DNA of 64,000 nucleotides, taken from contig NZ_CP045200.1 in NCBI RefSeq assembly GCF_018636735.1, positions 2,572,001 through 2,636,000 of the forward strand. Direction: 5' to 3'. The notes below the pieces were generated by a model. The model searched no databases. It was not told where the DNA came from and was given only the letters and a program-made list of their open reading frames with translations. This stretch comes from Erythrobacter sp. 3-20A1M. GTDB lineage: Bacteria > Pseudomonadota > Alphaproteobacteria > Sphingomonadales > Sphingomonadaceae. Below, one piece after another: positions 1 to 64,000 of the stretch. A program made the translations under genes and the position numbers. The stretch's first letter is position 1; each line of letters starts with the position of its first letter.

Positions 1-24
1 CAGGGGGTCGATCGTGGATCTTCT

Positions 25-474
25 TTACATAGGCATTCTCCTTGGAACATTTCTCAGGGGGTAAACAGGCCTATCGAGCCATTGTGAGAGCGCCGCTATC
101 ACCGCTTTCAATTTATCCCTCACACCCGTAGCGACCTCTGCTAGCGCCTCGTTTTCGACCGCCCGCATCGAGCCGACCGGATCGACCGCAGCGACCTCGA
201 ACGCCTTGGCACCAACCGGCTGGATAATGACATTGCAGGGCAGCATGGTTCCGATCTTGTCCTCGGCCTGCAGTGCCTTGTGCGCCAGGCTTGGATTGCA
301 TGCGCCAAGGATACGGTAAGGCCGGAAGTCCGCGCCGATCTTTTCCTTTTACGTTGCTTGCAGGTCGATCTCAGTGAGAATACCGAACCCTTGTTCTTGC
401 AGCGCCGCCTTCACGCGCTCGTGCGCGGCTTCGATGTCTCCTGCTTCGATGGTCTTGGCAAAATAATAGCTCAC
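25..474 (-). pseudogene. DUF302 family protein, interrupted by an in-frame stop
   Basis: Reading leftwards from a GTG at 474, preceded by an AGGAGA ribosome site 8 bases upstream, the frame gives a typical DUF302 N-terminus (SYYFAKTIEA, then FGILTEIDLQAT). It meets TAA at 349-351 and continues in the same frame with GADFRPYRILGACNPSLAHK and then LPCNVI and VAAVDPVGSM, all family hallmarks, to a stop at 25. Nothing else is disturbed, so one substitution (a Leu codon such as TTA to TAA) explains it. DUF302 proteins are small, of unknown function, and often sit near sulfur or metal genes. A sequencing error is the alternative explanation. Confidence 0.8.
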
Positions 475-772
475 GTCCGTTTCTCCTGCGTTGTTATGGT
501 CGGCCTGGTTGCCGAATAGTGCCGGATCATGCCGATGGAGATGGTCATGCACGTGCGGCCCACAGAGCTATGCGTCATCCGATCCGACGACGCGGCGCCG
601 GCAACAGGCGGCGGTTCGGCCAGGTCGGCCAATCGGGGCGGCAAGGTCCGGGTAAGAGGGCAACTTGCTGAGAGGTTTGCCGGAGCGAACTCCAAACTGC
701 TACGAGCTCGGCACCATGCTTGCTGGGGGCGCCCAGTTCGAAATCGTAGGTCATTCCGGTTGATCATCACGC

Positions 773-3199
773 TTAGCCGCCTTCAGCCCGATCATCACCA
801 CGCTGTGGGTAATGGCAAGCGACCTGACGGACTTCGCCCGCGCCCAGAGGATAGCTTTTGCCGCCAATCACAAGCCGGCTCGGTCCATCCCAGCTCTCGG
901 ATGCAGACACGTTGACGCGGCCGCATTTGATCTCGACATCGAGCCATTGACCGCGGTGGCGAATGCGAAAGCTCAGGCCTTGCAGCTCGTGCGGTAGGCA
1001 AGGATCGAGCCGCAGCGTGTTATCGCGAATTTCCAGTCCGGTCTGCCCGCGCTGGATCAGATCAACCGTGCCGGCCATGGCACCAAGATGAATGCCCTCT
1101 GGGGTCGTACCTCCCTGAACATCGGCAATGTCACTCTCCAGCGCGTCTTTCAGCTGCATCCAGGATTCCGCTCGGTCCGATCGGGCCAGAACCCAGGAAT
1201 GCACAATCCCGCTCAGCGTCGAGCCGTTGGAAGTTCGTCGTAGATAATAATCGACGGTTCGCGGGATCATCTCGCTCTCGAAGTTAAAGCCAAGACGGCT
1301 AAACAATTGTTCCAGTTCTTCGGACGAAAAGAGATAAAACAGCATCAGCACGTCGGCCTGCTTTGATGCCTTGTAGCGATTGACGGTGTCTCCCTCGGCC
1401 TCAAGGATGCGATCGAGCCGGCGAATGTCTCCGTACCTCTCTCGGTAAGCCTCCCACTCGAACTCCAGCAGCCTTTCATAACCTTCGAACTGGCTGATCA
1501 CTCCTTCGTGGAACGGCACCATCAGCTTGCGGCCGATCTCATCCCAGGCGGCGAGGTCCTCCGCGCTGAGGCCGAGTGATTCGTCGAGTTCGGTCCGCCG
1601 TTCAGCATCGAGGTGGTTGCGGGCCTCCAATGCGCGACCGAGCACCCACGCTGCCATGACATTGGTGTAGGCGTTGTTGTCGAGCCCGGGTGTATCCGAC
1701 CACGGATAGCGGTCGTGGAACTCGTCCGGGCCCATTACGCTGCGGATTTCGTATCGGCCGCGAATTGGGTTGAAGACTGCAATGCTCGCCCAGAACCGAG
1801 CGATCTCGAATAGCATTTCCGCGCCGTAAAACGACAGGAACTCGTGATCTCCCGTCGCCTGGTAATAACGCCAGACATTGTACGCGATGGCGGCATTGAC
1901 GTGATGTTGCAGGTGCGAGTTGTCGGGCAGCCAGCGGCCGGATTTGGGGTTGAGATGGAGCGTCTGCGTCTCCTCCCGCCCGTCGCTGCCGCTCTGCCAC
2001 GGGTACATAGCGCCCCGGTATCCGCTCTCGCTCGCCAGCCATCGTGCCATAGGTAGCCTGCGGTGACGGTAGCACAGCAGCGCACGCGTGATCTCGGGGA
2101 TGCGCAGGTTGAAGAACGGGAAAATGAAGAGCTCGTCCCAGAAGATATGACCGCGATATGCCTCGCCATGAAGCCCGCGCGCGGGCACACCGGCGTCGAG
2201 ATCGACGCTGTGCGGTGAAACGGTCTGCAACAAATGGAAGATGTGCAGCCGCAGGATCATCTGCGTGCGCTGTGCTCCCTCCATAACGATGTCGCAGCGG
2301 CGCCACAGATGCGACCAGGCGCGGGTGTGATCCTCGAGCAGCGCCGCAAAGCGGCCCGACTTGCGCAGCGTGTTCCGTGCCGCCTGCTCGGGACTCGAAA
2401 TAGCCCGGTCACGCGAGGTGTGTAGCGCGACGATCTTTTCAATCGTGACGGGGCTTCCTTCCGCTACCTCGAACGAGAGCGCGTGAGCGGCATAACCGTG
2501 ATCCTGCCGGAACTGGCGCTCGCTTTTTATTCTTTCGTTGTTGCTGTAAGCGTGAGTTTGGGCCGCCTCGGCGATCCGGATACGCGACTGGCTGGTCTCA
2601 GCGACGAGAAGAAGACCATCCTCACCGAATTCCTCGGCGATCAATGGGATGAGGTGCTTGCCATCGAGCTGGCGGTAGCGCGTAACGCCGCTGTTGGTCA
2701 CTCGTCCGTCGAGGGCGGACAGCACTTCGATGCCCCCCGACCAGTTGTCTGGTGCAAGCGTCCATTCTATCGCGGCAAGGTGGGGCGAACCCATGTGGAC
2801 GAGACGGCGGGCGGTGAGACGCGTTTCCCTCCCTTCGCGGTCGCGCACGCGCATTACGCGCCGGAGCACGCCTTGTTCCAGGTCCAGTTCCTGGCGGTAG
2901 ACAAGGATCTGGGTGCTGGGCAGATTGAGCCACTCGCCACCCTCCGGCCGGAAGGTGAGCGGGAGCCAGTTCGGCAGGTTGACGAGATCCTCGTTTTCAA
3001 CCGGCCGCCCGGCAATATCCGTCACCAGACGATTGTATCCGCCCGCCAGGTACGTGCCGGGATAGTGGGTTTCGTCCGCATCGCTCTCTTCCACCGCGCC
3101 ACGGGTTGCGAAATAGCCGTTGCCGAGCGTGCACAGCGCCTCGCGCAAGGCTTCCTGGTCCGGGTCGAAGCCTTCATAGGCAAGGGTCCAGCTAGCCAC
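773..3199 (-). CDS. Glycoside hydrolase family 65 disaccharide phosphorylase (trehalose/maltose/kojibiose type)
   Basis: About 808 residues. GH65 enzymes split alpha-linked glucobioses with phosphate, giving beta-glucose 1-phosphate plus glucose. The N-terminal domain carries LCTLGNGYFATRGA. The (alpha/alpha)6 barrel has the catalytic acid in the motif VMGPDEFH near residue 492, followed by DNNAYTN. The C-terminus has EGIHLGAMAGT. I chose GTG at 3199, which overlaps the stop of the upstream phosphoglucomutase/phosphatase gene by 8 bases, over an ATG 168 bases earlier, because homology starts at WTLAYEGFDP and the overlap suggests translational coupling. The product fits the upstream beta-phosphoglucomutase. 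The exact disaccharide cannot be told from sequence alone; trehalose is favoured by the neighbour. Confidence 0.88.
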   Translation of the reverse strand: MASWTLAYEGFDPDQEALREALCTLGNGYFATRGAVEESDADETHYPGTYLAGGYNRLVTDIAGRPVENEDLVNLPNWLPLTFRPEGGEWLNLPSTQILVYRQELDLEQGVLRRVMRVRDREGRETRLTARRLVHMGSPHLAAIEWTLAPDNWSGGIEVLSALDGRVTNSGVTRYRQLDGKHLIPLIAEEFGEDGLLLVAETSQSRIRIAEAAQTHAYSNNERIKSERQFRQDHGYAAHALSFEVAEGSPVTIEKIVALHTSRDRAISSPEQAARNTLRKSGRFAALLEDHTRAWSHLWRRCDIVMEGAQRTQMILRLHIFHLLQTVSPHSVDLDAGVPARGLHGEAYRGHIFWDELFIFPFFNLRIPEITRALLCYRHRRLPMARWLASESGYRGAMYPWQSGSDGREETQTLHLNPKSGRWLPDNSHLQHHVNAAIAYNVWRYYQATGDHEFLSFYGAEMLFEIARFWASIAVFNPIRGRYEIRSVMGPDEFHDRYPWSDTPGLDNNAYTNVMAAWVLGRALEARNHLDAERRTELDESLGLSAEDLAAWDEIGRKLMVPFHEGVISQFEGYERLLEFEWEAYRERYGDIRRLDRILEAEGDTVNRYKASKQADVLMLFYLFSSEELEQLFSRLGFNFESEMIPRTVDYYLRRTSNGSTLSGIVHSWVLARSDRAESWMQLKDALESDIADVQGGTTPEGIHLGAMAGTVDLIQRGQTGLEIRDNTLRLDPCLPHELQGLSFRIRHRGQWLDVEIKCGRVNVSASESWDGPSRLVIGGKSYPLGAGEVRQVACHYPQRGDDRAEGG

Positions 3200-4766
3200 G
3201 ACGCGCCAGCCTTCGAGAGAGGGAGCCCAGAAACCGCTCGACAGCCTTGGTGCCCGACAATTTATACTGCGCTGAGGTGTGGCGGCCAGCATTCGTGACC
3301 AGGATGCCGATTCCCCGACCTGACAGTGCGGCAAACGCGTCTTCGTCCGTATCGTCGTCGCCGACATAGAGCGGCACGACGTCTTCTGCTTCGAGATCGA
3401 GCGCGGACAATAGCCAGAGAACGGCTTTGCCCTTGTCCCAGTCCAAATCCGGACGCAACTCGAAAACCTTCTTGCCGGTCGTTTGCCTCAGGCCATGGCG
3501 TTCAGCCGCCGTCTCCGCGGCGCGTTTGATTCGCGTGATTTGCCTTCGCGCCACCAGACGGTAGTGGACAGCGATGGCGAACTTCTTGCGTTCGAGCAGA
3601 ACGCCTTCGATGTCGCCAATCTCGGCCTGGAGCAGTGCTTCGGCACGGTCCAGCGCCGAAAGAAAGGCGGAAGCGCCTTCATGCTCCTCATGCAAGCCAT
3701 CGGGACCTGCGATGTCGAAGCCATGACTTCCAGCATAGACGAGACCGTCAAGGCCGACCAGACGAGCCACCTCCGCGCGGTCGCGCCCGCTGACGATGGC
3801 GACATGGCAATGCGAGGCAAGATCCGCGAGGATCCCCCGCATTTCGGCGGACAGGACGGCAAGTTCTGGCCGGGCGACGATCGGCGTCAGCGTGCCGTCG
3901 TAGTCGAGAAAAACGGCCGGACGCTTTCTGGAAAATAGTGCGCATATGCCGGCCGTGCAGGAGAGGGCGTCGGGCAGCAGATCGGCGGTCTGATGATACT
4001 GGATCGGAGGAATCGGGCGAAGCTCCAGTTCGGCAAGATCCTCAACCACGATATGGGCACCATTTGCTTTCATGGCAGCCGCAACGCCGGTCCGGTCGAT
4101 ACCGATCACGAGTCCGAAGCCGCCCGCCCTGCCGGCCGCTACACCGGCAATGGCATCTTCTATGACAACCGAGTGTTGCGGGGGCGTTTCCAGGCGCCGC
4201 GCTGCTTCGAGAAAGGTATCTGGCCGCGGCTTTCCTGCCAGCGAAAGCCGTTCGGCTTCCACGCCGTCGATCCGCACGTCGAAAATCCCTTTCAGACCGG
4301 CTGCATCGAGGACAGCCGATGCGTTCTTGCTTGAGGAGACGAGAGCGGTTTTCACGCCTTGACGGCGAAGCTCTCGGATGAAGGCAACGCTGGTTTCGAA
4401 GACTTCTACGCCGCTATCTGCCAGCTGCTCCTGGAAGAAACGATTCTTGCGGTTGCCGAGACCACAGATCGTCTCGCGATCAGGCGGATCGGCAGGATCG
4501 CCATGGGGCAGGCTGATCTTGCGCGATACGAGGAAGCTGCGCACTCCCTCGTATCGGGGCATGCCATCGATGAAGCGTCGGTAGTCCTCTTCTCCGAACG
4601 CTCGATATGGCTTGCCGCGCCGGTTTGTACGCTGGGCAAGGTATTCGTCGAACAATTGCTTCCATGCCGCTGCATGCAGCTGCGCCGTATTGGTGACCAC
4701 GCCGTCAAGGTCAAAGAGGAAGGCCGCGTAACCCTCTTCATGCGGATCGGCCGGACCAGGGCTCAT
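3192..4766 (-). CDS. Fusion of beta-phosphoglucomutase (HAD) and trehalose-6-phosphate phosphatase
   Basis: About 524 residues with two HAD-type catalytic domains. The first begins with FLFDLDGVVTNT near residues 18-29 and matches beta-phosphoglucomutase (beta-G1P to G6P), with VSSSKNA and VIEDAIAGVAAG downstream. The second begins with FLDYDGTLTP near residue 287, then VSGRDR and YVGDDDTDEDAF, which is the OtsB trehalose-phosphate phosphatase pattern. The start at 4766 has GGAGA upstream. It is followed with overlap by the GH65 phosphorylase, so the pair can make trehalose from its phosphate or feed phosphorolysed glucose into glycolysis. An ECF-type promoter lies at 4901-4926, leaving a leader of roughly 130 bases. 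Confidence 0.87.
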   Translation of the reverse strand: MSPGPADPHEEGYAAFLFDLDGVVTNTAQLHAAAWKQLFDEYLAQRTNRRGKPYRAFGEEDYRRFIDGMPRYEGVRSFLVSRKISLPHGDPADPPDRETICGLGNRKNRFFQEQLADSGVEVFETSVAFIRELRRQGVKTALVSSSKNASAVLDAAGLKGIFDVRIDGVEAERLSLAGKPRPDTFLEAARRLETPPQHSVVIEDAIAGVAAGRAGGFGLVIGIDRTGVAAAMKANGAHIVVEDLAELELRPIPPIQYHQTADLLPDALSCTAGICALFSRKRPAVFLDYDGTLTPIVARPELAVLSAEMRGILADLASHCHVAIVSGRDRAEVARLVGLDGLVYAGSHGFDIAGPDGLHEEHEGASAFLSALDRAEALLQAEIGDIEGVLLERKKFAIAVHYRLVARRQITRIKRAAETAAERHGLRQTTGKKVFELRPDLDWDKGKAVLWLLSALDLEAEDVVPLYVGDDDTDEDAFAALSGRGIGILVTNAGRHTSAQYKLSGTKAVERFLGSLSRRLARRG

Positions 4767-4900
4767 CGCTTTGCTGTGTCTCCGTTCTGCGGCGGTCCAC
4801 CGATGACCGGCATCAGCGCTCTGCCCTACTTCGAGTGATGAAGCTTCTTTTCTCCCTGCGGGCGCACAAGAGAGGCTCCCAAGAAGAAGGACTACCATTA

Positions 4901-4926
4901 GACGAACGCGCTGCTGGCGCATTACA
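4901..4926 (-). promoter_or_regulatory. ECF-type promoter of the phosphatase-GH65 operon
   Basis: On the minus strand it reads TGTAAT, 16 bases, CGTC. This is a perfect match to the recurrent TGTAA-N17-CGTC pattern of this window. It lies about 135 bases upstream of the start at 4766 and is divergent from the pfkB promoter. Confidence 0.75.
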
Positions 4927-5064
4927 CCGGTGCGCGCGCCGCTCGCTCCTGCGGTGGTCCTCCGGACGGGCAAGTTTGCGGCATGGGCCGGGGAGACGAC
5001 CGACGTATCGGCGCGGCTTTTCACCTGTCGGCGGTTCTCGAAAGGACCATGGGAGCGGCCCGCG

Positions 5065-5090
5065 CGTAACAAATCGGCATAAGCAACGTC
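5065..5090 (+). promoter_or_regulatory. ECF-type promoter of pfkB
   Basis: CGTAAC, 16 bases, CGTC. It differs from the window consensus TGTAA-N17-CGTC only at the first base and lies 123 bases upstream of the pfkB start codon. Confidence 0.65.
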
Positions 5091-5212
5091 TGTCGCACGA
5101 TGTCCGGCTCGAGATCACAGAAGACTTGCTACGCTGCCCTTGGCGGGCGGCGCTACCCGGTTGCTGTCCATCGGCCGGCATCGTGTCCAGGATAGCTGGG
5201 AGGAGCTGGCGA

Positions 5213-6154
5213 ATGAAGACGATTGTGACATTGACTCTGAATCCCTCGATTGACGGCTCTGCCGAGGCGGACTTGGTGCGACCGGTTCACAAGATCCGAA
5301 CGTCCGATGAACGCTATGACCCTGGAGGAGGCGGTATCAATGTGGCCCGGGTCATCCGGGAGCTGGGTGGCCCTGCACTTGCGATGTATCTGGCCGGCGG
5401 CGCGACCGGCAGTGTGCTCGACGACCTTCTCGAAACCGCATTGATTGCACACCGTCGTATACCGATCGAGGACCATACCCGCATCAGCCACGCAGTCTTT
5501 GAACGCTCGAGCGGCGAGGAATATCGCTTCGTCCCCGCGGGCCCGCTCGTGATGGAGTGGGAATGGCGCGCAATCCTGGAGGCCCTCGAAGATATCGATT
5601 GCGAATACCTCGTCGCCAGCGGCAGCTTGCCGCGTGCTGTTCCCGACGATTTCTATGAGACCGTAGCTGCCCTGGCGCACCGCAAGGGAATTCGACTGGT
5701 TCTCGATACGTCGGGAAGCGCGCTTCGTGCCGGGCTTGTTCGCGGCGTCCACCTGGTGAAGCCCAGCCTTGGCGAACTTGAGGCGCTGGCCGGACGCAGG
5801 CTCGCCGACGGCGCGGCACAAGAGGCGGCGGCCAGAGAGCTCATTGATGCTGGTTCGGCAGAGATGGTGGCGCTGACGCTTGGGCGCGACGGTGCGTTGC
5901 TCGTGACCGCTCAAGCCGCGATACGCCAGCCGGCGCTCGATGTGGTCGCAAAGAGCGCGGTCGGCGCTGGCGACAGCTTCGTCGCGGCGATGACACTCGC
6001 TTTGGCGCAGGGCCGTGATGAGCAAGATGCTTTCGCCTACGGCATGGCGGCAGGCGCTGCCGCCGTGTTGTCGCCTGGCACTGGCCTGTGTCGCCGCGAA
6101 GATGTCGAGCGGCTATATGGTGAACTGACCAGGCAAATCGCGCCTCGGCCGTGA
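5213..6154 (+). CDS. pfkB: 6-phosphofructokinase, PfkB (ribokinase) family
   Basis: 313 residues, normal for Pfk-2. It should phosphorylate fructose 6-phosphate (possibly tagatose 6-phosphate) with ATP. The N-terminus TLTLNPSIDGSAEADLV and the GGGINVARV substrate loop are the phosphofructokinase variant of the family. The catalytic signature VGAGDSFVAAM has its Asp near residue 253. ATG 5213 is chosen because GGGAGGAG stands 7-14 bases upstream; the frame runs open for another 380 bases upstream but without similarity. It is divergent from the trehalose-phosphatase operon and has its own ECF-type promoter at 5065-5090. It supplies the committed glycolytic step in the carbohydrate set of this window. 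Confidence 0.9.
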   Translation: MKTIVTLTLNPSIDGSAEADLVRPVHKIRTSDERYDPGGGGINVARVIRELGGPALAMYLAGGATGSVLDDLLETALIAHRRIPIEDHTRISHAVFERSSGEEYRFVPAGPLVMEWEWRAILEALEDIDCEYLVASGSLPRAVPDDFYETVAALAHRKGIRLVLDTSGSALRAGLVRGVHLVKPSLGELEALAGRRLADGAAQEAAARELIDAGSAEMVALTLGRDGALLVTAQAAIRQPALDVVAKSAVGAGDSFVAAMTLALAQGRDEQDAFAYGMAAGAAAVLSPGTGLCRREDVERLYGELTRQIAPRP

Positions 6155-6252
6155 GCGCACCGGAAAATCGAACAACGGGAACGGACAAACCAATCATTGC
6201 CGCTCGTTTGAGCGAACCCTGATGGGTGCCCGGTCGCCTTGGATGCGCGGCG

Positions 6253-6266
6253 TTGACATAGCTCAA
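6253..6266 (+). promoter_or_regulatory. FNR-type box
   Basis: TTGAC-ATAG-CTCAA is close to the FNR consensus TTGAT-N4-ATCAA, with one change per half-site. Transcription activated from position -41.5 would start near 6301, ahead of the small secreted protein and of ecf1. Confidence 0.55.
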
Positions 6267-6339
6267 TGCCGGCCGAGGCATTCGCGTGTCAGGTGCCCCA
6301 GATGGCGACCGGGCCATCGGATATGTCGGTGCCGCTTCA

Positions 6340-6705
6340 GTGAGAAAAGCTTCTGCAAGAAACCCCAATCGTGCTGCAAGCTTGCGCCGCTTGGTTCTCT
6401 GCCTGTTGCTGGCGCTCGGCCTGAACTTTCTTCATCTCGATGCGGCCGTGTTCGCGGCTCCGGTCGCGACATCCACGTCGCAAGTAGCCGAACTGGAAGA
6501 GCATTGCACGACCGGCGCACTTCACAAACAGTCCCCTGCAACCGCTGACCATTGCCGCTCGTCGATCTGCTGCGCGGTTCTGCCCGGTAGCAACTTGTCT
6601 CGTCGCGCCGCACCGACAGCCGGAGCATGGTCGATTGGGCCAGCGGACACTTTTGATCCTGCACTCCTCGAAAGAGAAATCCCACCGCCCCGACTGGCCG
6701 CGTAA
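6340..6705 (+). CDS. Small exported hypothetical protein
   Basis: About 121 residues from GTG 6340; the frame also allows ATG 6286. The N-terminus has arginines followed by a hydrophobic run (RRLVLCLLLALGLNFLHL) ending in an alanine-rich cleavage-like site, so export is likely. The mature part contains scattered His and Cys (EHC, DHC, ICC), which resembles small metal-related periplasmic proteins, but I do not recognise a family. The later start is preferred because the FNR-type box at 6253 would place the transcript start near 6301. It lies directly upstream of ecf1, from which it is separated by a run of 11 cytosines. Confidence 0.5.
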   Translation: MRKASARNPNRAASLRRLVLCLLLALGLNFLHLDAAVFAAPVATSTSQVAELEEHCTTGALHKQSPATADHCRSSICCAVLPGSNLSRRAAPTAGAWSIGPADTFDPALLEREIPPPRLAA

Positions 6706-6750
6706 ATCCGGCTTTTCGCGGTGGGTATGCGCGGGTCCTTTGCGATCCGA

Positions 6751-6761
6751 CCCCCCCCCCC
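6751..6761 (+). repeat. Homopolymeric C11 tract upstream of ecf1
   Basis: Eleven consecutive C followed by TTTT, 30 bases before the ecf1 start and just upstream of its GGAGG ribosome site. Such tracts slip easily in replication and are also error-prone in sequencing. Confidence 0.9.
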
Positions 6762-6791
6762 TTTTGGTTTCCTCGGCATGGAGGCATTACT

Positions 6792-7451
6792 ATGCCAACC
6801 TTAACACATAACGGGTCATCCCGACCCTCGTCTGCACGCGGCGAGGACGCCGTCATCCAACGACTGACCGAATGCCGCGCCGAATTCATGCGGTACTTCC
6901 AACGGCGACTGAGCCGTTCCGAGGAAGCGGAGGATGCGTTTCAGGATTTCTGCGTCAAAGTCCTTCGGGCCGCCTGGGAACCGCAGGACAACGGGAAGGT
7001 GGACGCCTGGCTCCGACGCGTCCTGCGCAATTCGCTTATTGACCATTATCGGCGGCGCGCGGCGCGGCAGCGGGGCAGGGATGCCTATGAAGCCGAGCCC
7101 CGGGAAATGGCGGATACTCCCGAAACGGACTATGATGAAAATCCATGCACTTGCGTTCAGGACGCCTTGCCGGCGCTTCGCTCGGATTACGCCGAGATCA
7201 TCCGGCGCGTCGATCTCGAAGAAGAACCGCGAGAAACTATTGCGGCTGATCTCGGGCTCACGCCCAACAATATCGGAGTACGCCTGCACAGGGCGCGTCG
7301 GGCGATGAAGGATCAGATCGAAAAGCGCTGTTCCACCTGCCATTTCAGGAGCTCTGGCGACTGCGATTGCAGTCCCGTAACGCACGAGGCGCAGCGGAAC
7401 AGCGAACACGATGGTCTGAAAGGAGCTGCCATCGCGGCATCCTTCTTCTGA
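6792..7451 (+). CDS. ECF-type RNA polymerase sigma factor 1, with cysteine tail
   Basis: 219 residues. Region 2 is visible as EEAEDAFQDFCVKVLRAAW followed by WLRRVLRNSLIDHYRR. Region 4 covers LRSDYAEIIRRVDLEEEP and the helix-turn-helix IAADLGLTPNNIGVRLHRAR. A CxC (PCTC) precedes region 4, and the C-terminus has CSTC, seven residues, CDC. The same two cysteine motifs occur in the sigma factors at 8074 and 30638. No anti-sigma gene is adjacent. Start ATG 6792 has GGAGG 7 bases upstream. It is probably co-transcribed with the small exported protein from the FNR-type box at 6253. The C11 tract in its leader could vary expression. The family resembles metal-sensing CorE-type (ECF44-like) factors; this is inference. 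Confidence 0.85.
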   Translation: MPTLTHNGSSRPSSARGEDAVIQRLTECRAEFMRYFQRRLSRSEEAEDAFQDFCVKVLRAAWEPQDNGKVDAWLRRVLRNSLIDHYRRRAARQRGRDAYEAEPREMADTPETDYDENPCTCVQDALPALRSDYAEIIRRVDLEEEPRETIAADLGLTPNNIGVRLHRARRAMKDQIEKRCSTCHFRSSGDCDCSPVTHEAQRNSEHDGLKGAAIAASFF

Positions 7452-8026
7452 ATTGCGCGCCACCTGTTGTTCATTGTGCGAGACAGGAGAGGATTGGCGG
7501 CATGGCACGCCCTGGCTGGGCCAGGAAGGAGTGGAGTGATCTTTTGAATATCAAACGCCCACGCATCGTCAGAAGAGCAGTCAATCACATTGGGATTCGA
7601 GCCAAGATCACTTCGCCCAATGGATCAGACTGCTCCTCTGGCAAGCGCCGGTTCTCCTGATGGAGGGGTGATCCCCGGCAAGACGCGGTATCAGTGCGGG
7701 CGAAGGCGTTTTGGCAATGTCGAGGGCATTCCGGTCGTGCGGCTTGGATCGCGCGCCTGCTGTTCCTTGTGCACCGAAAGCGAGAATGCACTGCTTCTGC
7801 CACCAGCGAGCCCGAGGACGGTCCGATCGGTTGCGCCATGGCGCTGGGGCGAGACTTCGCAGCACCGATCGAATTTGCAGGTCCGCGGCTCAAGGGCCGC
7901 AGGGATGCGGCAGGTATATTCGTCGAAGCGCAGGTCCCTCAAAGGTCAGACAACGCAAGTTTTCGCTTTCGCTAAGGCGCACTTGCATCAAGCGAGGTCT
8001 GAAAAGCCTTTGTAGGCAGGCTTGGC
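7452..8026. other. Intergenic region between ecf1 and ecf2
   Basis: No supportable gene is seen on either strand; the open frames lack ribosome sites and similarity. A 15-base sequence at 7966-7980 (CTTTCGCTAAGGCGC) recurs exactly at 10221-10235 next to another ECF-type promoter. The right end holds the ecf2 promoter. Confidence 0.5.
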
Positions 8027-8052
8027 TGTAACAACCGCTAAGCCACTGCGTC
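8027..8052 (+). promoter_or_regulatory. ECF-type promoter of ecf2
   Basis: TGTAAC, 16 bases, CGTC, 22 bases before the TTG start of ecf2. It is a perfect match to the window consensus, suggesting autoregulation or control by a sibling sigma factor. Confidence 0.75.
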
Positions 8053-8073
8053 GATAATGGCTGGAGACCCACA

Positions 8074-8721
8074 TTGACCCATGACGACCCATTGCCGGAT
8101 GATGATCCCGACATCGCCGCCCGGGCAGCGGATGCTGCAGTTCGCCGCGCGCTCGTCGAAGGGCACCGGCAGATTCTAGGTTTTCTTCGCCGGCGACTGG
8201 GCAGCGGGGAGGAGGCCGAGGAGGTCCTGCAGATGTTCATGCTGCGCGCTGTCGAGCGGTCTGCTGACCTGCGCGATGTGCGCAGCGTTCGTGGCTGGCT
8301 CAGCCGTATTCTCGCCACGACAATCGTTGATCACCAGCGTCGAGCCGGCAAACGGCGTAAACGGGAGGAAATCGTGGATCCCGTCGATCTCGAGCAACTG
8401 TCGATCGAACCGGATGACGAGCTCGAAGAGGCGATCTGCAATTGTCTTTACAAGCTCTTGCCGACTCTCAAGCCGGAATATGCCGAGGTGATCTGGCGCA
8501 TAGACTTGCTAGAAGAACCACGGGACCGGGTGGCGGCGAGCCTTGGTGTCAGTTTGAACAATATCACCGTCAGGCTGCATCGCGGTCGTCAGGCGCTCAA
8601 GAAGCGGCTGGAAGAAATGTGCATGACCTGTCCGGTTCATGGTTTCCTCGACTGTCGATGTGACGAGGCAGAGCGATGGCGCCGCCGCCGCGAGCAACTG
8701 GGCGGGCGCGCCGAGATATAG
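8074..8721 (+). CDS. ECF-type RNA polymerase sigma factor 2, with cysteine tail
   Basis: 215 residues from a TTG start with GGAG 7 bases upstream. The ATG at 8081 is out of frame. Region 2: SGEEAEEVLQMFMLRAVERS and WLSRILATTIVDHQRR. Region 4: LKPEYAEVIWRIDLLEEPRD and VAASLGVSLNNITVRLHRGR. A CNC pair stands just before region 4, and CMTC-x7-CRC ends the conserved part. It is about as long as its paralogues and closest to the factor at 30638. Its own promoter carries TGTAAC-N16-CGTC, so it is the best candidate for the sigma factor that reads the many identical promoters in this window. No adjacent anti-sigma factor is seen; the cysteines may sense metal or redox directly. Confidence 0.88.
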   Translation: MTHDDPLPDDDPDIAARAADAAVRRALVEGHRQILGFLRRRLGSGEEAEEVLQMFMLRAVERSADLRDVRSVRGWLSRILATTIVDHQRRAGKRRKREEIVDPVDLEQLSIEPDDELEEAICNCLYKLLPTLKPEYAEVIWRIDLLEEPRDRVAASLGVSLNNITVRLHRGRQALKKRLEEMCMTCPVHGFLDCRCDEAERWRRRREQLGGRAEI

Positions 8722-8789
8722 TGGCCGCACCGTCAAATCGACCTGGTCGGAGTTCGGGTGCCTTTCCGCTGACCTGACGGCCCGGCAGT

Positions 8790-9533
8790 TTAGAAGCCTT
8801 CGCTGAGGTCCTCAAGCGCAGGCAGGTTGGAGAGATGGACGACGCCAGCTTCGCGAAGCTCTATGAACCCGTCCTTTTTCAGTTGGGTGAAGGTACGGCT
8901 TACGGTTTCTACCGTGAGACCGAGATAGTCGGCGATATCGGTGCGGGTCATGGGCGGTATGACAGGATCAGCCGTTCCTCCGGACCGCGCGGCGCGGCGG
9001 GATAGCATGAGGAGGAATGTGGAGACCCGTTCGCGCGCGGTCTTGCGGCCGAGCAGCACCATATGGTCCTGTGCGGCCGCAAGTTCGTTGGATGCTATCC
9101 CGAGAAGCCGCCGCTCGATGCCCGGAAAGTCCGTCAGCATGGCAGCGAACTGCTTGCGGGGGAATCGGCAACATCGCACCCGCGTGACTGCCTCTGCACT
9201 GCAGCCGTATCTTTCCAGGAAAGAGAGCCCGAGGAAGTCACCGGCAAACAGAAAACCGGTAATCTGTTGCCGGCCATCGGGTAACAGCTTGTAGACTTTT
9301 ACCGTACCGTCGGTGACATTGAAAAGGTGGTCTGCCGGGTCGCCTTCGGTCACGAAAATCTGATGCCGAGCAATGTCCTGCACGCTGGTAATCGCGGCAA
9401 GTCGGTCAAGATCGCAATCGTCGATCGCATCGCATACACTGAGGACGCGCGCGGCACATGCAGCGCAGGGTTCCGGCAAGAGCTCCTTTCCGGACGAGAG
9501 TGACTGTACTTGCTGTGCGCATGCGCTCTTCAT
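8790..9533 (-). CDS. fnr: Crp/Fnr-family regulator, FNR/FnrN type with iron-sulfur cysteines
   Basis: 247 residues. An oxygen-labile [4Fe-4S] cluster is expected on C23-x2-C26-x7-C34 together with C111, the FnrN arrangement. The cAMP-fold has EGDPADHLFNVTDGTVKVYK. The helix-turn-helix TRTDIADYLGLTVETVSRTF carries E..SR, the recognition residues for TTGAT-N4-ATCAA. It should act as a cytoplasmic dimer that activates genes under low oxygen. A matching box (TTGAGACACATCAA at 9569) sits in the divergent promoter shared with the next gene. At 36 bases from this start it could mediate autoregulation. A second box precedes the ecf1 unit, making this protein a plausible master switch for the sigma cascade. 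Confidence 0.9.
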   Translation of the reverse strand: MKSACAQQVQSLSSGKELLPEPCAACAARVLSVCDAIDDCDLDRLAAITSVQDIARHQIFVTEGDPADHLFNVTDGTVKVYKLLPDGRQQITGFLFAGDFLGLSFLERYGCSAEAVTRVRCCRFPRKQFAAMLTDFPGIERRLLGIASNELAAAQDHMVLLGRKTARERVSTFLLMLSRRAARSGGTADPVIPPMTRTDIADYLGLTVETVSRTFTQLKKDGFIELREAGVVHLSNLPALEDLSEGF

Positions 9534-9568
9534 GGACTTCCTTCGTCCACCAATTTGTAGCTTAACAA

Positions 9569-9582
9569 TTGAGACACATCAA
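9569..9582 (+). promoter_or_regulatory. FNR-type box in divergent promoter
   Basis: TTGAG-ACAC-ATCAA, one base off the FNR consensus. Its centre is 41.5 bases upstream of a predicted start near 9617 for the rightward gene, with a TATCAA at 9604-9609 in the -10 place. For the leftward fnr gene it lies very close to the start codon, which fits repression. Confidence 0.65.
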
Positions 9583-9632
9583 GGAACTCCGCGATCCCCG
9601 CATTATCAACTGCTGCGGTGATGGAGTTGTGA

Positions 9633-10193
9633 ATGACGCACGAGATGAATTTCGGGAATCCGATCAGCGTCGCCCCGCTCCGGAGCACGCAAATCGGCCA
9701 GGCGTTTCCTCTTGTCCGAGAAGTCGCACCCATTTTGATGTTCGAGCAATGGATCCGGATTGCCAGTCCCCTGACATTGGAAGATAAATTCGACAGACGC
9801 GGAATTCTCGCAGCGACAGTCGCTTCTGGCCACCTTTATGGGCTGTGCCTGTACCGAGTCGAACCACTTAAGAGTCCCAAGCCCCTTGTAGCACATTATC
9901 TCGCCACGTTCGGCATCGGTCAGCAGGCGCCGGTCGCCCGGTCTCTGGTCGCTGCCATTGACAGCCTCGCGTTCCGACTTGGCTGCGAGATCATACAGAC
10001 CAGCGTTGCCTCATCACAGCGGAGCGTTCGCGCCTGTCTCGAGGCGGCCGGTCATCGTATCCGTCAGGTGGAATTTTCCAAGTATATTGGAGACGCGGAG
10101 GATAACCAAATGCCGGCACGATACACCGATCTATCATGGCTCGAACAGTGGCACCGGGGCGACGATATTTCCTCCGCGGCAAAGCGAGGATAA
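9633..10193 (+). CDS. GNAT-like acyltransferase domain protein
   Basis: 186 residues with the general shape of a GNAT N-acetyltransferase: mixed strands in the first half, LVAAIDSLAFRLGCEIIQTSV in the position of the acetyl-CoA helix, and a C-terminal RACLEAAGHRIRQVEFSKYI like the last helix and strand of the fold. I cannot name a substrate. The start ATG has GGAG about 8 bases upstream. It is divergent from fnr and placed for class II activation by the box at 9569-9582, so it is probably induced under low oxygen. The assignment to GNAT is by overall pattern only. Confidence 0.55.
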   Translation: MTHEMNFGNPISVAPLRSTQIGQAFPLVREVAPILMFEQWIRIASPLTLEDKFDRRGILAATVASGHLYGLCLYRVEPLKSPKPLVAHYLATFGIGQQAPVARSLVAAIDSLAFRLGCEIIQTSVASSQRSVRACLEAAGHRIRQVEFSKYIGDAEDNQMPARYTDLSWLEQWHRGDDISSAAKRG

Positions 10194-10238
10194 GCGCGGT
10201 CCTCACTCGCCGCTCCTGACCTTTCGCTAAGGCGCCTC

Positions 10239-10264
10239 TGTAACAATGCCGGTGCTCGCGCGTC
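10239..10264 (+). promoter_or_regulatory. ECF-type promoter upstream of the ubiB-like/gap operon
   Basis: TGTAAC, 16 bases, CGTC: a perfect match. It lies 70 bases before a small ORF at 10334 and 425 bases before the UbiB-like gene. A 15-mer shared with the ecf2 promoter region ends 4 bases upstream (10221-10235). Confidence 0.7.
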
Positions 10265-10333
10265 TCTCTCGAGGTCAGCCCGCCGGTTTTGATGGCGACC
10301 CGGCCAGGCGGTTTTTCCAGAGAGGAGGTTGGC

Positions 10334-10663
10334 ATGAGGATGGAATGGCTGCGGCGCGTTGCACGCATGCATGCGATAGCTCTCGGTGGACGCGCGCGGC
10401 AAGGGGACGCGCGGCGTTTCCCTGCCGTACGAGTTCTTACAGCCCGGAAAGCGCGACTCGGCAATTGCGACCAGAGGCAATCCATTCTTGGTCCGCGCTC
10501 ATCGCCCCGCGACTGCGACATCAGGCCTCGCATTGATCCTGTCGGAGGCACCGGATACCAGGGTCGACTCTACGAGACTGCCGCCGCCGGCAACCGTCCG
10601 TCCGCGCGATTTCCCAGGGGCCAGTGGCCGGCGCGCGGGCACTTCTCGAAAGCCGCGCTATGA
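10334..10663 (+). CDS. Hypothetical arginine-rich ORF
   Basis: 109 residues starting MRMEWLRRVARMHAIALGG, with an unusually strong AGGAGG ribosome site 5 bases upstream, in the leader of the ECF-type promoter at 10239. After the first 20 residues the composition becomes Arg/Pro-rich and unlike a folded protein, so this could be a short genuine peptide followed by a frameshifted or degraded tail. No family is recognised. It ends 25 bases before the UbiB-like gene. Confidence 0.3.
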   Translation: MRMEWLRRVARMHAIALGGRARQGDARRFPAVRVLTARKARLGNCDQRQSILGPRSSPRDCDIRPRIDPVGGTGYQGRLYETAAAGNRPSARFPRGQWPARGHFSKAAL

Positions 10664-10688
10664 GCGCGAGAGTCCGATTGCGGGCATC

Positions 10689-12284
10689 ATGATCGGTCGG
10701 CTTCTCCACATTGGCGCACGGGCTATAGGTCTGCTCGGCCTCGCTGCGTATGAGCGATTGCGCCGCACACCGCCCGATCGCTCTTGCTTACCACGCCGCG
10801 CCCGCATTTCGCTTGAACGGCTCGGTCCGACATTCGTCAAGCTCGGGCAGACATTGAGCTTGCGCCGGGATTTGTTGTCCGAGCGGTGGCTCGATGAACT
10901 TGGTCGGCTGCAGGATAATGTCGAGCCTTTTCCAGGTGCTGAGGCGCAACAGGCGGTCGAGGAAGCCTTTGGCCAGTCGACCGAACAACTCTTTGCGACT
11001 TTCGAGGCCAAACCTTTGGCGGCCGCATCCATTGCGCAGGTCCACCGCGCCCGTCTGCACAATGGGCGCGAGGTCATCGTCAAGATTCGCCGGCCCGCAA
11101 TCCGCACCCGCATCGACCGCGACATGCGTGCGCTGGTCGCTACCACGCGGTTGCTTTTGATCATTGCCCCCCGACTTGAGCGCCTTCAACCGCTCCGTCT
11201 CGTCGACGAAATATGGGCTAATCTGCGCAAGGAAACCGATTTTCGGCAAGAGGCGCGCAACATTCGCCGTTTCAACGAGGCTTTTCGCGACTGGCCATCG
11301 CTCTCTATTCCCAATGTCGTCGACGACCTTCAAACCGAGACCGTTCTGGTCCAGGAAATGAGCGGTGGGGCCGGGATTGCCGATCCTTCGGTCGATGGCC
11401 CTCGCCTGGCGGAAGTACTCGTCGATGCCTATCTGCACCAATTCTTCGTCATCGGGCTTTTCCACGGCGATCCTCACCCTGGCAATTTGTTCGTCATGCC
11501 TGATGGAAGACTGTGCTTCCACGACTTTGGCCTGACAGGATATCTCGATAACCGTACACGCCGCGCGCTCGCATTCTTCCTCCAGGCCTTCGTCAATGGC
11601 GACCCGCTGTGGCTGCTCGATTCAGCGATCGACCTGGGGCTGCTCCACGAGGTCGATGACCGACCCCCATTTATCAGCGGGATCGACGAAATATTCGCCG
11701 ACTATGCGTCACTGCCATTGAAAGACTGGTCGCTTGCCGAGGCGGTCCTGCGGGTTGCGCATCTGGGTCCTGACGACAAGGTTATGTTGCCGCAAAACCT
11801 CGTGGTTCTGATGCGGACCCTATTCCTCATCGAGAGCGCTCTGCGTACGCTCGATCCGGACCTCAAAATCCTCGATACGCTGCTGGCGCGCGGTCGCGAC
11901 GTGATGAAACGCCTCCTGAGTGATGAGACGGGCAATGGTGGCCGCGCTCGTTTGAAGGCAGAAGCCGCGCTGGCAGCCCATGACTTGCCCGGCGTGCTTG
12001 CGGCCTTTCTCCGGCGCCTGCAGAGCGATGGCTTCCACCCCGCCATAATTGTCCGGCACGAGGGACTGGAAACCATCGAAGCTCACCTCGACAGGACCGG
12101 CAACCGGCTCGCCTTGGCGCTCGTGACCCTGGGCCTCTACATCGCGGCGTCCCTTTTGATGCTGCACAGCGCCGGGCCACGGGTGCTGGGCAACGTCCCG
12201 CTGCTCGCGCTCCTCGGCTATTTATTGGCGTTGGGGTTATCATTCCGACTGGTCGGGGCGGTCGGGCGGTCAGGCCGGCTATAG
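10689..12284 (+). CDS. UbiB/ABC1-family atypical kinase
   Basis: 531 residues. UbiB-type proteins are membrane-associated atypical kinases/ATPases needed for ubiquinone biosynthesis or lipid and quinone handling. The KxGQ motif is present in GPTFVKLGQTLSLRRD, the alanine-rich nucleotide loop in KPLAAASIAQVHRA, and the catalytic part in GLFHGDPHPGNLFV and FHDFGLTGYLD. Two hydrophobic segments form the C-terminus (about residues 475-525), as in UbiB. The start at 10689 has only a weak ribosome site. It is followed after 53 bases by the type II GAPDH gene and then a CBS-BON gene, so all three probably share the ECF-type promoter at 10239. It is likely a second, condition-specific paralogue rather than the housekeeping ubiB. 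Confidence 0.85.
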   Translation: MIGRLLHIGARAIGLLGLAAYERLRRTPPDRSCLPRRARISLERLGPTFVKLGQTLSLRRDLLSERWLDELGRLQDNVEPFPGAEAQQAVEEAFGQSTEQLFATFEAKPLAAASIAQVHRARLHNGREVIVKIRRPAIRTRIDRDMRALVATTRLLLIIAPRLERLQPLRLVDEIWANLRKETDFRQEARNIRRFNEAFRDWPSLSIPNVVDDLQTETVLVQEMSGGAGIADPSVDGPRLAEVLVDAYLHQFFVIGLFHGDPHPGNLFVMPDGRLCFHDFGLTGYLDNRTRRALAFFLQAFVNGDPLWLLDSAIDLGLLHEVDDRPPFISGIDEIFADYASLPLKDWSLAEAVLRVAHLGPDDKVMLPQNLVVLMRTLFLIESALRTLDPDLKILDTLLARGRDVMKRLLSDETGNGGRARLKAEAALAAHDLPGVLAAFLRRLQSDGFHPAIIVRHEGLETIEAHLDRTGNRLALALVTLGLYIAASLLMLHSAGPRVLGNVPLLALLGYLLALGLSFRLVGAVGRSGRL

Positions 12285-12337
12285 AAGGATTGACCGATGG
12301 ACAGCCAGCGAGAATCAATCAACCTGAGGAGAATGAC

Positions 12338-13393
12338 GTGAATGGAAATCGAAAGATCCGCGTAGCCGTCAACGGTTATGGTGTCATCGGCAAACGGGTG
12401 GCCGACGCGGTTGCCCGGCAGGACGATATGGAACTCGCAGGGGTTTCCGACATCAACGCCGACTGGCGCTCACGCATGGTGACGCAAAAGGGCTATCGGC
12501 TATTTGGTGCGGCGAAAGAACAGGCCGACCTCATGCGTGAAGCCGGACTCGATGTGAGCGGAACGCTTGAGGATCTGCTCGCAGCAGCCGACCTGGTCGT
12601 CGATTGCACGCCGAAGCACGTAGCGGCCAAGAATGTCGAAATCTACCGGCAGGTGGGTATCAAATTCATCGTTCAGGGCGGCGAGAAGCATACGGTCACC
12701 GGGCATTCGTTCGTGGCCGAGTCGAGTTACGTGGGCGCGCTCGATCGGGAGAGCACCCGCGTTGTTTCCTGCAACACGACCTCGATTGTCCGGACGTTGA
12801 GCGCGCTGAAAAATGCCGGCCTGCTCCGCCGGGCCCGGGGTACGTTGCTGCGCCGCGCCACCGACCCGTGGGAGAGTCATCTCGGCGGAATCATGAATAC
12901 GTTGGTTCCCGAACCCGAAATTCCTAGCCATCAGGGGCCTGATGCAAAGAGTGTCGATTCCGAGCTCGATGTCGTCACTATGGCGGTAAAGGTACCCGAA
13001 ACCCTGGCGCACCTGCACTACTGGGCGGTGCAACTGACCCGCCCGGCGGAAAAGGAAGAGGTCCTCGAGGCCTTTCGTTCGTCAAGCCGCATCGCACTCA
13101 TCCGCATGGCAGATGGACTGACGGCCATCAACACCGTGAAGGAGTTGATGGCCGATCTCGGCCGGCCTCACGACAACCTCTACGAAGTAGCCCTGTGGTC
13201 GGACATGCTGAAGGTGGAAGGGGATGAACTCTTCTACGGTTACATGGTCGATAACCAGGCGATCGTCATTCCTGAAACGATCGACGCAATAAGGGCTCTG
13301 GTCGGGCAAATTCGTGATCCGAATGAATCCATTGCCAGGACCAATACCGCGCTCGGCATCGGTACCATCGCCAAAGCTCTGGGACATCAATGA
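12338..13393 (+). CDS. Type II (archaeal-type) glyceraldehyde-3-phosphate dehydrogenase
   Basis: 351 residues from GTG 12338, with GAGGAG 6 bases upstream. This is the archaeal class (NAD(P)-dependent, phosphorylating), not the ordinary bacterial GapA. The nucleotide site is VAVNGYGVIGKRVADAV, and the catalytic cysteine is in VSCNTTSIVRTL near residue 144, where archaeal enzymes have SCNTTGLCR. Further archaeal features are FIVQGGEKHTVTGHSFV and RRATDPWE. It oxidises glyceraldehyde 3-phosphate to 1,3-bisphosphoglycerate. It lies between the UbiB-like kinase and a CBS-BON protein, overlapping the latter by 4 bases. Such enzymes in bacteria point to horizontal acquisition; here it completes a parallel lower-glycolysis set with enolase and PEP synthase. 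Confidence 0.92.
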   Translation: MNGNRKIRVAVNGYGVIGKRVADAVARQDDMELAGVSDINADWRSRMVTQKGYRLFGAAKEQADLMREAGLDVSGTLEDLLAAADLVVDCTPKHVAAKNVEIYRQVGIKFIVQGGEKHTVTGHSFVAESSYVGALDRESTRVVSCNTTSIVRTLSALKNAGLLRRARGTLLRRATDPWESHLGGIMNTLVPEPEIPSHQGPDAKSVDSELDVVTMAVKVPETLAHLHYWAVQLTRPAEKEEVLEAFRSSSRIALIRMADGLTAINTVKELMADLGRPHDNLYEVALWSDMLKVEGDELFYGYMVDNQAIVIPETIDAIRALVGQIRDPNESIARTNTALGIGTIAKALGHQ

Positions 13394-14103
13394 TGAAGAT
13401 GAAACACATTATGACACCCTCGGTCGTTTCGGTTACGCCTGAGACACCGATCCCGGAGGTTGCCCGGCTCCTTCTTGAGCGGCATATCAGTGCCGTGCCG
13501 GTGATCGATGCCAGCGGCGAGCTCAGGGGTATTGTTAGCGAAGGGGACCTGCTGCGCAGGACCGAGGACGGTAGCCATCCGCACGGTTCCTGGTGGTTGA
13601 GACATTTCTCCAAAAAGGGGGCAAGCGCGGCGGATTATGTGAAGGCACGCGGGCGCTCCGCCGCAGACGTGATGACGCCCGAAGTAGTTACCGTCACGGA
13701 GGATTCCCTGAGCAGCGAAGTGGCACACCTGCTCGAAACCCAAAGGATCAAGCGTGTTCCGGTCATGCGCGAGGACAAAGTAGTCGGCATTGTCAGTCGC
13801 GCCGATCTTATACGCGGTCTGGCCGCGGGCAAAGACATGGCGTCTCCCCCCGTGTCAGTCGCAGACGAGACAATCCGCGAACAGCTTCTCAAGGAACTCG
13901 AGCAAGCGGATTGGGCCCCGTCCTACGGTATCAGCGTGATTGTCGCAGACGGGATCGTGCGTATCTGGGGCCTTGTGGATTCGCAGGATCAAGTGGACGC
14001 GCTCCGGGTCGCAGCCGAGAATGTCCCGGGCGTAAAGGGTCTGGAACTGAACGTCGAATCAATGCCTCCCTATGCCTGGGGGGCTTATGGCTGGGTCGCC
14101 TGA
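13390..14103 (+). CDS. CBS-pair protein with C-terminal BON domain
   Basis: 237 residues. Two CBS motifs (MTPSVVSVTPETPIPEVARLL near the start, and MTPEVVTVTEDSLSSEVAHLL near residue 95) form a Bateman module that usually binds adenine nucleotides. The last 70 residues (SYGISVIVADGIVRIWGLVD, then LRVAAENVPGVKGLELNV) match a BON domain, associated with membrane or phospholipid contact. It overlaps the GAPDH gene by ATGA, so it is translationally coupled. It probably senses energy charge or stress; a direct target is unknown. Confidence 0.88.
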   Translation: MMKMKHIMTPSVVSVTPETPIPEVARLLLERHISAVPVIDASGELRGIVSEGDLLRRTEDGSHPHGSWWLRHFSKKGASAADYVKARGRSAADVMTPEVVTVTEDSLSSEVAHLLETQRIKRVPVMREDKVVGIVSRADLIRGLAAGKDMASPPVSVADETIREQLLKELEQADWAPSYGISVIVADGIVRIWGLVDSQDQVDALRVAAENVPGVKGLELNVESMPPYAWGAYGWVA

Positions 14104-14410
14104 AGCCTCTGCCTGAACACTACGCGGGCAAGGGCAAAAATGGTGGATCGCTCCATTGGGGCAGCGGTTCATGCCGGATGCCCTTAACGCGCACCATCGC
14201 AGGGGGTTGATCAGGGATATCTGAGCCCGGTGCCGACACTAGCGTTATGCCGTGATGCTAGGTCCCGGAGCATGACCGAAGCGAGCAAAAGTTTGATGTT
14301 CCGACGGCGGTGTTCGCCGGCCCGAATCCATCCGGGCGCCGATCAGGGGCGCGGTAAGGGCCCGTAGCGGACTTGGCTGCTGGCTCTGTGCACTGGAGAA
14401 GGTCTGAACT
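14104..14410. other. Intergenic region between convergent genes
   Basis: About 300 bases between the CBS-BON gene and D-lactate dehydrogenase, which converge here. No gene, clear hairpin with T-run, or promoter motif was recognised. Confidence 0.5.
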
Positions 14411-15418
14411 TTACCGTTCCCCAACCAGATTACGCGGCTCGCCGCGCCCGAACGCCTCGATATTCTCCACGGTGGTTTCGATGATCCGCCGAACGGCGCT
14501 TTGCGTATTATAGGCATTATGGGGCGTCACAATCACGTTCGGGAACCGCAGCAAGACGTGATTGGCGACGAGCGCCTTGAGGTCGTAGCCATCGCTCGAC
14601 GCTCCCCGAAAAATCTGCGCCTCCTCGCGCACGAGAGGCTCCTGTGGCAATACGTCAAGTCCCGCCGCCCGAACCTTGCCGTCCGCCAGAGCTCGTACCA
14701 GCGCAGGCACATCGACAACGTTGCCCCGCGCAGTGTTGATCAGGAGTGCGCCGGACTTCATCAGGTCGAATTCACGGTCGGAAAGTAGACTCGCGGTTCC
14801 CGGCGTTGCCGGTACGTGGAGCGTGATTACATCCGCATCTGCGAGAACTTCATCTAAATCGGCATAGCGAAACCCGAATTGTGTTGCCGCGTCTTCATCC
14901 GGATAGAGATCGTAGGCCACAACATCCATGCCGAATCCGCCAGCGATCTCGATCGCGCGGCGGCCTATTCGTCCGGTTCCGATGACGCCGAGCGTCTTGC
15001 CGCGCAGTTCGAAACCGCGCAGCCCGGCTTGCGAGAAGTCACCGCGGCGTGTGCGCTCCACCGCCTCGACCAGATTGCGGGCGACGGCCAGGAGCAGGGC
15101 GAAGGCATGCTCCGCCACGGTCGAATCGCCATAATCGGGTACGTTCGCCACCGCGACGCCGTGCGCCTTGCACCAGTCCAAATCGACATGATCGTATCCG
15201 GTAGACCGGGTTGCGATCAGCTTTAGACGCGGGAACTGAACCAGCACGTCGGCACCGAGCTGCGAGTTCACGAAGGTGCTTACAATTTCTGCGGAAGCGT
15301 AGGGCGCGGCCGTTTGTGGGTCGAGGCGCTCGCGGGTGCATTCGACCTCATGCTCGGGTTCAAGCCTCAGACAGGCCTGGTGTTCCCACTCTTCCGTCTC
15401 GAACACGACGACCTTCAT
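14411..15418 (-). CDS. D-lactate dehydrogenase-like D-2-hydroxyacid dehydrogenase
   Basis: 335 residues, the usual size. It should reduce pyruvate to D-lactate with NADH. The Rossmann motif is GVIGTGRIGRRAIEIAGGFG, and the catalytic triad of the family is visible: Arg in NTARGNVVD, Glu in LPQEPL, and His in TPHNAYNT. The N-terminal VFETEEWE and the YDHVDLDWCKAHGVAV region resemble fermentative D-LDHs. Its start overlaps the end of ppsA by 4 bases (ATGA), so it is the second gene of a ppsA-ldh operon driven from the ECF-type promoter at 17980. With the lactate permease at 41 kb it suggests lactate as an end product or a substrate. Confidence 0.87.
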   Translation of the reverse strand: MKVVVFETEEWEHQACLRLEPEHEVECTRERLDPQTAAPYASAEIVSTFVNSQLGADVLVQFPRLKLIATRSTGYDHVDLDWCKAHGVAVANVPDYGDSTVAEHAFALLLAVARNLVEAVERTRRGDFSQAGLRGFELRGKTLGVIGTGRIGRRAIEIAGGFGMDVVAYDLYPDEDAATQFGFRYADLDEVLADADVITLHVPATPGTASLLSDREFDLMKSGALLINTARGNVVDVPALVRALADGKVRAAGLDVLPQEPLVREEAQIFRGASSDGYDLKALVANHVLLRFPNVIVTPHNAYNTQSAVRRIIETTVENIEAFGRGEPRNLVGER

Positions 15419-17840
15419 CGAGAAGTGTCCGGCTCGGAGGTTGTTCGCGCCGGCGCGGCCTTCAGACTCTGCTCGACTTGGGCAACGTTGCGAAGCGTAG
15501 AGACGAAGCTGTCCGGGTTGAGCGAGATCGAATTGATGCCTTCTTCAACCAGAAACGCGGCGTATTCGGGATAGTTGCTGGGGGCCTGGCCGCAGATCCC
15601 GATCTTGATGCCGGCGGCGTGCGCCTGGACGATCGCTGCGCGAATCGCACGCTTTACCGCTTCATTGCGCTCATCGAACAGGGGGGCGAGATCGCCCGAA
15701 TCCCGATCGACCCCGAGCACGAGCTGCGTGAGGTCGTTGGAACCAATCGAAAAGCCGTCGAAGCGCTGCGCGAACTCTTCGGCAAGGAAGACGTTGGCGG
15801 GAATCTCGCACATCATGTAGACCTCGAGGCCGTCCCGGCCGCGCTCGAGTCCGTTCTCTTTCATCACGGCAAGCACGCGATCAGCCTCCTCGAGCGTGCG
15901 GCAGAATGGCACCATGACGATCACGTTCTCCAGACCGATCCTTTCGCGCACCGTCTTCAGCCACGGCATTCCAGTGCAAAACCCTCGCGATAGCGCGCGT
16001 CGTAGTAGCGCGAAGCACCGCGCCATCCGAGCATCGGATTCTCCTCTTCCGGTTCGAAAACGCTGCCGCCGAGGAGGTGGGCATATTCATTGGATTTGAA
16101 GTCGCTCAAGCGAACGATCACGGGGTGCGGGTGGTAGGGCGCTGCGAGCTTGGCAATTCCCAGCGCGAGCGTCTCGACGAAGAAGTCCACTGGGTCATCG
16201 TAGCCGCGCGTGCGCTGGCGGATCTCTCGCCGCGCCGCTGGATCGGTCACGTGGTCGGGATGGATCAGCGCCATCGGATGGATCTTGATCAGATTGTTGA
16301 TGATGAACTCCATCCGCGCAAGGCCAACTCCGCGCGCAGGCAGGCGCCACCAGCGGAATGCTGCGGCAGGGCTGGCGATATTCACCATCATCGCGGTTCG
16401 GGTTTCGGGCAGGTCGGAAACATCCACCTGCGATGACTCGAATTCCAGGATGCCTTCGTAGACCACGCCCCGATCACCTTCCGCGCAGGAAAGCGTGATT
16501 TCCTGCCCGTCAAGCAGCAGTTCGGTGCCGCGGCCCGTGCCGACGATGGCGGGCACTCCCAGTTCGCGGCTGACGATGGCGGCGTGGCTGGTCGTGCCGC
16601 CATGATCGGTGATGATTCCGGCGGCCTTCTTCATGATCGGGACCCAGTCGGGGTCCGTCATGCCGGTCACGAGGATGGCTCCGTCGCGGAAGGTGTCGAT
16701 GTCGGCGGCGCTGCGAATGGCGCAGACTTGACCTGAGGCAATCGCTTCACCGATCGCCGAGCCGGTGATGATCGGCTTTCCCTTCGTCTTCAGGCGGTAG
16801 CTCTTGATTTGGCCGGTTTGCCGGGACGACTGCACCGTCTCGGGCCGCGCCTGAACCATGTAGAGTTCGCCGGTCTCTCCGTCCTTGGCCCATTCCATGT
16901 CCATCGGCCGGCCGTAGTGTTCCTCGATCGTCGCGGCCCATCGGCCGAGCTCCAGAATTTCCGCTTCGCTGAGAACGAAGGCCTGGCGCTCCTTCTGGGT
17001 GGTTGCAACTGTCGTGGTGCGCTCGCTCCCGCCGGTCGCGTAGATCATCTTGGTCTCTTTGGCGCCGAGCGTCTTCTCGATGATCGGGGTGTAGCGCCGG
17101 TCGTCGAGCAAGGGCTTGAAGACGAGATATTTGTCGGGATCGACCGCGCCCTGCACGACGGTTTCGCCAAGACCCCATGCGGCGCTGATCACGGCGACGC
17201 CGGGAAATCCGGTTTCCGTATCGATCGAAAACATGACTCCCGAGCCTGCCAGGTCGGAGCGTACCATCCGCTGGACGCCGATCGACAGCGCGACTTCCAG
17301 ATGATCGAACCCCTGGGTTTCACGGTAGCTGATCGCCCGGTCGGTAAACAGCGAGGCGTAGCACCGCCGGCAGGCGTCGAGCAGCGCGCGCTCACCGCGC
17401 ACATTGAGAAAGGTTTCCTGCTGACCGGCGAAGCTCGCCTGGGGCAAGTCTTCAGCAGTTGCGCTAGAGCGCACAGCAACACTGATCTCGTCCTGGCCGC
17501 TGCGGCGGGAAAGCTCGCGATATGCGTCCCGGATTTCTGTGGCGATCGCCTCCGGGAATTCTCCGTCGAGAAAATGCCGGCGGATTGTTTCACCCGTTTC
17601 ATGCAACGAGGCCTTTTCACTCTTCAATGCCGCAATGCTGGCGCGTAGCTCCGGCTCGATTTCGTTGGCAGCCACATATTCGCGAAAGGCCGCGGCGGTC
17701 GTCGCGAAGCCGCCCGGCACACGCACGCCCTTCTCCTTGAGTGTGCGTACCATCTCACCAAGCGAGGCGTTCTTGCCGCCGACGATGGGAACGTCGCCCA
17801 CGTTCAGGGACTCAAACCAGGCTATGCGTTTTTCCGTCAT
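15415..17840 (-). pseudogene. ppsA: Phosphoenolpyruvate synthase with a single-base frameshift
   Basis: The first part (start 17840, AAGGAG upstream) gives 627 residues containing the ATP-grasp end (VAVRSSATAEDLPQASFAGQ) and the phosphohistidine domain (GGTTSHAAIVSRELGVPAIV). It stops at 15957 just after REGFALECR. The next frame continues without loss at LKTVRERIGLENVIVMVPFC and carries the active-site Cys in GICGQAPSNYPEYA. Restoring one base near 15961 gives an 808-residue protein of normal PpsA length. As it stands the PEP/pyruvate-binding domain is separated, so the product would be inactive. The enzyme normally interconverts pyruvate + ATP and PEP + AMP + Pi. It is either a real mutation or a sequencing slip; the downstream ldh remains coupled. 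Confidence 0.88.
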
Positions 17841-17979
17841 CGCTGCGCTCCTTGTGCACTCACGGCTGATATAAATCCTATTGCCGACTACCTGCCGCGA
17901 AGCGATTTCCGACAGCGAACCAGGGACCGCTCTTGCTGCCGCGCCGGCCAAGGACAGACTATCAGTATGTCCCGGAAGG

Positions 17980-18005
17980 GACGCAGGGCAGCACCCGATC
18001 TTACA
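17980..18005 (-). promoter_or_regulatory. ECF-type promoter of ppsA-ldh
   Basis: On the minus strand it reads TGTAAG, 16 bases, CGTC: a perfect match to TGTAA-N17-CGTC, about 140 bases upstream of the ppsA start. Confidence 0.72.
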
Positions 18006-18122
18006 GTACCGCGTGGTGCGGGTCCCCCGGGAAACCGGCAAGCGGATTTCCATGTTGCTGCCAGACTCGTCATTTCAGACGCGGAGATCGGCGAGCTTGC
18101 ACGCGATTGGAGAGGGCGTTCT

Positions 18123-18148
18123 GGTAAGGATCGGCCCGCTGCGACGTC
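18123..18148 (+). promoter_or_regulatory. ECF-type promoter of enolase
   Basis: GGTAAG, 16 bases, CGTC. It differs from the consensus only in the first base, points rightwards and lies 221 bases upstream of the enolase start. It is divergent from the ppsA promoter in the same 528-base intergenic region, which otherwise shows no gene. Confidence 0.62.
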
Positions 18149-18368
18149 TCTTTGATGACGCGCCAATGCGCGTGCCTGCTGCAGATACGAGCAGTGACGA
18201 GAGACGTGACGAAGACGGTGTCGCAATTCGGACGCGGGTCGATCGGCGGACGACTTTCGGAATGTGCTGGGGCCGTGCCGCTGCCGTCGGTTGAAACATC
18301 GCAGGACAAAGCGTGAGTTGGCCGAGGCCGCGGTCATTGAATTTGTTTGCTGGAATAGGAAACTTCGA

Positions 18369-19646
18369 ATGAAGCGAACCATTGCTGCTCTGTCGGCGCA
18401 CGAGATTCTTGACTCGCGCGGTTGGCCCACGGTCAAGGTGACAGTCCGTCTGGAGGGCGGTATCACCGCAAGCGCGTCGGTGCCCTCGGGAGCATCGACT
18501 GGCCAGTTCGAGGCCCACGAACTTCGCGACGGCGATGCGGCGCGGTATGCCGGTCGCGGGGTCCTGAAGGCGGTCGCAAATGTTGAACGCGAAATCGCGG
18601 GCGCCCTCATCGGTCTGGATGTTGTCCTGCAGCCGGAAATTGATCGGTTGATGTGTGAACTCGACGGAACCGAGAACAAGGCGCGGCTCGGCGCAAACGC
18701 CGTTCTCGGTGTTTCGCTGGTGGTCGCTCGGGCCGCTGCTCAGGCGATGGAATTACCGCTCTACCAGTATCTCGGGGGTTCCACCGCCCGGCGTCTCCCG
18801 GTCCCCATGATGAACATTATCAATGGCGGCAAGCATGCCGCCAATGGGCTCCAGATGCAGGAGTTCATGATCGTACCGCATGGTGCCCCGACATACGGCG
18901 AAGCGCTGCGCTATGGTTCGGAAACCTATCATGTCCTGAGGGGGCTTCTGGAAGAGAAAGGCCTGGGTGTGGGGGTTGGTGATGAAGGCGGGTTCGCGCC
19001 CCATCTGAAAGACGAGCGTCAAGCGCTCGAGCTGATCGTCCGCGCAATTGAGGTGGCAGGCTATGAACCAGGCCGTCAAATTGCCATCGCGCTGGATCCC
19101 GCAGCGACCTCCTTCGTCGAGGACGGCGGTTATGTTCTGCCCGGGCTTGGCGGAGCGCATATGACCAGTGACGAACTTCTGGCCGTCTACACTGACTGGA
19201 TTGCCGCATTTCCGATCGTGTCGATCGAGGATGGTTTCGGCGAACAGGACTGGCCCGCCTTTGTAAAGCAGACCCTGGCGATGGGAGACCGCATCCAGAT
19301 CGTCGGCGATGACCTGTATGTCACCAATTCGCGCTTCATCCAGCGGGGCATTGATGACAAAGCCACGAACGCTGTTTTGATCAAGCCCAACCAGATCGGC
19401 ACGGTGACCGAAACGGTGGCGGCGATCGAACTGTGTCGGCGAGCTGGACTGCGCTACAAATTCTCCCATCGCTCCGGCGAGACAGAAGACGACTTCATCG
19501 CAGATTTTGCCGTCGCGATGACCGGTGGTCAGTTCAAGGGCGGAGCGCCGTGTCGAGGTGAACGTCTCGCCAAGTACAATCGCTTGCTGGAAATCGAACA
19601 CCAACTCGGCGGCGAAGCCATCTTCTCATCGCCATTTGTCGCATGA
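18369..19646 (+). CDS. eno: Enolase
   Basis: 425 residues, full length. It converts 2-phosphoglycerate to PEP. Signatures seen: EILDSRGWPTVKV, SVPSGASTGQFEA, GANAVLGVSLVVARAAA, MNIINGGKHAANG, a GDEGGFAP loop, VSIEDGFGEQDWPAF, GDDLYVTN, the catalytic Lys in LIKPNQIGTVTET, and SHRSGETED. The tail (GGQFKGGAPCRGERLAKYNR) departs from the GQIKTGS...SR.DR pattern of ordinary bacterial enolases, so this is probably a second, divergent enolase. Start 18369 is where similarity begins. It is divergent from ppsA-ldh, with its own ECF-type promoter at 18123. Confidence 0.93.
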   Translation: MKRTIAALSAHEILDSRGWPTVKVTVRLEGGITASASVPSGASTGQFEAHELRDGDAARYAGRGVLKAVANVEREIAGALIGLDVVLQPEIDRLMCELDGTENKARLGANAVLGVSLVVARAAAQAMELPLYQYLGGSTARRLPVPMMNIINGGKHAANGLQMQEFMIVPHGAPTYGEALRYGSETYHVLRGLLEEKGLGVGVGDEGGFAPHLKDERQALELIVRAIEVAGYEPGRQIAIALDPAATSFVEDGGYVLPGLGGAHMTSDELLAVYTDWIAAFPIVSIEDGFGEQDWPAFVKQTLAMGDRIQIVGDDLYVTNSRFIQRGIDDKATNAVLIKPNQIGTVTETVAAIELCRRAGLRYKFSHRSGETEDDFIADFAVAMTGGQFKGGAPCRGERLAKYNRLLEIEHQLGGEAIFSSPFVA

Positions 19647-19693
19647 GCGCCGCCAGGCGACTGCATCGCCATTGCTGCGCCCTGATGATGCCC

Positions 19694-19905
19694 GCGAAGC
19701 TCGATCGCCTTGGGGCGAGGACTCAGATGCTTGACGATGCGCTTGATCGTGCCGTCCTTTGCGCTGCATCGCGCCCTTCCAGAATGATCAGCAGCTTGCG
19801 ACCACCGGCGATCACCTGGCGTTGCAACGCGCTGGGCCCGATCTCAAGCGCATGGAGCTTCTCGGCGTAGCCGGGCGCAGATCTGTCCTGCTTGTTCTTG
19901 CTCAT
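19694..19905 (-). pseudogene. Polyphosphate kinase 2 (PPK2) N-terminal remnant
   Basis: The frame from 19905 gives MSKNKQDRSAPGYAEKLHAL and then KLLIILEGRDAA, the PPK2 N-terminus up to the Walker A. One base is missing after DAA: in the next frame the sequence goes on with KDGTIKRIVKHLSPRPKAIEL, the expected PPK2 continuation. Similarity then ends near 19694, leaving about 70 of roughly 260 codons. The Walker A lysine is therefore out of frame and most of the kinase is absent, so this is a clear gene relic. It converges on enolase. Confidence 0.78.
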
Positions 19906-19947
19906 ATCGATCTGACAATCTCTACTAGGGCTTCGTCCTGGGCCGTT

Positions 19948-20637
19948 TTAGAATGGGCGGCGCGGTCGGCTTTTGGGCAGATTTGGATCACCTGACCGCG
20001 AGCGCGACAGCTTGGGAATAAAACCCGGGACGCGCGCCATGTAGGCTCGATAATCCTGGCCGAAAGCGGCGAGCGCCTCGCGCTCCTCGCTCCGGGCGAG
20101 ACGCACATACATGACAACCAGGACCGGGAACATCGCCAGCGTCAGGACAGTCGGCCATTGGAACAGGAAGCCGAGCATGACGAGGATGAAGCCGTCATAT
20201 TGCGGATGCCGGACGTAGGAATAGATACCTTCAGTTGCGAGCTTCTCTTGCTTCTGGGCCCGGTAAAGCCGTGCCCAGCCGCTCGATATCATCCAGAAGC
20301 CACCGCCGATCAGGATGAAGCTCAGGATATGAAAGGGGCCGAAGTGAGGGTTGGCTTGCCATCCGAACAACTCCTCGAGCAGATGGCCGGCGTCATGCGA
20401 GAACCAGTCCACCTGCGGATAGTTGCTCTGGAGCCAGCCCGAGAGCAGGTAGATGGTCAGCGGGAAGCCGTACATCTCCGCAAAAAGTGCGACGAGAAAA
20501 GCACTGAAAGCGCTGAATGATCGCCAATCGCGCTTGGTTTGCGGTTTGAAGAAGCTGAACGCGAAGAAAATGAAGATCGCGGAGTTGAGGATCACCAGAC
20601 CCCAAAGTCCATAGGCGGCGGATGCGTCGCTATGCAT
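19948..20637 (-). CDS. Isoprenylcysteine carboxyl methyltransferase (ICMT)-like membrane methyltransferase
   Basis: 229 residues with about five hydrophobic segments. The SAM-binding C-terminal half shows the family pattern GIYSYVRHPQYDGFILVMLG and then EEREALAAFGQDYRAYMARV, ending PGFIP. Bacterial members are of unknown substrate (lipid or small-molecule methylation). It has GGAGAA upstream of the start. It follows the DUF2933 gene after 17 bases, so the two form one unit from the ECF-type promoter at 21043. DUF2933 plus this methyltransferase recur next to copper-resistance genes. Confidence 0.82.
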   Translation of the reverse strand: MHSDASAAYGLWGLVILNSAIFIFFAFSFFKPQTKRDWRSFSAFSAFLVALFAEMYGFPLTIYLLSGWLQSNYPQVDWFSHDAGHLLEELFGWQANPHFGPFHILSFILIGGGFWMISSGWARLYRAQKQEKLATEGIYSYVRHPQYDGFILVMLGFLFQWPTVLTLAMFPVLVVMYVRLARSEEREALAAFGQDYRAYMARVPGFIPKLSRSRSGDPNLPKSRPRRPF

Positions 20638-20654
20638 GACAGGTTTCTCCGGAG

Positions 20655-20975
20655 CTATCGGCGACGGGCGCTGGAATCGGCGACCTTGTGTCCGCTGTGG
20701 CGATCGCGGACCGGACTCGCGCCGTTGTTGCTGGTGCGCTGATCATCATCATCACCGCCTTGGCCGCCATGACCTCCGTGTCCACCGTGTCCACCGTGCA
20801 TAAACATGTGGAGCAGCGGGCAGGCCAGCAAGAGCAAGGCCCAAGGAAGTATGCTGAGCGCGTGAACCCTATGCTCGGCAAGCAGGAAATACCCCGCTAT
20901 CGCTGCAAAACCGAGGAAGACGATCGGCATCCGCCATCCCCGTCTGTCGGACGCGTGCTTGTGACCTTGCCTCAT
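20655..20975 (-). CDS. DUF2933 small membrane protein
   Basis: 106 residues: two hydrophobic segments (MPIVFLGFAAIAGYFLLAEH and ILPWALLLLACPLLHMFMH) followed by a Gly/His repeat (HGGHGGHGGHGGQGG). This is the DUF2933 layout, seen beside heavy-metal genes. The His-rich tail may bind metal. GGGAG stands 6 bases before the ATG. It is first in a two-gene unit with the methyltransferase. Confidence 0.85.
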   Translation of the reverse strand: MRQGHKHASDRRGWRMPIVFLGFAAIAGYFLLAEHRVHALSILPWALLLLACPLLHMFMHGGHGGHGGHGGQGGDDDDQRTSNNGASPVRDRHSGHKVADSSARRR

Positions 20976-21042
20976 ATCTTGCTCCCACTTTCGGCCTAAG
21001 GACGGTCGCCATCAAAGAAAGGAGGCCGCACTCAGCATCATG

Positions 21043-21068
21043 GACGCGCGGCGGCTCCCCAAATTACA
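21043..21068 (-). promoter_or_regulatory. ECF-type promoter of DUF2933-methyltransferase
   Basis: On the minus strand it reads TGTAAT, 16 bases, CGTC: a perfect match, 68 bases upstream of the DUF2933 start. Confidence 0.73.
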
Positions 21069-21278
21069 GTCGCTCGGCAGAACAGCACTTGACCCTCATC
21101 GAGCACCGTGATGGGGGACCGCTAAAAGTTACCACGAGCACGCTCCATTTTGGCTTGAGAAGCTGCGTGTCAGGAGGCGATCAAGGTCTTCGCCAAACTG
21201 GGAGTATGACCCGGCAGATGACGTCCGTTCATCAGACCTGGTGCGCTCGGTCCTCTTTTGGCGCAAGAAAGAGAAGCT

Positions 21279-21698
21279 ATGATTCGTCTGGTCATCATGG
21301 GCGCGGCCCTCATCTTTGCATCGAATGCGGCACATGCTCGGCAAACCGGAGCGCCAAATGAGGCTATCATGGGTGTTTGGGCTAACCCGTCCGGAAGTGT
21401 TCGTGTCCGAATCGAGGAATGCGGCACGAAGCTTTGCGGCGTCGTTGTTTATGCAAACGAGAAAGCGAAGGCCGACGCAGCGAAAGCCGGAACCGACGTG
21501 CTCATAGGCATCAATCTTTTTCGCGAGTTCTATCGGTACGGCCGGAACAAATGGCGCGGGAAAGTTCTGGTTCCCGATCTCGACAGAACGGTCGGCGGGG
21601 AATTGAAACCGATCAGTGCCGACACCCTCCAGGTTCATGGATGTATGTTTGGGCATGTGGGGTGCAAGAACCAGAAATGGACGCGGGTTTCAAACTGA
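21279..21698 (+). CDS. DUF2147 family exported protein
   Basis: 139 residues. A signal peptide (MIRLVIMGAALIFASNAAHA) is followed by the DUF2147 core: IMGVWANPSGSVRVRIEECG, LCGVVVY, then GKVLVPDLDRTVGGELKPIS. Two Cys pairs may form disulfides in the periplasm. Function is unknown for the family. The start at 21279 begins the signal peptide directly. No ECF-type promoter was found for it, unlike its neighbours. Confidence 0.85.
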   Translation: MIRLVIMGAALIFASNAAHARQTGAPNEAIMGVWANPSGSVRVRIEECGTKLCGVVVYANEKAKADAAKAGTDVLIGINLFREFYRYGRNKWRGKVLVPDLDRTVGGELKPISADTLQVHGCMFGHVGCKNQKWTRVSN

Positions 21699-21861
21699 TG
21701 TGTGTTGCCGGGAGCGTTGCAACCGCAGAAAGCACGTTGAACACGATCGTCCCTTTGACCTCTGCCGTTTGCATTGCGGAGTAGGAAAGTGAAGAGGCAG
21801 GCTGATTCCCTGCGTCACGACGAAGGGATCGTCGCCGCCTTCTCTCCGTGCATTGTGATTG

Positions 21862-21912
21862 GTGACCGATAGGTACGCCATATGACTCCTATATGGCTGA
21901 TGTGTCGGTCAC
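21862..21912. repeat. Nested inverted repeat (two-tier palindrome)
   Basis: Outer arms GTGACCGA (21862-21869) and TCGGTCAC (21905-21912). Inner arms GCCATAT (21877-21883) and ATATGGC (21891-21897). They are separated symmetrically by 7 bases on each side, with a 7-base loop. No T-run follows. It could be an operator, a recombination site or a mobile-element relic. Confidence 0.7.
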
Positions 21913-22179
21913 TTATTACTTTAGCGGGCCAATTGATCCTCAAAGCGACCATCCACGACACTGCTGCGAACCGAGACGACCACGCCAACGTTCGCCAATC
22001 GCGCTGCAGTGCTCATGGCGTCGTGCCAGATGTACTTGCCAGCTGACCTTGGCGTCCCGACGGCCGACAATTCTGCAAGGTTCGACGGGCGGAGAATGGG
22101 CAGGGGGAGGGCTCCGCCCCTCGAACGGCGCCTGCGCGCTGCTGTTTGTTGCCATTATCGCGCGCAGGAACGATCGAAA

Positions 22180-22341
22180 TCAGGGATGCGCGCAGCAACA
22201 GCGAGGGGCATCTCCCGACAGCTTGGCTTCGGTCGGCTCTGCTCGCGGTACCTTGCCTTGCTCTCGACCGGATCGTGGGTTGTCGCGGCAGCAAACCGAT
22301 TTGTGCGAGTGGCTTTCGGCTTGTTCCGAGCTGGACGGCAT
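22180..22341 (-). CDS. Short Cys/His-containing ORF, possibly a truncated metal ATPase leader
   Basis: 53 residues: MPSSSEQAESHSHKSVCC near the start and CCCAHP at the end. GGAG stands 8 bases before the ATG, and an ECF-like promoter lies 83 bases upstream (22424-22450). The N-terminus resembles the His/Cys leaders of copper P-type ATPases, but no YHS or HMA domain follows. It may be a real small metal-binding protein or a relic. No family is recognised. Confidence 0.35.
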   Translation of the reverse strand: MPSSSEQAESHSHKSVCCRDNPRSGREQGKVPRAEPTEAKLSGDAPRCCCAHP

Positions 22342-22423
22342 CTGAGAATCTCCGCTTGCAAAGTCGTTTTTGGTCAACTGCGGCGCGCTTGGGGCTGCCG
22401 CAGCGACTGTCCTTGTTGTTTTT

Positions 22424-22450
22424 GACGTTCTTCAATCCGCGATTCTTACA
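22424..22450 (-). promoter_or_regulatory. ECF-like promoter, spacing one base longer
   Basis: On the minus strand it reads TGTAAG, 17 bases, CGTC. The sequence around it matches the universal stress protein promoter at 54051 (TTGTTGT-TTTGACGTT in plus orientation), so the two may be duplicates. The only ORF in reach is the 53-residue one at 22341. Confidence 0.5.
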
Positions 22451-22698
22451 CTTGGAATCTGATCTCTTGGCCTGCGTGGTCTCAAGAGGCCTGCCATGGT
22501 CGAATCGAGCATGTCGGTCGTCCCCGACCTTCCGGTGCTGAGCCCGAACGCCTGACATGCATCATTGCTTGGTCCGGATCGTGTCACGGCGGGCAACTGC
22601 GCACGGGCCCGGGAGATCACCGGCATTCTCCCCATACGCCGATTTGGCCTGGGTAAAGGCGATTGGAGGTCTGGGAACCTTCCTTCATTCCATGGCTC

Positions 22699-22723
22699 TG
22701 TAAGATTTCAATTTCGGCGCGTC
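22699..22723 (+). promoter_or_regulatory. ECF-like promoter, spacing one base shorter
   Basis: TGTAAG, 15 bases, CGTC, 120 bases upstream of the exported protein at 22843. Confidence 0.45.
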
Positions 22724-22842
22724 TTTGTTGGCGTAGTTGCCTCCTATTGGGGCAAACAGCACATGACAGTGTCCAAGTGATCAGAGAACGAGATGCAGTC
22801 CTGCCCCTTGCCCGGACTTAAAAAGAGGAAGATGCCTTCACT

Positions 22843-23364
22843 ATGAGATACAGATCGTTCTGGCGCCAAGCGCTTGCTGCGGTGGGCCTAGCAGGAATGC
22901 TCTTCGCTCCGGTCACAGCCAATGCGGGTGTAATCGATGGTTCTCAGAGCGCGGGTGGTCTCACGGTGTATCTAGGCGTGGTGCCGGCGGCAGTGGTGAA
23001 GGGTCATCCAACCGGCCATCCCGAGGCGGAGATGCATGGCGGCACGCCGGCAAGCTCTCACAGCATGCACATCACGGCCGCTGTCTTTGAAAAGGCTTCA
23101 GGGGCCAGAATCAGGGACGCGAATGTCACCGCGCATATCCTCGAACCTGGCGGAATACAACGATCGGTTCGCCTGCAACCGATGACTGTCGCGGGCGCGC
23201 TGACTTTCGGCGGGTACACAACCTTTGCCCGAGGCATCAATTACCGGATCGGAATTGTCGTGGACCGCCCGCCGCACATGCTACCGTCGCAATCGAAGCA
23301 GGCTCCGCACGCGATGCATCGCAAGCCGCCTGTGACGGTGCATTTCACCTATACCCATGACTGA
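22843..23364 (+). CDS. Exported hypothetical protein, beta-sandwich-like
   Basis: 173 residues. The signal peptide runs to about residue 28 (AVGLAGMLFAPVTANAG). The mature part has a His/Met loop (GHPTGHPEAEMHGG and SHSMH), then strands reminiscent of FixH/YtkA-type domains: FEKASGARIRDANVTAHILE, later NYRIGIVVD and VTVHFTY. The His/Met content suggests periplasmic metal contact. I cannot name a family with certainty. AGAGGAAG precedes the ATG, and a candidate ECF-type promoter lies at 22699. Confidence 0.6.
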   Translation: MRYRSFWRQALAAVGLAGMLFAPVTANAGVIDGSQSAGGLTVYLGVVPAAVVKGHPTGHPEAEMHGGTPASSHSMHITAAVFEKASGARIRDANVTAHILEPGGIQRSVRLQPMTVAGALTFGGYTTFARGINYRIGIVVDRPPHMLPSQSKQAPHAMHRKPPVTVHFTYTHD

Positions 23365-23479
23365 AGCGTATCGCGCCGCAACCGAGCCCGCTGGACAGGT
23401 GCGTTCAAGCGACGACGGAGGTCTTCCTCTTCCATGGCGCTCTTGTCGTCTAAAGCGGGTCTGCATAACGACAGCAAAC

Positions 23480-23505
23480 TGTAATTCACCGGAGGCTCAA
23501 ACGTC
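23480..23505 (+). promoter_or_regulatory. ECF-type promoter of Bax-inhibitor-like gene
   Basis: TGTAAT, 16 bases, CGTC: a perfect match, 60 bases upstream of the start at 23566. Read-through could also cover the aldolase gene. Confidence 0.75.
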
Positions 23506-23565
23506 TTCAGACGGCGGCGGCAGAAATCCGGCACCGTCAGCGGTCCGGCGCAGGAGGACTTCACA

Positions 23566-24309
23566 ATGGCAGACCCACTCAAAACTCTAGATCAGCACGC
23601 TTTACGGTCCCACGCGGGGGCGCCCGCGCAAATCTACGATTCGGGGCTGCGATCCTATATGCTCGGCGTCTACAATTATATGGCCAGCGGATTGCTGCTC
23701 ACCGGCTTGGTCGCGCTATTCGTGGCCAGCACGGACAGTGTACGCGCACTGTTCTTTGCTGCAACCGGAGCGCCGACAGGATTGGGATGGGTCGCTGTAT
23801 TCGCGCCCCTGGCGCTAGTGCTTGCCCTGAGCTTTGGCATCAATCGGTTTTCCGAGACGGCGGTCAAGGCCATGTTCTGGAGCTACGCGGCACTCATGGG
23901 CGTGTCGCTCGCTACTATTTTCCTTGCTTACACTGGAGTCAGCATCGCCCGAACCTTTTTCGTGGCGGCATCGGCCTTTGCCGCGTTGAGCTTGTGGGGC
24001 TATACGACCAAGCGCGATTTGTCCGCGTGGGGATCGTTCCTGATCATGGGGGTGTTCGGCCTGATCATCGCCATGCTCGTCAACATGTTCCTGAAATCCT
24101 CGGTGATGGACATGATCGTGAGCGGCATTGGAGTTCTGCTGTTTGCCGGGCTCACGGCCTATGACACCCAAAAGATCAGGAATATCTATTCTGAGGTTAG
24201 GGGCAGCGACTTCCGCGGCAAGGCGATCGTAATGGGTGCACTGACGCTGTATCTCGATTTCATCAACCTGTTCCTGTTTCTGCTCCGCTTCATGGGTGAC
24301 CGCCGATGA
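23566..24309 (+). CDS. Bax inhibitor-1/YccA family membrane protein
   Basis: 247 residues with seven hydrophobic segments and the BI-1 signatures: NYMASGLLLTGLVALFVAS, FAGLTAYDTQKIRNIY, and LYLDFINLFLFLLRFMG at the C-terminus. Members are inner-membrane proteins linked to ion leak and to modulation of proteolysis. AGGAGG stands 7 bases before the ATG. It is preceded by a perfect ECF-type promoter and followed 160 bases later by the class I aldolase, which has no promoter of its own that I can see. Confidence 0.92.
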   Translation: MADPLKTLDQHALRSHAGAPAQIYDSGLRSYMLGVYNYMASGLLLTGLVALFVASTDSVRALFFAATGAPTGLGWVAVFAPLALVLALSFGINRFSETAVKAMFWSYAALMGVSLATIFLAYTGVSIARTFFVAASAFAALSLWGYTTKRDLSAWGSFLIMGVFGLIIAMLVNMFLKSSVMDMIVSGIGVLLFAGLTAYDTQKIRNIYSEVRGSDFRGKAIVMGALTLYLDFINLFLFLLRFMGDRR

Positions 24310-24469
24310 CCATACCCGCTGGCAGCTCCAACGCGCGCGGTATTCTGGTCCGAGGTCCTGGTGTCGGCGAGCACGGCACATTTAGCCGGAGGTGCAAGGC
24401 GTGAAATCTCCCGCGGACGGAAGTGACACGCAAAAAGGCAATCGACGCCCGGATGAACGGAGGCAGTGC

Positions 24470-25378
24470 ATGCACGACCCGGTACTGATGGCACAAATCA
24501 TTGGCGGTGCGGGCTTCGTTGCTGCGCTCGACCAGTCAGGCGGTTCGACGCCGACTGCGCTGGCAAACTATGGCATCAGCGCTCACGATTATTCCGGTGA
24601 AGAGAAGATGTTCGCCCTCATCCATAAGATGCGGAGCCGGCTCATTACCGCTCCGTCGTTCGATGGCCGCAAGATCCTGGGTGCGATCCTGTTCGAGAAA
24701 ACGATGGATGGCGAGGTGGACGGCACACCCGTGCCGGACTTGCTCCGGCAGCGTGGCATCGTGCCCTTCGTCAAGATCGATCGGGGTCTGGAAGACGAAA
24801 AGGATGGGGTTCGGCTCATGAAGCCGATTCCGGCTCTCGAGACCTTGCTTGTCCGCGCAAAGGCCAAGGGCGTTTTTGGTACGAAAATGCGTTCGCTGAT
24901 CAACGAGGCGTCCACCGGAGCCATTGGCGCTATTGTCGATCAACAATTCGACATCGCAAATCGCATTCTGGACAAGGGCCTGATGCCAATCGTCGAGCCG
25001 GAGGTGAACCTGAAAAGCAAGTCGCGCGCCGAATGCGACACTATACTTCTTGGCGCGCTGACGAAAGCACTCGATAGACAGCCAATTGGCCGCCGGGTAA
25101 TGCTCAAGCTTTCCATGCCAGCAGCGCCAGACCTATTTGCGCCGCTTGTGGGACATCCCAGCTGTGCGCGGGTGTTGGCGCTTTCAGGCGGGTATTCGCA
25201 GGAAGAGGCTTGTGATGAGCTGGCGAAAAATCATGCGCTTGTGGCAAGCTTCAGCCGGGCGCTTCTGCAGGATCTGCGCGCCGGGATGGATGACGAGGAA
25301 TTCGATCGGGTGCTCGCCGAAGCCATTGAGCGGATTTACCGCGCGTCGACCGTGAAGACGGCCATCAACCCGGTATGA
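24470..25378 (+). CDS. Class I fructose-bisphosphate aldolase
   Basis: 302 residues from ATG 24470, with GGAGG 6 bases upstream; the frame is open earlier but without similarity. It splits fructose 1,6-bisphosphate through a Schiff base. Seen: FVAALDQSGGSTPTALANYG, ILGAILFEKTMDGEVDG, GIVPFVKIDRGL, the GVFGTKMRSLIN region, PIVEPEVNL, the Schiff-base lysine candidate in VMLKLSMP, and a C-terminal LSGGYSQEEACDELAKN. It forms the link between PfkB and the type II GAPDH in this window and is probably co-expressed from the promoter at 23480. Confidence 0.9.
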   Translation: MHDPVLMAQIIGGAGFVAALDQSGGSTPTALANYGISAHDYSGEEKMFALIHKMRSRLITAPSFDGRKILGAILFEKTMDGEVDGTPVPDLLRQRGIVPFVKIDRGLEDEKDGVRLMKPIPALETLLVRAKAKGVFGTKMRSLINEASTGAIGAIVDQQFDIANRILDKGLMPIVEPEVNLKSKSRAECDTILLGALTKALDRQPIGRRVMLKLSMPAAPDLFAPLVGHPSCARVLALSGGYSQEEACDELAKNHALVASFSRALLQDLRAGMDDEEFDRVLAEAIERIYRASTVKTAINPV

Positions 25379-25423
25379 GTTTTTCGAGAGCTGCCAGCGG
25401 GGGCTGCATTCGCCTGTTCCCGC

Positions 25424-26155
25424 TTACGTTCCGTTCGACCTGGCTTGCGCCTTCCAGCACATATCGCAGACCGGGTCGCCGCGGGAGAGCGTCTGTCGCC
25501 GCTCATAATGGCCTCGGCCGCCGTCATTCGCGATGATGTCGGCGCCGGGCCAGTCGTACCGGCACCAGCTTTCGTAAAAAGCTTCTAGGTCGCCGCAGTC
25601 GCCCGTTTCCGCAATGAGGGTCCGTATAAGGGTCTGCGGCGGACAGTGGGTAAAGTGGGTGATGAGGTCGTCGCCCTCCCGGCGCACCTCCACCGCGTAA
25701 CCCGGTGCGCCAGGCGCGTTGAACGGAAAGCGCAGCAGCAGTCCGATCGTGCCGCGTAGCCGCTTGCCGGGATCTCGCGTGACCAGACGGAGAGGGAGCG
25801 AACTCAGCCGCAGAAGAAGCGCGTAGACGTCCCACCCGATGTCGGCGACCACGCTGCGCGACGATTCTCTGGAGAGCCCTGCTTCGAGCAATGCCCGATA
25901 GGCCGCGGCGGTGTAGATGGCTAGCTCCACCATGAGACGATTGCCTGCGCTCGGAAGTTGACCAAGATCGGACAAGGCGCGCAGTTCGTTCGCCTGTGGC
26001 TCCAGGTTCGCGAGCAACAGATCAATCTCATCCGGCAACCACCGCAGCCACGCGCCATCCACCCGCTTGAGAGTTCTCGTTTCGAGCACCTTGCGCGCCG
26101 ACTGGCCCAACTTCCAGCGGATCAGCCGACGGACAGGGCGCCAGAGCTTATTCAC
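25424..26155 (-). CDS. L-2-amino-thiazoline-4-carboxylic acid hydrolase-like protein
   Basis: 243 residues. The C-terminal half fits the ATC hydrolase-like family: FNAPGAPGYAVEVRREGDDL, then THCPPQTLI, a Cys-containing FYESWCRYDWPGAD, and the closing SRGDPVCDMCWKA. A middle segment (VVADIGWDVYALLLRLSSLP) is helical. True ATC hydrolases act in cysteine formation, but most relatives are uncharacterised. It starts 4 bases after the copper ATPase stop, so it is co-transcribed with the copper genes. Confidence 0.6.
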   Translation of the reverse strand: MNKLWRPVRRLIRWKLGQSARKVLETRTLKRVDGAWLRWLPDEIDLLLANLEPQANELRALSDLGQLPSAGNRLMVELAIYTAAAYRALLEAGLSRESSRSVVADIGWDVYALLLRLSSLPLRLVTRDPGKRLRGTIGLLLRFPFNAPGAPGYAVEVRREGDDLITHFTHCPPQTLIRTLIAETGDCGDLEAFYESWCRYDWPGADIIANDGGRGHYERRQTLSRGDPVCDMCWKAQARSNGT

Positions 26156-26159
26156 ACTG

Positions 26160-28529
26160 TCATGGCTCGCTTCTGAGATCGAGCGTCCGCAGTCTCAGAG
26201 CATTGCCGATAACCGATACCGACGAGAGGCTCATCGCGGCTGCCGCAATCATCGGGCTCAGCAATATGCCAAACCAGGGGAACAGAACGCCAGCGGCGAT
26301 CGGCACGCCGAGCGAGTTGTAGGCAAAGGCGAAGAACAGATTCTGGCGGATGTTGCGCATGGTTGCACTCGAGAGCCGGTGCGCTTGGGCCAGACCTTCG
26401 AGATCGCCGCGCACAAGGGTCATACCGGCGCTTTCGATCGCGACATCGGTGCCGGTTCCCATCGCCACGCCAACATCGGCCGCGGCGAGCGCAGGCGCAT
26501 CGTTGATCCCGTCGCCCGCCATTGCGACAGTCTTGCCTGCCGCCTTCAATTCACCAACGATGCGGTTCTTGTCCGCAGGCGAGACATCGGCATGAACCTC
26601 GTCGATCCCCACTTCGTTTGCCACGGCGCGTGCGGTTGCCTCGCTGTCGCCGGTCAGCATGACCACCCGAATACCGGCTGCGTGGAGACGGCCGATGGCG
26701 CGCGCGCTCGTCGGCTTGATCGGATCGGCGACGCCAATCAGCCCGGCCGGCTTGCCGTCGATGGCGACGAACATCACCGTCCGCCCCTTCGCGCGCGCGG
26801 TTTCGGCGGCGTCGGCCATGATCGCGTCATAGGCACCGACCCGGTGCATCATCTTTGCGTTGCCGATCGCGACGTGTCGCTTGCCAACGCGTGCCTCGAT
26901 ACCTTCGCCCGTCACGGAGGAAAAATCGCTCGCCGCCTCGAACTTGTGGCCGCGAGTGCGAGCGCCTTTGACGATCGCCTCGGCGAGCGGGTGCTCACTG
27001 CCGATTTCGGCGGCACCCACCAGGCGTAGCATCTCCGATTCATCGATGCCCTGTGCAGGTTCGACCATGACCAGCTCCGGTCGGCCTTCGGTCAGCGTCC
27101 CGGTCTTGTCGACGACGATAGTGTCGACCTTCTCGAAGGTCTCGAGCGCCTCGGCATTTTTCACCAGGATACCGTTTTGCGCACCCTTGCCGGTCCCGGT
27201 CATGATCGACATCGGCGTGGCGAGGCCCAGGGCGCAGGGGCAGGCAATGATGAGTACGGCTACGGCATTGACCAGGCCATACGCGAACGCCGGTTCCGGC
27301 CCCCAGACCGACCAGGCAGCGAAGGTGAGTACGGCGATGCCGATTACGACGGGCACGAACCAGCCCGCGACAAGATCGGCCAGACGCTGGATCGGCGCGC
27401 GGCTGCGCTGCGCCTCGGCCACCATCTGCACGATCTTTGACAGCATCGTGTCCTTGCCCACGCGTTCCGCAGACATGACAAAGCCGCCGGTCTGGTTGAC
27501 CGTACCCCCCGTCACCTCGTCGCCGACCGACTTTTTCACCGGTAGCGGCTCGCCGCTGATCATCGATTCATCGACGCTGCTCGAGCCTTCAAGAATACGG
27601 CCGTCGACGGCGATCTTGTCGCCGGGGCGGACGCGCAGGCGATCGCCCGTAGCCACCTGATCGAGAGCAACCTCGCGCTCCGAACCGTCGGGCAGGAGTT
27701 TTAGCGCGGTCGGCGGAGCGAGTTCGAGCAGCGCGCGCAGCGCGCTCGATGTTGCGCCGCGCGCCTTGAGTTCGAGCACCTGCCCGAGCAGGACAAGCGT
27801 GGCGATGACCGCCGCGGCTTCGAAATAGACCGCCACCCGCCCATCGGCATCGTGAAAACCGGGCGGGAAGATGTGCGGCGCAATCGTTCCCACGACGCTG
27901 AACGCGTAGGCGATGGCGACGCCGAGCCCGATCAGCGTGAACATGTTGAGGTTCATCGTCCGGACCGATTGCAGACCGCGCGTAAAGAATGGCCAAGCGC
28001 CCCAGAGCACGACAGGTGTGGCCAGCGTCAGCTGTATCCATTGCGCCAAGGCCGGTTCGACAAGCTGTGAAAACGGCTGCCCCGGAATCAGGTCGCCCAT
28101 CGCGTAGACGAACAACGGGATAGTGAAGGCCAGACTTATCCAGAAGCGCCGGCTCATGTCGATGAGCTCCGGATCGGGGCCGTCATCGAGGCTGAAGGTT
28201 TCCGGTTCGAGCGCCATGCCGCAAATCGGGCACGAGCCTGGTCCTTGCTGCCGGATTTCCGGGTGCATCGGACAGGTGTAAATCGTGCCCTCGGGCAGGT
28301 CCTCGACCGCCTGCAGATGCGTTCCGCTCAGATACATTTCGGGATCGGTTGCGAATTTCTGCTGGCAGTGCGCGGAGCAGAAGTAGTGGCGCGCGCCGTC
28401 GTGCTCGGCGCTGTGCTCGGCTCCGGCGATCGTCACGCTCATGCCGCAAACCGGATCAATCGCTACGCCTTCGGTCGGCAGCGCGCCGCTGGCAGGGTCG
28501 CAGCAGGTCTTGTGATCAGTCATTTGCAA
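26160..28529 (-). CDS. Copper-translocating P-type ATPase (P1B), with YHS and heavy-metal-binding domains
   Basis: 789 residues (787 if ATG 28523 is used). The N-terminus has a YHS domain ([24 protein letters not shown]) and then a zinc-ribbon-like metal motif ([20 protein letters not shown]). Eight membrane segments are expected. The CPC metal motif lies in [15 protein letters not shown], the phosphorylated Asp in DKTGTLTEG, the HP motif in [10 protein letters not shown], and the hinge in [16 protein letters not shown]. It should export Cu(I) or related ions. Its start overlaps the end of the DUF5676 gene. This divergent unit faces csoR across a CsoR-type operator. Confidence 0.95.
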
Positions 28530-28800
28530 CTCCGAACCAGCGCCTTGCGAGGCGGTGCAGGGGGACGAGGAGGGCCGCTGCCCAAAAACCGTAGATCAAG
28601 GACCAAAACAGACCCGCGAGAACACCGCCGAGTGTCAGCCATTCAAACCCGGGGAGCCAGGGCGACCAGGCGCGGTGCATTTCGAATCCGGAAGGAAGGG
28701 CCAAACCGTAAAGGATACAGGCAATAAGACTGATCATCAGGAACAGGCTGAAAGCCGTGCCCCAGACGAGGATCGCGCGGGGAATGGGCAATTGCGTCAT
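28516..28800 (-). CDS. DUF5676 small membrane protein
   Basis: 94 residues with two hydrophobic segments ([20 protein letters not shown] and [20 protein letters not shown]). It matches the small membrane proteins commonly placed ahead of copper ATPases. ATG 28800 is chosen because similarity starts there; it has GGAGC upstream. It overlaps the ATPase start and is first in the leftward copper operon. Confidence 0.8.
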
Positions 28801-28920
28801 GATCGGCTCCTTGCTTCTGACCGGCAAATTCGGCGCGCTTCGCGGTTTGTCCCGCTCCGATGGACAGGCTAGTGCTTCGACACCATTCTCCGTTAGCCGA
28901 CAGGCGGGCATTTGTAAACG

Positions 28921-28937
28921 TTACCCCGGTAGGGTAA
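28921..28937. promoter_or_regulatory. csoR: CsoR-type operator
   Basis: TTACCC-CGGTA-GGGTAA is a perfect 6-base inverted repeat with the G/C-tract form of CsoR operators. It lies between the divergent copper operon and csoR, and overlaps the -35 region of a csoR promoter whose -10 is TATGAT at 28957-28962. Confidence 0.75.
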
Positions 28938-28990
28938 GGAAGAGCGGTGCATTTGGTATGATATGCCCTGAGGCGACGAGGGATCGAGAG

Positions 28991-29257
28991 ATGAAGTTCA
29001 CCAAGGAAATCGCTCGTCTGCGGCGGGTCGAAGGCCAGGCGAGGGGTGTGATCCGCATGTTGGAAGATGAGCGGTACTGCGTCGATATCCTGCATCAAAT
29101 CGCTGCGATGGAAGCCGCATTGCGGGCAACGAGAGCCAGGGTTCTCGGCATTCATGCCCATGACTGTGTCCAGGAAGCGATCGAGAGCGGCGACAAGGAA
29201 GCGCAGCGCGCGAAGTTCGCCGAACTCGCAGAGCTTTTTGGAAAGGCGGGTCGCTGA
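28991..29257 (+). CDS. csoR: CsoR-family copper-sensing repressor
   Basis: 88 residues, all helical. The Cu(I) ligands have exactly the CsoR spacing: C30, H55 and C59 (C-x24-H-x3-C), in DERYCVDILHQI and GIHAHDCVQ. The N-terminal TKEIARLRRVEGQARGVIRM is the family hallmark. Copper binding releases DNA and derepresses export genes. The start at 28991 gives a canonical N-terminus; the frame is open further upstream, but that extension would cross the operator. It is divergent from the DUF5676-ATPase operon. Confidence 0.92.
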   Translation: MKFTKEIARLRRVEGQARGVIRMLEDERYCVDILHQIAAMEAALRATRARVLGIHAHDCVQEAIESGDKEAQRAKFAELAELFGKAGR

Positions 29258-29355
29258 GGGGCAAAATGCCTGTTGTCACAGCGCCCTGCTTCCCCAGCGC
29301 CTCTCCAGTTGGGTCCTTGGACAAGGCTTTGAAGGCGTCCTGAGTCGCCTGCTGG

Positions 29356-30399
29356 TCACCGCTGTCTCTCCAGCGAAGCCATCGAGAGGAACGCGCCGAT
29401 ATAGGCGAGCGTCGATTCCGCGCCTGCGTTGGCATTCATCCGGTCCTCGTGAAGGCCATCATGACACAGACCTTTTTCCGGTTCCACGAGCGAGCAGCCA
29501 AGATCATTTCGTCCGAAAAACCATGCCATCGCGATATCCGCTCGCTCGCGCCACAGGGCGGTCTCGACGCCAGAACTGGCGGCGGCGAGGCACCCATCGA
29601 TCATCGCATGGGCTTCGATGGGTTGCTGATCGAACCTGCACGGCAGTTGGTGCCTGCGCCCAAAACTGTGCGTACCGACGGGGTGAAAGACCTTTCCGTC
29701 GTATTGCCAGTCCCAGAGTGCCTGCAGGGCCGATAGTCCAGCCTCCCGCAGGTCAGCGATGCCCAGCACCGTACCGGTCGTAATCGCGGCCTCGGCCAGG
29801 CGTCCATTGTCGTAGGCCAGCCCGTCTTCGAACCAGGGCCAGGCAGGTTGCACCGCGTCCCGCCAGCGCTGCAGCAATGCATGCGCCAGGTGCTCGCGCA
29901 GCTGCTCCGCTTCCGTCCAGGGAGAGCTGTTGCGCAGCAATGTGTCCAGACCCGTCAGGACCAGGCTCCACGAACGCGGCGAAGCGAGCTCGTGCAGGCG
30001 CGGCAGAACCGCTTCGAGAAGATCGCGTCCCCAGACCCGCATCCAGTCCTGAGGGGGCATCGCAATCATGACGCACAAGGCATGAACAGCGCGAGCGCAA
30101 GCATCCTCAGCCGCTTCCTCGTCCAGCCAGCGCCGATCATACGTCATGAAGTTCCTGAAATATCGTGCCTGCCGGTCGAAAGCATGATCGAGGAACGCGG
30201 CATAAGCGGCGAGAGCGTGTTGCTCTGCGGCGCTTAGCGAGCGCAGGTGGGCCAGACGGCACATTACGGTTACCGCTCGCGCGTTGTCATCGAGACAGTA
30301 GCCGTGAGAACGGTCGACGAAATGGTGCCGGGCGTGTTGGGCCAGACCCGTATCGTCGGTCAGCGCCAGCAAGTGGACGGTAATCGCCAGGTCGATCAT
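29356..30399 (-). CDS. Conserved protein with predicted (alpha/alpha)6 barrel, carbohydrate-related
   Basis: 347 residues from ATG 30399, which has AAGGA 11 bases upstream; an upstream start at 30513 adds 38 residues without similarity. It contains LTDDTGLAQHARHHF and DRSHGYCLDDNARAV near the start, then repeated helical hairpins, PWFEDGLAYDNGRLAEA, FDQQPIEAHAMIDGC, WFFGRNDLG and CHDGL...NANAGAESTLAY. This resembles glycosidase- or epimerase-like alpha-barrels that occur beside GT4 glycosyltransferases and GH130 phosphorylases; both occur elsewhere in this window (44.8 and 49.7 kb). The precise activity is unknown. Confidence 0.65.
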   Translation of the reverse strand: MIDLAITVHLLALTDDTGLAQHARHHFVDRSHGYCLDDNARAVTVMCRLAHLRSLSAAEQHALAAYAAFLDHAFDRQARYFRNFMTYDRRWLDEEAAEDACARAVHALCVMIAMPPQDWMRVWGRDLLEAVLPRLHELASPRSWSLVLTGLDTLLRNSSPWTEAEQLREHLAHALLQRWRDAVQPAWPWFEDGLAYDNGRLAEAAITTGTVLGIADLREAGLSALQALWDWQYDGKVFHPVGTHSFGRRHQLPCRFDQQPIEAHAMIDGCLAAASSGVETALWRERADIAMAWFFGRNDLGCSLVEPEKGLCHDGLHEDRMNANAGAESTLAYIGAFLSMASLERQR

Positions 30400-30637
30400 C
30401 TTGTGCCATCCTTCACGGCCGCAGGCATAAGCCCGCGCGCGCTTGCTGCGTTGCCCGGGTGATCCCGACGACGAGACGAGGCGCTGGTCGTCATCGGCAT
30501 TTGAGGCGTCCACGATAAGCCTGGATTGTGAGCAAACGATTCCCGCTAAACATGATAAGAGCTTCCTGTAGTGTGGCGCTCTGTTGCAGAAGTTTGAGGT
30601 AGGCGATCCTCAGCGGAATACTTGTATTGGAAGCTCG

Positions 30638-31288
30638 ATGGATGATGATCCTGCCACTTCGGCCGCTGCCTGCGACGATGCCTTGAGGCCGATGGACGAA
30701 GCCGTCCGACGGGCGCTGGTGGACAGTCATCAGGACATTCTCAAATTCCTGAATCGGCGTCTCCTCAGTTCCCACGAAGCGGAGGAGGTTCTGCAGCGCT
30801 TCATGCTCCGGGCGATCGAGCGCGCCGGAGACCTTCGCGAGGCAAAGTCGGTCAAAGGTTGGCTTTCGCGCGTTCTGGCAACGACGATTGCCGATTTCCA
30901 GCGGACTGTCATCCGACGGCGCAGCAAGGAGATCGGTGTCGATCCGCATGAGCTTGCCGAGAGCAGCCATGCGCACACGCAACCAGAGGTGGATCTTGAC
31001 CAGGCAGTGTGCAATTGCCTTTACCGGCTCCTGCCGACGTTGCAACCCGACTATGCGGAGGTCATCTGGCGCGCCGATTTGCTCGAAGAGCCTCGGGACG
31101 ACATCGCGAAAAGTCTCGACACGACGGTCAACAATGTGACCGTCAGGTTGCACCGCGCACGCCGTGCGCTGAAAACCCGACTCCTGCAGATGTGCCGCAC
31201 GTGCATCGAGCATGGCTTTCTCGATTGTGAATGTGCCCCTGCAGAGTCCTCGCTTCGAGCCAATGTGGAAGGGTCCTCGGCTGATTAG
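30638..31288 (+). CDS. ECF-type RNA polymerase sigma factor 3, with cysteine tail
   Basis: 216 residues from ATG 30638. Region 2: SSHEAEEVLQRFMLRAIERA and WLSRVLATTIADFQR. Region 4: LQPDYAEVIWRADLLEEPRD and IAKSLDTTVNNVTVRLHRAR. CNC precedes region 4, and CRTC-x7-CEC follows it, as in the factors at 6792 and 8074. It is most similar to the 8074 factor. No anti-sigma factor is adjacent, and no TGTAA-N17-CGTC promoter was found upstream, so its transcription is controlled differently. Confidence 0.86.
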   Translation: MDDDPATSAAACDDALRPMDEAVRRALVDSHQDILKFLNRRLLSSHEAEEVLQRFMLRAIERAGDLREAKSVKGWLSRVLATTIADFQRTVIRRRSKEIGVDPHELAESSHAHTQPEVDLDQAVCNCLYRLLPTLQPDYAEVIWRADLLEEPRDDIAKSLDTTVNNVTVRLHRARRALKTRLLQMCRTCIEHGFLDCECAPAESSLRANVEGSSAD

Positions 31289-31553
31289 AACGGGCAGATA
31301 TCTGTCAGGTCTCGAGCGGTTCTCCGGGGCGTACCGCCAAGTGGATTGTGCGGGACATTGGCTGACAGTACCTGCCCGGACGGGCGCAGGAATGTCTTGG
31401 CTCACCTGCAACGAACAAGCACCTGGCATGTTGTCGGGACGACGGCGGCCGCTCATGGGAAGATGGCATCGAATCTCGAATAATCTCCTGCACACCGACT
31501 GTCTGACCCATCACCACGGTCGCTGCTTCGTGGCGGGTGTTCTGTCCGCATCA

Positions 31554-32501
31554 CTACGAAGGGCCTTGGTTGACGCGTTGACGCCCCGCCGACGAAGATT
31601 CCGGCCGGGCTGTTTCATCGCGCCACGCTTTTAGCGCTGCAGCAATTTGCGGCACGACACTGATTGCGTTGGATGGGTGCGCGATGGTGTCGGTACTGAC
31701 GACCCTGGCGGTGCCCGCCGCCTGCAGTTTCCCAAAGGCATCGCCTGCCAGGATCGGATGGACGACGATCGCGATCGGCGTTGCGGCAGCTGTTTCCCGA
31801 AGAATGTGCGCCGCTTCGATCATTGTGCGGGCGCTTGAGGCGATGTCATCAATGATCACCGGCGTAAGGTTGGATAAATCAGGAAGATTGTCGGCCGAGA
31901 TACTGACGTCGTAATCGCCCCTGCGCTCCTTGCGGAGAACTGCGTAGGGAGCGCCGGCCAGGCTAGCGATTTCTTCGACCCACTGACCGCTCTCCTCATC
32001 GGGACCGATAAGGAGCGGATTGGGGACTTCCCGGCGTATCCACGCGGCGATTGCGGGTGCGGCCTGAACCGCAATGGCCGGGATGGAATAGACCGCGCCT
32101 AGGTCCGGATGTCGGTGCAGGTGCGGATCGACAGTGATGAGCCCATCGAACGCACGCGAGAGTAGACGCGCAAAAGTGACCGAAGTTACGGCTTCGCCTT
32201 CATTGAAGGCCTTGTCCTGGCGCATATAAGCCAGATAGGGCGCAACGAGGCTAACGCGGCGCGCGCCCATTTCGCGTGCCTTGTCGGCCGCGAACAAGAG
32301 GGCCAAGGCCTTGGTATCGGGCCGATCGAGCGTGCACAGCAGAACGACGTCTCGCCCACGGACGGAGGACAACAGACGCACATAGCTCTCGCCGTCCGGA
32401 AACTGCCGCCAAGCGATTTCTCCAAGCTCCATGCCGGTCTCGGCACACAAGTGAGCCGCCATGTCGGGCGAGGCGCTGAGCGAGAACAGAACCGGATTCA
32501 T
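31554..32501 (-). CDS. prs: Ribose-phosphate pyrophosphokinase (PRPP synthetase) paralogue
   Basis: 315 residues. It makes PRPP from ribose 5-phosphate and ATP, or possibly the reverse here. Seen: RQFPDGESYVRLL, the ATP-loop region TLDRPDTKALALLF, the catalytic flexible loop at LRKERRGDYDV, and the PRPP loop in PVIIDDIASSARTMIEA. It is shorter and more divergent than housekeeping Prs, so it is likely a second copy. Its ATG overlaps the stop of the phosphorylase gene, making it the last gene of a three-gene operon with a beta-CASP nuclease and a nucleoside (mono)phosphate phosphorylase. Confidence 0.87.
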   Translation of the reverse strand: MNPVLFSLSASPDMAAHLCAETGMELGEIAWRQFPDGESYVRLLSSVRGRDVVLLCTLDRPDTKALALLFAADKAREMGARRVSLVAPYLAYMRQDKAFNEGEAVTSVTFARLLSRAFDGLITVDPHLHRHPDLGAVYSIPAIAVQAAPAIAAWIRREVPNPLLIGPDEESGQWVEEIASLAGAPYAVLRKERRGDYDVSISADNLPDLSNLTPVIIDDIASSARTMIEAAHILRETAAATPIAIVVHPILAGDAFGKLQAAGTARVVSTDTIAHPSNAISVVPQIAAALKAWRDETARPESSSAGRQRVNQGPS

Positions 32502-34015
32502 AGGCTTGCCAATCGGATGGCGTCGGGATTGGCGGCGGCGAAGGCCAGCGCGTAGTCCAGTTCGCCGCGGCTCTCCGCGTGAACGGTGAAGATCGGCTCT
32601 CCCCGCGCTACTGTCGCACCCAGCTTCACATGCAGCGATATGCCTGCCGATTTGGATCGCGGTGCACCCGCCAACTTGGCAATACGCGCCAGCGTCCGAT
32701 TGTCGAATGCCGCCACCCTGGCACTGCGCGGGGCGCTGATCGTATATCGCAGCGGTGCGGTGGACGGTTCGGAAAAGCCCCCTTGCGCCTCGCAGATCGC
32801 CATGAACTTGTCGAGCGCCTGGCCGTCGTCGAGGATCGCGCTGGCCTGCGCATGCCCCCGCCCGGACGGTCCGCCAGCGAGGTCGAGAATTCTGCCTGAC
32901 AGATCAATCGCCCGCTCGCGCAGGTCCGCCGGAGCATCGGGTGCTCTGCGCAGGACGGCGAGAACATCGTGCGCCTCGAGCGCTGGCCCGATGCCCGACC
33001 CCACCGGCTGTGTCCCATCGGTCAATACCGGGGTCACCGAGAGATGGAATTCCGCCGCGACCGCGACCAGATGCGCGCTGAGCCTGGCTGCTTCAGCTGG
33101 TGAGCGCACTTTGGCGGTTGCGCCCACGGGCAGATCGAGCAGGACATGCGTCGCCCCGGCCGCGAGCTTCTTGGACAGGATGGACGCGACAAGTTGGACT
33201 TCACTATCCACATCGAGCGCGCGCTCGACGCCGATCAGGATGTCGTCAGCCGGGCTCAGGCGCACATTGCCGCCCCAGACGACACATCCGCCCTCACGCT
33301 CGACTACGCGCCGCATCGCTGCCAGATCGAGATTGACTGGAGCCATCACTTCCATCGCATCGGCTGTCCCTGCCGGCGAGGTGATGGCGCGGGAAGAAGT
33401 TTTGGGCATGGTGAAGCCGGCAGCGGTGACAATCGCCACAATGAGCGGAGTGGTGCGGTTGGCCGGGAGCCCGCCGACGCAGTGTTTGTCCAAAACGAGT
33501 TCATCGGGCCAGTCGAGCCGGTCACCCGCTTCAAGCATGGCACGTGTCAACGCCGCAGTTTCGGTTACGTCGAGCGGCTGCCCCGCAAAGGCGGTCACAA
33601 AGGCGGCGAGTTCCACGTCGGAATAGCGGCCGGTGGCGATATCCGCGACGATCCGCGCAAGCCGGTCCTGCTCGAGCCGATGGCCGTAGATCTTGGCGCG
33701 CACATCGCTCATCGAAGCGAGTGGCTGCGGATGACGCACCTCAATGACATCGCCATCGCCAGCATGAAGCTGGCGCCAAAGAGCGTTTGGCAGTCCGACC
33801 TCGTCGGGGTCGAGCAGGCCGTTTGTCGTGAAAAAGAGCGTTGCGAGTGCGCGGCGGCCTCCCGCATGGACTTCCACGCGCGTCCGCGTCGCGAACCCTT
33901 CCGAACGGGCGACTGGACAGTCGGCGTGCATGAACACGATCGCTTCGCCACCGGTCTCGATGCCGAGGCGTCGGACGCGCAGGCCATGAGGCGCCACTGT
34001 GTGGTCGGTAAGCAT
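32498..34015 (-). CDS. AMP phosphorylase / thymidine phosphorylase family (archaeal-like)
   Basis: 505 residues from ATG 34015. It has the N-terminal domain found in archaeal AMP phosphorylases and their bacterial relatives, then the pyrimidine-phosphorylase core: LTRAMLEAGDRLDW, LDKHCVGGLPANRTTPLIVA, MPKTSSRAITSPAGTADAME and GCVVWGGNVRLSPADDIL. Members cleave AMP (giving ribose 1,5-bisphosphate) or thymidine. The clustering with PRPP synthetase and an RNA nuclease suggests RNA turnover into ribose phosphates. No Rubisco or R15P isomerase lies in the window, so the classic archaeal AMP pathway is not complete here. Start 34015 lies 18 bases after the nuclease stop codon. Confidence 0.83.
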   Translation of the reverse strand: MLTDHTVAPHGLRVRRLGIETGGEAIVFMHADCPVARSEGFATRTRVEVHAGGRRALATLFFTTNGLLDPDEVGLPNALWRQLHAGDGDVIEVRHPQPLASMSDVRAKIYGHRLEQDRLARIVADIATGRYSDVELAAFVTAFAGQPLDVTETAALTRAMLEAGDRLDWPDELVLDKHCVGGLPANRTTPLIVAIVTAAGFTMPKTSSRAITSPAGTADAMEVMAPVNLDLAAMRRVVEREGGCVVWGGNVRLSPADDILIGVERALDVDSEVQLVASILSKKLAAGATHVLLDLPVGATAKVRSPAEAARLSAHLVAVAAEFHLSVTPVLTDGTQPVGSGIGPALEAHDVLAVLRRAPDAPADLRERAIDLSGRILDLAGGPSGRGHAQASAILDDGQALDKFMAICEAQGGFSEPSTAPLRYTISAPRSARVAAFDNRTLARIAKLAGAPRSKSAGISLHVKLGATVARGEPIFTVHAESRGELDYALAFAAANPDAIRLASL

Positions 34016-34032
34016 CTGAGGACCGCTCGCTC

Positions 34033-35397
34033 TCACTCGAGCACCACGCGCTCGCCGTGTTCGGGCACCCGCGCCTCCCACCCAAGCCGTTCGGTGATGC
34101 AACGGCGAAACGTATCGGAGGCCTCCGGCTCACCGTGAGTCACGAATGTCTGGACCGGCGGATCCTCGAAGCCGCCAAGCCATCGCAGGAGTTCGCCCTG
34201 ATCGGCATGGGCAGACAGCATGTCGAGACTGGCAACCTCTGCGCGCACAGGGATGAACTCTCCGTGGATCTTCAGTTCGCTCGCACCATCGCGCAGGGCT
34301 GCGCCCCGCGTCCCGCCGGCCTGGAAACCGGCCAGGAGGATCGTGTTGCGGGGATCGGGGGCATAAGCTTTGAGATGATGCAATATCCTTCCGCCCGTCG
34401 CCATCCCGCTGGCCGCGACAATGACTTTGGGCATGGGGTCGCGATTGAGGCGCTTTGAGTCCTCGACGTCACGGACGTATTCGGCAATGCCGCAGGCCTC
34501 CCGGCACTGGTCTTGCGTTAGGCGGTGCTCTCCAACATGGTCGCAGAAGATCGAACTTGCGTTGACCGCCATCGGGCTGTTGAGGAAGATCGGTACAGGA
34601 CCAAGCCGTCCGCGGCGACGCAGCTGGCTCAAATGAAACAGCAGCGTCTGGGCGCGTCCGACCGCAAATGACGGGATGATGACGCTTCCGCCGCGCCCGA
34701 TGGTGCGGTTGATGACCTCTTCCAAAGCGGTTTCGGGGTCGGTCTCGTCATGGTGTCGGTTGCCATAGGTCGACTCGACAACAAGATAGTCTGCTCGCGG
34801 AACTCGCACCGGATCGATCATCGTTGCTGCGGAGTAGCGGCCGACATCACCCGAAAAGACGATCCGCTTGCCGTTACAGTTCAGTTCGATGCTGGCCGCC
34901 CCGAGAATATGCCCCATTGGCCGGAAGATCGCGCTGCAGCCTTCGGCAACTTTCGACGGTTCGTCGAAGCTGGTCGGAGCGAAGGAGGTAAGCGCCGCCT
35001 TTGCATCGCGTTCGGTATAGAGTGGAAGAGCCGGCGTGTGTTTGCTGAACCCGCGCTTGTTGGCATAGCGTGCGTCCGCTTCCATGAGATAGCCGCTGTC
35101 GGGGAGCAGGAGCTCGCACAGCTTGAAGGTCGCGTGCGTGCTGATCACGGGGCCACGGAAACCGTCGCGGACAAGCGCCGGAATGAAACCCGAATGATCA
35201 AGATGGGCATGCGTGAGAAGAACGGCATCGATATCGCGCGGCGCGATGGGGAGGGGTTGGCGATTGCGCAGGCGTAGCTGCTTGAAACCTTGGAACAGGC
35301 CGCAGTCGACAAGGATTTTGCAGTCGTCGGTCTCGACGAGATATTTCGATCCGGTGACCGTACCGGCACCGCCCAGAAAAGTAAGTTGCAAGGTCAT
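34033..35397 (-). CDS. Metallo-beta-lactamase/beta-CASP RNA-processing nuclease
   Basis: 454 residues. The N-terminal metallo-beta-lactamase fold has the zinc motif LTHAHLDHSGFIPAL, an FSGDVGRYSA Asp motif and the MGHILGAASIEL His motif. The beta-CASP and RMMBL parts show VESTYGNRHH, IIPSFAVGRAQTLL, VIVAASGMATGGRILHHLK, LLAGFQAGGTRG and a closing SLDMLSAHADQGEL with FVTHGE. This is the CPSF73-like family, acting as endo- or exoribonuclease. It is first in the operon with the phosphorylase and PRPP synthetase, driven by a perfect ECF-type promoter at 35449. Confidence 0.92.
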   Translation of the reverse strand: MTLQLTFLGGAGTVTGSKYLVETDDCKILVDCGLFQGFKQLRLRNRQPLPIAPRDIDAVLLTHAHLDHSGFIPALVRDGFRGPVISTHATFKLCELLLPDSGYLMEADARYANKRGFSKHTPALPLYTERDAKAALTSFAPTSFDEPSKVAEGCSAIFRPMGHILGAASIELNCNGKRIVFSGDVGRYSAATMIDPVRVPRADYLVVESTYGNRHHDETDPETALEEVINRTIGRGGSVIIPSFAVGRAQTLLFHLSQLRRRGRLGPVPIFLNSPMAVNASSIFCDHVGEHRLTQDQCREACGIAEYVRDVEDSKRLNRDPMPKVIVAASGMATGGRILHHLKAYAPDPRNTILLAGFQAGGTRGAALRDGASELKIHGEFIPVRAEVASLDMLSAHADQGELLRWLGGFEDPPVQTFVTHGEPEASDTFRRCITERLGWEARVPEHGERVVLE

Positions 35398-35448
35398 CGG
35401 TGCCTTCCTCGGGTGTGGCGCGGCACACCGCGCCGCTTGATGGATAGA

Positions 35449-35474
35449 GACGCGCTCGCTCGACTGTAATTACA
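35449..35474 (-). promoter_or_regulatory. ECF-type promoter of nuclease-phosphorylase-prs operon
   Basis: On the minus strand it reads TGTAAT, 16 bases, CGTC, ending 52 bases before the start at 35397. Perfect match. Confidence 0.75.
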
Positions 35475-35613
35475 ACCCGAACGTCTCGCGCACTGTTTGC
35501 TCTGCCGCATTTGTCCGTGCCTGTCTGGGCGTTGTCGGCTGCTCAACCGCTGGAATTATCCCGCTTTGACAGGAGGGACAATGCGCCAGCGGTATGCTGC
35601 GGGTAGCACAGCA

Positions 35614-37980
35614 TCACGCAGGAATCGGGCTCGCCGTGGGGCTCCGATCGCTTTCTCCGGACTCCGCTACGCTCCTGCCGATACCTTCCATTCGCGTCCG
35701 TTTGAGGAGCAGTGCATTCACGGCCACGAGCGCGGAGCTCCCCGACATGGCGATGGCGGCGACCGCCGGGCTGATGATCAGCGGGTAGAGGACGCCTGCC
35801 GCGACCGGAAAGGCAATGACATTGTAAGCGACAGCCCAGAACAGGTTCTGGTGCATCTTGCGCAAGGTTGCTTTCGAAAGAACGATCGCGCCGACCACGT
35901 CATAAGGATCGCTGCGCATAAGTACGACATCGGCGCTTTCCATAGCGACATCGGTGCCGGCCCCGATCGCAAAACCGACATCGGCCTGGGTCAGCGCGGG
36001 CGCATCGTTGATTCCGTCTCCAACCATGCCCACGCGCTTGCCCTGGGCCTGCAACTCCTTGACTTTATCGGCCTTCTGGCCGGGCAGGACGTCGGCGAGC
36101 ACGGTGCCGATGCCCAGCTGTGCCGCCACGCGCTTTGCCGTGCCCTCATTGTCGCCGGTCAGCATTGCCACTTCGACCCCGCGCTTGCGCAGCGCCGCGA
36201 CCGCCGCAATGGCGGTGGGGCGCGGGGCGTCGGCGATGGCGATCAGACCGACCAGATCGCCCTTGTGCGCGACGTGAACGACTGTTCGTCCGGCACCCTT
36301 CAGCTCATCCGCCGCCTCGGACAAGGTGCCGAGTGGGACGTTCTCCTCGTCCATCAGTCGGCGATTGCCGAGCAGCACCGTGCTTCCGCCCACCAGCGCC
36401 TCTGCGCCCATGCCTTCCCGGTTATGAAAGTCGCGGACGTCGTCGAGCGCGAGATCGCCTGCGCGGTCAAGGATGGCGAGTGCGAGCGGGTGTTCCGAAC
36501 CACGCTCGACCGCGGCGGCGAGCCGCAACACATCCTCGTCGGATCGGCCTTCCGCAGCGACGATGTCGACCACATGCGGCTGCCCCATGGTTAGCGTGCC
36601 GGTCTTGTCGAATACGATGACGTCGAGTTTGGTCGCATCCTCGAGCGCGCCGGCATTCTTGAACAGGATGCCGTTGGTCGCGCCGAGCCCGGTCCCGACC
36701 ATGACCGCCATCGGGGTCGCGAGTCCCAGAGCATCCGGGCAAGCAATGACGAAGACGGTTATTGTCAGCGTGACGGCGAACAGCAATGGCGCGCCGAGCC
36801 ACCAGAACCATGTCGCAAAGGTCGCCAGTCCGATAAGGATCGCGATCAAGACCAACCACTGCGACGCGCGGTCGGCAAGCAGTTGCGCCGGGGCCTTGGA
36901 ATTCTGCGCTTCCTGGACGAGCTTGACAATTTGGGCCAGCGCGGTGTCGGCACCAACTTTGGTTGCCTTGTACCGGAAGCTGCCGCTCTTGTTGATCGAT
37001 GCGCCGATGACTTCGTCGCCGACCGCCTTGTTGACCGGCATCGACTCGCCGGTAAGCATCGATTCATCGATTAGCGAGGTTCCTTCGACGATTTCCCCGT
37101 CGACGGGTATCTTGTTGCCAGGCTTGATAATGATCGTTTCGCCCACCTGGACTTCGGAGGTGGCGATCTCCACTTCGCGGCCATCGCGAATGACGGTCGC
37201 CATCGGCGGCGCGAGATCGAGCAGTGCGCGTATCGCCTGCGACGCCCCGGCGCGCGCGCGCATTTCGAGCCAGTGGCCGAGCAGGATGAAGACCAGCAGG
37301 ACCGCGACTGCCTCGTAGAACTGCACACCGGGAAAGAGGAAGGTCGAGCCGACGCTGAAGAGATAGCCTGTTCCGACCGACAGCACGACAAGCACTGCCA
37401 TGTTGAGGATTCCGTTGCGCAGCGCGCGCCAGGCGGCGACGAAGAACGGCCAGCTGGGATAGATAACCGCAGCGCTCGCGAGGAAGAACAGCCACAGATC
37501 GAGGCCCAACCCGAAAGGCGGAGCAGGCGGCGTGAACATGCCGCCCATTGGCGAATAGACAAAGATCGGAATGGTAAAGAGGAGAGCCACCCAGAACCGG
37601 TTGCGCATGTCACGGACCATCGCTTGCATGTCGGCACCGGCGCCGTGTCCCATTTCGTGCGCCATGGCATCCTGCGCGTGCGCCTTGCTGGCAGCCGCAA
37701 CTCTTTCGTGGCCGGCATGAGCGGATGGTACCGGGTCGGGCCCTGGCTTGCAGACATGTCGGGGATGGACCGTGCCGCGACAGCGGAACCCGCAGGAGAG
37801 CACGGTCCGGCGCAGCTCTTCCTCGCTCGTCAAACCCCCGTCAAAATCAACCGTAACGCTTCCCGAAGCCGGATTGGCGACAGCGCGACTGACGCCGTCC
37901 TCGGCTTCCAGTTGTTTCTCTACGCCGAGATGATCGAGTTCCTCGAAGAGGCCGCCGACCTCAAGCGTCACTTTTGCCAA
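35614..37980 (-). CDS. P1B-type metal ATPase with a CPD instead of CPC motif
   Basis: 788 residues from a TTG at 37980 with GGAGG 5 bases upstream; an ATG at 38037 would leave almost no leader behind the promoter at 38053. The N-terminus has an HMA-like fold whose CxxC is gone (EVGGLFEELDHLGVEKQL), then a His-rich stretch (SAHAGHER, AHEMGHGAGADM) as in CopB-type pumps. The membrane motif reads [15 protein letters not shown] near residue 415, where most copper pumps have CPC or CPH. DKTGTLTMG, GSEHPLALAI and [17 protein letters not shown] are intact. The substrate is therefore uncertain: copper, silver or another soft metal. Confidence 0.9.
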   Translation of the reverse strand: MAKVTLEVGGLFEELDHLGVEKQLEAEDGVSRAVANPASGSVTVDFDGGLTSEEELRRTVLSCGFRCRGTVHPRHVCKPGPDPVPSAHAGHERVAAASKAHAQDAMAHEMGHGAGADMQAMVRDMRNRFWVALLFTIPIFVYSPMGGMFTPPAPPFGLGLDLWLFFLASAAVIYPSWPFFVAAWRALRNGILNMAVLVVLSVGTGYLFSVGSTFLFPGVQFYEAVAVLLVFILLGHWLEMRARAGASQAIRALLDLAPPMATVIRDGREVEIATSEVQVGETIIIKPGNKIPVDGEIVEGTSLIDESMLTGESMPVNKAVGDEVIGASINKSGSFRYKATKVGADTALAQIVKLVQEAQNSKAPAQLLADRASQWLVLIAILIGLATFATWFWWLGAPLLFAVTLTITVFVIACPDALGLATPMAVMVGTGLGATNGILFKNAGALEDATKLDVIVFDKTGTLTMGQPHVVDIVAAEGRSDEDVLRLAAAVERGSEHPLALAILDRAGDLALDDVRDFHNREGMGAEALVGGSTVLLGNRRLMDEENVPLGTLSEAADELKGAGRTVVHVAHKGDLVGLIAIADAPRPTAIAAVAALRKRGVEVAMLTGDNEGTAKRVAAQLGIGTVLADVLPGQKADKVKELQAQGKRVGMVGDGINDAPALTQADVGFAIGAGTDVAMESADVVLMRSDPYDVVGAIVLSKATLRKMHQNLFWAVAYNVIAFPVAAGVLYPLIISPAVAAIAMSGSSALVAVNALLLKRTRMEGIGRSVAESGESDRSPTASPIPA

Positions 37981-38052
37981 AACAACCTCCAGAAGATTCT
38001 TCGTTCTCTCGTCCGGCAGCGTACACTGCGGATTCATTGCTCGCTTGGCAAA

Positions 38053-38078
38053 GACGCTTGAACACCGAGGGAATTACA
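38053..38078 (-). promoter_or_regulatory. ECF-type promoter of the CPD-type ATPase
   Basis: On the minus strand it reads TGTAAT, 16 bases, CGTC. Perfect match; it gives a leader of about 65 bases to the TTG start at 37980. Confidence 0.74.
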
Positions 38079-38151
38079 CCGTGAGTTCGGATTCGCTCTT
38101 TCACGGTATCGCGGCGCAACCAATTGGCTCGCCGCGTCGCTCGGGATCGGT

Positions 38152-39879
38152 TCAAACGGTGCGCGCCGCGAACAGATCGTTGCGGCGCTCATTGACGATG
38201 GCACGTGCAGCTTCCTCGGGGAAGCCGATGCCGGTCAGGAGTTCTTCGCACAATTGCAGACTAGCCTCAACGGTGTCGGGTACCGTCCCCGATGCACCGA
38301 GTGCTTGCAGCCGGCGTGCATGCTCCGCATCTCGGGCTCTTGCGTAAATGGGCACATGCGGCCAGAGCTGGTGAACCGCGCCGACAACATGCTCGGCACT
38401 CCCGGGCGCATCCATAGTGGTCACGAACGCCGCAGCGCGCTCGATACCAAGATGCGGAAGAAGATCCGGCTGACTTGCATCGCCAAAGACAACCGGCATT
38501 CCCTTCGCACGCTGACGTGCGATGACTTCGGCATCGGTATCGAGCGCGACATAACTGATGCGCTGAGCGTCTAGCAGATCAGCCAGAAGATGCCCAACCC
38601 GGCCGAAGCCGCCGATAATCACATGGGCTTCCCCTGTAATCCCGAGGTCGGCAGGTACGAGGGTGCCATTCTCCCGCTTCTCTAAAAATCGGCCCAGCAG
38701 GCGGCCGGCGGCGGAAAGGGCCGGGGTGAGAAACATCGTCAAGATAACCACCATAAGCATGAACTGACCGACAGTTGGGTCCAGCACGCCGACCGCAAGC
38801 CCGGCAGCGAGGATGACGAATGCAAATTCGCCGCCTTGGCAGAGCAGGACCGCAGTCTCCGCAGCGACGGCTGTGGGCTGCCGGAACGCTTTCGAAACCA
38901 CGAACAGGGTCCCAGCTTTGAGTGCGACGAGGCCAATCACTGAAAGTACGACCCAGCCTAGCAACTGCCAGACGGCACTCACGTCAAGGCTCATGCCGAC
39001 GGACATGAAGAAGAGGCCCAGGAGTAGGCCCTTGAAGGGCTCGATATCACTGGCCACCTGGTGGCGGTACTCGGTGTCTGCGAACAGCAGCCCAGCAAGA
39101 AATGCGCCGAGGGCCATCGAAAGGCCCGCCTGTGCCGTGAGTGCAGCGGTTCCAAGCACAATCAGCAGGACGGCGGCCATAAACACTTCGCGGCTGCCGC
39201 TGCCGCCGACGAACCGCAACAGCGGCCGTATAGCAATGCGTCCGACGGCCAGAATGGCGGCGATAATGATAGCAGCCTGAAGGATCGCCCGTGTAGCGGC
39301 TCCGGCCAGCGACTCGCTACCTTCTGCGCCAGCCACGCCTACGAGAAAGAGGACGGGGACGACGGCGAGGTCTTGAAACAGGAGGATACCGAACGCTGTG
39401 CGCCCGAACCGGGTGCCAAGACGCCCTGTCTCAGTCAAACTCTGCATGACGAGCGCGGTGGATGATAATGCCAGACAGAGCCCCAAAATCGCGGATGCGA
39501 TCATGGAGTTGCCGAAGGCGTAGGCGATCGCCCCGATGATGGCAGCGGATGCGCAGACTTGCCCGGTGCCAAGACCGAAAACGATCCGTCGCATCCCCCA
39601 CAATTGCCTCGTCGAGAGTTCAAGGCCGATCATGAACAGCAGAAAGATTATGCCGAGCTCAGCGACGCGACGGACACCGTCGACATCCGCGATAACCACA
39701 TAGGCGAGCAGTGGCACATCCACGACAATGCGGTTGAGACCGTGCGGGCCAATCAAAAGGCCGGCAAATAGAAATCCGAGGACAGAGCTGATGCCGAGTT
39801 TACGGACGGTCGGGATCACCAATCCGGCAGCCGCGAGGAAAACAAAAATTTCCCTCAAGTGGGGAATTTCGTGATCCAA
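38152..39879 (-). CDS. CPA2-family K+/H+ antiporter with TrkA-N domain (KefB-like)
   Basis: 575 residues from TTG 39879 with AAAGG 9 bases upstream. Twelve to thirteen membrane segments carry the Kef/CPA2 signatures GFLFAGLLIGPHGL, ELGIIFLLFMIGLELS, SSTALVMQSL and FGILLFQDLAVVP. The cytosolic part has a Rossmann TrkA-N domain (VIIGGFGRVGHLLADLLDAQ, then VFGDASQPDLLPHLG) that binds NAD(H) and gates transport. Such proteins protect against electrophiles and adjust cytoplasmic pH. No ECF-type promoter was found upstream. Confidence 0.92.
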   Translation of the reverse strand: MDHEIPHLREIFVFLAAAGLVIPTVRKLGISSVLGFLFAGLLIGPHGLNRIVVDVPLLAYVVIADVDGVRRVAELGIIFLLFMIGLELSTRQLWGMRRIVFGLGTGQVCASAAIIGAIAYAFGNSMIASAILGLCLALSSTALVMQSLTETGRLGTRFGRTAFGILLFQDLAVVPVLFLVGVAGAEGSESLAGAATRAILQAAIIIAAILAVGRIAIRPLLRFVGGSGSREVFMAAVLLIVLGTAALTAQAGLSMALGAFLAGLLFADTEYRHQVASDIEPFKGLLLGLFFMSVGMSLDVSAVWQLLGWVVLSVIGLVALKAGTLFVVSKAFRQPTAVAAETAVLLCQGGEFAFVILAAGLAVGVLDPTVGQFMLMVVILTMFLTPALSAAGRLLGRFLEKRENGTLVPADLGITGEAHVIIGGFGRVGHLLADLLDAQRISYVALDTDAEVIARQRAKGMPVVFGDASQPDLLPHLGIERAAAFVTTMDAPGSAEHVVGAVHQLWPHVPIYARARDAEHARRLQALGASGTVPDTVEASLQLCEELLTGIGFPEEAARAIVNERRNDLFAARTV

Positions 39880-40106
39880 CAGTTAAGCCTTTCGAATAGC
39901 TGTCATTGCAGCGAGCTGCTCGCACGCTGCCGATCTGCGACCCGGTAACGGTCGTCTCGCTTGTAAATGGGAGTTCGGGATACCCGGACGATAAGGGTCA
40001 AGGAACATCAGGAATTTTGCGGTGCGTCATCCCGCATCGCTTTGCCTCCCTCCTCCACCAACAGGAAGACTGTAAACTTTCCCCGATCCAGCGCCACGCC
40101 ATTCCG

Positions 40107-40793
40107 TCACTCGGCGAGGAAGCGCTCGGATTTTGCTGTGTCCATTCGCGCGCCGGAGGCGAGCGCCGGCGAACGCCGCAAGAAGAACGTCAGAACCATC
40201 ACGCTCATGATCGCTGCAAAGAAACACCAGACCGATATGAACCAGGTTAGGTAAAAGATGCCGGCAAGAAGAAACGACACGATCGCTGCGATGCCAAACC
40301 ATCGCACCCAGCGGTGGCTCGACAGAAGAGGGCTTATGCAGGTTCCCAAAATATACAGAGCCATGACGATTTTAACGTAGAAGTGGGGTGATACGTAGTC
40401 GATATGTCCCTCGGCAGCTGTAGCCACAATCGGAAGCCGGATGAGGAAATAGAGCAGATAAAGACCCACTGCTGTTCCTCCCGCAACCGCTACCAGCAGC
40501 GCCTTGCGGCGCCATTTCACAGGTTCGAGAAAATAGACGGCGAGCGGGACAAAGATTGGCCAGAGTACGTGTGAAAATATCGAATAGGCGTAAGTCAGCA
40601 CGGTACTGAGAAGCTGCGTCTTGTCAGGGAATGTCAGCCAAAGCGCGCCCTCGATCAATTGCTGAACGCCAAACAGGAGCGGTATCGCTGCATATGGCCG
40701 CTCGGCAGGGTTTCGCGCAAGGCGTATGCTGAATGCACCGGTAACCAGCAACGCTGCTCCGGCGGTGAAACTAGCTGTGGCCGAAAAGCACAT
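40107..40793 (-). CDS. DUF6629-type integral membrane protein
   Basis: 228 residues, seven hydrophobic segments. It begins MCFSATASFTAGAALLVTGA, a hallmark of this family of uncharacterised membrane proteins, with GVQQLIEGALWLTF and YSIFSHVLWPIFVPLAVYFL further on. Function is unknown. It stands alone between the antiporter and the divergent lactate permease. Confidence 0.8.
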   Translation of the reverse strand: MCFSATASFTAGAALLVTGAFSIRLARNPAERPYAAIPLLFGVQQLIEGALWLTFPDKTQLLSTVLTYAYSIFSHVLWPIFVPLAVYFLEPVKWRRKALLVAVAGGTAVGLYLLYFLIRLPIVATAAEGHIDYVSPHFYVKIVMALYILGTCISPLLSSHRWVRWFGIAAIVSFLLAGIFYLTWFISVWCFFAAIMSVMVLTFFLRRSPALASGARMDTAKSERFLAE

Positions 40794-41010
40794 ATTTGAC
40801 CTTACCCCCGCAAATTCACGCGCTCATTCTCAATCGACCCTCGCACATTCGGCGGGGACCCGTCTCTATCGACACATGCTTGGGAACTTCCAAAGATGCC
40901 ACACTAGAGTGCGTGCCGCGCGCAGACAAAGATCCCAAACATAAGGCAACCTTGCGTGATCGGGAAGACTGATGTCACGGATAAGGGGACCCACGAGCTC
41001 GCGGTTCCAG

Positions 41011-41036
41011 TGTAATACGTATGCGTACCAAGCGTC
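41011..41036 (+). promoter_or_regulatory. ECF-type promoter of lactate permease
   Basis: TGTAAT, 16 bases, CGTC. Perfect match. The -10 element lies downstream of the first in-frame ATG (41021), so translation must begin later than that. Confidence 0.75.
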
Positions 41037-41098
41037 TCAATGGGCGCCGGAGGTGCAACGCCCGACAGCAGGGGAGTGCTGGCCCGATCACAATAGCC

Positions 41099-42715
41099 TT
41101 GATCCTTGCCGCGCTTGCGCCGCTCATTGCGGTCCTCGGACTGCTGGTCATGCTTCGTTTGCCTGCCGCCGTGGCGATGCCTATCAGCCTTCTCGTTACC
41201 GCCCTTGTGAGCGTCGTCATCTGGCGTGTGCCGGTAATCCAGGTTCTTGCTGCCGCCGCCGAGGGGACGGTGATCGCGGCATCGATCGTCTGGATAGTCT
41301 TCGGGGCGATTTTCCTGCTCAAGGTTCTCACGGCAGGCGGAGCCATGACCGTCATCCGGGACGGGTTCACCCGCATTGCCCCTGACCCCCGCGCGCAGAT
41401 TATAGTCATCGCCTGGCTTTTCGGGGCCTTCCTCGAAGGTGCTGCTGGTTTCGGAACCCCGGCCGCGATCACCGCACCCTTGCTTGTCGCTCTGCGCTTC
41501 AGGCCAATGGCAGCCGTGGTGCTTGCGCTGATTGCCGACAGCAGCCCTGTTTCCTTCGGCGCGATCGGCACGCCCGTCGCAATAGGCCTCGCGCAGGGTC
41601 TGGAGGAAGACGGACAGGTCGATGCGGCAATCGCGGCCGACGGTGACCAAAGTTTGGAAACCATGCTCGAAGCAGTCGCGGTTCAGGCAGCGATGATAGA
41701 TCTTTTTGTCGGCAGCCTCATCCCTCTCATCATGATCCTGATCTTCACGCGTTTCTTCGATGTGCGTCAAAGTTGGAAGGCCGGTCTCGCGGCGTGGAAA
41801 TTCGCCTTGGCGGCCGGCTTTGCCTACACGCTGCCCGCACTTGGCGTGGCGGCAATGCTCGGGCCCGAGCTGCCCGCGCTCATCGGCGCTCTTTGTGGTC
41901 TAGCGATCATCGTTCCGATTGCCCGGAAGGGATGGCTTTTGCCGGATGGAGGGCTGAGACCAACTTTAGAGCACGGCGCCCTCGTCGCCTCCCCGATGTC
42001 ACTCAAGCGTGCCTGGTCACCCTATTTGCTTCTCGCGGTGATGCTTGTCGTTACGCGGATCGAAATCCTGCCGTTCAAGAGTTGGTTGAACAAGGTTTCC
42101 ATTCAATGGAACGGCATCTTCGGGACAGAGATCAGTGTCTCGGTCGCGCCATTCTACCTGCCAGGCGCCATGTTTGTTGTCATCGCCGTGCTGACGCTTC
42201 GCATGCACCGGATGAACCTTGCCCAGGTCCGAACTTCGCTCAATGAGGCTGCCCGAATCGTCGGAACGAGTGCGATGGCACTGGGCGCAGCGGTGCCGAT
42301 GGTACGCATTTTTATCCAGTCAGGCGTGAACGACGCTGGTCTTCGCAGCATGCCGATGGAGCTTGCCAGCTTTGCCGCTGGCGGTGTCGGGACGAAATGG
42401 CCGCTGGTCGCTCCGTTGCTTGGCGCTCTTGGCAGTTTTCTTTCAGGTAGCGCCACATTCAGCAATATGACATTTGCTCTTTTGCAGACGCAGGCCGCTG
42501 AGCAGGTCGGCATGCCAACAGTACTGGTGCTCGCCGGACAAATGCTCGGTGCGAATGCCGGCAACATGGTATCTGTGCTGAACGTGGTAGCCGCAGCCGC
42601 GGTGGTTAGTCTGATCAGGGAGGAAGGAAGGATCATTCGTTTCACCTTCCTGCCGATGCTCATCTACGCGCTGGCCTCGGGCACGATCATCTTTGCGCTC
42701 ATGCTGGCGTCGTGA
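41099..42715 (+). CDS. lctP: L-lactate permease (LctP family)
   Basis: About 538 residues with 12 or more membrane segments. LctP signatures: GAIFLLKVLTAGGAMTVIRD, LFGAFLEGAAGFGTPAAITA, DSSPVSFGAIGTPVAIGLAQ, GSFLSGSATFSNMTFALLQ and GANAGNMVSVLNVVAAAAVV. It is a proton-lactate/glycolate symporter of the inner membrane, able to run in either direction. The frame is open from 41021, but the promoter at 41011-41036 excludes that start; TTG 41099 is my tentative choice, with GGGGAG somewhat far upstream, so the true start is uncertain. With D-lactate dehydrogenase under the same promoter type it implies lactate exchange under the inducing condition. Confidence 0.88.
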   Translation: MILAALAPLIAVLGLLVMLRLPAAVAMPISLLVTALVSVVIWRVPVIQVLAAAAEGTVIAASIVWIVFGAIFLLKVLTAGGAMTVIRDGFTRIAPDPRAQIIVIAWLFGAFLEGAAGFGTPAAITAPLLVALRFRPMAAVVLALIADSSPVSFGAIGTPVAIGLAQGLEEDGQVDAAIAADGDQSLETMLEAVAVQAAMIDLFVGSLIPLIMILIFTRFFDVRQSWKAGLAAWKFALAAGFAYTLPALGVAAMLGPELPALIGALCGLAIIVPIARKGWLLPDGGLRPTLEHGALVASPMSLKRAWSPYLLLAVMLVVTRIEILPFKSWLNKVSIQWNGIFGTEISVSVAPFYLPGAMFVVIAVLTLRMHRMNLAQVRTSLNEAARIVGTSAMALGAAVPMVRIFIQSGVNDAGLRSMPMELASFAAGGVGTKWPLVAPLLGALGSFLSGSATFSNMTFALLQTQAAEQVGMPTVLVLAGQMLGANAGNMVSVLNVVAAAAVVSLIREEGRIIRFTFLPMLIYALASGTIIFALMLAS

Positions 42716-42870
42716 CAATGGATCGCGGGCTCCGGCAGTTCGATCACTGTCGCACGGCGCGGGGCTAAATCATGCCGAGGCCACGAACATTATCCGGTAA
42801 AAGTGGCCAATAAACTTGCCGCCACTTCACCTGACTCTGAGCCGCTAAACTGGGTAGCGGCATTTTCTTG

Positions 42871-43638
42871 CTAACCGGCGAGACGGGCGACCTCATCCGC
42901 CAACATTCGCTGCGATTGCTGGAAGAACTCCCGAGCGTCCAGGCCTGGCGGAATCGGAGGTAGAAGCGAAACTGTAATGACGCCGGACCGCAGGACAGAT
43001 CCGGCCGGCCAGAAGCGCCCGGAATCGTGAGCGAAAACAAGCGCGGGCAGGCCAAGCGTACGATACAACAGTTCCACGCCGCGTTTGAAAATGATTGGCG
43101 ATCCGACCGGTTGGCGTGTGCCTTCTGGGAAAATCAACAGTGATCGGCCGTCGGAAAGAGCATCCCGGCACGCTGTCACCATGCTTCGCACCGAGCCGGT
43201 GGTGTCGCCTCGATCGATGATGACCATGGGAGAATATCGAAGATACCAACCCAGAACGGGTATTTTGAGAAGTTCCTGCTTCGCGACTATGGCCAGATCG
43301 GGAAATAACACGAGTGCCGCAATCGTTTCCCATGGCGACTGATGATTTCCCAGAATCAAGGCTGGTCTGAGAGGAACATGGCAATCGCCGTGTACGCGAT
43401 GTATTATACCGGTCCACGCGGCAAGGAGTGACAAGGTCCCTCGCGCCCAGAGCCGCGTAATTCTGCGCACAACTCGCGGAGGTCTTCCGCTGAGCCAGAG
43501 AACAGGAATCAGAGGCGCGAAGCTTAGAGTCCAGAGAACCCAGGAAGCTTTGAAAAGCCATGTTCTCAGCGTGAGAATGTGGAAATGCCTTCCATTTTCG
43601 TGCCGCGCGGACCCATGCCGAGGGTTCAGATGGGCCAT
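42871..43638 (-). CDS. plsC: 1-acyl-sn-glycerol-3-phosphate acyltransferase
   Basis: 255 residues from ATG 43638. It adds the second acyl chain in phosphatidic acid synthesis at the inner membrane. An N-terminal membrane helix (WVLWTLSFAPLIPVLWLSG) is followed by the catalytic NHQSPWETIA (HX4E rather than HX4D), then the GWYLRYSPMVIIDRGD block and LLIFPEGTRQPVGSP. The ATG lies only 8 bases after the -10 of the ECF-type promoter, with no ribosome site, so the mRNA may be leaderless; ATG 43674 would lie upstream of transcription. It is likely a condition-specific paralogue, alongside cardiolipin and CFA synthases in the same regulon. Confidence 0.86.
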   Translation of the reverse strand: MAHLNPRHGSARHENGRHFHILTLRTWLFKASWVLWTLSFAPLIPVLWLSGRPPRVVRRITRLWARGTLSLLAAWTGIIHRVHGDCHVPLRPALILGNHQSPWETIAALVLFPDLAIVAKQELLKIPVLGWYLRYSPMVIIDRGDTTGSVRSMVTACRDALSDGRSLLIFPEGTRQPVGSPIIFKRGVELLYRTLGLPALVFAHDSGRFWPAGSVLRSGVITVSLLPPIPPGLDAREFFQQSQRMLADEVARLAG

Positions 43639-43645
43639 CAAAAGA

Positions 43646-43671
43646 GACGCGTGCAGGGCACAGGAATTACA
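43646..43671 (-). promoter_or_regulatory. ECF-type promoter of plsC
   Basis: On the minus strand it reads TGTAAT, 16 bases, CGTC, then 7 bases and ATG. Perfect match. Confidence 0.74.
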
Positions 43672-43891
43672 CAAGCACCTGTTGCACGGCGCGCGGACCT
43701 GGCTCGTGGTGCGCGGGCGCGGTTCGAAATCTTCGATGGTGATGATGGCGCACTCGGATTGGCCAACTTGCCGTGTCGACGAGCTGGGTGAAACTTCATG
43801 GAAGCTGGAAAGGACGACAAAAGCCGACCTTCCCGAGCGCGTTGCGATATCCGGGCGGCCGGAGATCGGCTTGCTGGGAGGTTTCCGAGCT

Positions 43892-44653
43892 TCAGAAATG
43901 TGTGGAAAGCGGCGGGCCGCAGGCTATGATCGTCCTTATTGCGGCTTTGGTCTCACCGATAAGGGCAACCGGCACAGTTGCGATTCCCGCAGCTCTGACA
44001 GGCGCATCATTGCCGCCTGCAAACACTGCATCCCCAAAGAACATCATCTCGTCCTTGCGAATGCTGACCACCTCGGCAAAGCGCGCAAGCCCGTAGGCCT
44101 TGTCGACGCCGCGCCGTGTAATATCGAGCGAAGTCGCTCCACCGATACGAATCGAAAAGGCTGGCAACTTTGGCTCGAGGAAAGCTTTGAGCCGCTGACG
44201 TTTGCGAAGATCGGGATCCCAGCTTCGTTTTTGGTCGAGTGGCGCCTGCTGGCCGAGACCGGAAAAGGTGATCTGCGTACCTCGATCCTCGATCCGATCG
44301 CCCCAGCTCTGCCCGGCATCCAATCCGATCGCCGCGATTGCCTGTTGCAGCGCTGCGTAGATCGCGCTGCGCTCAGTTTCAGTCAGAACATCGGCATAGA
44401 CTTGCCGCCAGCGGCGCTCATATTGGAAAAACTTGCTTCCGGAAGTGGGCAAGAGAAAGAGCCGGGACAGGTCAGCGACATCGGGCAGCCGTCCGAGCAG
44501 CTGCTTGTCGAATTGGGGCCAGTCCCCGCCTGAGATGACCGCAACCGCCATATGATCGAGCAGGCTGGCCAGAAGGCCACCCATTTCGGCATCAATCGGC
44601 TGCTTGCTTTCAGCCAGAGTCCCGTCGAGGTCAAATATGGCGATCGATTTCAT
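43892..44653 (-). CDS. HAD-IIB hydrolase, phosphomannomutase-like
   Basis: 253 residues. HAD motif I is at the very start (IAIFDLDGTLAESKQPI), motif II in AVISGGDWPQF, and the last motifs in FFGDAVFAGGNDAPVRAAGI. The layout and SIRIGGATSLDITRRGVDKA match the HAD-IIB group that includes eukaryotic-type phosphomannomutases and sucrose/mannosyl-phosphate phosphatases. Together with GT4, GH130 and ManA nearby it may serve a mannose-phosphate pathway. The substrate is not certain. Confidence 0.78.
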   Translation of the reverse strand: MKSIAIFDLDGTLAESKQPIDAEMGGLLASLLDHMAVAVISGGDWPQFDKQLLGRLPDVADLSRLFLLPTSGSKFFQYERRWRQVYADVLTETERSAIYAALQQAIAAIGLDAGQSWGDRIEDRGTQITFSGLGQQAPLDQKRSWDPDLRKRQRLKAFLEPKLPAFSIRIGGATSLDITRRGVDKAYGLARFAEVVSIRKDEMMFFGDAVFAGGNDAPVRAAGIATVPVALIGETKAAIRTIIACGPPLSTHF

Positions 44654-44759
44654 GGACGCTCTTTCAAATCCGAATTCAGATTGGGATAGCCACCGAAAAC
44701 GAGATGCGCGCGCGCTGGGGTCGCGTTTGGCGCAGATCCGGCGATCTCCAATTCAGCCC

Positions 44760-46049
44760 TCACACTCGCCCATTCACGACAAGCCGTGGCGCATCTGCGC
44801 GCAGGGGATCACTGGAGCCGGCCTGCGAAAAGGATGTCTGTGGTTGGGCCTCAAAGTGGGGTTCCGCTTGTTGTAGCGGGATGGGCCGATTCGCAACATC
44901 GCCAATTATCATTGCATAACGTTGCGCCACCGCCGACCAGGTCATTGTGCGGCCGAGCGCAAAGGCGCGTGCCTCGGTCTGGCGCCGCAAGCTGAAGTCC
45001 GACAGGAGGCGGCCGACGGCACCGGCCATCGCCTGCGGGTCGCTGAACGGCACCAGCATGCCGCGGCCGTCCGCCAGCAACTCCTGCGCATGCCAATAGG
45101 GAGTCGAGACGACCGGCTTTCCCAGGCCAACGGCATAGGCAAGCGTGCCAGAGCAAATCTGCGCCTCGTTAAGATAGGGCGTGACATAGATATCGCAGGC
45201 TGCGAGCAGCTGCAGCAGATCGGGCAGATCGACATAGCGATCGACAAAATGGAGATGGCTGGCTACGCCGAACTCGTCCGCCAGTTTGCGAAGACTGTCG
45301 CGATAGCGCTCCCCCTCGCTCGCGCGCAGGTGCGGGTGGGTCGCGCCGACGACCGCATAGAGAAGGTCGGGATTGGTCCGGACCAGTTGCGGCAGCGCGG
45401 CGATCATCGTCTCGATCCCTTTCCCCGGTGAAAGCAGGCCGAACGTCATGGCAACCGAGCGCCCGCCGAAGCCAAGCGCGTGCTTCGCGCGCTCTGAATC
45501 GGACAGAGCAAGGTCGGGAATACCATGCGGCACAACAGCAATCTGGTCTGCCGGTGCAGCATAGATCTGTTCCAGCATCTCACGGCCCTTTTCGGCCATC
45601 ACGACGAGACGGGCCGAATGCCGAATCAGTTCGGCCATGACCCGTCGCTGATCGTCATCCGGTGTGCTCAGAACTGTATGCAAGATGGTGACCAGAGGTT
45701 TGCGAAGCTGGCGCAGGAAGCTCGCGAGATAGGATCCCGCCGGACCGCCATAAAGCCCGAATTCGTGCTGCAGGAGAACTGCATCGACAAGCGAGGAGTT
45801 CAGATACTCGGCGGCGTCGGTGTACGTCCGGGCATTTTGCTGTTCAATTTCCAGACCAACTTCCGCAGGGTAATCATACGCTCCAGCTTGATCGGTGACC
45901 GCAATCATCCTGCAACCCATTTTGGGCAAACCGTGCACGATCGCGCCGCGCAAATCCTGTGAGAAGGCGGCAATTCCGCATTGCCGGGGCACATAGCTGC
46001 CGACCATGGCGATCTGAGGGCTGGCATTCACGACGTTGACTGGATGCAT
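44760..46049 (-). CDS. Glycosyltransferase family 4
   Basis: 429 residues from ATG 46049; the frame is open to 46556 but the added part lies over promoter DNA. The N-terminal Rossmann half has IAMVGSYVPRQCGIAAFSQD and LLQHEFGLYGGPAGSYLASF. The C-terminal donor half has VVPHGIPDLAL, FGLLSPGKGIETMIAALPQL and PYLNEAQICSGTLAYAVGLG with the catalytic-site Glu. It transfers a sugar, probably mannose-type, from a nucleotide donor in the cytoplasm. Relatives usually lie beside the barrel protein found here at 29356 and the GH130 gene found at 49741. Driven by the ECF-type promoter at 46135. Confidence 0.86.
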   Translation of the reverse strand: MHPVNVVNASPQIAMVGSYVPRQCGIAAFSQDLRGAIVHGLPKMGCRMIAVTDQAGAYDYPAEVGLEIEQQNARTYTDAAEYLNSSLVDAVLLQHEFGLYGGPAGSYLASFLRQLRKPLVTILHTVLSTPDDDQRRVMAELIRHSARLVVMAEKGREMLEQIYAAPADQIAVVPHGIPDLALSDSERAKHALGFGGRSVAMTFGLLSPGKGIETMIAALPQLVRTNPDLLYAVVGATHPHLRASEGERYRDSLRKLADEFGVASHLHFVDRYVDLPDLLQLLAACDIYVTPYLNEAQICSGTLAYAVGLGKPVVSTPYWHAQELLADGRGMLVPFSDPQAMAGAVGRLLSDFSLRRQTEARAFALGRTMTWSAVAQRYAMIIGDVANRPIPLQQAEPHFEAQPQTSFSQAGSSDPLRADAPRLVVNGRV

Positions 46050-46134
46050 GGTGGATTCTTCACTCGGTCTGTGTGGTAGGACGAGGCGGTTGCCGATGCT
46101 CTCGGGCAAGGTTCGTCCCCTGGATATTGACAAG

Positions 46135-46160
46135 GACGCGGAGTGAGACTTTTCCTTACG
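46135..46160 (-). promoter_or_regulatory. ECF-type promoter of glycosyltransferase
   Basis: On the minus strand it reads CGTAAG, 16 bases, CGTC. First base differs from consensus. Divergent from the cardiolipin synthase promoter. Confidence 0.65.
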
Positions 46161-46166
46161 AAAAGC

Positions 46167-46194
46167 GCGCGCCGCGCGCCGCGCGCCGCGCGCC
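46167..46194. repeat. Four tandem copies of GCGCGCC
   Basis: A 7-base unit repeated four times without change, placed exactly between the -35 elements of the two divergent ECF-type promoters. Its length could set promoter spacing or local DNA structure. Confidence 0.85.
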
Positions 46195-46204
46195 GTATGA
46201 CAAC

Positions 46205-46230
46205 TGTAAGAAGTCGCGCATCGAATCGTC
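46205..46230 (+). promoter_or_regulatory. ECF-type promoter of cardiolipin synthase
   Basis: TGTAAG, 16 bases, CGTC. Perfect match, 307 bases before the cls start. The 300 bases between show no supportable gene. Confidence 0.7.
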
Positions 46231-46536
46231 CCTGTGGGCGTTTGATAGGCGGTCCAGAATGGGATGCTATTCATCCGGAGTGCGCATGGCCCGGTAGCGT
46301 GGGATCCGAGATGCAAACAACACGGAGCTGCCAATTTCTCCGAATACCGACTGCCCGGCACGGGACGCCCCCCACTCCTCCATCCCGTGCACGGGGAAGG
46401 GCGGCACGTCCAAATCCTGGCGTGTCGCCCTTTCATCTGTCGTCCTTGCGGAACTGGCGCCAATGGGCATTCTCGTTGACGGTGGCAGGTTCTGGGATGG
46501 CCGGATCGGCTGCACTGATAGTGCGGCCGGCCCGGC

Positions 46537-47967
46537 ATGAACCTGACAGATCCCATTCCGCTCGCTTACCTGACGCTGGAGTGGACGATCCGCCTTGTCA
46601 TGCTCGTGACTGTCACATCACGGCGCTCGCCGGAGGAAGCTCGCACCTGGCTTCTGTTCGCTCTCTTTCTTCCGATCCCGACGTTTTTATTTTATCTTAT
46701 CGCCGGCCAACCGAAGGCACCGCGCTGGCGTCGGCGGCGGTTCGCCGAGGGGCAAATCCTGCTTGCGCGCGCGGCCCGGCAAATCGTCCATTCGCGCCAT
46801 TGCCTGCGGCCGGCGGTGTCGGGTCATCTGGAATCAGCCACGCGCTTCGTCGAAAGCCTCAGTCGATTTCCGGTGCTGGGCGGAAATGCAATCCATTTTC
46901 TACCTGATTACGAAGGGGTAATCGATCGGCTTGTTGAGGATATCGAACAGGCAAGCGATCATGTTCATCTGACGACCTATATTTTTGCGGATGACGCAAG
47001 TGGCGACCGGATTATGTCGGCGCTGCTGCATGCCGCGAAGCGCGGGATCGATTGCCGCGTGCTGATCGATGCGATGGGTTCGTTTTCCTGGGCATCTTCC
47101 GTCACGCGCAGACTGAGGTCGGGAGGTGTCGCGGTCGCTCGCGCGTTCCCCGTCGCATTTCCAGGTTTGGGCAAGGTGCGTGCGGATATTCGCAATCATC
47201 GCAAGATCGTCGTGATCGACGGGCAGGTGGGCTACATCGGTTCGCAGAATGTTATCGACAAGAAGGCGTCCTCGGGCCTGATCAACAAGGAACTTGTCCT
47301 GCGCGTCGAAGGGCCGATCGTGCTCGAATTGCAAGCGGTCTTTACCGCCGACTGGTTTCTCGAACGAGGGGAGGTGCTCGACCGGAGCCAATTTTTTCCA
47401 CATGGGCGCGCCAAGGGCAAATACGCCGCTCAGCTTCTGGCGAGCGGTCCGGAATATCCCCTGGCGGGCGCAGGTCCGTTAGTGGTTGCCCTGGTTCATG
47501 GCGCGCGGCGCAGTGTCACTTTGACGACCCCATATTTCATTCCGGATGAATCGCTTCTCCAGGCTCTGAAAACAGCCGCGATGCGCGGGGTCGAAGTGCG
47601 GATCATTCTTTCGCATGCTAGCGATTCCTGGCTCGTAGGCTTGGCGCAGCGATCCTATTATGGAGAATTTCTGAGCGCCGGGGTCGCGATCTATCTTTAC
47701 CGCGAGGGGCTGCTGCATGCCAAACACATCAGTATTGACGACGAAATCGTCCTCATCGGATCGCTCAATCTCGACATGCGCTCCTTTTATCTCAATGCCG
47801 AGGCCAGCCTAGTTTGCTACGATCGAGAGATTGCTGTCGATCTCAGGATGGAACAGCAGCGCAATCTGGCCGTTAGCGATACGCTCAGCCTGGAGGCTTG
47901 GAGGAGGCGGTCCTTCCTCGCGACCTTGGCGCAGAACATTGCGCGGCTCTTCGGCCCTCTCCTTTGA
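46537..47967 (+). CDS. cls: Cardiolipin synthase (ClsA type)
   Basis: 476 residues. It condenses two phosphatidylglycerols (or PG with PE). Two N-terminal membrane helices (about residues 10-30 and 38-58) are followed by two phospholipase-D HKD motifs: NHRKIVVIDGQVGYIGSQN near residue 220 and LHAKHISIDDEIVLIGSLN near 393, each with the downstream Asp and Gly-Ser. Length and domain order are normal. It has its own perfect ECF-type promoter and is one of three lipid-modifying enzymes in the regulon. Confidence 0.94.
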   Translation: MNLTDPIPLAYLTLEWTIRLVMLVTVTSRRSPEEARTWLLFALFLPIPTFLFYLIAGQPKAPRWRRRRFAEGQILLARAARQIVHSRHCLRPAVSGHLESATRFVESLSRFPVLGGNAIHFLPDYEGVIDRLVEDIEQASDHVHLTTYIFADDASGDRIMSALLHAAKRGIDCRVLIDAMGSFSWASSVTRRLRSGGVAVARAFPVAFPGLGKVRADIRNHRKIVVIDGQVGYIGSQNVIDKKASSGLINKELVLRVEGPIVLELQAVFTADWFLERGEVLDRSQFFPHGRAKGKYAAQLLASGPEYPLAGAGPLVVALVHGARRSVTLTTPYFIPDESLLQALKTAAMRGVEVRIILSHASDSWLVGLAQRSYYGEFLSAGVAIYLYREGLLHAKHISIDDEIVLIGSLNLDMRSFYLNAEASLVCYDREIAVDLRMEQQRNLAVSDTLSLEAWRRRSFLATLAQNIARLFGPLL

Positions 47968-48357
47968 ACGCTTCACCACCCCCGCGCGGAGCATTGGCGG
48001 AGCTTCCTCGGCAGTGATTGCTCGTAATTAGCCTTGTCGATCAGGGTGCGCGCAGCCAGTATGCGGAGCGCAGAGCTTGTCGCTTACCGAAGTCTGCGAG
48101 CGCATCCTGGATCCGGCATGCTTGCCCGGCTTGCCCGTCCTGGGAGGTCGAATATTGCCGACAGCGCCAAACGCTCGCGGGTTGCGCGCCCCTTTCAGCG
48201 CGGTCGCCTCGGCGAAGAAAGCGCCCACATCGCACCAATTCTCAATGCCTGAAAATCGCCGCGCACGCGGCGACCGCATTCAATCTGCCATTCCCGGATA
48301 ATGACTGGCCGTCCAGGCGCACCGGCCTTGAAGCCATACTACCTTGGAGCGATGTCC
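47968..48357. other. Intergenic region between cls and cfa
   Basis: No gene recognised. The right end leads into the ECF-type promoter of the CFA synthase gene. Confidence 0.5.
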
Positions 48358-48383
48358 TGTAATAGATCGCCTTTGGCGGCGTC
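48358..48383 (+). promoter_or_regulatory. ECF-type promoter of cfa-GH130
   Basis: TGTAAT, 16 bases, CGTC. Perfect match, 33 bases before the cfa start. Confidence 0.76.
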
Positions 48384-48416
48384 TTTCGAAAGTCATCCAG
48401 CAAGGTGGGAGCCGAA

Positions 48417-49744
48417 ATGCGCAAATCCAAACAAGTCCATGCCGTACTTGGCCGGCGTTTGCTCACGATTCTGGCTCCGTTGCTTCGACGGCTCGTCAAA
48501 CGGGGCGAACTCGTGCTGATCGACGCCGCGGGCAACCGGATGACTTTCGGCACGCCGCAGGATAGTCCGCGAGTGATCGTACGGCTGCACAGGCTTGACC
48601 TTCCGCTGCGCCTGCTCATCAATCCCTCGCTGACGCTTGGCGAAGCCTACATGAAGGGAGAATGGACGATCGAGGAAGGCACGCTGCGCGACTTCCTGTT
48701 TGTTGTCTCATCGAACCTGACGCGCTCGATGAAGCGCCTTTGGCGCGCCTGCGCGCGAAGCTGGGGCGTTTGGCGCATGTCCTGCGGCCCATCCGCAAGG
48801 CCAAGGCCAAAGCGAACGTTGCGCACCATTACGACCTTTCGAGCGGGCTCTATGAAATGTTCCTCGACGAGGATTGGCAATATTCCTGCGCCTATTTTGG
48901 CGAGGATTGTGACACGCTCGAAGACGCGCAGGCTGCCAAACGTTCGCACATTGCAAAGAAGCTCCTGCCCGAACCGAGGCACCGGGTCCTCGATATTGGT
49001 TGCGGGTGGGGCGGACTAGCGATCGAGCTGGCACAGAACTGCGATGCGCAGGTGACGGGGATCACCCTCTCGGAGGAACAGCATCGCCGCGCTGGGGTCC
49101 GCGCCCGCGAGCAGGGCGTCGATGATCGCGCAGCCTTCAAACTGGCCGATTACCGCGAAATCGACGAGCAATTCGATCGCATTGTGTCGGTGGGAATGTT
49201 TGAGCATGTCGGTGCGGCGAGCTTCGGTACCTTTTTCGAGGCGATCAAGCAGAACCTGGCGCCGCGCGGAATAGCCGTCGTACATTCGATCGGCCGCATG
49301 GAACCGCCTGGCGGGCGCGACCCGTGGATCGACAAGTACATCTTTCCGGACGGCTATGTTCCCGCCCTGTCGGAAACACTCGCGGCCATCGAGCGCAGCG
49401 GCCTTTGGGTGACCGATATCGAAATATTGCGCCTCCATTACGCAGAGACGCTGCGCCACTGGTACGAGAGATTCCAGGAGCGGCGCGCCGCGGCGCACGC
49501 ACTTTACGACGAACGCTTCTGTCGGATGTGGGAATATTATCTCGCTGCCTGTGAGATGATGTTCCGCAATGGAACCCTGATGGTGTTCCAGGTGCAGCTT
49601 GCCAAGGAGCGCGACGCCGTTCCCCTGACGCGCGACTATCTCTATTCCGATCGGCGGAAGGGGCATCCGCACTGGGCGGATGAGGCGCTCAACGAGCGCG
49701 TCGAAGCCGAAGCCGTCCCGTTGCGCGTGGGCGAATGCGTATGA
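48417..49744 (+). pseudogene. cfa: Cyclopropane-fatty-acyl-phospholipid synthase with a single-base frameshift
   Basis: The frame from ATG 48417 (GGGAG upstream) gives a normal CFA N-terminus (PSLTLGEAYMKGEWTIEEGT, then FLFVVSSNL) and loses similarity after about residue 105. The shifted frame resumes with LARLRAKLGRLAHVLRPIRK and then NVAHHYDLSSGLYEMFLDED, VLDIGCGWGGLAIELAQ, GITLSEEQ, the catalytic EHVGAASFGTFF region and RMWEYYLAACEMMFR. Total length is one base short of a whole number of codons, so one base appears lost near 48725-48745. The enzyme would use SAM to make cyclopropane fatty acids for stress-resistant membranes. A shorter product from an internal start is conceivable but would lack the N-terminal domain. 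Confidence 0.87.
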
Positions 49745-51078
49745 CGCGCAATCCATCATTAGCGACTGAATCGCGCGGCGCGCAGCTCGGGATCATGAAG
49801 CGGCTGCCGGTCGAATTGCATCCCGATGCATCGAGGGTCGTCATTCGGCCGTTCTTCCCGGCTGACGATCCCCTTGCCCTGACCGTGCCGGAACGCTCGC
49901 GGCTGCAGCGGATCGCAGACAGGGTGCTCTCGATGGAAAATGCAGCCGTCTCGGCCTACCTTGCGCAGACATTGCTTCCCTTCGTGGACCGCAGCTACTC
50001 CGTCGAGAAACTCTTGCTGGCACGCTTCGAGGAAATCAACGGCCGCATCATCGCGAAATGTTCCGCTACGCGCGAACAGGCGTTGCTCATCGGCGCGTTC
50101 TTTCAGCAGGAATACTCCTACGAGGCGGCGGCGCTTTTTAATCCGAGTGTCGTACCCCATCCCGATCAGTCGGGTATGCCACCAGGCAGCCTGCGCTTTG
50201 TGCTATCGTTGCGCGGCGTGGGGGAGGGGCATATTTCGTCCGTCACGTTCAGGACCGGCAGTTACAATGTCAAAACCGGACTCACCATTGATGCGCCGAG
50301 CCGCCAGGTCGTCGCGCACCGGCTCGAGCGGGATCCAAATCCATCCGCTAGCGATGGGAGCATCCGGATCGTCTGCAACGAAGGTGATGATCTTTCCGAA
50401 CGAGTTCTTTTCCCGGTTACGGCGCAGCAACGCAACGGCATCGAAGATTTGCGCCTGGTTCGCTTTGTCGAGGATGATCGCTCATCGCGCTATCTGGGCA
50501 GCTATACTGCCTATGACGGCCGGGCCATCGCGCCGGAACTTCTCACAACCGACGACTTCCGAACCTTCAATCTCCACAGAATGGAAGGACCGGGGGCGGT
50601 CAACAAGGGCCTCGCCTTTTTCCCGAGACGGATAGACGGGAAATACGCATTGCTGTGCCGCCACGACGACGAAAGCATCTGGCTGGCGCTCTCAGACAAT
50701 CTTCACCATTGGGGCGAAAGCGTCACTGTCCTCTCGCCGCGCTATCCCTGGGAGTTCATCAAGATCGGCAATTGCGGCTCGCCTATCGAACTGGACGAAG
50801 GCTGGCTCGTGATCACTCATGGCGTCGGTGCAGTACGAAACTACGCCATTGGTGCGTGCCTGCTCGACAAGAAAGATCCCTCCAGACTTCTGGCGCGCAC
50901 CCCCGAACCGCTGTTGCGTGCCCAAGCGGATGAACGTTCAGGCTATGTGCCCAATGTTGTCTATAGCTGCGGCAGCCTGGTGCATGACGGGGTGCTTCTT
51001 CTTCCCTACGCAATTGCGGATAGTTACACGACATTTGCCACCGTCCCCATCGACCGGCTACTTGCCACTATGGAGTGA
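49741..51078 (+). CDS. Glycoside hydrolase family 130 protein (mannoside phosphorylase-like)
   Basis: 445 residues starting at ATG 49741, overlapping the cfa stop by 4 bases (ATGA). GH130 enzymes are mostly beta-1,4- or beta-1,2-mannoside phosphorylases with a five-bladed propeller. Seen: VVIRPFFPADDPLA, FFQQEYSYEAAALFNPSVVP, EDLRLVRFVEDD, YTAYDGRAIAPELLTT, KGLAFFPRRIDGKYALL, GNCGSPIELDEGWLVITHGVG and YSCGSLVHDGVLLLPYAIAD. It is probably involved in mannose-containing glycan turnover with GT4, ManA and the HAD-IIB protein. Confidence 0.86.
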   Translation: MTRNPSLATESRGAQLGIMKRLPVELHPDASRVVIRPFFPADDPLALTVPERSRLQRIADRVLSMENAAVSAYLAQTLLPFVDRSYSVEKLLLARFEEINGRIIAKCSATREQALLIGAFFQQEYSYEAAALFNPSVVPHPDQSGMPPGSLRFVLSLRGVGEGHISSVTFRTGSYNVKTGLTIDAPSRQVVAHRLERDPNPSASDGSIRIVCNEGDDLSERVLFPVTAQQRNGIEDLRLVRFVEDDRSSRYLGSYTAYDGRAIAPELLTTDDFRTFNLHRMEGPGAVNKGLAFFPRRIDGKYALLCRHDDESIWLALSDNLHHWGESVTVLSPRYPWEFIKIGNCGSPIELDEGWLVITHGVGAVRNYAIGACLLDKKDPSRLLARTPEPLLRAQADERSGYVPNVVYSCGSLVHDGVLLLPYAIADSYTTFATVPIDRLLATME

Positions 51079-51200
51079 GGGCAGGTTTTTTGGTATTGGT
51101 TGGCGCTGAGCGCAGGACAAGCGGTGGATTCCAGACGATCGAATTTGGGCCAGCAGCGTGCTGCTGCACCGCGGATGCGGTTTGCGCGTACCCAAAGAGG

Positions 51201-51217
51201 ACCCCCAATGTGGGGGT
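51201..51217. promoter_or_regulatory. G/C-tract palindrome upstream of the EamA transporter
   Basis: ACCCCCA-ATG-TGGGGGT is a perfect 7-base inverted repeat 22 bases before the transporter start. With no T-run it looks more like an operator, similar in style to CsoR-family sites, or a translational hairpin. Confidence 0.4.
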
Positions 51218-51238
51218 AGCTCTGTATCCTGTGCGGCG

Positions 51239-52189
51239 ATGCAATACCCTGAACACCGTCCGGTCGATGACGCTTTGATTCCGCCGAGGCTGTCTGCCAT
51301 TCTCGTGATGGTCCTTTGGGCCTCATGCTACCCGCTGATCACGATCGGGCTCGATTTCGCCCCGCATCTGACCTTCGCAAGTCTTCGCGCCGTTACGGCA
51401 GGGTCGGCGCTGCTTCTGGTCGCGCTTTGCCTGGGCAAACCCTTCCCGAAAGACAGGGCGGAGTGGGGGTGGATCGCGCTTGCAGGACTTGGCATGACCG
51501 GATTGGGTTACTTCGGGATGTTCCATGCAGCCGAATTTGTCGCTCCCGGCCTGGCGACCGTCGTGGCCAATACCCAACCCATCTTCGCCGCGGTACTCGC
51601 ATACGGCCTGATCGGGGAACGCCTTGCGTTGCGCGGATGGACCGGCCTGCTGATCGGCTTTCTTGGCGTCATCATCGTCGCTGCCCCCCAGGTCTTCGCC
51701 GGCAACGAGCGCTCAACCGGACTTGGCCTGATGTACGTGCTCCTGGCCGCGCTCGGTGTTGCCGCTGGCAATGTCGCAATCAGGAAGCTTGCCAACCGGG
51801 TCGACGCGGCGATGGCGATGGGCCTTCAATTGCTGATCGGCGCCATTCCGCTGATGATAATCGCCGTGCTGACCGAACACCCACGTGCTGTCGTCTGGTC
51901 GCCGGGCTTCATAGTTTCGCTCGTAGGGCTTGCACTTCCAGGGACAGCACTCGCCTTCTGGCTGTGGCAAACGACTCTGCGCTCGATGCCTCTTTCAAAA
52001 GCGAACGTGTTCAGTTTTCTCGTGCCGTTTCTGGGCATTACGATCGGAGCCCTTTTCTTCGCCGAGCCGCTCACTCTCATGGTGATGATCGGCGTGGTCC
52101 TCGCCGGCATAGGCGTCTATCTAGGAACGAAAGCCGAGCCCGATAGAGAGCCGGTTCGTGATCAGGGTTCCGCATGCCGATCCAAGTGA
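51239..52189 (+). CDS. EamA/DMT-family transporter
   Basis: 316 residues with ten hydrophobic segments in two EamA repeats. The first repeat has MVLWASCYPLITIGLDFAPH and GMFHAAEFVAPGLATVVANT, with FAAVLAYGLIGERLALRGWT. The second ends FSFLVPFLGITIGALFFAEP. These are inner-membrane drug/metabolite exporters or carriers; the substrate cannot be predicted. Start ATG 51239 is the first consistent with the fold. A G/C-tract palindrome stands just upstream. No ECF-type promoter. Confidence 0.87.
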   Translation: MQYPEHRPVDDALIPPRLSAILVMVLWASCYPLITIGLDFAPHLTFASLRAVTAGSALLLVALCLGKPFPKDRAEWGWIALAGLGMTGLGYFGMFHAAEFVAPGLATVVANTQPIFAAVLAYGLIGERLALRGWTGLLIGFLGVIIVAAPQVFAGNERSTGLGLMYVLLAALGVAAGNVAIRKLANRVDAAMAMGLQLLIGAIPLMIIAVLTEHPRAVVWSPGFIVSLVGLALPGTALAFWLWQTTLRSMPLSKANVFSFLVPFLGITIGALFFAEPLTLMVMIGVVLAGIGVYLGTKAEPDREPVRDQGSACRSK

Positions 52190-52240
52190 AGTGGCTGGCA
52201 AGATTGATAATAGGGCACTGCGCTGCTCAATTCGGCTTAT

Positions 52241-53080
52241 TCAACGGGACGACACCCAGAGGCCCTCAGTCACCTTGCTGCCCGGATAGGCAACGAGCAG
52301 TTCGCCATTGTAGTCGAGGGAATGCTGCTCATCGGCCAGCCATGCCTGGCCCGGCTCCACGGGGGCATCACCTATACGTCCGTGTCCTGAAAGCGGTACA
52401 ATCCATGCCGCTGTGCCGGGCGCGAGTGTACCGGCGCGAGCGCCGCTCCATTGCTCGACCACGAATTTATGTCCTTCGGCGACTATCCGGCGAGCATCGG
52501 CAAGAACGTATGGTTGTGTGAGAGCCTGCCAGGGTTCGGGGCGTGCCACGCGCAGCGCTGCTTCCAAATGGAGGGCGCGCGGACGGCCATAATCGTACAT
52601 CCTGTAGGTAAGATCGACATTTTGCTGGATCTCGATGAGGGTAATTCCCGCACCGATCGCGTGGATGGTTCCTGCGGGCAGATAGTAGACGTCGCCGGGG
52701 CTCACCTCGCGCCAGTCAAGCATCGTCTCTATGGTTCCATCGAGCGCTGCGAGGCGCAGGGTGTCGATGGCGACAGCTGCCTTCAGCCCCAGGCCGATCT
52801 GCGCACCCGGCTCAGCCTTCAGGATCACCCAGCATTCGTCTTTGCCCCTCGGATGTCCGAGCGCTCGCGCTTCGGCATCGTCTGGATGGACCTGGACAGA
52901 GAGCCGCTCGCTCGTGAACAGGTATTTGACAAGAAGGGCGCCCGAGCGGTGGTCGGGTTCTTCGAACCAGATTTCACCGATCGGATCGTCGCCGCTTGCT
53001 GCCTGCGCAAATCCGAAGCCAGGCTGACGGCGACCCCAGACCTTGGCCACCGAGCGGGGAACGAGCTGGACAGGGGTCAT
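52241..53080 (-). CDS. manA: Mannose-6-phosphate isomerase, class I
   Basis: 279 residues, the short bacterial type. It interconverts fructose 6-phosphate and mannose 6-phosphate. Zinc and active-site pattern: LSVQVHPDDAEARALGHPRG, KDECWVILKAEPGA, SPGDVYYLPAGTIHAIGAGI and LIEIQQNVDLTYRMYDYGRP. AGGGAGG stands 9 bases before the ATG. It follows the universal stress protein gene by 87 bases and probably shares its ECF-type promoter at 54051. Confidence 0.9.
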   Translation of the reverse strand: MTPVQLVPRSVAKVWGRRQPGFGFAQAASGDDPIGEIWFEEPDHRSGALLVKYLFTSERLSVQVHPDDAEARALGHPRGKDECWVILKAEPGAQIGLGLKAAVAIDTLRLAALDGTIETMLDWREVSPGDVYYLPAGTIHAIGAGITLIEIQQNVDLTYRMYDYGRPRALHLEAALRVARPEPWQALTQPYVLADARRIVAEGHKFVVEQWSGARAGTLAPGTAAWIVPLSGHGRIGDAPVEPGQAWLADEQHSLDYNGELLVAYPGSKVTEGLWVSSR

Positions 53081-53167
53081 TGCCGACGCCTCCCTTGACT
53101 ACCCCTTGCTTGAGGGGCTGGTAAGGAGAAACCATGTGCATATCGCGGGGCCCGTACGCCGAACATA

Positions 53168-53983
53168 TCAGTGCGCGAGAATCAGCGGAACGGGGCTCGT
53201 CGTGATAAGATCCTGGGTGACGCCGCCCAGAAAAGTTTCGCGGAGTCGTGAATGGCCATAGGCACCGAGCACGATATATTTCGCTTCGAGACTCGCTGCG
53301 GCCGCAATGAGCGCATTGGCCACGGTGTCTCCGTCGAGCGGCCAATCATGACTTTCGGCGGTGACACCATATCGCGCCAGATAATTGCGGACATCGTCCA
53401 AAGAAGGTTTCTCCCCCTTCTCGCTGACACTTACGATATGCAATTTGGGCGCGGCGCGCAGAAGCGAACGGCTCTGCCGGATGGCGTTGGCAGCTTCTGG
53501 GGAGCCATTCCAGGCGATCATGGCAGCACTGCTGTTGGTAAAGCGTTGCCCGGCAGCCGGCACGAGTAGTACGGGCGATTGAACATGGAGCGCCACGTCG
53601 GCGGCGAGTGGCGCCCTGCGCGGGAGAATTGTTTCCTTCTCTTCGGGTTGGCTTAGAACGACGAGGTCGGCAAACTTCGCGTGTTCGATGATGGTCTGAG
53701 CCGCTGATCCCTCGGCGTGAAGCCATTGCCAATCGATTCCCTCCCGTTTGAGCGTATCTTCGATCCGCACCTGTTCAAGTTTCTCGTTTTGGCGAAAAGT
53801 CTCGAAGATGCCGGAAGGAACGTATGACCCTCCAAACGGATCGCCGACAAAGAAATACGCATCGAGAGGGGTTGCCTGCAAACAGATCAGCTGCCCGTTG
53901 TGGGCGCGAACGACTTCCATGGCAGCAGCTAACCGTGCACCCTGGCCAGGATCCTGGTTTATGTGGAGCAAAACCGACTTCAA
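53168..53983 (-). CDS. Tandem universal stress protein (UspA family)
   Basis: 271 residues from TTG 53983 (AGGA 7 bases upstream); an alternative TTG at 54007 lacks a ribosome site. Two Usp domains: the first starts SVLLHINQDPGQGARLAAAM and includes DLVVLSQPEEKE; the second ends with the ATP-binding-like VLGAYGHSRLRETFLGGVTQ and SPVPLILAH. Such double-Usp proteins accumulate under hypoxia or stationary phase. It is driven by a perfect ECF-type promoter; a weaker FNR-like half-box (TTGCGCTGGATCAA at 54013) lies beside it. Confidence 0.88.
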   Translation of the reverse strand: MKSVLLHINQDPGQGARLAAAMEVVRAHNGQLICLQATPLDAYFFVGDPFGGSYVPSGIFETFRQNEKLEQVRIEDTLKREGIDWQWLHAEGSAAQTIIEHAKFADLVVLSQPEEKETILPRRAPLAADVALHVQSPVLLVPAAGQRFTNSSAAMIAWNGSPEAANAIRQSRSLLRAAPKLHIVSVSEKGEKPSLDDVRNYLARYGVTAESHDWPLDGDTVANALIAAAASLEAKYIVLGAYGHSRLRETFLGGVTQDLITTSPVPLILAH

Positions 53984-54050
53984 CTGATCATCCTGGTCCG
54001 GTTGCAATCGAGCGCTTGCGCTGGATCAAAAAGCACTCATTGTTGTCTTT

Positions 54051-54076
54051 GACGTTTCACTCGATCCGATCTTACA
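54051..54076 (-). promoter_or_regulatory. ECF-type promoter of usp-manA
   Basis: On the minus strand it reads TGTAAG, 16 bases, CGTC, 67 bases before the usp start. Perfect match; the surroundings resemble the site at 22424. Confidence 0.74.
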
Positions 54077-54305
54077 CACCGTCCGTGTCGAGCGCTGTGG
54101 ACCTTCGAGACGCCGCTTTTGACAAGGGCACAGGATCCCTTACCGAGGGCCGAACTCCCACTCATCGCTCGCTGTCGAAATGCCGCTGCCGGGGCCAACA
54201 CGCGTAGCGAGAGGGCGGGTATGGCCGCTCTACCCATCCGAACAGCCGGAAGCCTTCCCGAGGGAACATCACAACTTGCGAGCACGAAGAGGATTCAGTG
54301 AAAAT

Positions 54306-55574
54306 TCAGACTTCCAGGACTGGCGCAAAACCGCCACCCGGTGTGCGCATGTTGGTCGTCTGCCCCCTGTATAGCCGCGCCGCCTTCAACAATACGGAAC
54401 CAGCGTAGGTATAGAGCCTCACATCGACCTTGAGGTCCACAGCCTCTCCATCATACTTGACCTTGCGAAGACTCGGCGGCGCGTATTGCTGGGCGATATA
54501 GTCACCGTCCCGGATCTGTGACCAGACGCTGCGGGTAAGCTTGGCACCGCGATAGGCGGCTTTGCTGCCATATCCCTGCGCCGGCTTGAAGAAGAGATGC
54601 CGACGTTCCGCCCAAAGCGACGCGGCGTTATCAGGTGTTACCAGAGTGGTAGCGGGAATAGTCGTCGCAAGAACCTCAGCTTGCTCCCTTGGCAGGCCCC
54701 AGTGGGTCAGGAGAGCGCTGTCGCTCAAAAGCGAGAGATTTCGCTTATCGGCCAGCATGGCGTGGACGTATGGGTTGGGCGTAACCACTGCCAGATTATT
54801 CAGATAAGCGTCCTTGAGGACGGAATGATTCGGCTCTTCCAAGGTAAAGTCGACGAGACGATTGTACACCAGGTCGATCTTGCAGCCATCCGCAAAAAGT
54901 TCACCGCCGGAAGGCTCCAACGCCGTTGGATCAGCGATGACCGCCGAAATTCCCTGACGCTCGAGCGCTGCCTTGGCGAGCAGAAACTCCGGATAGAGAT
55001 GCTGATCAAGGGGCGCGTCATCGACGATCGCAATGGTCTCGGGTGTCCCAGTGCGGCCCTGGCGTAACCACTCGCTGCGAAACATTCTCGCAATCGCCGG
55101 TCCAAAATCCTCCACTGATCCATTCGAGCCATCGGAGCCGAAGCAGCAGGCACGCTGCGCCCTGGCGAGGGCTGCGTTGAGGAACGCGCCCCCGGCATTG
55201 GTATTGATCTCGATCAGAACCGGTCCGGATTCGGAAAGATGAAAATCATACCCCATCAGTGCACCGGCAGGTCCCAGATCGGGAGCGGAGCCGGACGGTG
55301 CCCACTTCCGCACCGCCTCACCATATTGCGCGAGGGCTGCGGCGGTCTCCACCGCCGTGACGACGCGCGTCATCACCGTCATTGTCTCCGGCGCGATAAA
55401 CACCGGCGAGTTCGCGAACAGGTGCGGGTGCGAGGTCGCCAACTGCTCCCCGAAACCTTCACGTCCGGTCTGGCTGTTCAATGTGGCCTGAAGCATGTCC
55501 CGGTCGAGCGTAATGCAGGAACAGACGGAATTGGCACGTAGTGCCGCCTGGAGCGCTTTGGACTTGTCTTGCAT
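54306..55574 (-). CDS. ATP-grasp-like protein of unknown substrate
   Basis: 422 residues from ATG 55574 with AGGAG 6 bases upstream. It contains GALMGYDFHLSESGPVLIEI running into a NTNAGGAF segment, like the metal/ATP site of glutathione-synthetase-type ATP-grasp enzymes. Later come FFKPAQGYGSKAAYRGAKL and a basic IAQQYAPPSLRKVKYDGEAV, which look like the nucleotide-binding part placed in circularly permuted order. Probably a peptide or amide ligase. No neighbour indicates the substrate. A one-mismatch ECF-like promoter is at 55612. Confidence 0.6.
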   Translation of the reverse strand: MQDKSKALQAALRANSVCSCITLDRDMLQATLNSQTGREGFGEQLATSHPHLFANSPVFIAPETMTVMTRVVTAVETAAALAQYGEAVRKWAPSGSAPDLGPAGALMGYDFHLSESGPVLIEINTNAGGAFLNAALARAQRACCFGSDGSNGSVEDFGPAIARMFRSEWLRQGRTGTPETIAIVDDAPLDQHLYPEFLLAKAALERQGISAVIADPTALEPSGGELFADGCKIDLVYNRLVDFTLEEPNHSVLKDAYLNNLAVVTPNPYVHAMLADKRNLSLLSDSALLTHWGLPREQAEVLATTIPATTLVTPDNAASLWAERRHLFFKPAQGYGSKAAYRGAKLTRSVWSQIRDGDYIAQQYAPPSLRKVKYDGEAVDLKVDVRLYTYAGSVLLKAARLYRGQTTNMRTPGGGFAPVLEV

Positions 55575-55611
55575 CGGGTCTCCTGGCGGCATCTTGAGGA
55601 TTATACCCAAG

Positions 55612-55637
55612 GACGCTGCGGCTACTGGAATATTTCA
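55612..55637 (-). promoter_or_regulatory. Possible ECF-like promoter of the ATP-grasp gene
   Basis: On the minus strand it reads TGAAAT, 16 bases, CGTC: one mismatch to the consensus in the -35, correct spacing, 38 bases before the start at 55574. Confidence 0.35.
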
Positions 55638-55689
55638 ACAACATTGGGGCGGCTAGGGTCAGGATCTGTAATTTGCGGTAGCTTGGCGG

Positions 55690-56480
55690 CGTGTCCCTTG
55701 AGGGTTTCAAGGATCTGTCCGCACTCGCCGACCGGGCAATTCAGGATGGTGTCGCCGGTTCCGGAGCGGGGCACTGGGACCGTCTGAGTGCCTTCGGCGA
55801 ACTGGTGGGTCAGGCCGAACCGTTGAGCTTGGTAGGCTTGCCAATGCGAACCCGCCAACACCCTTAGGTTTCGACCGCTTCGGTGAGGCCCCGGATGAAG
55901 TTGAGTTCCACCCCGCCTCTCACGCTCTGATGCAGATGGGGGTCGAAGAGGGGAGTTTCCGCGGCGGCGTGGACCAGCGTAAAGGCGGGCCAGACCTGCG
56001 TGCAGCGCTGCTCTACCTTATGACGCAGGCCGATGCCGGTATTATGCGGCGGTCACCGCCCTTTGCGCGGAGCCGGAAGTGGCTGCGGAATGGGAACCGC
56101 GTGTCTCCGCCTCGAAATACGATCAGCGTTTCATTCCCGCGCAGGAAAGACTGGGTCCACCACTGCCATGGCGATGACCGAAATGCAGGGCGGCTCGCAC
56201 GTGCGCGCCAACAGCACCCGCGCCGCCTCGCTTGGTAGCGGTGAATTCGAGCTGATCGGCCATAAATGGTTCTGCTCGGCGCCAATGTCGGATGCCTTCC
56301 TGGCGCTGGCCCACGCCGAGGAGGGATTGACCTGTTTCCTCGTCCCGCGAGTGGCGGCCCGACGCGGCGCGGAATGCGATCCACGTCATGCGCCCGAAGG
56401 ACAAGATGGGCGGCCGCTCTACAGAGGGACCGCGCCTTGCTTACGAGGCTTTTACCGAACAAGTTGCGGCGAATCGTCTG
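55690..56480 (+). pseudogene. AidB-like acyl-CoA dehydrogenase remnant
   Basis: Pieces of one acyl-CoA dehydrogenase of the AidB type follow in order but in shifting frames: GSGAGHWDRLSAFGELVGQA, then a stop, EVEFHPASHALMQMGVEEGS, a segment KYDQRFIPAQEK, MAMTEMQGGSHVRANSTRA with GHKWFCSAPMSDAFLALAHA and LTCFLVPR, and RNAIHVMRPKDKMG. Similarity ends near 56480, leaving the C-terminal half missing. Several frameshifts and stops rule out function. It lies just beyond the last ECF-type promoter. Confidence 0.78.
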
Positions 56481-56616
56481 ACACAAAGAGCGCTACCGCT
56501 ACTTTAGCGATAGACTGCCAAAGGGCTTCCTGTGACCCGAGCGCAAACTGGCCGCGATTCTTGCTTGCGCACCGCACGAATTTGATGTGATTGGCTAGCA
56601 GATTGCGCTCGTATCC

Positions 56617-56955
56617 TTACGATCGAAAATGTTTGGCGCGCTCCACGAGCTGGGTCATCTGGGACGCGGCATGAATGGTGAGGGGATGTTGCCTGGCACC
56701 GGGACGCGGGGTGATGAATTCCGCCATCTCGCCAATTTGCGTCAGTTGTTCGTCAGTGGCTTTGGCTAGCACACTTAGCACAATATTTTCCAATGCGATT
56801 ACCCGGATGCGCAGTTGGATGATCTCGGCATCGGAAAGTGCGGGAATATCCCATTCGTCGCAAGCCGCTGCCAAAGCTTCCTGAGGGCCGCACGGCGTGG
56901 CCCCGCCCTCATCTTCCCATCGCGAAACCGCGGCGCTCTTCTTTTGATCTGTCAT
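56617..56955 (-). CDS. Conserved hypothetical protein
   Basis: 112 residues, no signal peptide, mostly helical: PALSDAEIIQLRIRVIALEN is followed by a short amphipathic helix and FITPRPGARQHPLT. AGGAG stands 9 bases before the ATG and codon use looks normal, so it is probably real. No domain is recognised. Confidence 0.6.
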   Translation of the reverse strand: MTDQKKSAAVSRWEDEGGATPCGPQEALAAACDEWDIPALSDAEIIQLRIRVIALENIVLSVLAKATDEQLTQIGEMAEFITPRPGARQHPLTIHAASQMTQLVERAKHFRS

Positions 56956-57242
56956 AGGTCGAAACTCCTGGATTGAGGAAGCAATGTATCAAGACGGGCG
57001 GATACCTGAAACCGCGGGAGGTGAGAGCCAGCGCATCCTGAAGCTTGGAGCCGGACAGCAGTGCATCCTTGCCGATGACGCATGGCCAGTAACACCTCGA
57101 TCGGCGCATCAAGCAAGTCGGCCGCTTCGGGGGCAGCGGGGACGGACTTGGAGCCCATCACCATCTAATAAAAAGATGCGTGCTTCACCGGGGATCAGCC
57201 GCGTCTCGTCATCCGGGCCGATGGTGGATTTCACCTCAGTTT
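56956..57242. other. Intergenic region upstream of the hypothetical protein
   Basis: No gene is supported. A leftward open frame (57164-56952) has no recognisable domain and may be gene debris, as the AidB relic is close by. Confidence 0.4.
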
Positions 57243-58595
57243 CTACCCGGGGTTATCATTCTTTCCGCCTATCTGACGCAGGAAAAGAGCTTCAAGAGCA
57301 AAAACAACGGCAATGAGGGCCGCAGCGATGCCAACGATAAACGGGTCGGTGTCGAGTTTGGTGGCAGTAAAGGCAGCAAGAACAGCACCGTCGGCTGCAA
57401 TCGCGGCAAGCAGAACGGAACTTTTTGCCGCGATCTCCTTTCGTAGGTGCCGGTAGACACCCCAATGCACCAGCATGTCCATGACCAGATAGAAAAACGC
57501 CCCGAGGGAAGCGATGCGCGACAGATCGAACAGCACCGCTAGCGAGCCGGCTACCACGACCGTGTAGACCAGCATATGGCTTCGTATTCCGCCTTTCATG
57601 CCAAAATGACTGTGCGGGATCATCTTCATGTCAGTCAGCATCGCCAGCATGCGCGAGACCGCGAACACGCTGGCGATCACCCCTGAGGTAGTTGCCGATA
57701 GCGCAATGATGATGGTGAACCAGAAGCCCAGTTGACCTAGCGCCGGTCTGGCGGCGGCGGCCAGAGAATAATCGCGCGCCTGGGCAATCTCGCTGATCGT
57801 CAGGCTTGCTCCGACAGCCAGTGCCACGAGCAGGTACGTCACCACGCAGATGACAATCGAGATGACGATCGTGCGACCAACATTGCGATGCGGATCAACA
57901 ATATCGCCGCCACTGTTCGTAATGGTCGTGAAGCCTTTGAAGGCGAGGATGGAAAATGCCACCGATGCCAGAAATGCGCCGCCACCGGTTTGCGAAATGT
58001 CTTCAGAAAAAGCGCCAGAAAAGAAACCGCTCGCCCAGATCGCCGCCACTGCGAAAACGACGATGCCGCCGACCTTGATCACGGACATGATGAGCGAAAA
58101 GCCGCTCACCGAACGATTGCCGGACGCATTTACGAAGTAGGCGAAGACGATCAGAGCTAGCGCGAGGATAGGCAGGAAAAGGGCATTCTCCTCCTGGCCG
58201 AACGGACGCAAGGCGTAAGCAGCGAAGGTACGGGCTACCAGGCTTTCATTGATCACCATCGAGAGCGCCATGAGCAGTGAGGCAGAGGCCGCCACGACTC
58301 CCGGACCGTAGGCCTTTTGCAAGATCATCGCGATGCCGCCAGACGATGGCCAGGCGTTCGACATTTTGATGTAACTGTAGGCCGCAAGCGCTGTCACGAT
58401 AGCTCCCACGACGAAGGAAAGCGGGAACAGCGGCCCGGCCAACTGTGCGATCTGACCGGTTAGGGCAAATATTCCGGCGCCGATCATGACCCCCGTGCCC
58501 ATAGCCACGCCACCGGCGAGACTTATGGCAGATTCGCTCTTGCTGCGTTGGATCCCTGCCGATGCCGCATGTCCCTCGTGTTTCATCTCGTTCAC
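57243..58595 (-). CDS. APC-family amino-acid permease
   Basis: 450 residues with twelve membrane segments. The first carries the substrate loop GVMIGAGIFALTGQIAQLAG. Others include GPLFPLSFVVGAIVTALAAY, SGGIAMILQKAYGPG, FKGFTTITNSGGDIVDPHRN and ATTSGVIASVFAVSRMLAML. It is an inner-membrane amino-acid or polyamine carrier; the substrate is unknown. It stands alone and shows no ECF-type promoter. Confidence 0.9.
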   Translation of the reverse strand: MNEMKHEGHAASAGIQRSKSESAISLAGGVAMGTGVMIGAGIFALTGQIAQLAGPLFPLSFVVGAIVTALAAYSYIKMSNAWPSSGGIAMILQKAYGPGVVAASASLLMALSMVINESLVARTFAAYALRPFGQEENALFLPILALALIVFAYFVNASGNRSVSGFSLIMSVIKVGGIVVFAVAAIWASGFFSGAFSEDISQTGGGAFLASVAFSILAFKGFTTITNSGGDIVDPHRNVGRTIVISIVICVVTYLLVALAVGASLTISEIAQARDYSLAAAARPALGQLGFWFTIIIALSATTSGVIASVFAVSRMLAMLTDMKMIPHSHFGMKGGIRSHMLVYTVVVAGSLAVLFDLSRIASLGAFFYLVMDMLVHWGVYRHLRKEIAAKSSVLLAAIAADGAVLAAFTATKLDTDPFIVGIAAALIAVVFALEALFLRQIGGKNDNPG

Positions 58596-58919
58596 AACTC
58601 TCTAACTTTGAAAACAAGGCGAACCTGCGCGCGAGGGGGCAGGGTGCAACTTCGCGATCGCCGGCACGAGACTGAAAGGGCAGCGGCCTGCCTCATGCGC
58701 CCCGCGTTTATCTGCGGTCAAGTGGGCTTTGGCGACTGATCCTAAATGCCTGGCCGGCGTATAAGCTCGGACGGCATGCCCTTTGGAATTCCGCTCGGTT
58801 TAATTACCAGATGTGATATTTGTCATTTCAGTTCCCTCGGCTCGACAACAGAGCGCCCCGTTTCGTTCGCTGTCCATCTCGATTGCCCAGTTTCGGACGG
58901 TGGGGCCATCCGCTTTGCG

Positions 58920-59387
58920 TTAGGGGTAGCTTGCGAAAACCCTTTGTCCGCCCGGGCCAAACGCAAACACGTCATATGCCTGCCTTCGGCCGTCAGCCTC
59001 CATGCCGGGGGAGCCGAGCGGCATACCGGGCACGGCAAGCCCGGCGACGCCGACGGGTCGCTCGCGCAGCAGTCTCGCAATGGCTTCAGCGGGAACATGG
59101 CCCTCGATGACATAGCCGTCGACCACCATCGTGTGGCAGGACGAGAGGCCCCGCGGAACACCCCTCTCCGCCTTGAGAGCGGCCATATCGGTGCTGTCGA
59201 CTGCGGCGACCTGTGCGTCCATGTCCCGCTCGACATGAGCTGCCCATTGTTCACAACAGCCGCAGCCAGGATCACGATACATCGTGTAGCTTGCGGCCTG
59301 CGCGACGTTCGAACAAGCCGCAAGAACGACGAGCAAAGCACTCGCGAGAGGTCTACGCAGGGCCGATGGAGGGGCAGTGTCGGTCAA
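58920..59387 (-). CDS. DUF411 exported metal-related protein
   Basis: 155 residues from a TTG at 59387 that overlaps the methyltransferase stop (TTGA), with AAGGAAAGGA upstream. The signal peptide (LASALLVVLAACSNVAQA) has a possible lipobox-like Cys. The mature part starts YTMYRDPGCGCCEQWAAHVE, the DUF411 CxCC motif, and has SCHTMVVDGYVIEGHVPAEA. DUF411 proteins accompany copper resistance and probably bind Cu(I) in the periplasm. Confidence 0.85.
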   Translation of the reverse strand: MTDTAPPSALRRPLASALLVVLAACSNVAQAASYTMYRDPGCGCCEQWAAHVERDMDAQVAAVDSTDMAALKAERGVPRGLSSCHTMVVDGYVIEGHVPAEAIARLLRERPVGVAGLAVPGMPLGSPGMEADGRRQAYDVFAFGPGGQRVFASYP

Positions 59388-60070
59388 TTCACGATCCTTT
59401 CCTTGAAGCCGCGCCACAGAGAAATGGCACCTGTGGGCGTAATGAATAGGGCTAACCTCTTGCTGTCGATAAATCGGGCAGAGATCAGATTTTCCATTAC
59501 TCCGTCGGCGTTGGGCTGGGTATCCGCAAATCCGTCCAGTCTTTGGACGGTCGCGCGAAATAGCGCCCGCATCAGCGGGTTTTCCTGCTTCATGTAATCC
59601 GCGATCAAGACCATCCCGCCGGGCTCGAGCAGGTTCCAGATCTCCTCGATGAGGACCTTCTTCTGCCCCGCCGGTACCTGGTGGAATAGAAGGCTGCTCA
59701 CGATCTTGTTTGGCCGCCAATTGTCCTGAAGCTCGAGGCTGTCGAGAAAACCATGGTGCCAACGGATGGACGACATCTTATGCGCAGCTTTTCGCCGGGC
59801 TATGCCGATCGTGGCGCGGTCCGGATCGACACCGAGCAGGTCCGCTTGCGGACAGGCGGAGCGGAGACCGATGAGCAGACTTCCCGTACCGCTTCCGACG
59901 TCGATCAGACGATCGTCTGGCTCGACCTTCGCTTCGGCTATCATCGCGCTCCGCCATCGTTTCTCCGATGTCAGGCAGCGAATTGCAATGTCGTAGAGCG
60001 GTGTTAGCCAAGCTTTGCCGAGCGCAGGTGTGAAGTTGACTGCTCGGTCGAGAGTGCTTGTCTTTCGCAT
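59384..60070 (-). CDS. Class I SAM-dependent methyltransferase
   Basis: 228 residues from ATG 60070; another start 78 bases upstream is possible. SAM motif I is DRLIDVGSGTGSLLIGLRSA, with the acidic residue in LLGVDPDRATIGIAR and motif IV around IVSSLLFHQVP. LLEPGGMVLIADYM is typical of UbiE/phospholipid-type enzymes. Its tail SLWRGFKERIVN runs into the DUF411 start by overlap, so the two are translationally coupled. The substrate is unknown. Confidence 0.83.
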   Translation of the reverse strand: MRKTSTLDRAVNFTPALGKAWLTPLYDIAIRCLTSEKRWRSAMIAEAKVEPDDRLIDVGSGTGSLLIGLRSACPQADLLGVDPDRATIGIARRKAAHKMSSIRWHHGFLDSLELQDNWRPNKIVSSLLFHQVPAGQKKVLIEEIWNLLEPGGMVLIADYMKQENPLMRALFRATVQRLDGFADTQPNADGVMENLISARFIDSKRLALFITPTGAISLWRGFKERIVN

Positions 60071-60176
60071 CGCACGTTCCCCAGAGAGGCGGGTGAAATG
60101 ATCATCTCTAGCGGTCCAGGCATTGCGGACGACAATGGGCACCGTCAAACGCCAGGCACCCCGCGCAGGCCTGGTC

Positions 60177-60216
60177 CGTTAGAACGCTTGCCAAAGCGTT
60201 AGAACGCTTGCCAAAG
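60177..60216. repeat. Two tandem 20-base units with internal palindrome
   Basis: CGTTAGAACGCTTGCCAAAG occurs twice in a row without change. Across the unit border it contains AACGCTT-GCCA-AAGCGTT, a perfect inverted repeat. It could be a regulator binding site or duplication scar near an IS remnant. Confidence 0.8.
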
Positions 60217-60374
60217 CGAAACGGCCGTCCATTTTGTAGGACCAAGCCCGGCCGTACTCCATCGCCCGATCGGAGATCAACATGCACCGCTGTTGCCCCA
60301 ATCGGCTTGTACGCGAGGAGACTGGGCTCGTACGATAGTGAGGGAAACCCGATGTAGAAACGACACAGTGCCCA

Positions 60375-60542
60375 CTACCGCTGGGCTTCCGGCACATCCA
60401 GGTCGCCATACTTGGCCTTCCAGCTATAGATCGTCGCTTCCGATGCCTCGTGCCGCCGGGTCAGGTCGCCGGTCTTCGCACCAACCTCGGCCTCCTTCAA
60501 CACACCAATGATCTGCTCTTCCGTAAACCTCGTTCGCTTCAT
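60375..60542 (-). mobile_element. IS3-family transposase OrfA remnant
   Basis: Reading leftwards from ATG 60542: MKRTRFTEEQIIGVLKEAEV, then TGDLTRRHEASEATIYSWKA and KYGDLDVPEAQR, the N-terminal helix-turn-helix part of IS3-group OrfA. It stops at 60375 after 55 codons, where the leucine-zipper part should follow. OrfB is absent. Confidence 0.85.
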
Positions 60543-60702
60543 CATCCGTCCTTACCATCGGGGCCAGACTCTAATCATGCGTTGAGCAAAACCAGGGGTC
60601 CCGTCAGCTGCTCGCGGACTCCAAGCTCGACGAACCCGGGCCTCTCACCGTCACGGAATCAGGCGTTCATTCGCTACGGCGGCAATTTAACAGATCCTGA
60701 GC

Positions 60703-61464
60703 CTAGCTCGGCCAGCCCTGGGGGGACTTGCCGCCAATTCGATGAAGTTGTTCCACGGCATCTTCGGGGCAATCGCCACATCTGCGGTTGGCCGGTACCG
60801 CCACATCGATTTTTTTCGGATAGGCAAGGTCGAGATTGGTCATGATATCCTCGAACTCTTCAAGTCGGATCGCGTCGTTCAACCGCGGGTTGCGCTCACG
60901 TTCCTGCGCGACGGTGGAGACGTGCCGATGCTGATAATCGTGTGCGGGATAGACCAGGGTGTCCGGGGGCAAGGTAAAAATCTTGTCGTGAACCGAGCGA
61001 TAGAGCGCAACCGTGTCACCATTCTGAAAGTCCGTTCGGCCGCAGCCATCGATCAGCAACGCATCCCCGGTAAATACCCTTTGCTGTCCGCCCTGATCCA
61101 GAAGATAGCAATGGTGCGTATCCGTGTGGCCCGGAGTGAACAGGGGCCGGAAATTCAAGCCTCCAAGATTTAGCGGCCGATCCTCGGTGACGCCGATATC
61201 CGCGCAGGGGAGATCGTCCTGCGCAGGATAGGCGACCTTGCAGTCTGTCAGCGCTCGCAACCGGCAGGCGGAGCTGATGTGGTCTGCATGGATGTGCGTG
61301 TCGAGCGTGTAGGCAAGCCGCAGGCCAAGTTCGTTGATAGTTTGAAGATCGCGTTCGATTGTCTCCACCACCGGATCGAGCAACAGGGCCTCGCCGGTGT
61401 CCTGCCAGCCGAAAAGGTAGGTGTAGGTCGAGGATTCGGGTTCGAACAATTGTCGAAAGATCAT
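60703..61464 (-). CDS. Persulfide dioxygenase-like metallo-beta-lactamase (ETHE1 family)
   Basis: 253 residues. It oxidises glutathione persulfide to sulfite in sulfide detoxification. The iron-binding motif is DTHIHADHISSACRLR, with the later His in LFTPGHTDTHHCYL, Asp in VFTGDALLIDGCGRTDF and His in YPAHDYQHRHVSTVAQE. The C-terminus MTNLDLAYPKKIDVAVPANR with CGDCPEDAV is typical of this branch. It follows the DUF442 gene by 9 bases, a known pairing. Confidence 0.92.
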   Translation of the reverse strand: MIFRQLFEPESSTYTYLFGWQDTGEALLLDPVVETIERDLQTINELGLRLAYTLDTHIHADHISSACRLRALTDCKVAYPAQDDLPCADIGVTEDRPLNLGGLNFRPLFTPGHTDTHHCYLLDQGGQQRVFTGDALLIDGCGRTDFQNGDTVALYRSVHDKIFTLPPDTLVYPAHDYQHRHVSTVAQERERNPRLNDAIRLEEFEDIMTNLDLAYPKKIDVAVPANRRCGDCPEDAVEQLHRIGGKSPQGWPS

Positions 61465-61473
61465 GACCTGCGC

Positions 61474-61905
61474 CTAAGGTTCGATCAGGGGCTGGAGATC
61501 GGCCTCGCTGACTTTGAGTCCAGCGGCTTCGGCCTTGGCCGCGGCTTCGCTTGCGCCCGCGTCCTGCCGGTGAGCCCAGTGAGCCAGGGCCATCAGGCTA
61601 GCCCGCTTGCCGCTAGCACAATGAATGGCGATGGGTGTCGGCAGTTGCTCCATTTCGGCACGGATGGTCGAGGCGGTCCTTGCGTTGAGATCCGCGGGTG
61701 TCACCGGGAAGCTCAGGTAGGCCAACCCGCTTTTCGCCGCCACCTCACCCTCGGTAACCGGAGCTAAGACCTCGCCGTTTTCTCCGGGTGCGCGCAGATT
61801 GACAACGGACCGAATGCCGGCTCGTGAGAGATCTCTCAGATCCGCTTCGTTCGGCGCACGTGTGAAAACGTGGAGCTTGTTGTCCAGATCGATGAGCCCA
61901 TCCAT
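61474..61905 (-). CDS. DUF442 (beta-lactamase hydrolase-like) phosphatase-fold protein
   Basis: 143 residues with a dual-specificity-phosphatase fold: SRAGIRSVVNLRAPGE, LAYLSFPVTPADLN and the Cx5R signature AIHCASGKRASLMALAHWAH. In many bacteria this domain is fused to or precedes the ETHE1 dioxygenase and is used in sulfide or persulfide handling. AAGGAG precedes the ATG. First gene of a two-gene operon. Confidence 0.88.
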   Translation of the reverse strand: MDGLIDLDNKLHVFTRAPNEADLRDLSRAGIRSVVNLRAPGENGEVLAPVTEGEVAAKSGLAYLSFPVTPADLNARTASTIRAEMEQLPTPIAIHCASGKRASLMALAHWAHRQDAGASEAAAKAEAAGLKVSEADLQPLIEP

Positions 61906-62432
61906 GTGTCTACTCCTTCAAGCGCTCAACTTCAGACGTGTCTGCCAGCGACGAAGAGCATGGGATTGATATTGGCATCACTGCTGTCTTGGAAACGAAC
62001 GGCGAGCTTGATGTTCCCACGACATCTCGTCTCCCCGGATTGAATGTCCAATTAGGTCCGGCCCTCGCAAGGTTAGCCAAAGATTTCGAGCTAGAGCGTT
62101 GCGCGGAATTGGCAATTTTCGATTCGCTGTTGCTGCGGCGCACGGCGAGGTGGTGCCGCGACCGCGCGACAAGGGGGTTGGCAAAACCAGTCCAGTCATG
62201 CCCCAGAATGTTCAGCCATGGCCGCAGTCAAACATCGGCGTCTCATTCCTCCGCTTGCCGGGCTCAGGAGAGCAGGATGATCGGTGGCCGGGGTGCGATC
62301 CTGGCGCCGAGAAGCTTCGGTAAGCTGGCGCGGACCGGCCACGAATCACAGCTAAGACCGGAACCGGAAGCCGCCTGGGACCATTCACACGTGGAGTGCA
62401 ATTTGCGCCGCAACCCAAATTGGAGACGAACC
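61906..62432. other. Intergenic region between DUF442 and CBS genes
   Basis: 527 bases between divergent genes. The frame of the CBS gene is open back to 61938, but that extension has no similarity and no ribosome site. No ECF-type or FNR-type element was found. Confidence 0.45.
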
Positions 62433-62876
62433 ATGGAAGCTCGAAATCTCATGACTGCCGATCCGGCGTGCTGCAGCCCTTCCGACACCGTCAAGGACGC
62501 CGCCGGCCTGATGGTTGACAACGATTGCGGCGAGATCCCCGTCGTCGACGAATCCGGCGGGCTGGTCGGGGTCGTGACCGATCGCGACATCGCATGCCGC
62601 TGTGTTGCGAAAGGCAAATCCGCCGATACACCTGTCGAGGAGGTGATGTCGTCTTCGCTCGTTACTGTCACTCCGGACACGAGCATCGAGGAATGCTGCA
62701 AGAAGATGGAGGACAATCAGGTCCGCCGCCTCCCGGTTGTGGACGACGAAGGCAAGTGCTGCGGCATCGTTTCCCAAGCCGACATCGCCCTGCATGCCGA
62801 CAAGAAGGAAACCGGAGATCTCGTGCGCGAGGTGTCTGAATCGACGGAGGAGCCAGCAGCGGTCGGGTGTTGCTGA
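62433..62876 (+). CDS. CBS-pair protein rich in cysteine
   Basis: 147 residues from ATG 62433 with GGAG 8 bases upstream. Two CBS motifs: MTADPACCSPSDTVKDAAGL, then VVDESGGLVGVVTDRDIACR, and VMSSSLVTVTPDTSIEECCK with VVDDEGKCCGIVSQADIALH. It has ten Cys, five of them outside usual CBS positions, and ends AAVGCC. Soluble and cytoplasmic. The Cys pairs could allow metal or redox sensing in addition to nucleotide binding; this is inference. Confidence 0.86.
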   Translation: MEARNLMTADPACCSPSDTVKDAAGLMVDNDCGEIPVVDESGGLVGVVTDRDIACRCVAKGKSADTPVEEVMSSSLVTVTPDTSIEECCKKMEDNQVRRLPVVDDEGKCCGIVSQADIALHADKKETGDLVREVSESTEEPAAVGCC

Positions 62877-62986
62877 AAAATATTCGTCGCCCTTGACCTT
62901 CCAATGATGGGAAGACGCGTCGGGATGGGTTGCACCGCCGCTGTGGCCCAGCACGCCGACGCGCCGGCGCAGGCGGAGAGCCGCCA

Positions 62987-63157
62987 ATGATGCAACACGG
63001 CGAGATGGCCAAGGGCAGCATGACGACGATAATTAGCGACCCGGAGATGCGGGGCGAGATGAAGGCCATGATGAAGAGCTGCAACCAAATGATGGCCCGC
63101 ATCGACGCGATGTCCAGCCCGAAGAAAGCGCTCCGGCCAACGCATGAGAAAAGATGA
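62987..63157 (+). CDS. Met-rich small ORF, possibly a remnant of an exported protein
   Basis: 56 residues: MMQHGEMAKGSMTTIISDPE, then EMKAMMKSCNQMMARIDAM. GGAG precedes it. In the next frame, directly upstream, GCTAAVAQHADAPAQAESRQ looks like the end of a signal peptide and a short linker, so one lost base near 62987 would join them. The hydrophobic core of the signal is missing, so this is more likely a gene relic than a functional protein. Met/His content suggests copper binding. Confidence 0.4.
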   Translation: MMQHGEMAKGSMTTIISDPEMRGEMKAMMKSCNQMMARIDAMSSPKKALRPTHEKR

Positions 63158-63472
63158 CAGTACCCCGATGGGGTCTGTAGGCGGCTGCGTCGGCTATCGA
63201 GCTCGACGTCCCTTTCCTGGCCTCTTCGGACGGCGAGTGGGCGACGCGGCATTGTCTCCACTGGGCTGTTTTCGATCAATCGAAGCTGTAGCGAAACCGC
63301 AGTTCGCTTTGGAACCGCAGACGGCAGAATTCACTGAGTGGAGCGGACCTGTGATGTCTGGCGTATCGGCATGAATCAATGGTCGGCGTTTCTGAGGACC
63401 GACGTTGTTTCGCACGCAAGCGGTTTGCAGTTCGGTTTTGCATTGCCGAAGGGGCCCCACTATCGCGGCGGA
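63158..63472. other. Intergenic region
   Basis: About 315 bases with no gene recognised. The frame of the next gene is open back to 63338 without similarity. Confidence 0.4.
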
Positions 63473-63844
63473 GTGTCCCTCGTCCGCGCCTTTGCTCTTG
63501 TCTGCGTTTGCCTTGCGCTTTTCGTGCAGAGCGCCGCGCAAGCTGCTGCACCTCCGCCGCTGGAGACGACCCAGTCCGTCGATTGCTCGGAGATGGACGA
63601 CGGCATGGCGGAAAGCATGGCGACTGAGCGGTCGTCCGACAAGAAGCCCTGCGATCGCATGACGCTCGGCTGTCTTTTGGCCATGGGCTGCATCGCGCCG
63701 ATGGCGATCCCCGATGCTGCGTCAGGGGGAGCTACTGTGCTCCTACTCCAGCATGCCCCCCACATTGCGGGCACTTCGGCAGGGCTCCACAGCAGACCTC
63801 TCCCGCCGGAATCGCCGCCTCCACAAGCTGACCGCATCGTCTAG
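63473..63844 (+). CDS. Exported hypothetical protein, copper-cluster type
   Basis: 123 residues from GTG 63473. The signal peptide VRAFALVCVCLALFVQSAAQA is followed by DCSEMDDGMAESMA and PCDRMTLGCLLAMGCIAPMA, a Cys/Met pattern seen in small periplasmic proteins ahead of CusCBA/CzcCBA-type efflux genes. GTG is chosen because it begins the signal peptide; the frame is open to 63338. Function unknown; a role as a metal-binding periplasmic protein is inferred. Confidence 0.65.
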   Translation: MSLVRAFALVCVCLALFVQSAAQAAAPPPLETTQSVDCSEMDDGMAESMATERSSDKKPCDRMTLGCLLAMGCIAPMAIPDAASGGATVLLLQHAPHIAGTSAGLHSRPLPPESPPPQADRIV

Positions 63845-63958
63845 TTTCCCGCAAACGGCGCACAGCAGCCGTAGGTGAGGTTACGATGCGCCCGCGTCGC
63901 CTTTTGCGAGGCGCGGCGGCATCATCGGCTTGGCATCAGATTACGTGCGAGGTTATAC

Positions 63959-64000
63959 CATGGTTTGGCGAAGTGGCTGCGCGTCAGCGGCACTCATAGT
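63959..64000 (+). CDS. Possible start of the next gene (partial)
   Basis: ATG 63959 opens MVWRSGCASAALIV, which resembles the beginning of a signal peptide and is cut by the window end. An outer-membrane efflux protein would fit the preceding gene, but this cannot be judged from 14 codons. Confidence 0.3.

Follow-up and report, generated by a model that had tools for sequence, protein, structure and literature searches.

The window analysed here, a 64,000-nucleotide stretch of the Erythrobacter sp. 3-20A1M genome, carries three genes for CorE-like ECF sigma factors, which we call A, B and C, set among genes for metal export, sugar and energy metabolism and membrane repair (Table 1). In this genome the gene block is part of a chromosome-sized contig; related marine bacteria carry it on plasmids. 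Four genes of the island are frameshifted in this genome, which may reflect decay of the island or indels in the assembly.

Table 1. Sigma factor genes and TGTAA-N17-CGTC sites, with variants, in the window
Feature	Coordinates	Strand	Remarks
ECF sigma A	6792..7451	+	CorE-like; CTC linker, C-x2-C-x7-C-x-C
ECF sigma B	8074..8721	+	CorE-like; CNC linker, CRD Cys183/186/194/196
ECF sigma C	30641..31288	+	CorE-like; CNC linker
Exact site	4901..4926	-	135 bp before otsB, then GH65
Variant site CGTAA	5065..5090	+	123 bp before PfkB-type kinase
Exact site	8027..8052	+	22 bp before sigma B (putative autoregulation)
Exact site	10239..10264	+	425 bp before annotated AarF/UbiB start, then GAPDH and CBS genes; a longer ORF begins at 10386
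Exact site	17980..18005	-	140 bp before ppsA (frameshifted in the window)
Variant site GGTAA	18123..18148	+	221 bp before enolase
Exact site	21043..21068	-	113 bp before DUF2933 / ICMT genes
N18 site, orphan	22424..22450	-	N17 counterpart in CP019604 precedes ATP-synthase operon
N16 site	22699..22723	+	N17 in both Croceicoccus plasmids
Exact site	23480..23505	+	154 bp before Bax-inhibitor-1 gene, then FBP aldolase
Exact site	35449..35474	-	52 bp before operon of MBL/beta-CASP hydrolase, AMP/thymidine phosphorylase and PRPP synthase
Exact site	38053..38078	-	73 bp before heavy-metal P-type ATPase start
Exact site	41011..41036	+	63 bp before L-lactate permease
Exact site	43646..43671	-	212 bp before lysophospholipid acyltransferase
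Variant site CGTAA	46135..46160	-	86 bp before glycosyltransferase, then HAD hydrolase
Exact site	46205..46230	+	307 bp before cardiolipin synthase
Exact site	48358..48383	+	34 bp before cyclopropane-fatty-acyl-phospholipid (CFA) synthase (frameshifted), then GH130
Exact site	54051..54076	-	68 bp before universal stress protein, then mannose-6-P isomerase
Variant site TGAAA	55612..55637	-	before hypothetical 54306-55574

Sigma B and sigma C match the Pfam families Sigma70_r2 and r4_2 and show the sigma2/sigma4-only architecture of ECF factors; in sigma A, Sigma70_r2 scores above the cut-off and region 4 is visible only in the alignment. The CxC motif of the linker is present in all three proteins and invariant among 13 aligned sigma factors, as are cysteines C122, C124, C183, C186, C194 and C196. 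The spacing of the four cysteines of the C-terminal domain (CRD) of sigma B equals that of Cys181/184/192/194 reported for CorE (PMC3107203). The CorE-like class (CorE, 2011) is the former ECF44 and now falls within ECF238. According to the CorE paper, CorE and CorE2 of Myxococcus xanthus likewise combine CxC in the sigma2-sigma4 linker with C-x2-C-x7-C-x-C and count metal-export genes among their targets, and CorE is partially autoregulated (PMC3107203). The CorE-like class is marked by the lack of a linked anti-sigma factor. For the window sigmas, none of the neighbouring genes is annotated as an anti-sigma factor in CP019604; the adjoining hypotheticals were searched in part, and the one at 9633-10193 has no Pfam match.

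The window sigmas differ from both M. xanthus proteins in their additional cysteines. By alignment, the equivalent of Cys189, the extra residue reported to dominate copper activation of CorE, is absent from all three, and the signal may therefore not be copper; a Manganitrophus sigma factor (L107) does possess it. The extra cysteine described as setting the Cd/Zn specificity of CorE2 (PMC9023288) is missing as well: where CorE2 has the adjacent pair Cys173-Cys174, the window sigmas have CMTCP, CRTCI and CSTCH. CC pairs are found in A-type relatives. In the CP019604 annotation sigma A is overlain by an antisense hypothetical, and a gene for an Fnr/FixK-like regulator adjoins sigma B. A single-sequence structure prediction for sigma B was poor (pLDDT 61.7, and below 50 in the cysteine region) and was set aside.

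The sequence TGTAA-N17-CGTC occurs 13 times in the window, with every copy at the coordinates and on the strand given in an earlier note on this DNA, whereas dinucleotide shuffles averaged 0.15 copies and never exceeded one. The scan pattern in that note contained 16 Ns; the correct spacer is 17. With other spacers, N12 gave two matches, N16 and N18 one each, and N13-N15 and N19-N23 none. The sites reported to vary in the first base (5065+, 18123+, 46135-), in spacing (22424-, 22699+) or in the -35 element (55612-) were also found in the sequence. Shuffles and spacer controls, together with the whole-genome counts given below, rule out chance or base composition as the source of the motif. Another ECF-type pattern, TGATC-N16..18-CGTA, is present five times in the window against 0.8 expected, scattered and with variable spacing.

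The sites had all been described as intergenic, which is correct for 12 of the 13 exact copies when judged against 44 mapped genes; the remaining one (38053-) lies inside the upstream NAD(P)-binding gene, at its 3' end. By the same gene list only 18% of positions 1-55648 is non-coding (binomial P ~1e-8). Three further NGTAA-N17-CGTC matches from the window scan, 2681+, 29779+ and 32165-, are intragenic and look like background. To place the motif in front of most operons was generous: the window has no exact site upstream of sigma A or just upstream of sigma C, and others without one include the first cluster with a P-type ATPase and the Fnr-like gene. The site at 22424 is indeed an orphan, but it is not the sole exception to the rule that sites point at a gene start, since the original gene behind 22699+ is gone too.

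Across the 3.1-Mb genome the exact motif has 20 copies, and 14 of these fall within one 62.8-kb island, the fourteenth lying at C1:2563312, 8.7 kb to the left of the window. The six copies outside match the background level of related genomes, and the proposed regulon thus withstood the genome-wide scan that had been named as a means to refute it. A crude ORF-overlap test did not discriminate, as ORFs of at least 215 codons cover all six non-island sites and, in some frame, six of the 14 island sites. A sigma factor that acts host-wide, for which sites throughout the genome would be expected, was rejected because the motif is confined to the island. The host has 12 sigma-70 region-2 matches overall, and the sites might be promoters of EcfG, of an ECF16-type SigF or of the ECF factor at C1:2647536 (which shares 70% identity with an ECF of CP019604 whose annotated neighbour is a periplasmic heavy-metal sensor), with the island sigmas as bystanders. 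EcfG general stress promoters have the form GGAAC-N16/17-CGTT, of which the window holds one against 0.8 expected. For ECF16, the group of BcrS of Brucella, the reported consensus (T/C)GTAAC-N17-CGAA has the same spacing and shares the -35 element TGTAAC (PMC8315932). Its -10 element is CGAA, however, in place of CGTC, and GTAAC-N17 with CGAA is absent from the window. Since the motif, moreover, tracks CRD sigmas across orders and into Nitrospirota, we consider a host factor very unlikely.

This tracking was seen in 43 stretches around CRD sigma genes (951,043 bp), where N17 gave 154 matches against a mean of 2.3 for each other spacer from N8 to N27. Of all tetramers that follow TGTAA-N17, CGTC is the most frequent, with 154 occurrences against 14 for the runner-up; among pentamers ahead of N17-CGTC, TGTAA leads with 154, and the second reaches 121. 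A sigma factor with CxC and CRD is contained in 42 of the 43 stretches; L149, which lacks one, adjoins L148 on the same contig and contributes three matches. The count excludes the Croceicoccus-like loci L066, L067, L089, L090, L021, L023, L175 and L176, as well as L022 (overlapping L111; six matches), L037 and L038 (one match each), L152 (no match; its sigma is partial, lies where the contig ends and shows no CRD) and the control L174 (no match). Because the loci include many related plasmids, these matches are not independent: 54 distinct 26-mers were present among 106 matches in one scan, and 88 sites were non-redundant overall. At positions unused in the search, these 88 never have A after TGTAA, while G precedes CGTC in 59 and T follows it in 58.

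No match was found in eight stretches (213,110 bp) with similar cargo (P-type ATPase, AMP-phosphorylase or ppsA) and no CRD sigma in the stretch, nor in the 11 weak relatives, and related ECFs without a CRD gave one in 13 stretches (243,613 bp). A site lies at most 250 bp upstream of 25 of the 29 sigma homologs with at least 60% identity (one at N18), which suggests that autoregulation of the sigma gene is usual. On a Nitrospirota plasmid whose sigma is 43% identical, two tandem sites separate the sigma from copper genes. Regulon size varies, with a single N17 site in the stretch read for each of the CRD-sigma plasmids L108, L169, L170, L172 and L173. In G224, whose sigma is 64% identical, the whole genome has six matches, equal to background.

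A motif regularly repeated on a mobile element might also be an operator, for which the Fnr/FixK-like neighbour of sigma B would be one candidate regulator, or a repeat belonging to the element itself. It is asymmetric, though, and points at gene starts; its spacers have little common sequence, its spacing and -10-like CGTC(T) resemble ECF promoters, and it is missing from cargo without a sigma factor. An operator or repeat is therefore, in our view, extremely improbable. A regulon based on FNR boxes was likewise rejected, as such boxes are only weakly above chance (10 with one mismatch allowed against 4.7 expected, with three of 100 shuffles reaching 10).

It is also conceivable that an ordinary copper-efflux CorE regulon came to lie beside metabolic genes by chance and that the metabolic sites are non-functional. 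The known CorE regulon of M. xanthus is reported to consist of copper genes (PMC3107203), and copper or heavy-metal ATPases occur in most annotated islands seen. Against this, just one of the 13 exact window sites directly precedes a metal ATPase, and islands of different arrangement repeatedly have sites in front of non-metal genes. Those before ppsA and otsB are found in Croceicoccus and Indioceanicola (L022 25292- and 39905-), and the PfkB gene has an exact site in Indioceanicola (L111 19254-). The lactate permease site is present in Croceicoccus and, at N18, in Indioceanicola; that of CFA synthase in Croceicoccus, Roseovarius, Sulfitobacter and, at N18, Phenylobacterium, where phosphoketolase has a site too. 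We thus regard a copper-only regulon as very unlikely.

Taken together, it is probable that CorE-like ECF sigma factors use TGTAA-N17-CGTC as their promoter (-35/-10) and that the window contains the greater part of a mobile regulon, with three such factors encoded among the operons that they serve. The genome counts, the co-occurrence of sigma and motif, the spacer and cargo-without-sigma controls and the autoregulation all support a dedicated ECF regulon in one island, as originally suggested. We infer that the island sigmas read this motif, with sigma B as the main reader and A and C possibly sharing its code, and that the signal may be a metal. According to the mechanism that we propose from these sequence comparisons, sigma B would be transcribed from its own TGTAA-N17-CGTC promoter, and a metal or thiol-reactive signal would engage its four-cysteine C-terminal domain and CxC linker and activate it. 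Active sigma B would direct RNA polymerase to the 13-14 promoters of the island and so increase metal export, lactate uptake and the enzymes of trehalose/glucan metabolism and lower glycolysis, and also nucleotide recycling, cardiolipin/cyclopropane lipids and stress proteins. With its own sigma factors and a matching start signal before many operons, the island is probably a self-contained unit; as host sites do not exceed background, it would take its transcription specificity along when it moves between replicons.

A further reading, which we put forward tentatively and with slightly more doubt than belief, is that the mobile element brings a second, privately transcribed set of functions for central carbon and energy metabolism. 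A number of CorE-like sigmas that differ in their cysteine sensors might share one code from alpha-proteobacteria to Nitrospirota and, under a new signal that is not simply copper, run an insulated programme for survival, made up of glycolysis, the use of glucan and trehalose, energy from lactate or arginine, the remodelling of lipids and the export of metals. Sharing one conserved code, they could enable the element to switch on this programme in any recipient host.

CorE promoters are described as having an AAC-containing -35 element and a conserved G in the -10 element 16-18 bases away; four were defined, with the regulation of copA less clear, and no other was accepted from 13 additional predictions (PMC3107203). 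Unlike CorE, the system described here has 13-14 predicted promoters on mobile DNA, most of them in front of genes for metabolism and the envelope. CnrH of Cupriavidus metallidurans is also a plasmid-borne, metal-linked ECF factor that moves with its targets, but it is reported to be under the linked CnrYX complex and to serve the cnr genes (PMC9045368); the sigmas of the window have no annotated anti-sigma neighbour and a broad set of putative targets. SigN, encoded by the Bacillus subtilis plasmid pBS32, is a plasmid-borne alternative sigma factor as well, tied to DNA damage and cell death rather than to a metabolic or metal regulon (PMC6751061). The earlier description of the regulon as largely undescribed applies to its code and metabolic scope, which we did not find in the literature searched, CorE's promoter logo being outside this comparison. 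It does not apply to the sigma class, since the 2011 paper already lists CRD sigmas of Roseovarius, Phenylobacterium zucineum and Candidatus Nitrospira (PMC3107203). Two members of the class are counted as experimentally studied in a 2021 review (PMC8103513), and the motif offers a testable promoter code for it. Our analysis suggests that such sigmas can control a large metabolic regulon on plasmids, beyond a few copper genes. The island would be a clear example in nature of operons that bring their own sigma factor along in horizontal transfer, and is relevant to the question of how genes new to a host come to be expressed.

When orthologous sites of each Croceicoccus plasmid were compared with the window, none of 117 motif bases had changed, against 8 and 10 of 221 spacer bases. 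Loss of the target coincides with loss of the N17 spacing at both sites where this is visible. For 22424-, atpD of the CP019604 ATP-synthase operon is missing from this genome and from OT19; for 22699+, the SPFH gene downstream of its counterpart is kept in both Croceicoccus plasmids and absent here. The variant site at 55612- is close to the edge of homology with the Croceicoccus plasmid.

The window contains 13 exact copies of TGTAA-N17-CGTC, the proposed -35/-10 promoter of CorE-like ECF sigma factors, against 0.15 expected from dinucleotide shuffles, and each other spacer from N12 to N23 returned 0 to 2 matches. Every copy is directed at a mapped gene start, at a distance of 22 to 425 bp, and 12 of the 13 lie outside the 44 mapped genes, where non-coding DNA makes up only 18% of positions 1-55648 by that gene list. 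When one mismatch was tolerated, 22 sites (17 outside genes) were found at N17 in 1-55648, compared to 5 to 9 sites, with 0 to 4 of them outside genes, for each of the other spacers between N12 and N22. The earlier note had placed all sites in intergenic DNA, which is true except for site 38053-, located within the end of the preceding gene. Its statement that the motif stands in front of most operons needs narrowing: the exact sites do aim at gene starts, but in the window none precedes sigma A, sigma C, the Fnr-like gene, the first P-type ATPase cluster (25524-28800) and others.

On the whole host contig (C1; 3,116,220 bp) there are 20 exact matches, 14 of them between C1:2563312 and C1:2626076, so that the proposed clustering in one island is borne out. 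A single genome among 295 others searched from the same order exceeds 20 copies (24 in 7.0 Mb); the six matches outside the island are therefore taken as background. The motif is an island feature and not a promoter used throughout the genome. From window position 1 to about 55,648 the sequence matches Croceicoccus marinus plasmid pCME4A9II (NZ_CP019604.1), mostly at 96-98% and, at 19.7-22.8 kb, at 83-94%. Plasmid plas1 (NZ_CP060053.1) of a second Croceicoccus source, OT19, likewise matches; the block thus resides on a chromosome-sized contig in this genome and on plasmids in the other two. To the left, another 8.1 kb with the 14th site match CP019604 at 91%; to the right of the window, a 3.5-kb piece does so at 81%. 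No phage-type integrase match was found in the window, the nearest being at C1:2526049.

Sigma B shares 59% identity with sigma C and 35% with sigma A. All three carry a CxC motif in the sigma2-sigma4 linker and a C-terminal four-cysteine domain (CRD) of the form C-x2-C-x7-C-x-C, features that a review assigns to the class (PMC8999054), and the six cysteines are invariant across 13 aligned relatives. The cysteine spacing is that of CorE, for which PMC3107203 lists 181, 184, 192 and 194 as the four cysteines that are absolutely conserved among CRD sigmas. Unlike CorE, the window sigmas lack an equivalent of Cys189, which is dominant in copper activation, and unlike CorE2 they lack its cysteine pair, judged from the motifs given in PMC9023288; our alignment places a Cys189 equivalent in the Manganitrophus sigma. 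A 34-row tree separates 29 CRD sigmas from five other ECFs with support of 100/98; a single long branch (Klebsiella) makes the latter side unsure.

In the CP019604 annotation, sigma A is masked by an antisense 'hypothetical protein' called over window 6792-7463. A further ECF sigma (C1:2647536), 11.5 kb right of the window and beyond the motif cluster, has 70% identity to a CP019604 ECF beside periplasmic heavy-metal sensor and copper-oxidase genes, a kind of cluster also present in Aurantiacibacter. Adjoining sigma B is an Fnr/FixK-like regulator (8790-9533) whose upstream region holds, at 9569, an FNR-like box with one mismatch; on Rhizobium, Ancylobacter and Pseudorhizobium plasmids, too, Crp/Fnr genes are found no more than a few kb from the sigma.

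Features of the window, with N17 sites and site targets on other replicons
Type	Feature	Window position	Sites or replicons
ECF sigma	sigma A	6792-7451	
ECF sigma	sigma B	8074-8721	
ECF sigma	sigma C	30641-31288	
Frameshifted vs Croceicoccus plasmid proteins	ppsA	15415-17840	
Frameshifted vs Croceicoccus plasmid proteins	NAD(P)-binding gene	37961-38622	
Frameshifted vs Croceicoccus plasmid proteins	cation:H+ antiporter	38579-39879	
Frameshifted vs Croceicoccus plasmid proteins	CFA synthase	48417-49744	
N17 sites, plasmid stretch	Roseovarius AK1035		6
N17 sites, plasmid stretch	Indioceanicola		8 (an overlapping stretch, not counted, has 6)
N17 sites, plasmid stretch	Sulfitobacter		4
N17 sites, plasmid stretch	Phenylobacterium		2, plus 2 at N18
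N17 sites, plasmid stretch	Roseibium		2
N17 sites, plasmid stretch	R. indicus		2
N17 sites, plasmid stretch	Manganitrophus (Nitrospirota)		2
N17 sites, plasmid stretches	Rhizobium, Ancylobacter, Pseudorhizobium, Dinoroseobacter, Hoeflea		1 each
Recurring target	CFA synthase		Roseovarius, Sulfitobacter; Phenylobacterium at N18
Recurring target	MBL/AMP-phosphorylase/PRPP operon via DUF5676 gene		Roseovarius, Sulfitobacter
Recurring target	P-type ATPases		Roseovarius (arginine-deiminase genes after ATPase), Indioceanicola
Recurring target	ppsA, otsB, PfkB		Indioceanicola; lactate permease there at N18
Site targets	phosphoketolase, stress protein		Phenylobacterium

A profile search of genome contigs with the sigma alignment returned 40 loci, 29 with homologs of at least 60% identity. 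These are mostly alpha-proteobacterial; two are metagenome bins under the labels Porticoccus (gamma) and Acidimicrobiaceae and may reflect a binning error. With the Croceicoccus-like loci set aside, the other 25 (467,694 bp) hold 106 matches at N17, as against 0 to 6 for each alternative spacer between N8 and N27; the 11 stretches around weak relatives (137,137 bp) have no N17 matches. Twelve out of twelve plasmid stretches with B- or A-type CRD sigmas carry the motif, seven on plasmids typed conjugative. From a set of 398 Pseudomonadota genomes, only the surroundings of the best matches were read: six CRD-sigma stretches, drawn from five genomes, gave 17 N17 matches, and 13 around related ECFs without CRD gave one. 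Pooling 43 stretches yields 154 matches at N17 versus a mean of 2.3 at other spacers, counts that are not independent because many loci are related plasmids; eight cargo-matched stretches without a CRD sigma contain none. CxC and CRD were confirmed in 42 of the 43, the remaining one (L149) adjoining L148. Two large-genome relatives (L153, L154) have the CRD variants CVVCLEESFWECRC and CTDCVEESFFDCRC, with only 1 and 2 N17 sites nearby.

Independent marks of function come from bases beyond the search pattern, which are biased among 88 non-redundant sites: A never follows TGTAA (0/88), G precedes CGTC in 59 and T follows it in 58. At 13 sites in each of the two Croceicoccus plasmids, none of the 117 motif bases is changed; differences are seen at 8 and 10 of the 221 bases in the spacers and at 98 and 124 of the 2,600 in the flanks. 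A site also lies at most 250 bp upstream of 25 of 29 sigma homologs, the exceptions being L069, L092 and two sigma C orthologs, L089 and L090.

The two off-spacing sites in the window (N18 and N16) are those whose genes are gone. Their CP019604 equivalents are both exact N17 sites, one serving an F-type ATP-synthase operon and the other an SPFH gene, and neither atpD nor SPFH has a match in the window. In OT19, atpD is absent at the first site, which has an N18 spacer and CGTT, and SPFH is present at the second, where the spacer is N17; intact spacing therefore accompanies target presence in 6/6 cases on three replicons. Because four other genes are frameshifted relative to CP019604, through either decay or assembly indels, single-base indels in the assembly may partly be sequencing error. 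Window 21900-22900 is a deletion scar, lacking the atpD and SPFH of CP019604 and retaining two predicted orphan promoters with altered spacers.

By analogy with CorE, the sigma factor would act without a partner anti-sigma factor, its C-terminal cysteines and CxC linker binding metal or another thiol ligand directly. Binding would activate it by a conformational change, the active form would recruit RNA polymerase to TGTAA-N17-CGTC, and sigma B's own promoter would provide positive feedback. Since neither has an exact upstream site here, sigma A and sigma C may feed into these same predicted promoters as constitutive or host-controlled inputs.

Exact window sites precede otsB/GH65, AarF-GAPDH-CBS, ppsA, Bax-inhibitor/FBP aldolase, L-lactate permease, an acyltransferase, cardiolipin synthase and CFA synthase/GH130, beta-CASP hydrolase/AMP phosphorylase/PRPP synthase, as well as sigma B, DUF2933/ICMT, a heavy-metal ATPase and a universal stress protein; variant sites precede PfkB, enolase, a glycosyltransferase and a hypothetical gene. 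Differently arranged islands have targets in common, as assigned by comparing annotation tables with site coordinates by eye. From these we infer a regulon theme of metal export, membrane repair, and a supply of energy and carbon that does not depend on respiration.

Neither the sigma class nor its occurrence in Roseovarius and Phenylobacterium is new. The promoter code and broad metabolic regulon were not found in the literature searched; the CorE Fig. S3 logo, the CorE2 paper and the 2021 ECF reclassification, outside this comparison, may print the code. The nearest published consensus found, that of ECF16 in PMC8315932, is (T/C)GTAAC-N17-CGAA, whose -10 element differs from the island's CGTC. 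A Cupriavidus study describes genes moving with their own sigma factor as one route to expressing acquired genes (PMC9045368), and the island would be a large example of such joint travel. Several plasmids, some with CRD sigmas and some without, also have the beta-CASP/RMMBL hydrolase, AMP/thymidine phosphorylase and PRPP synthase operon (window 31554-35397) close to metal ATPases.
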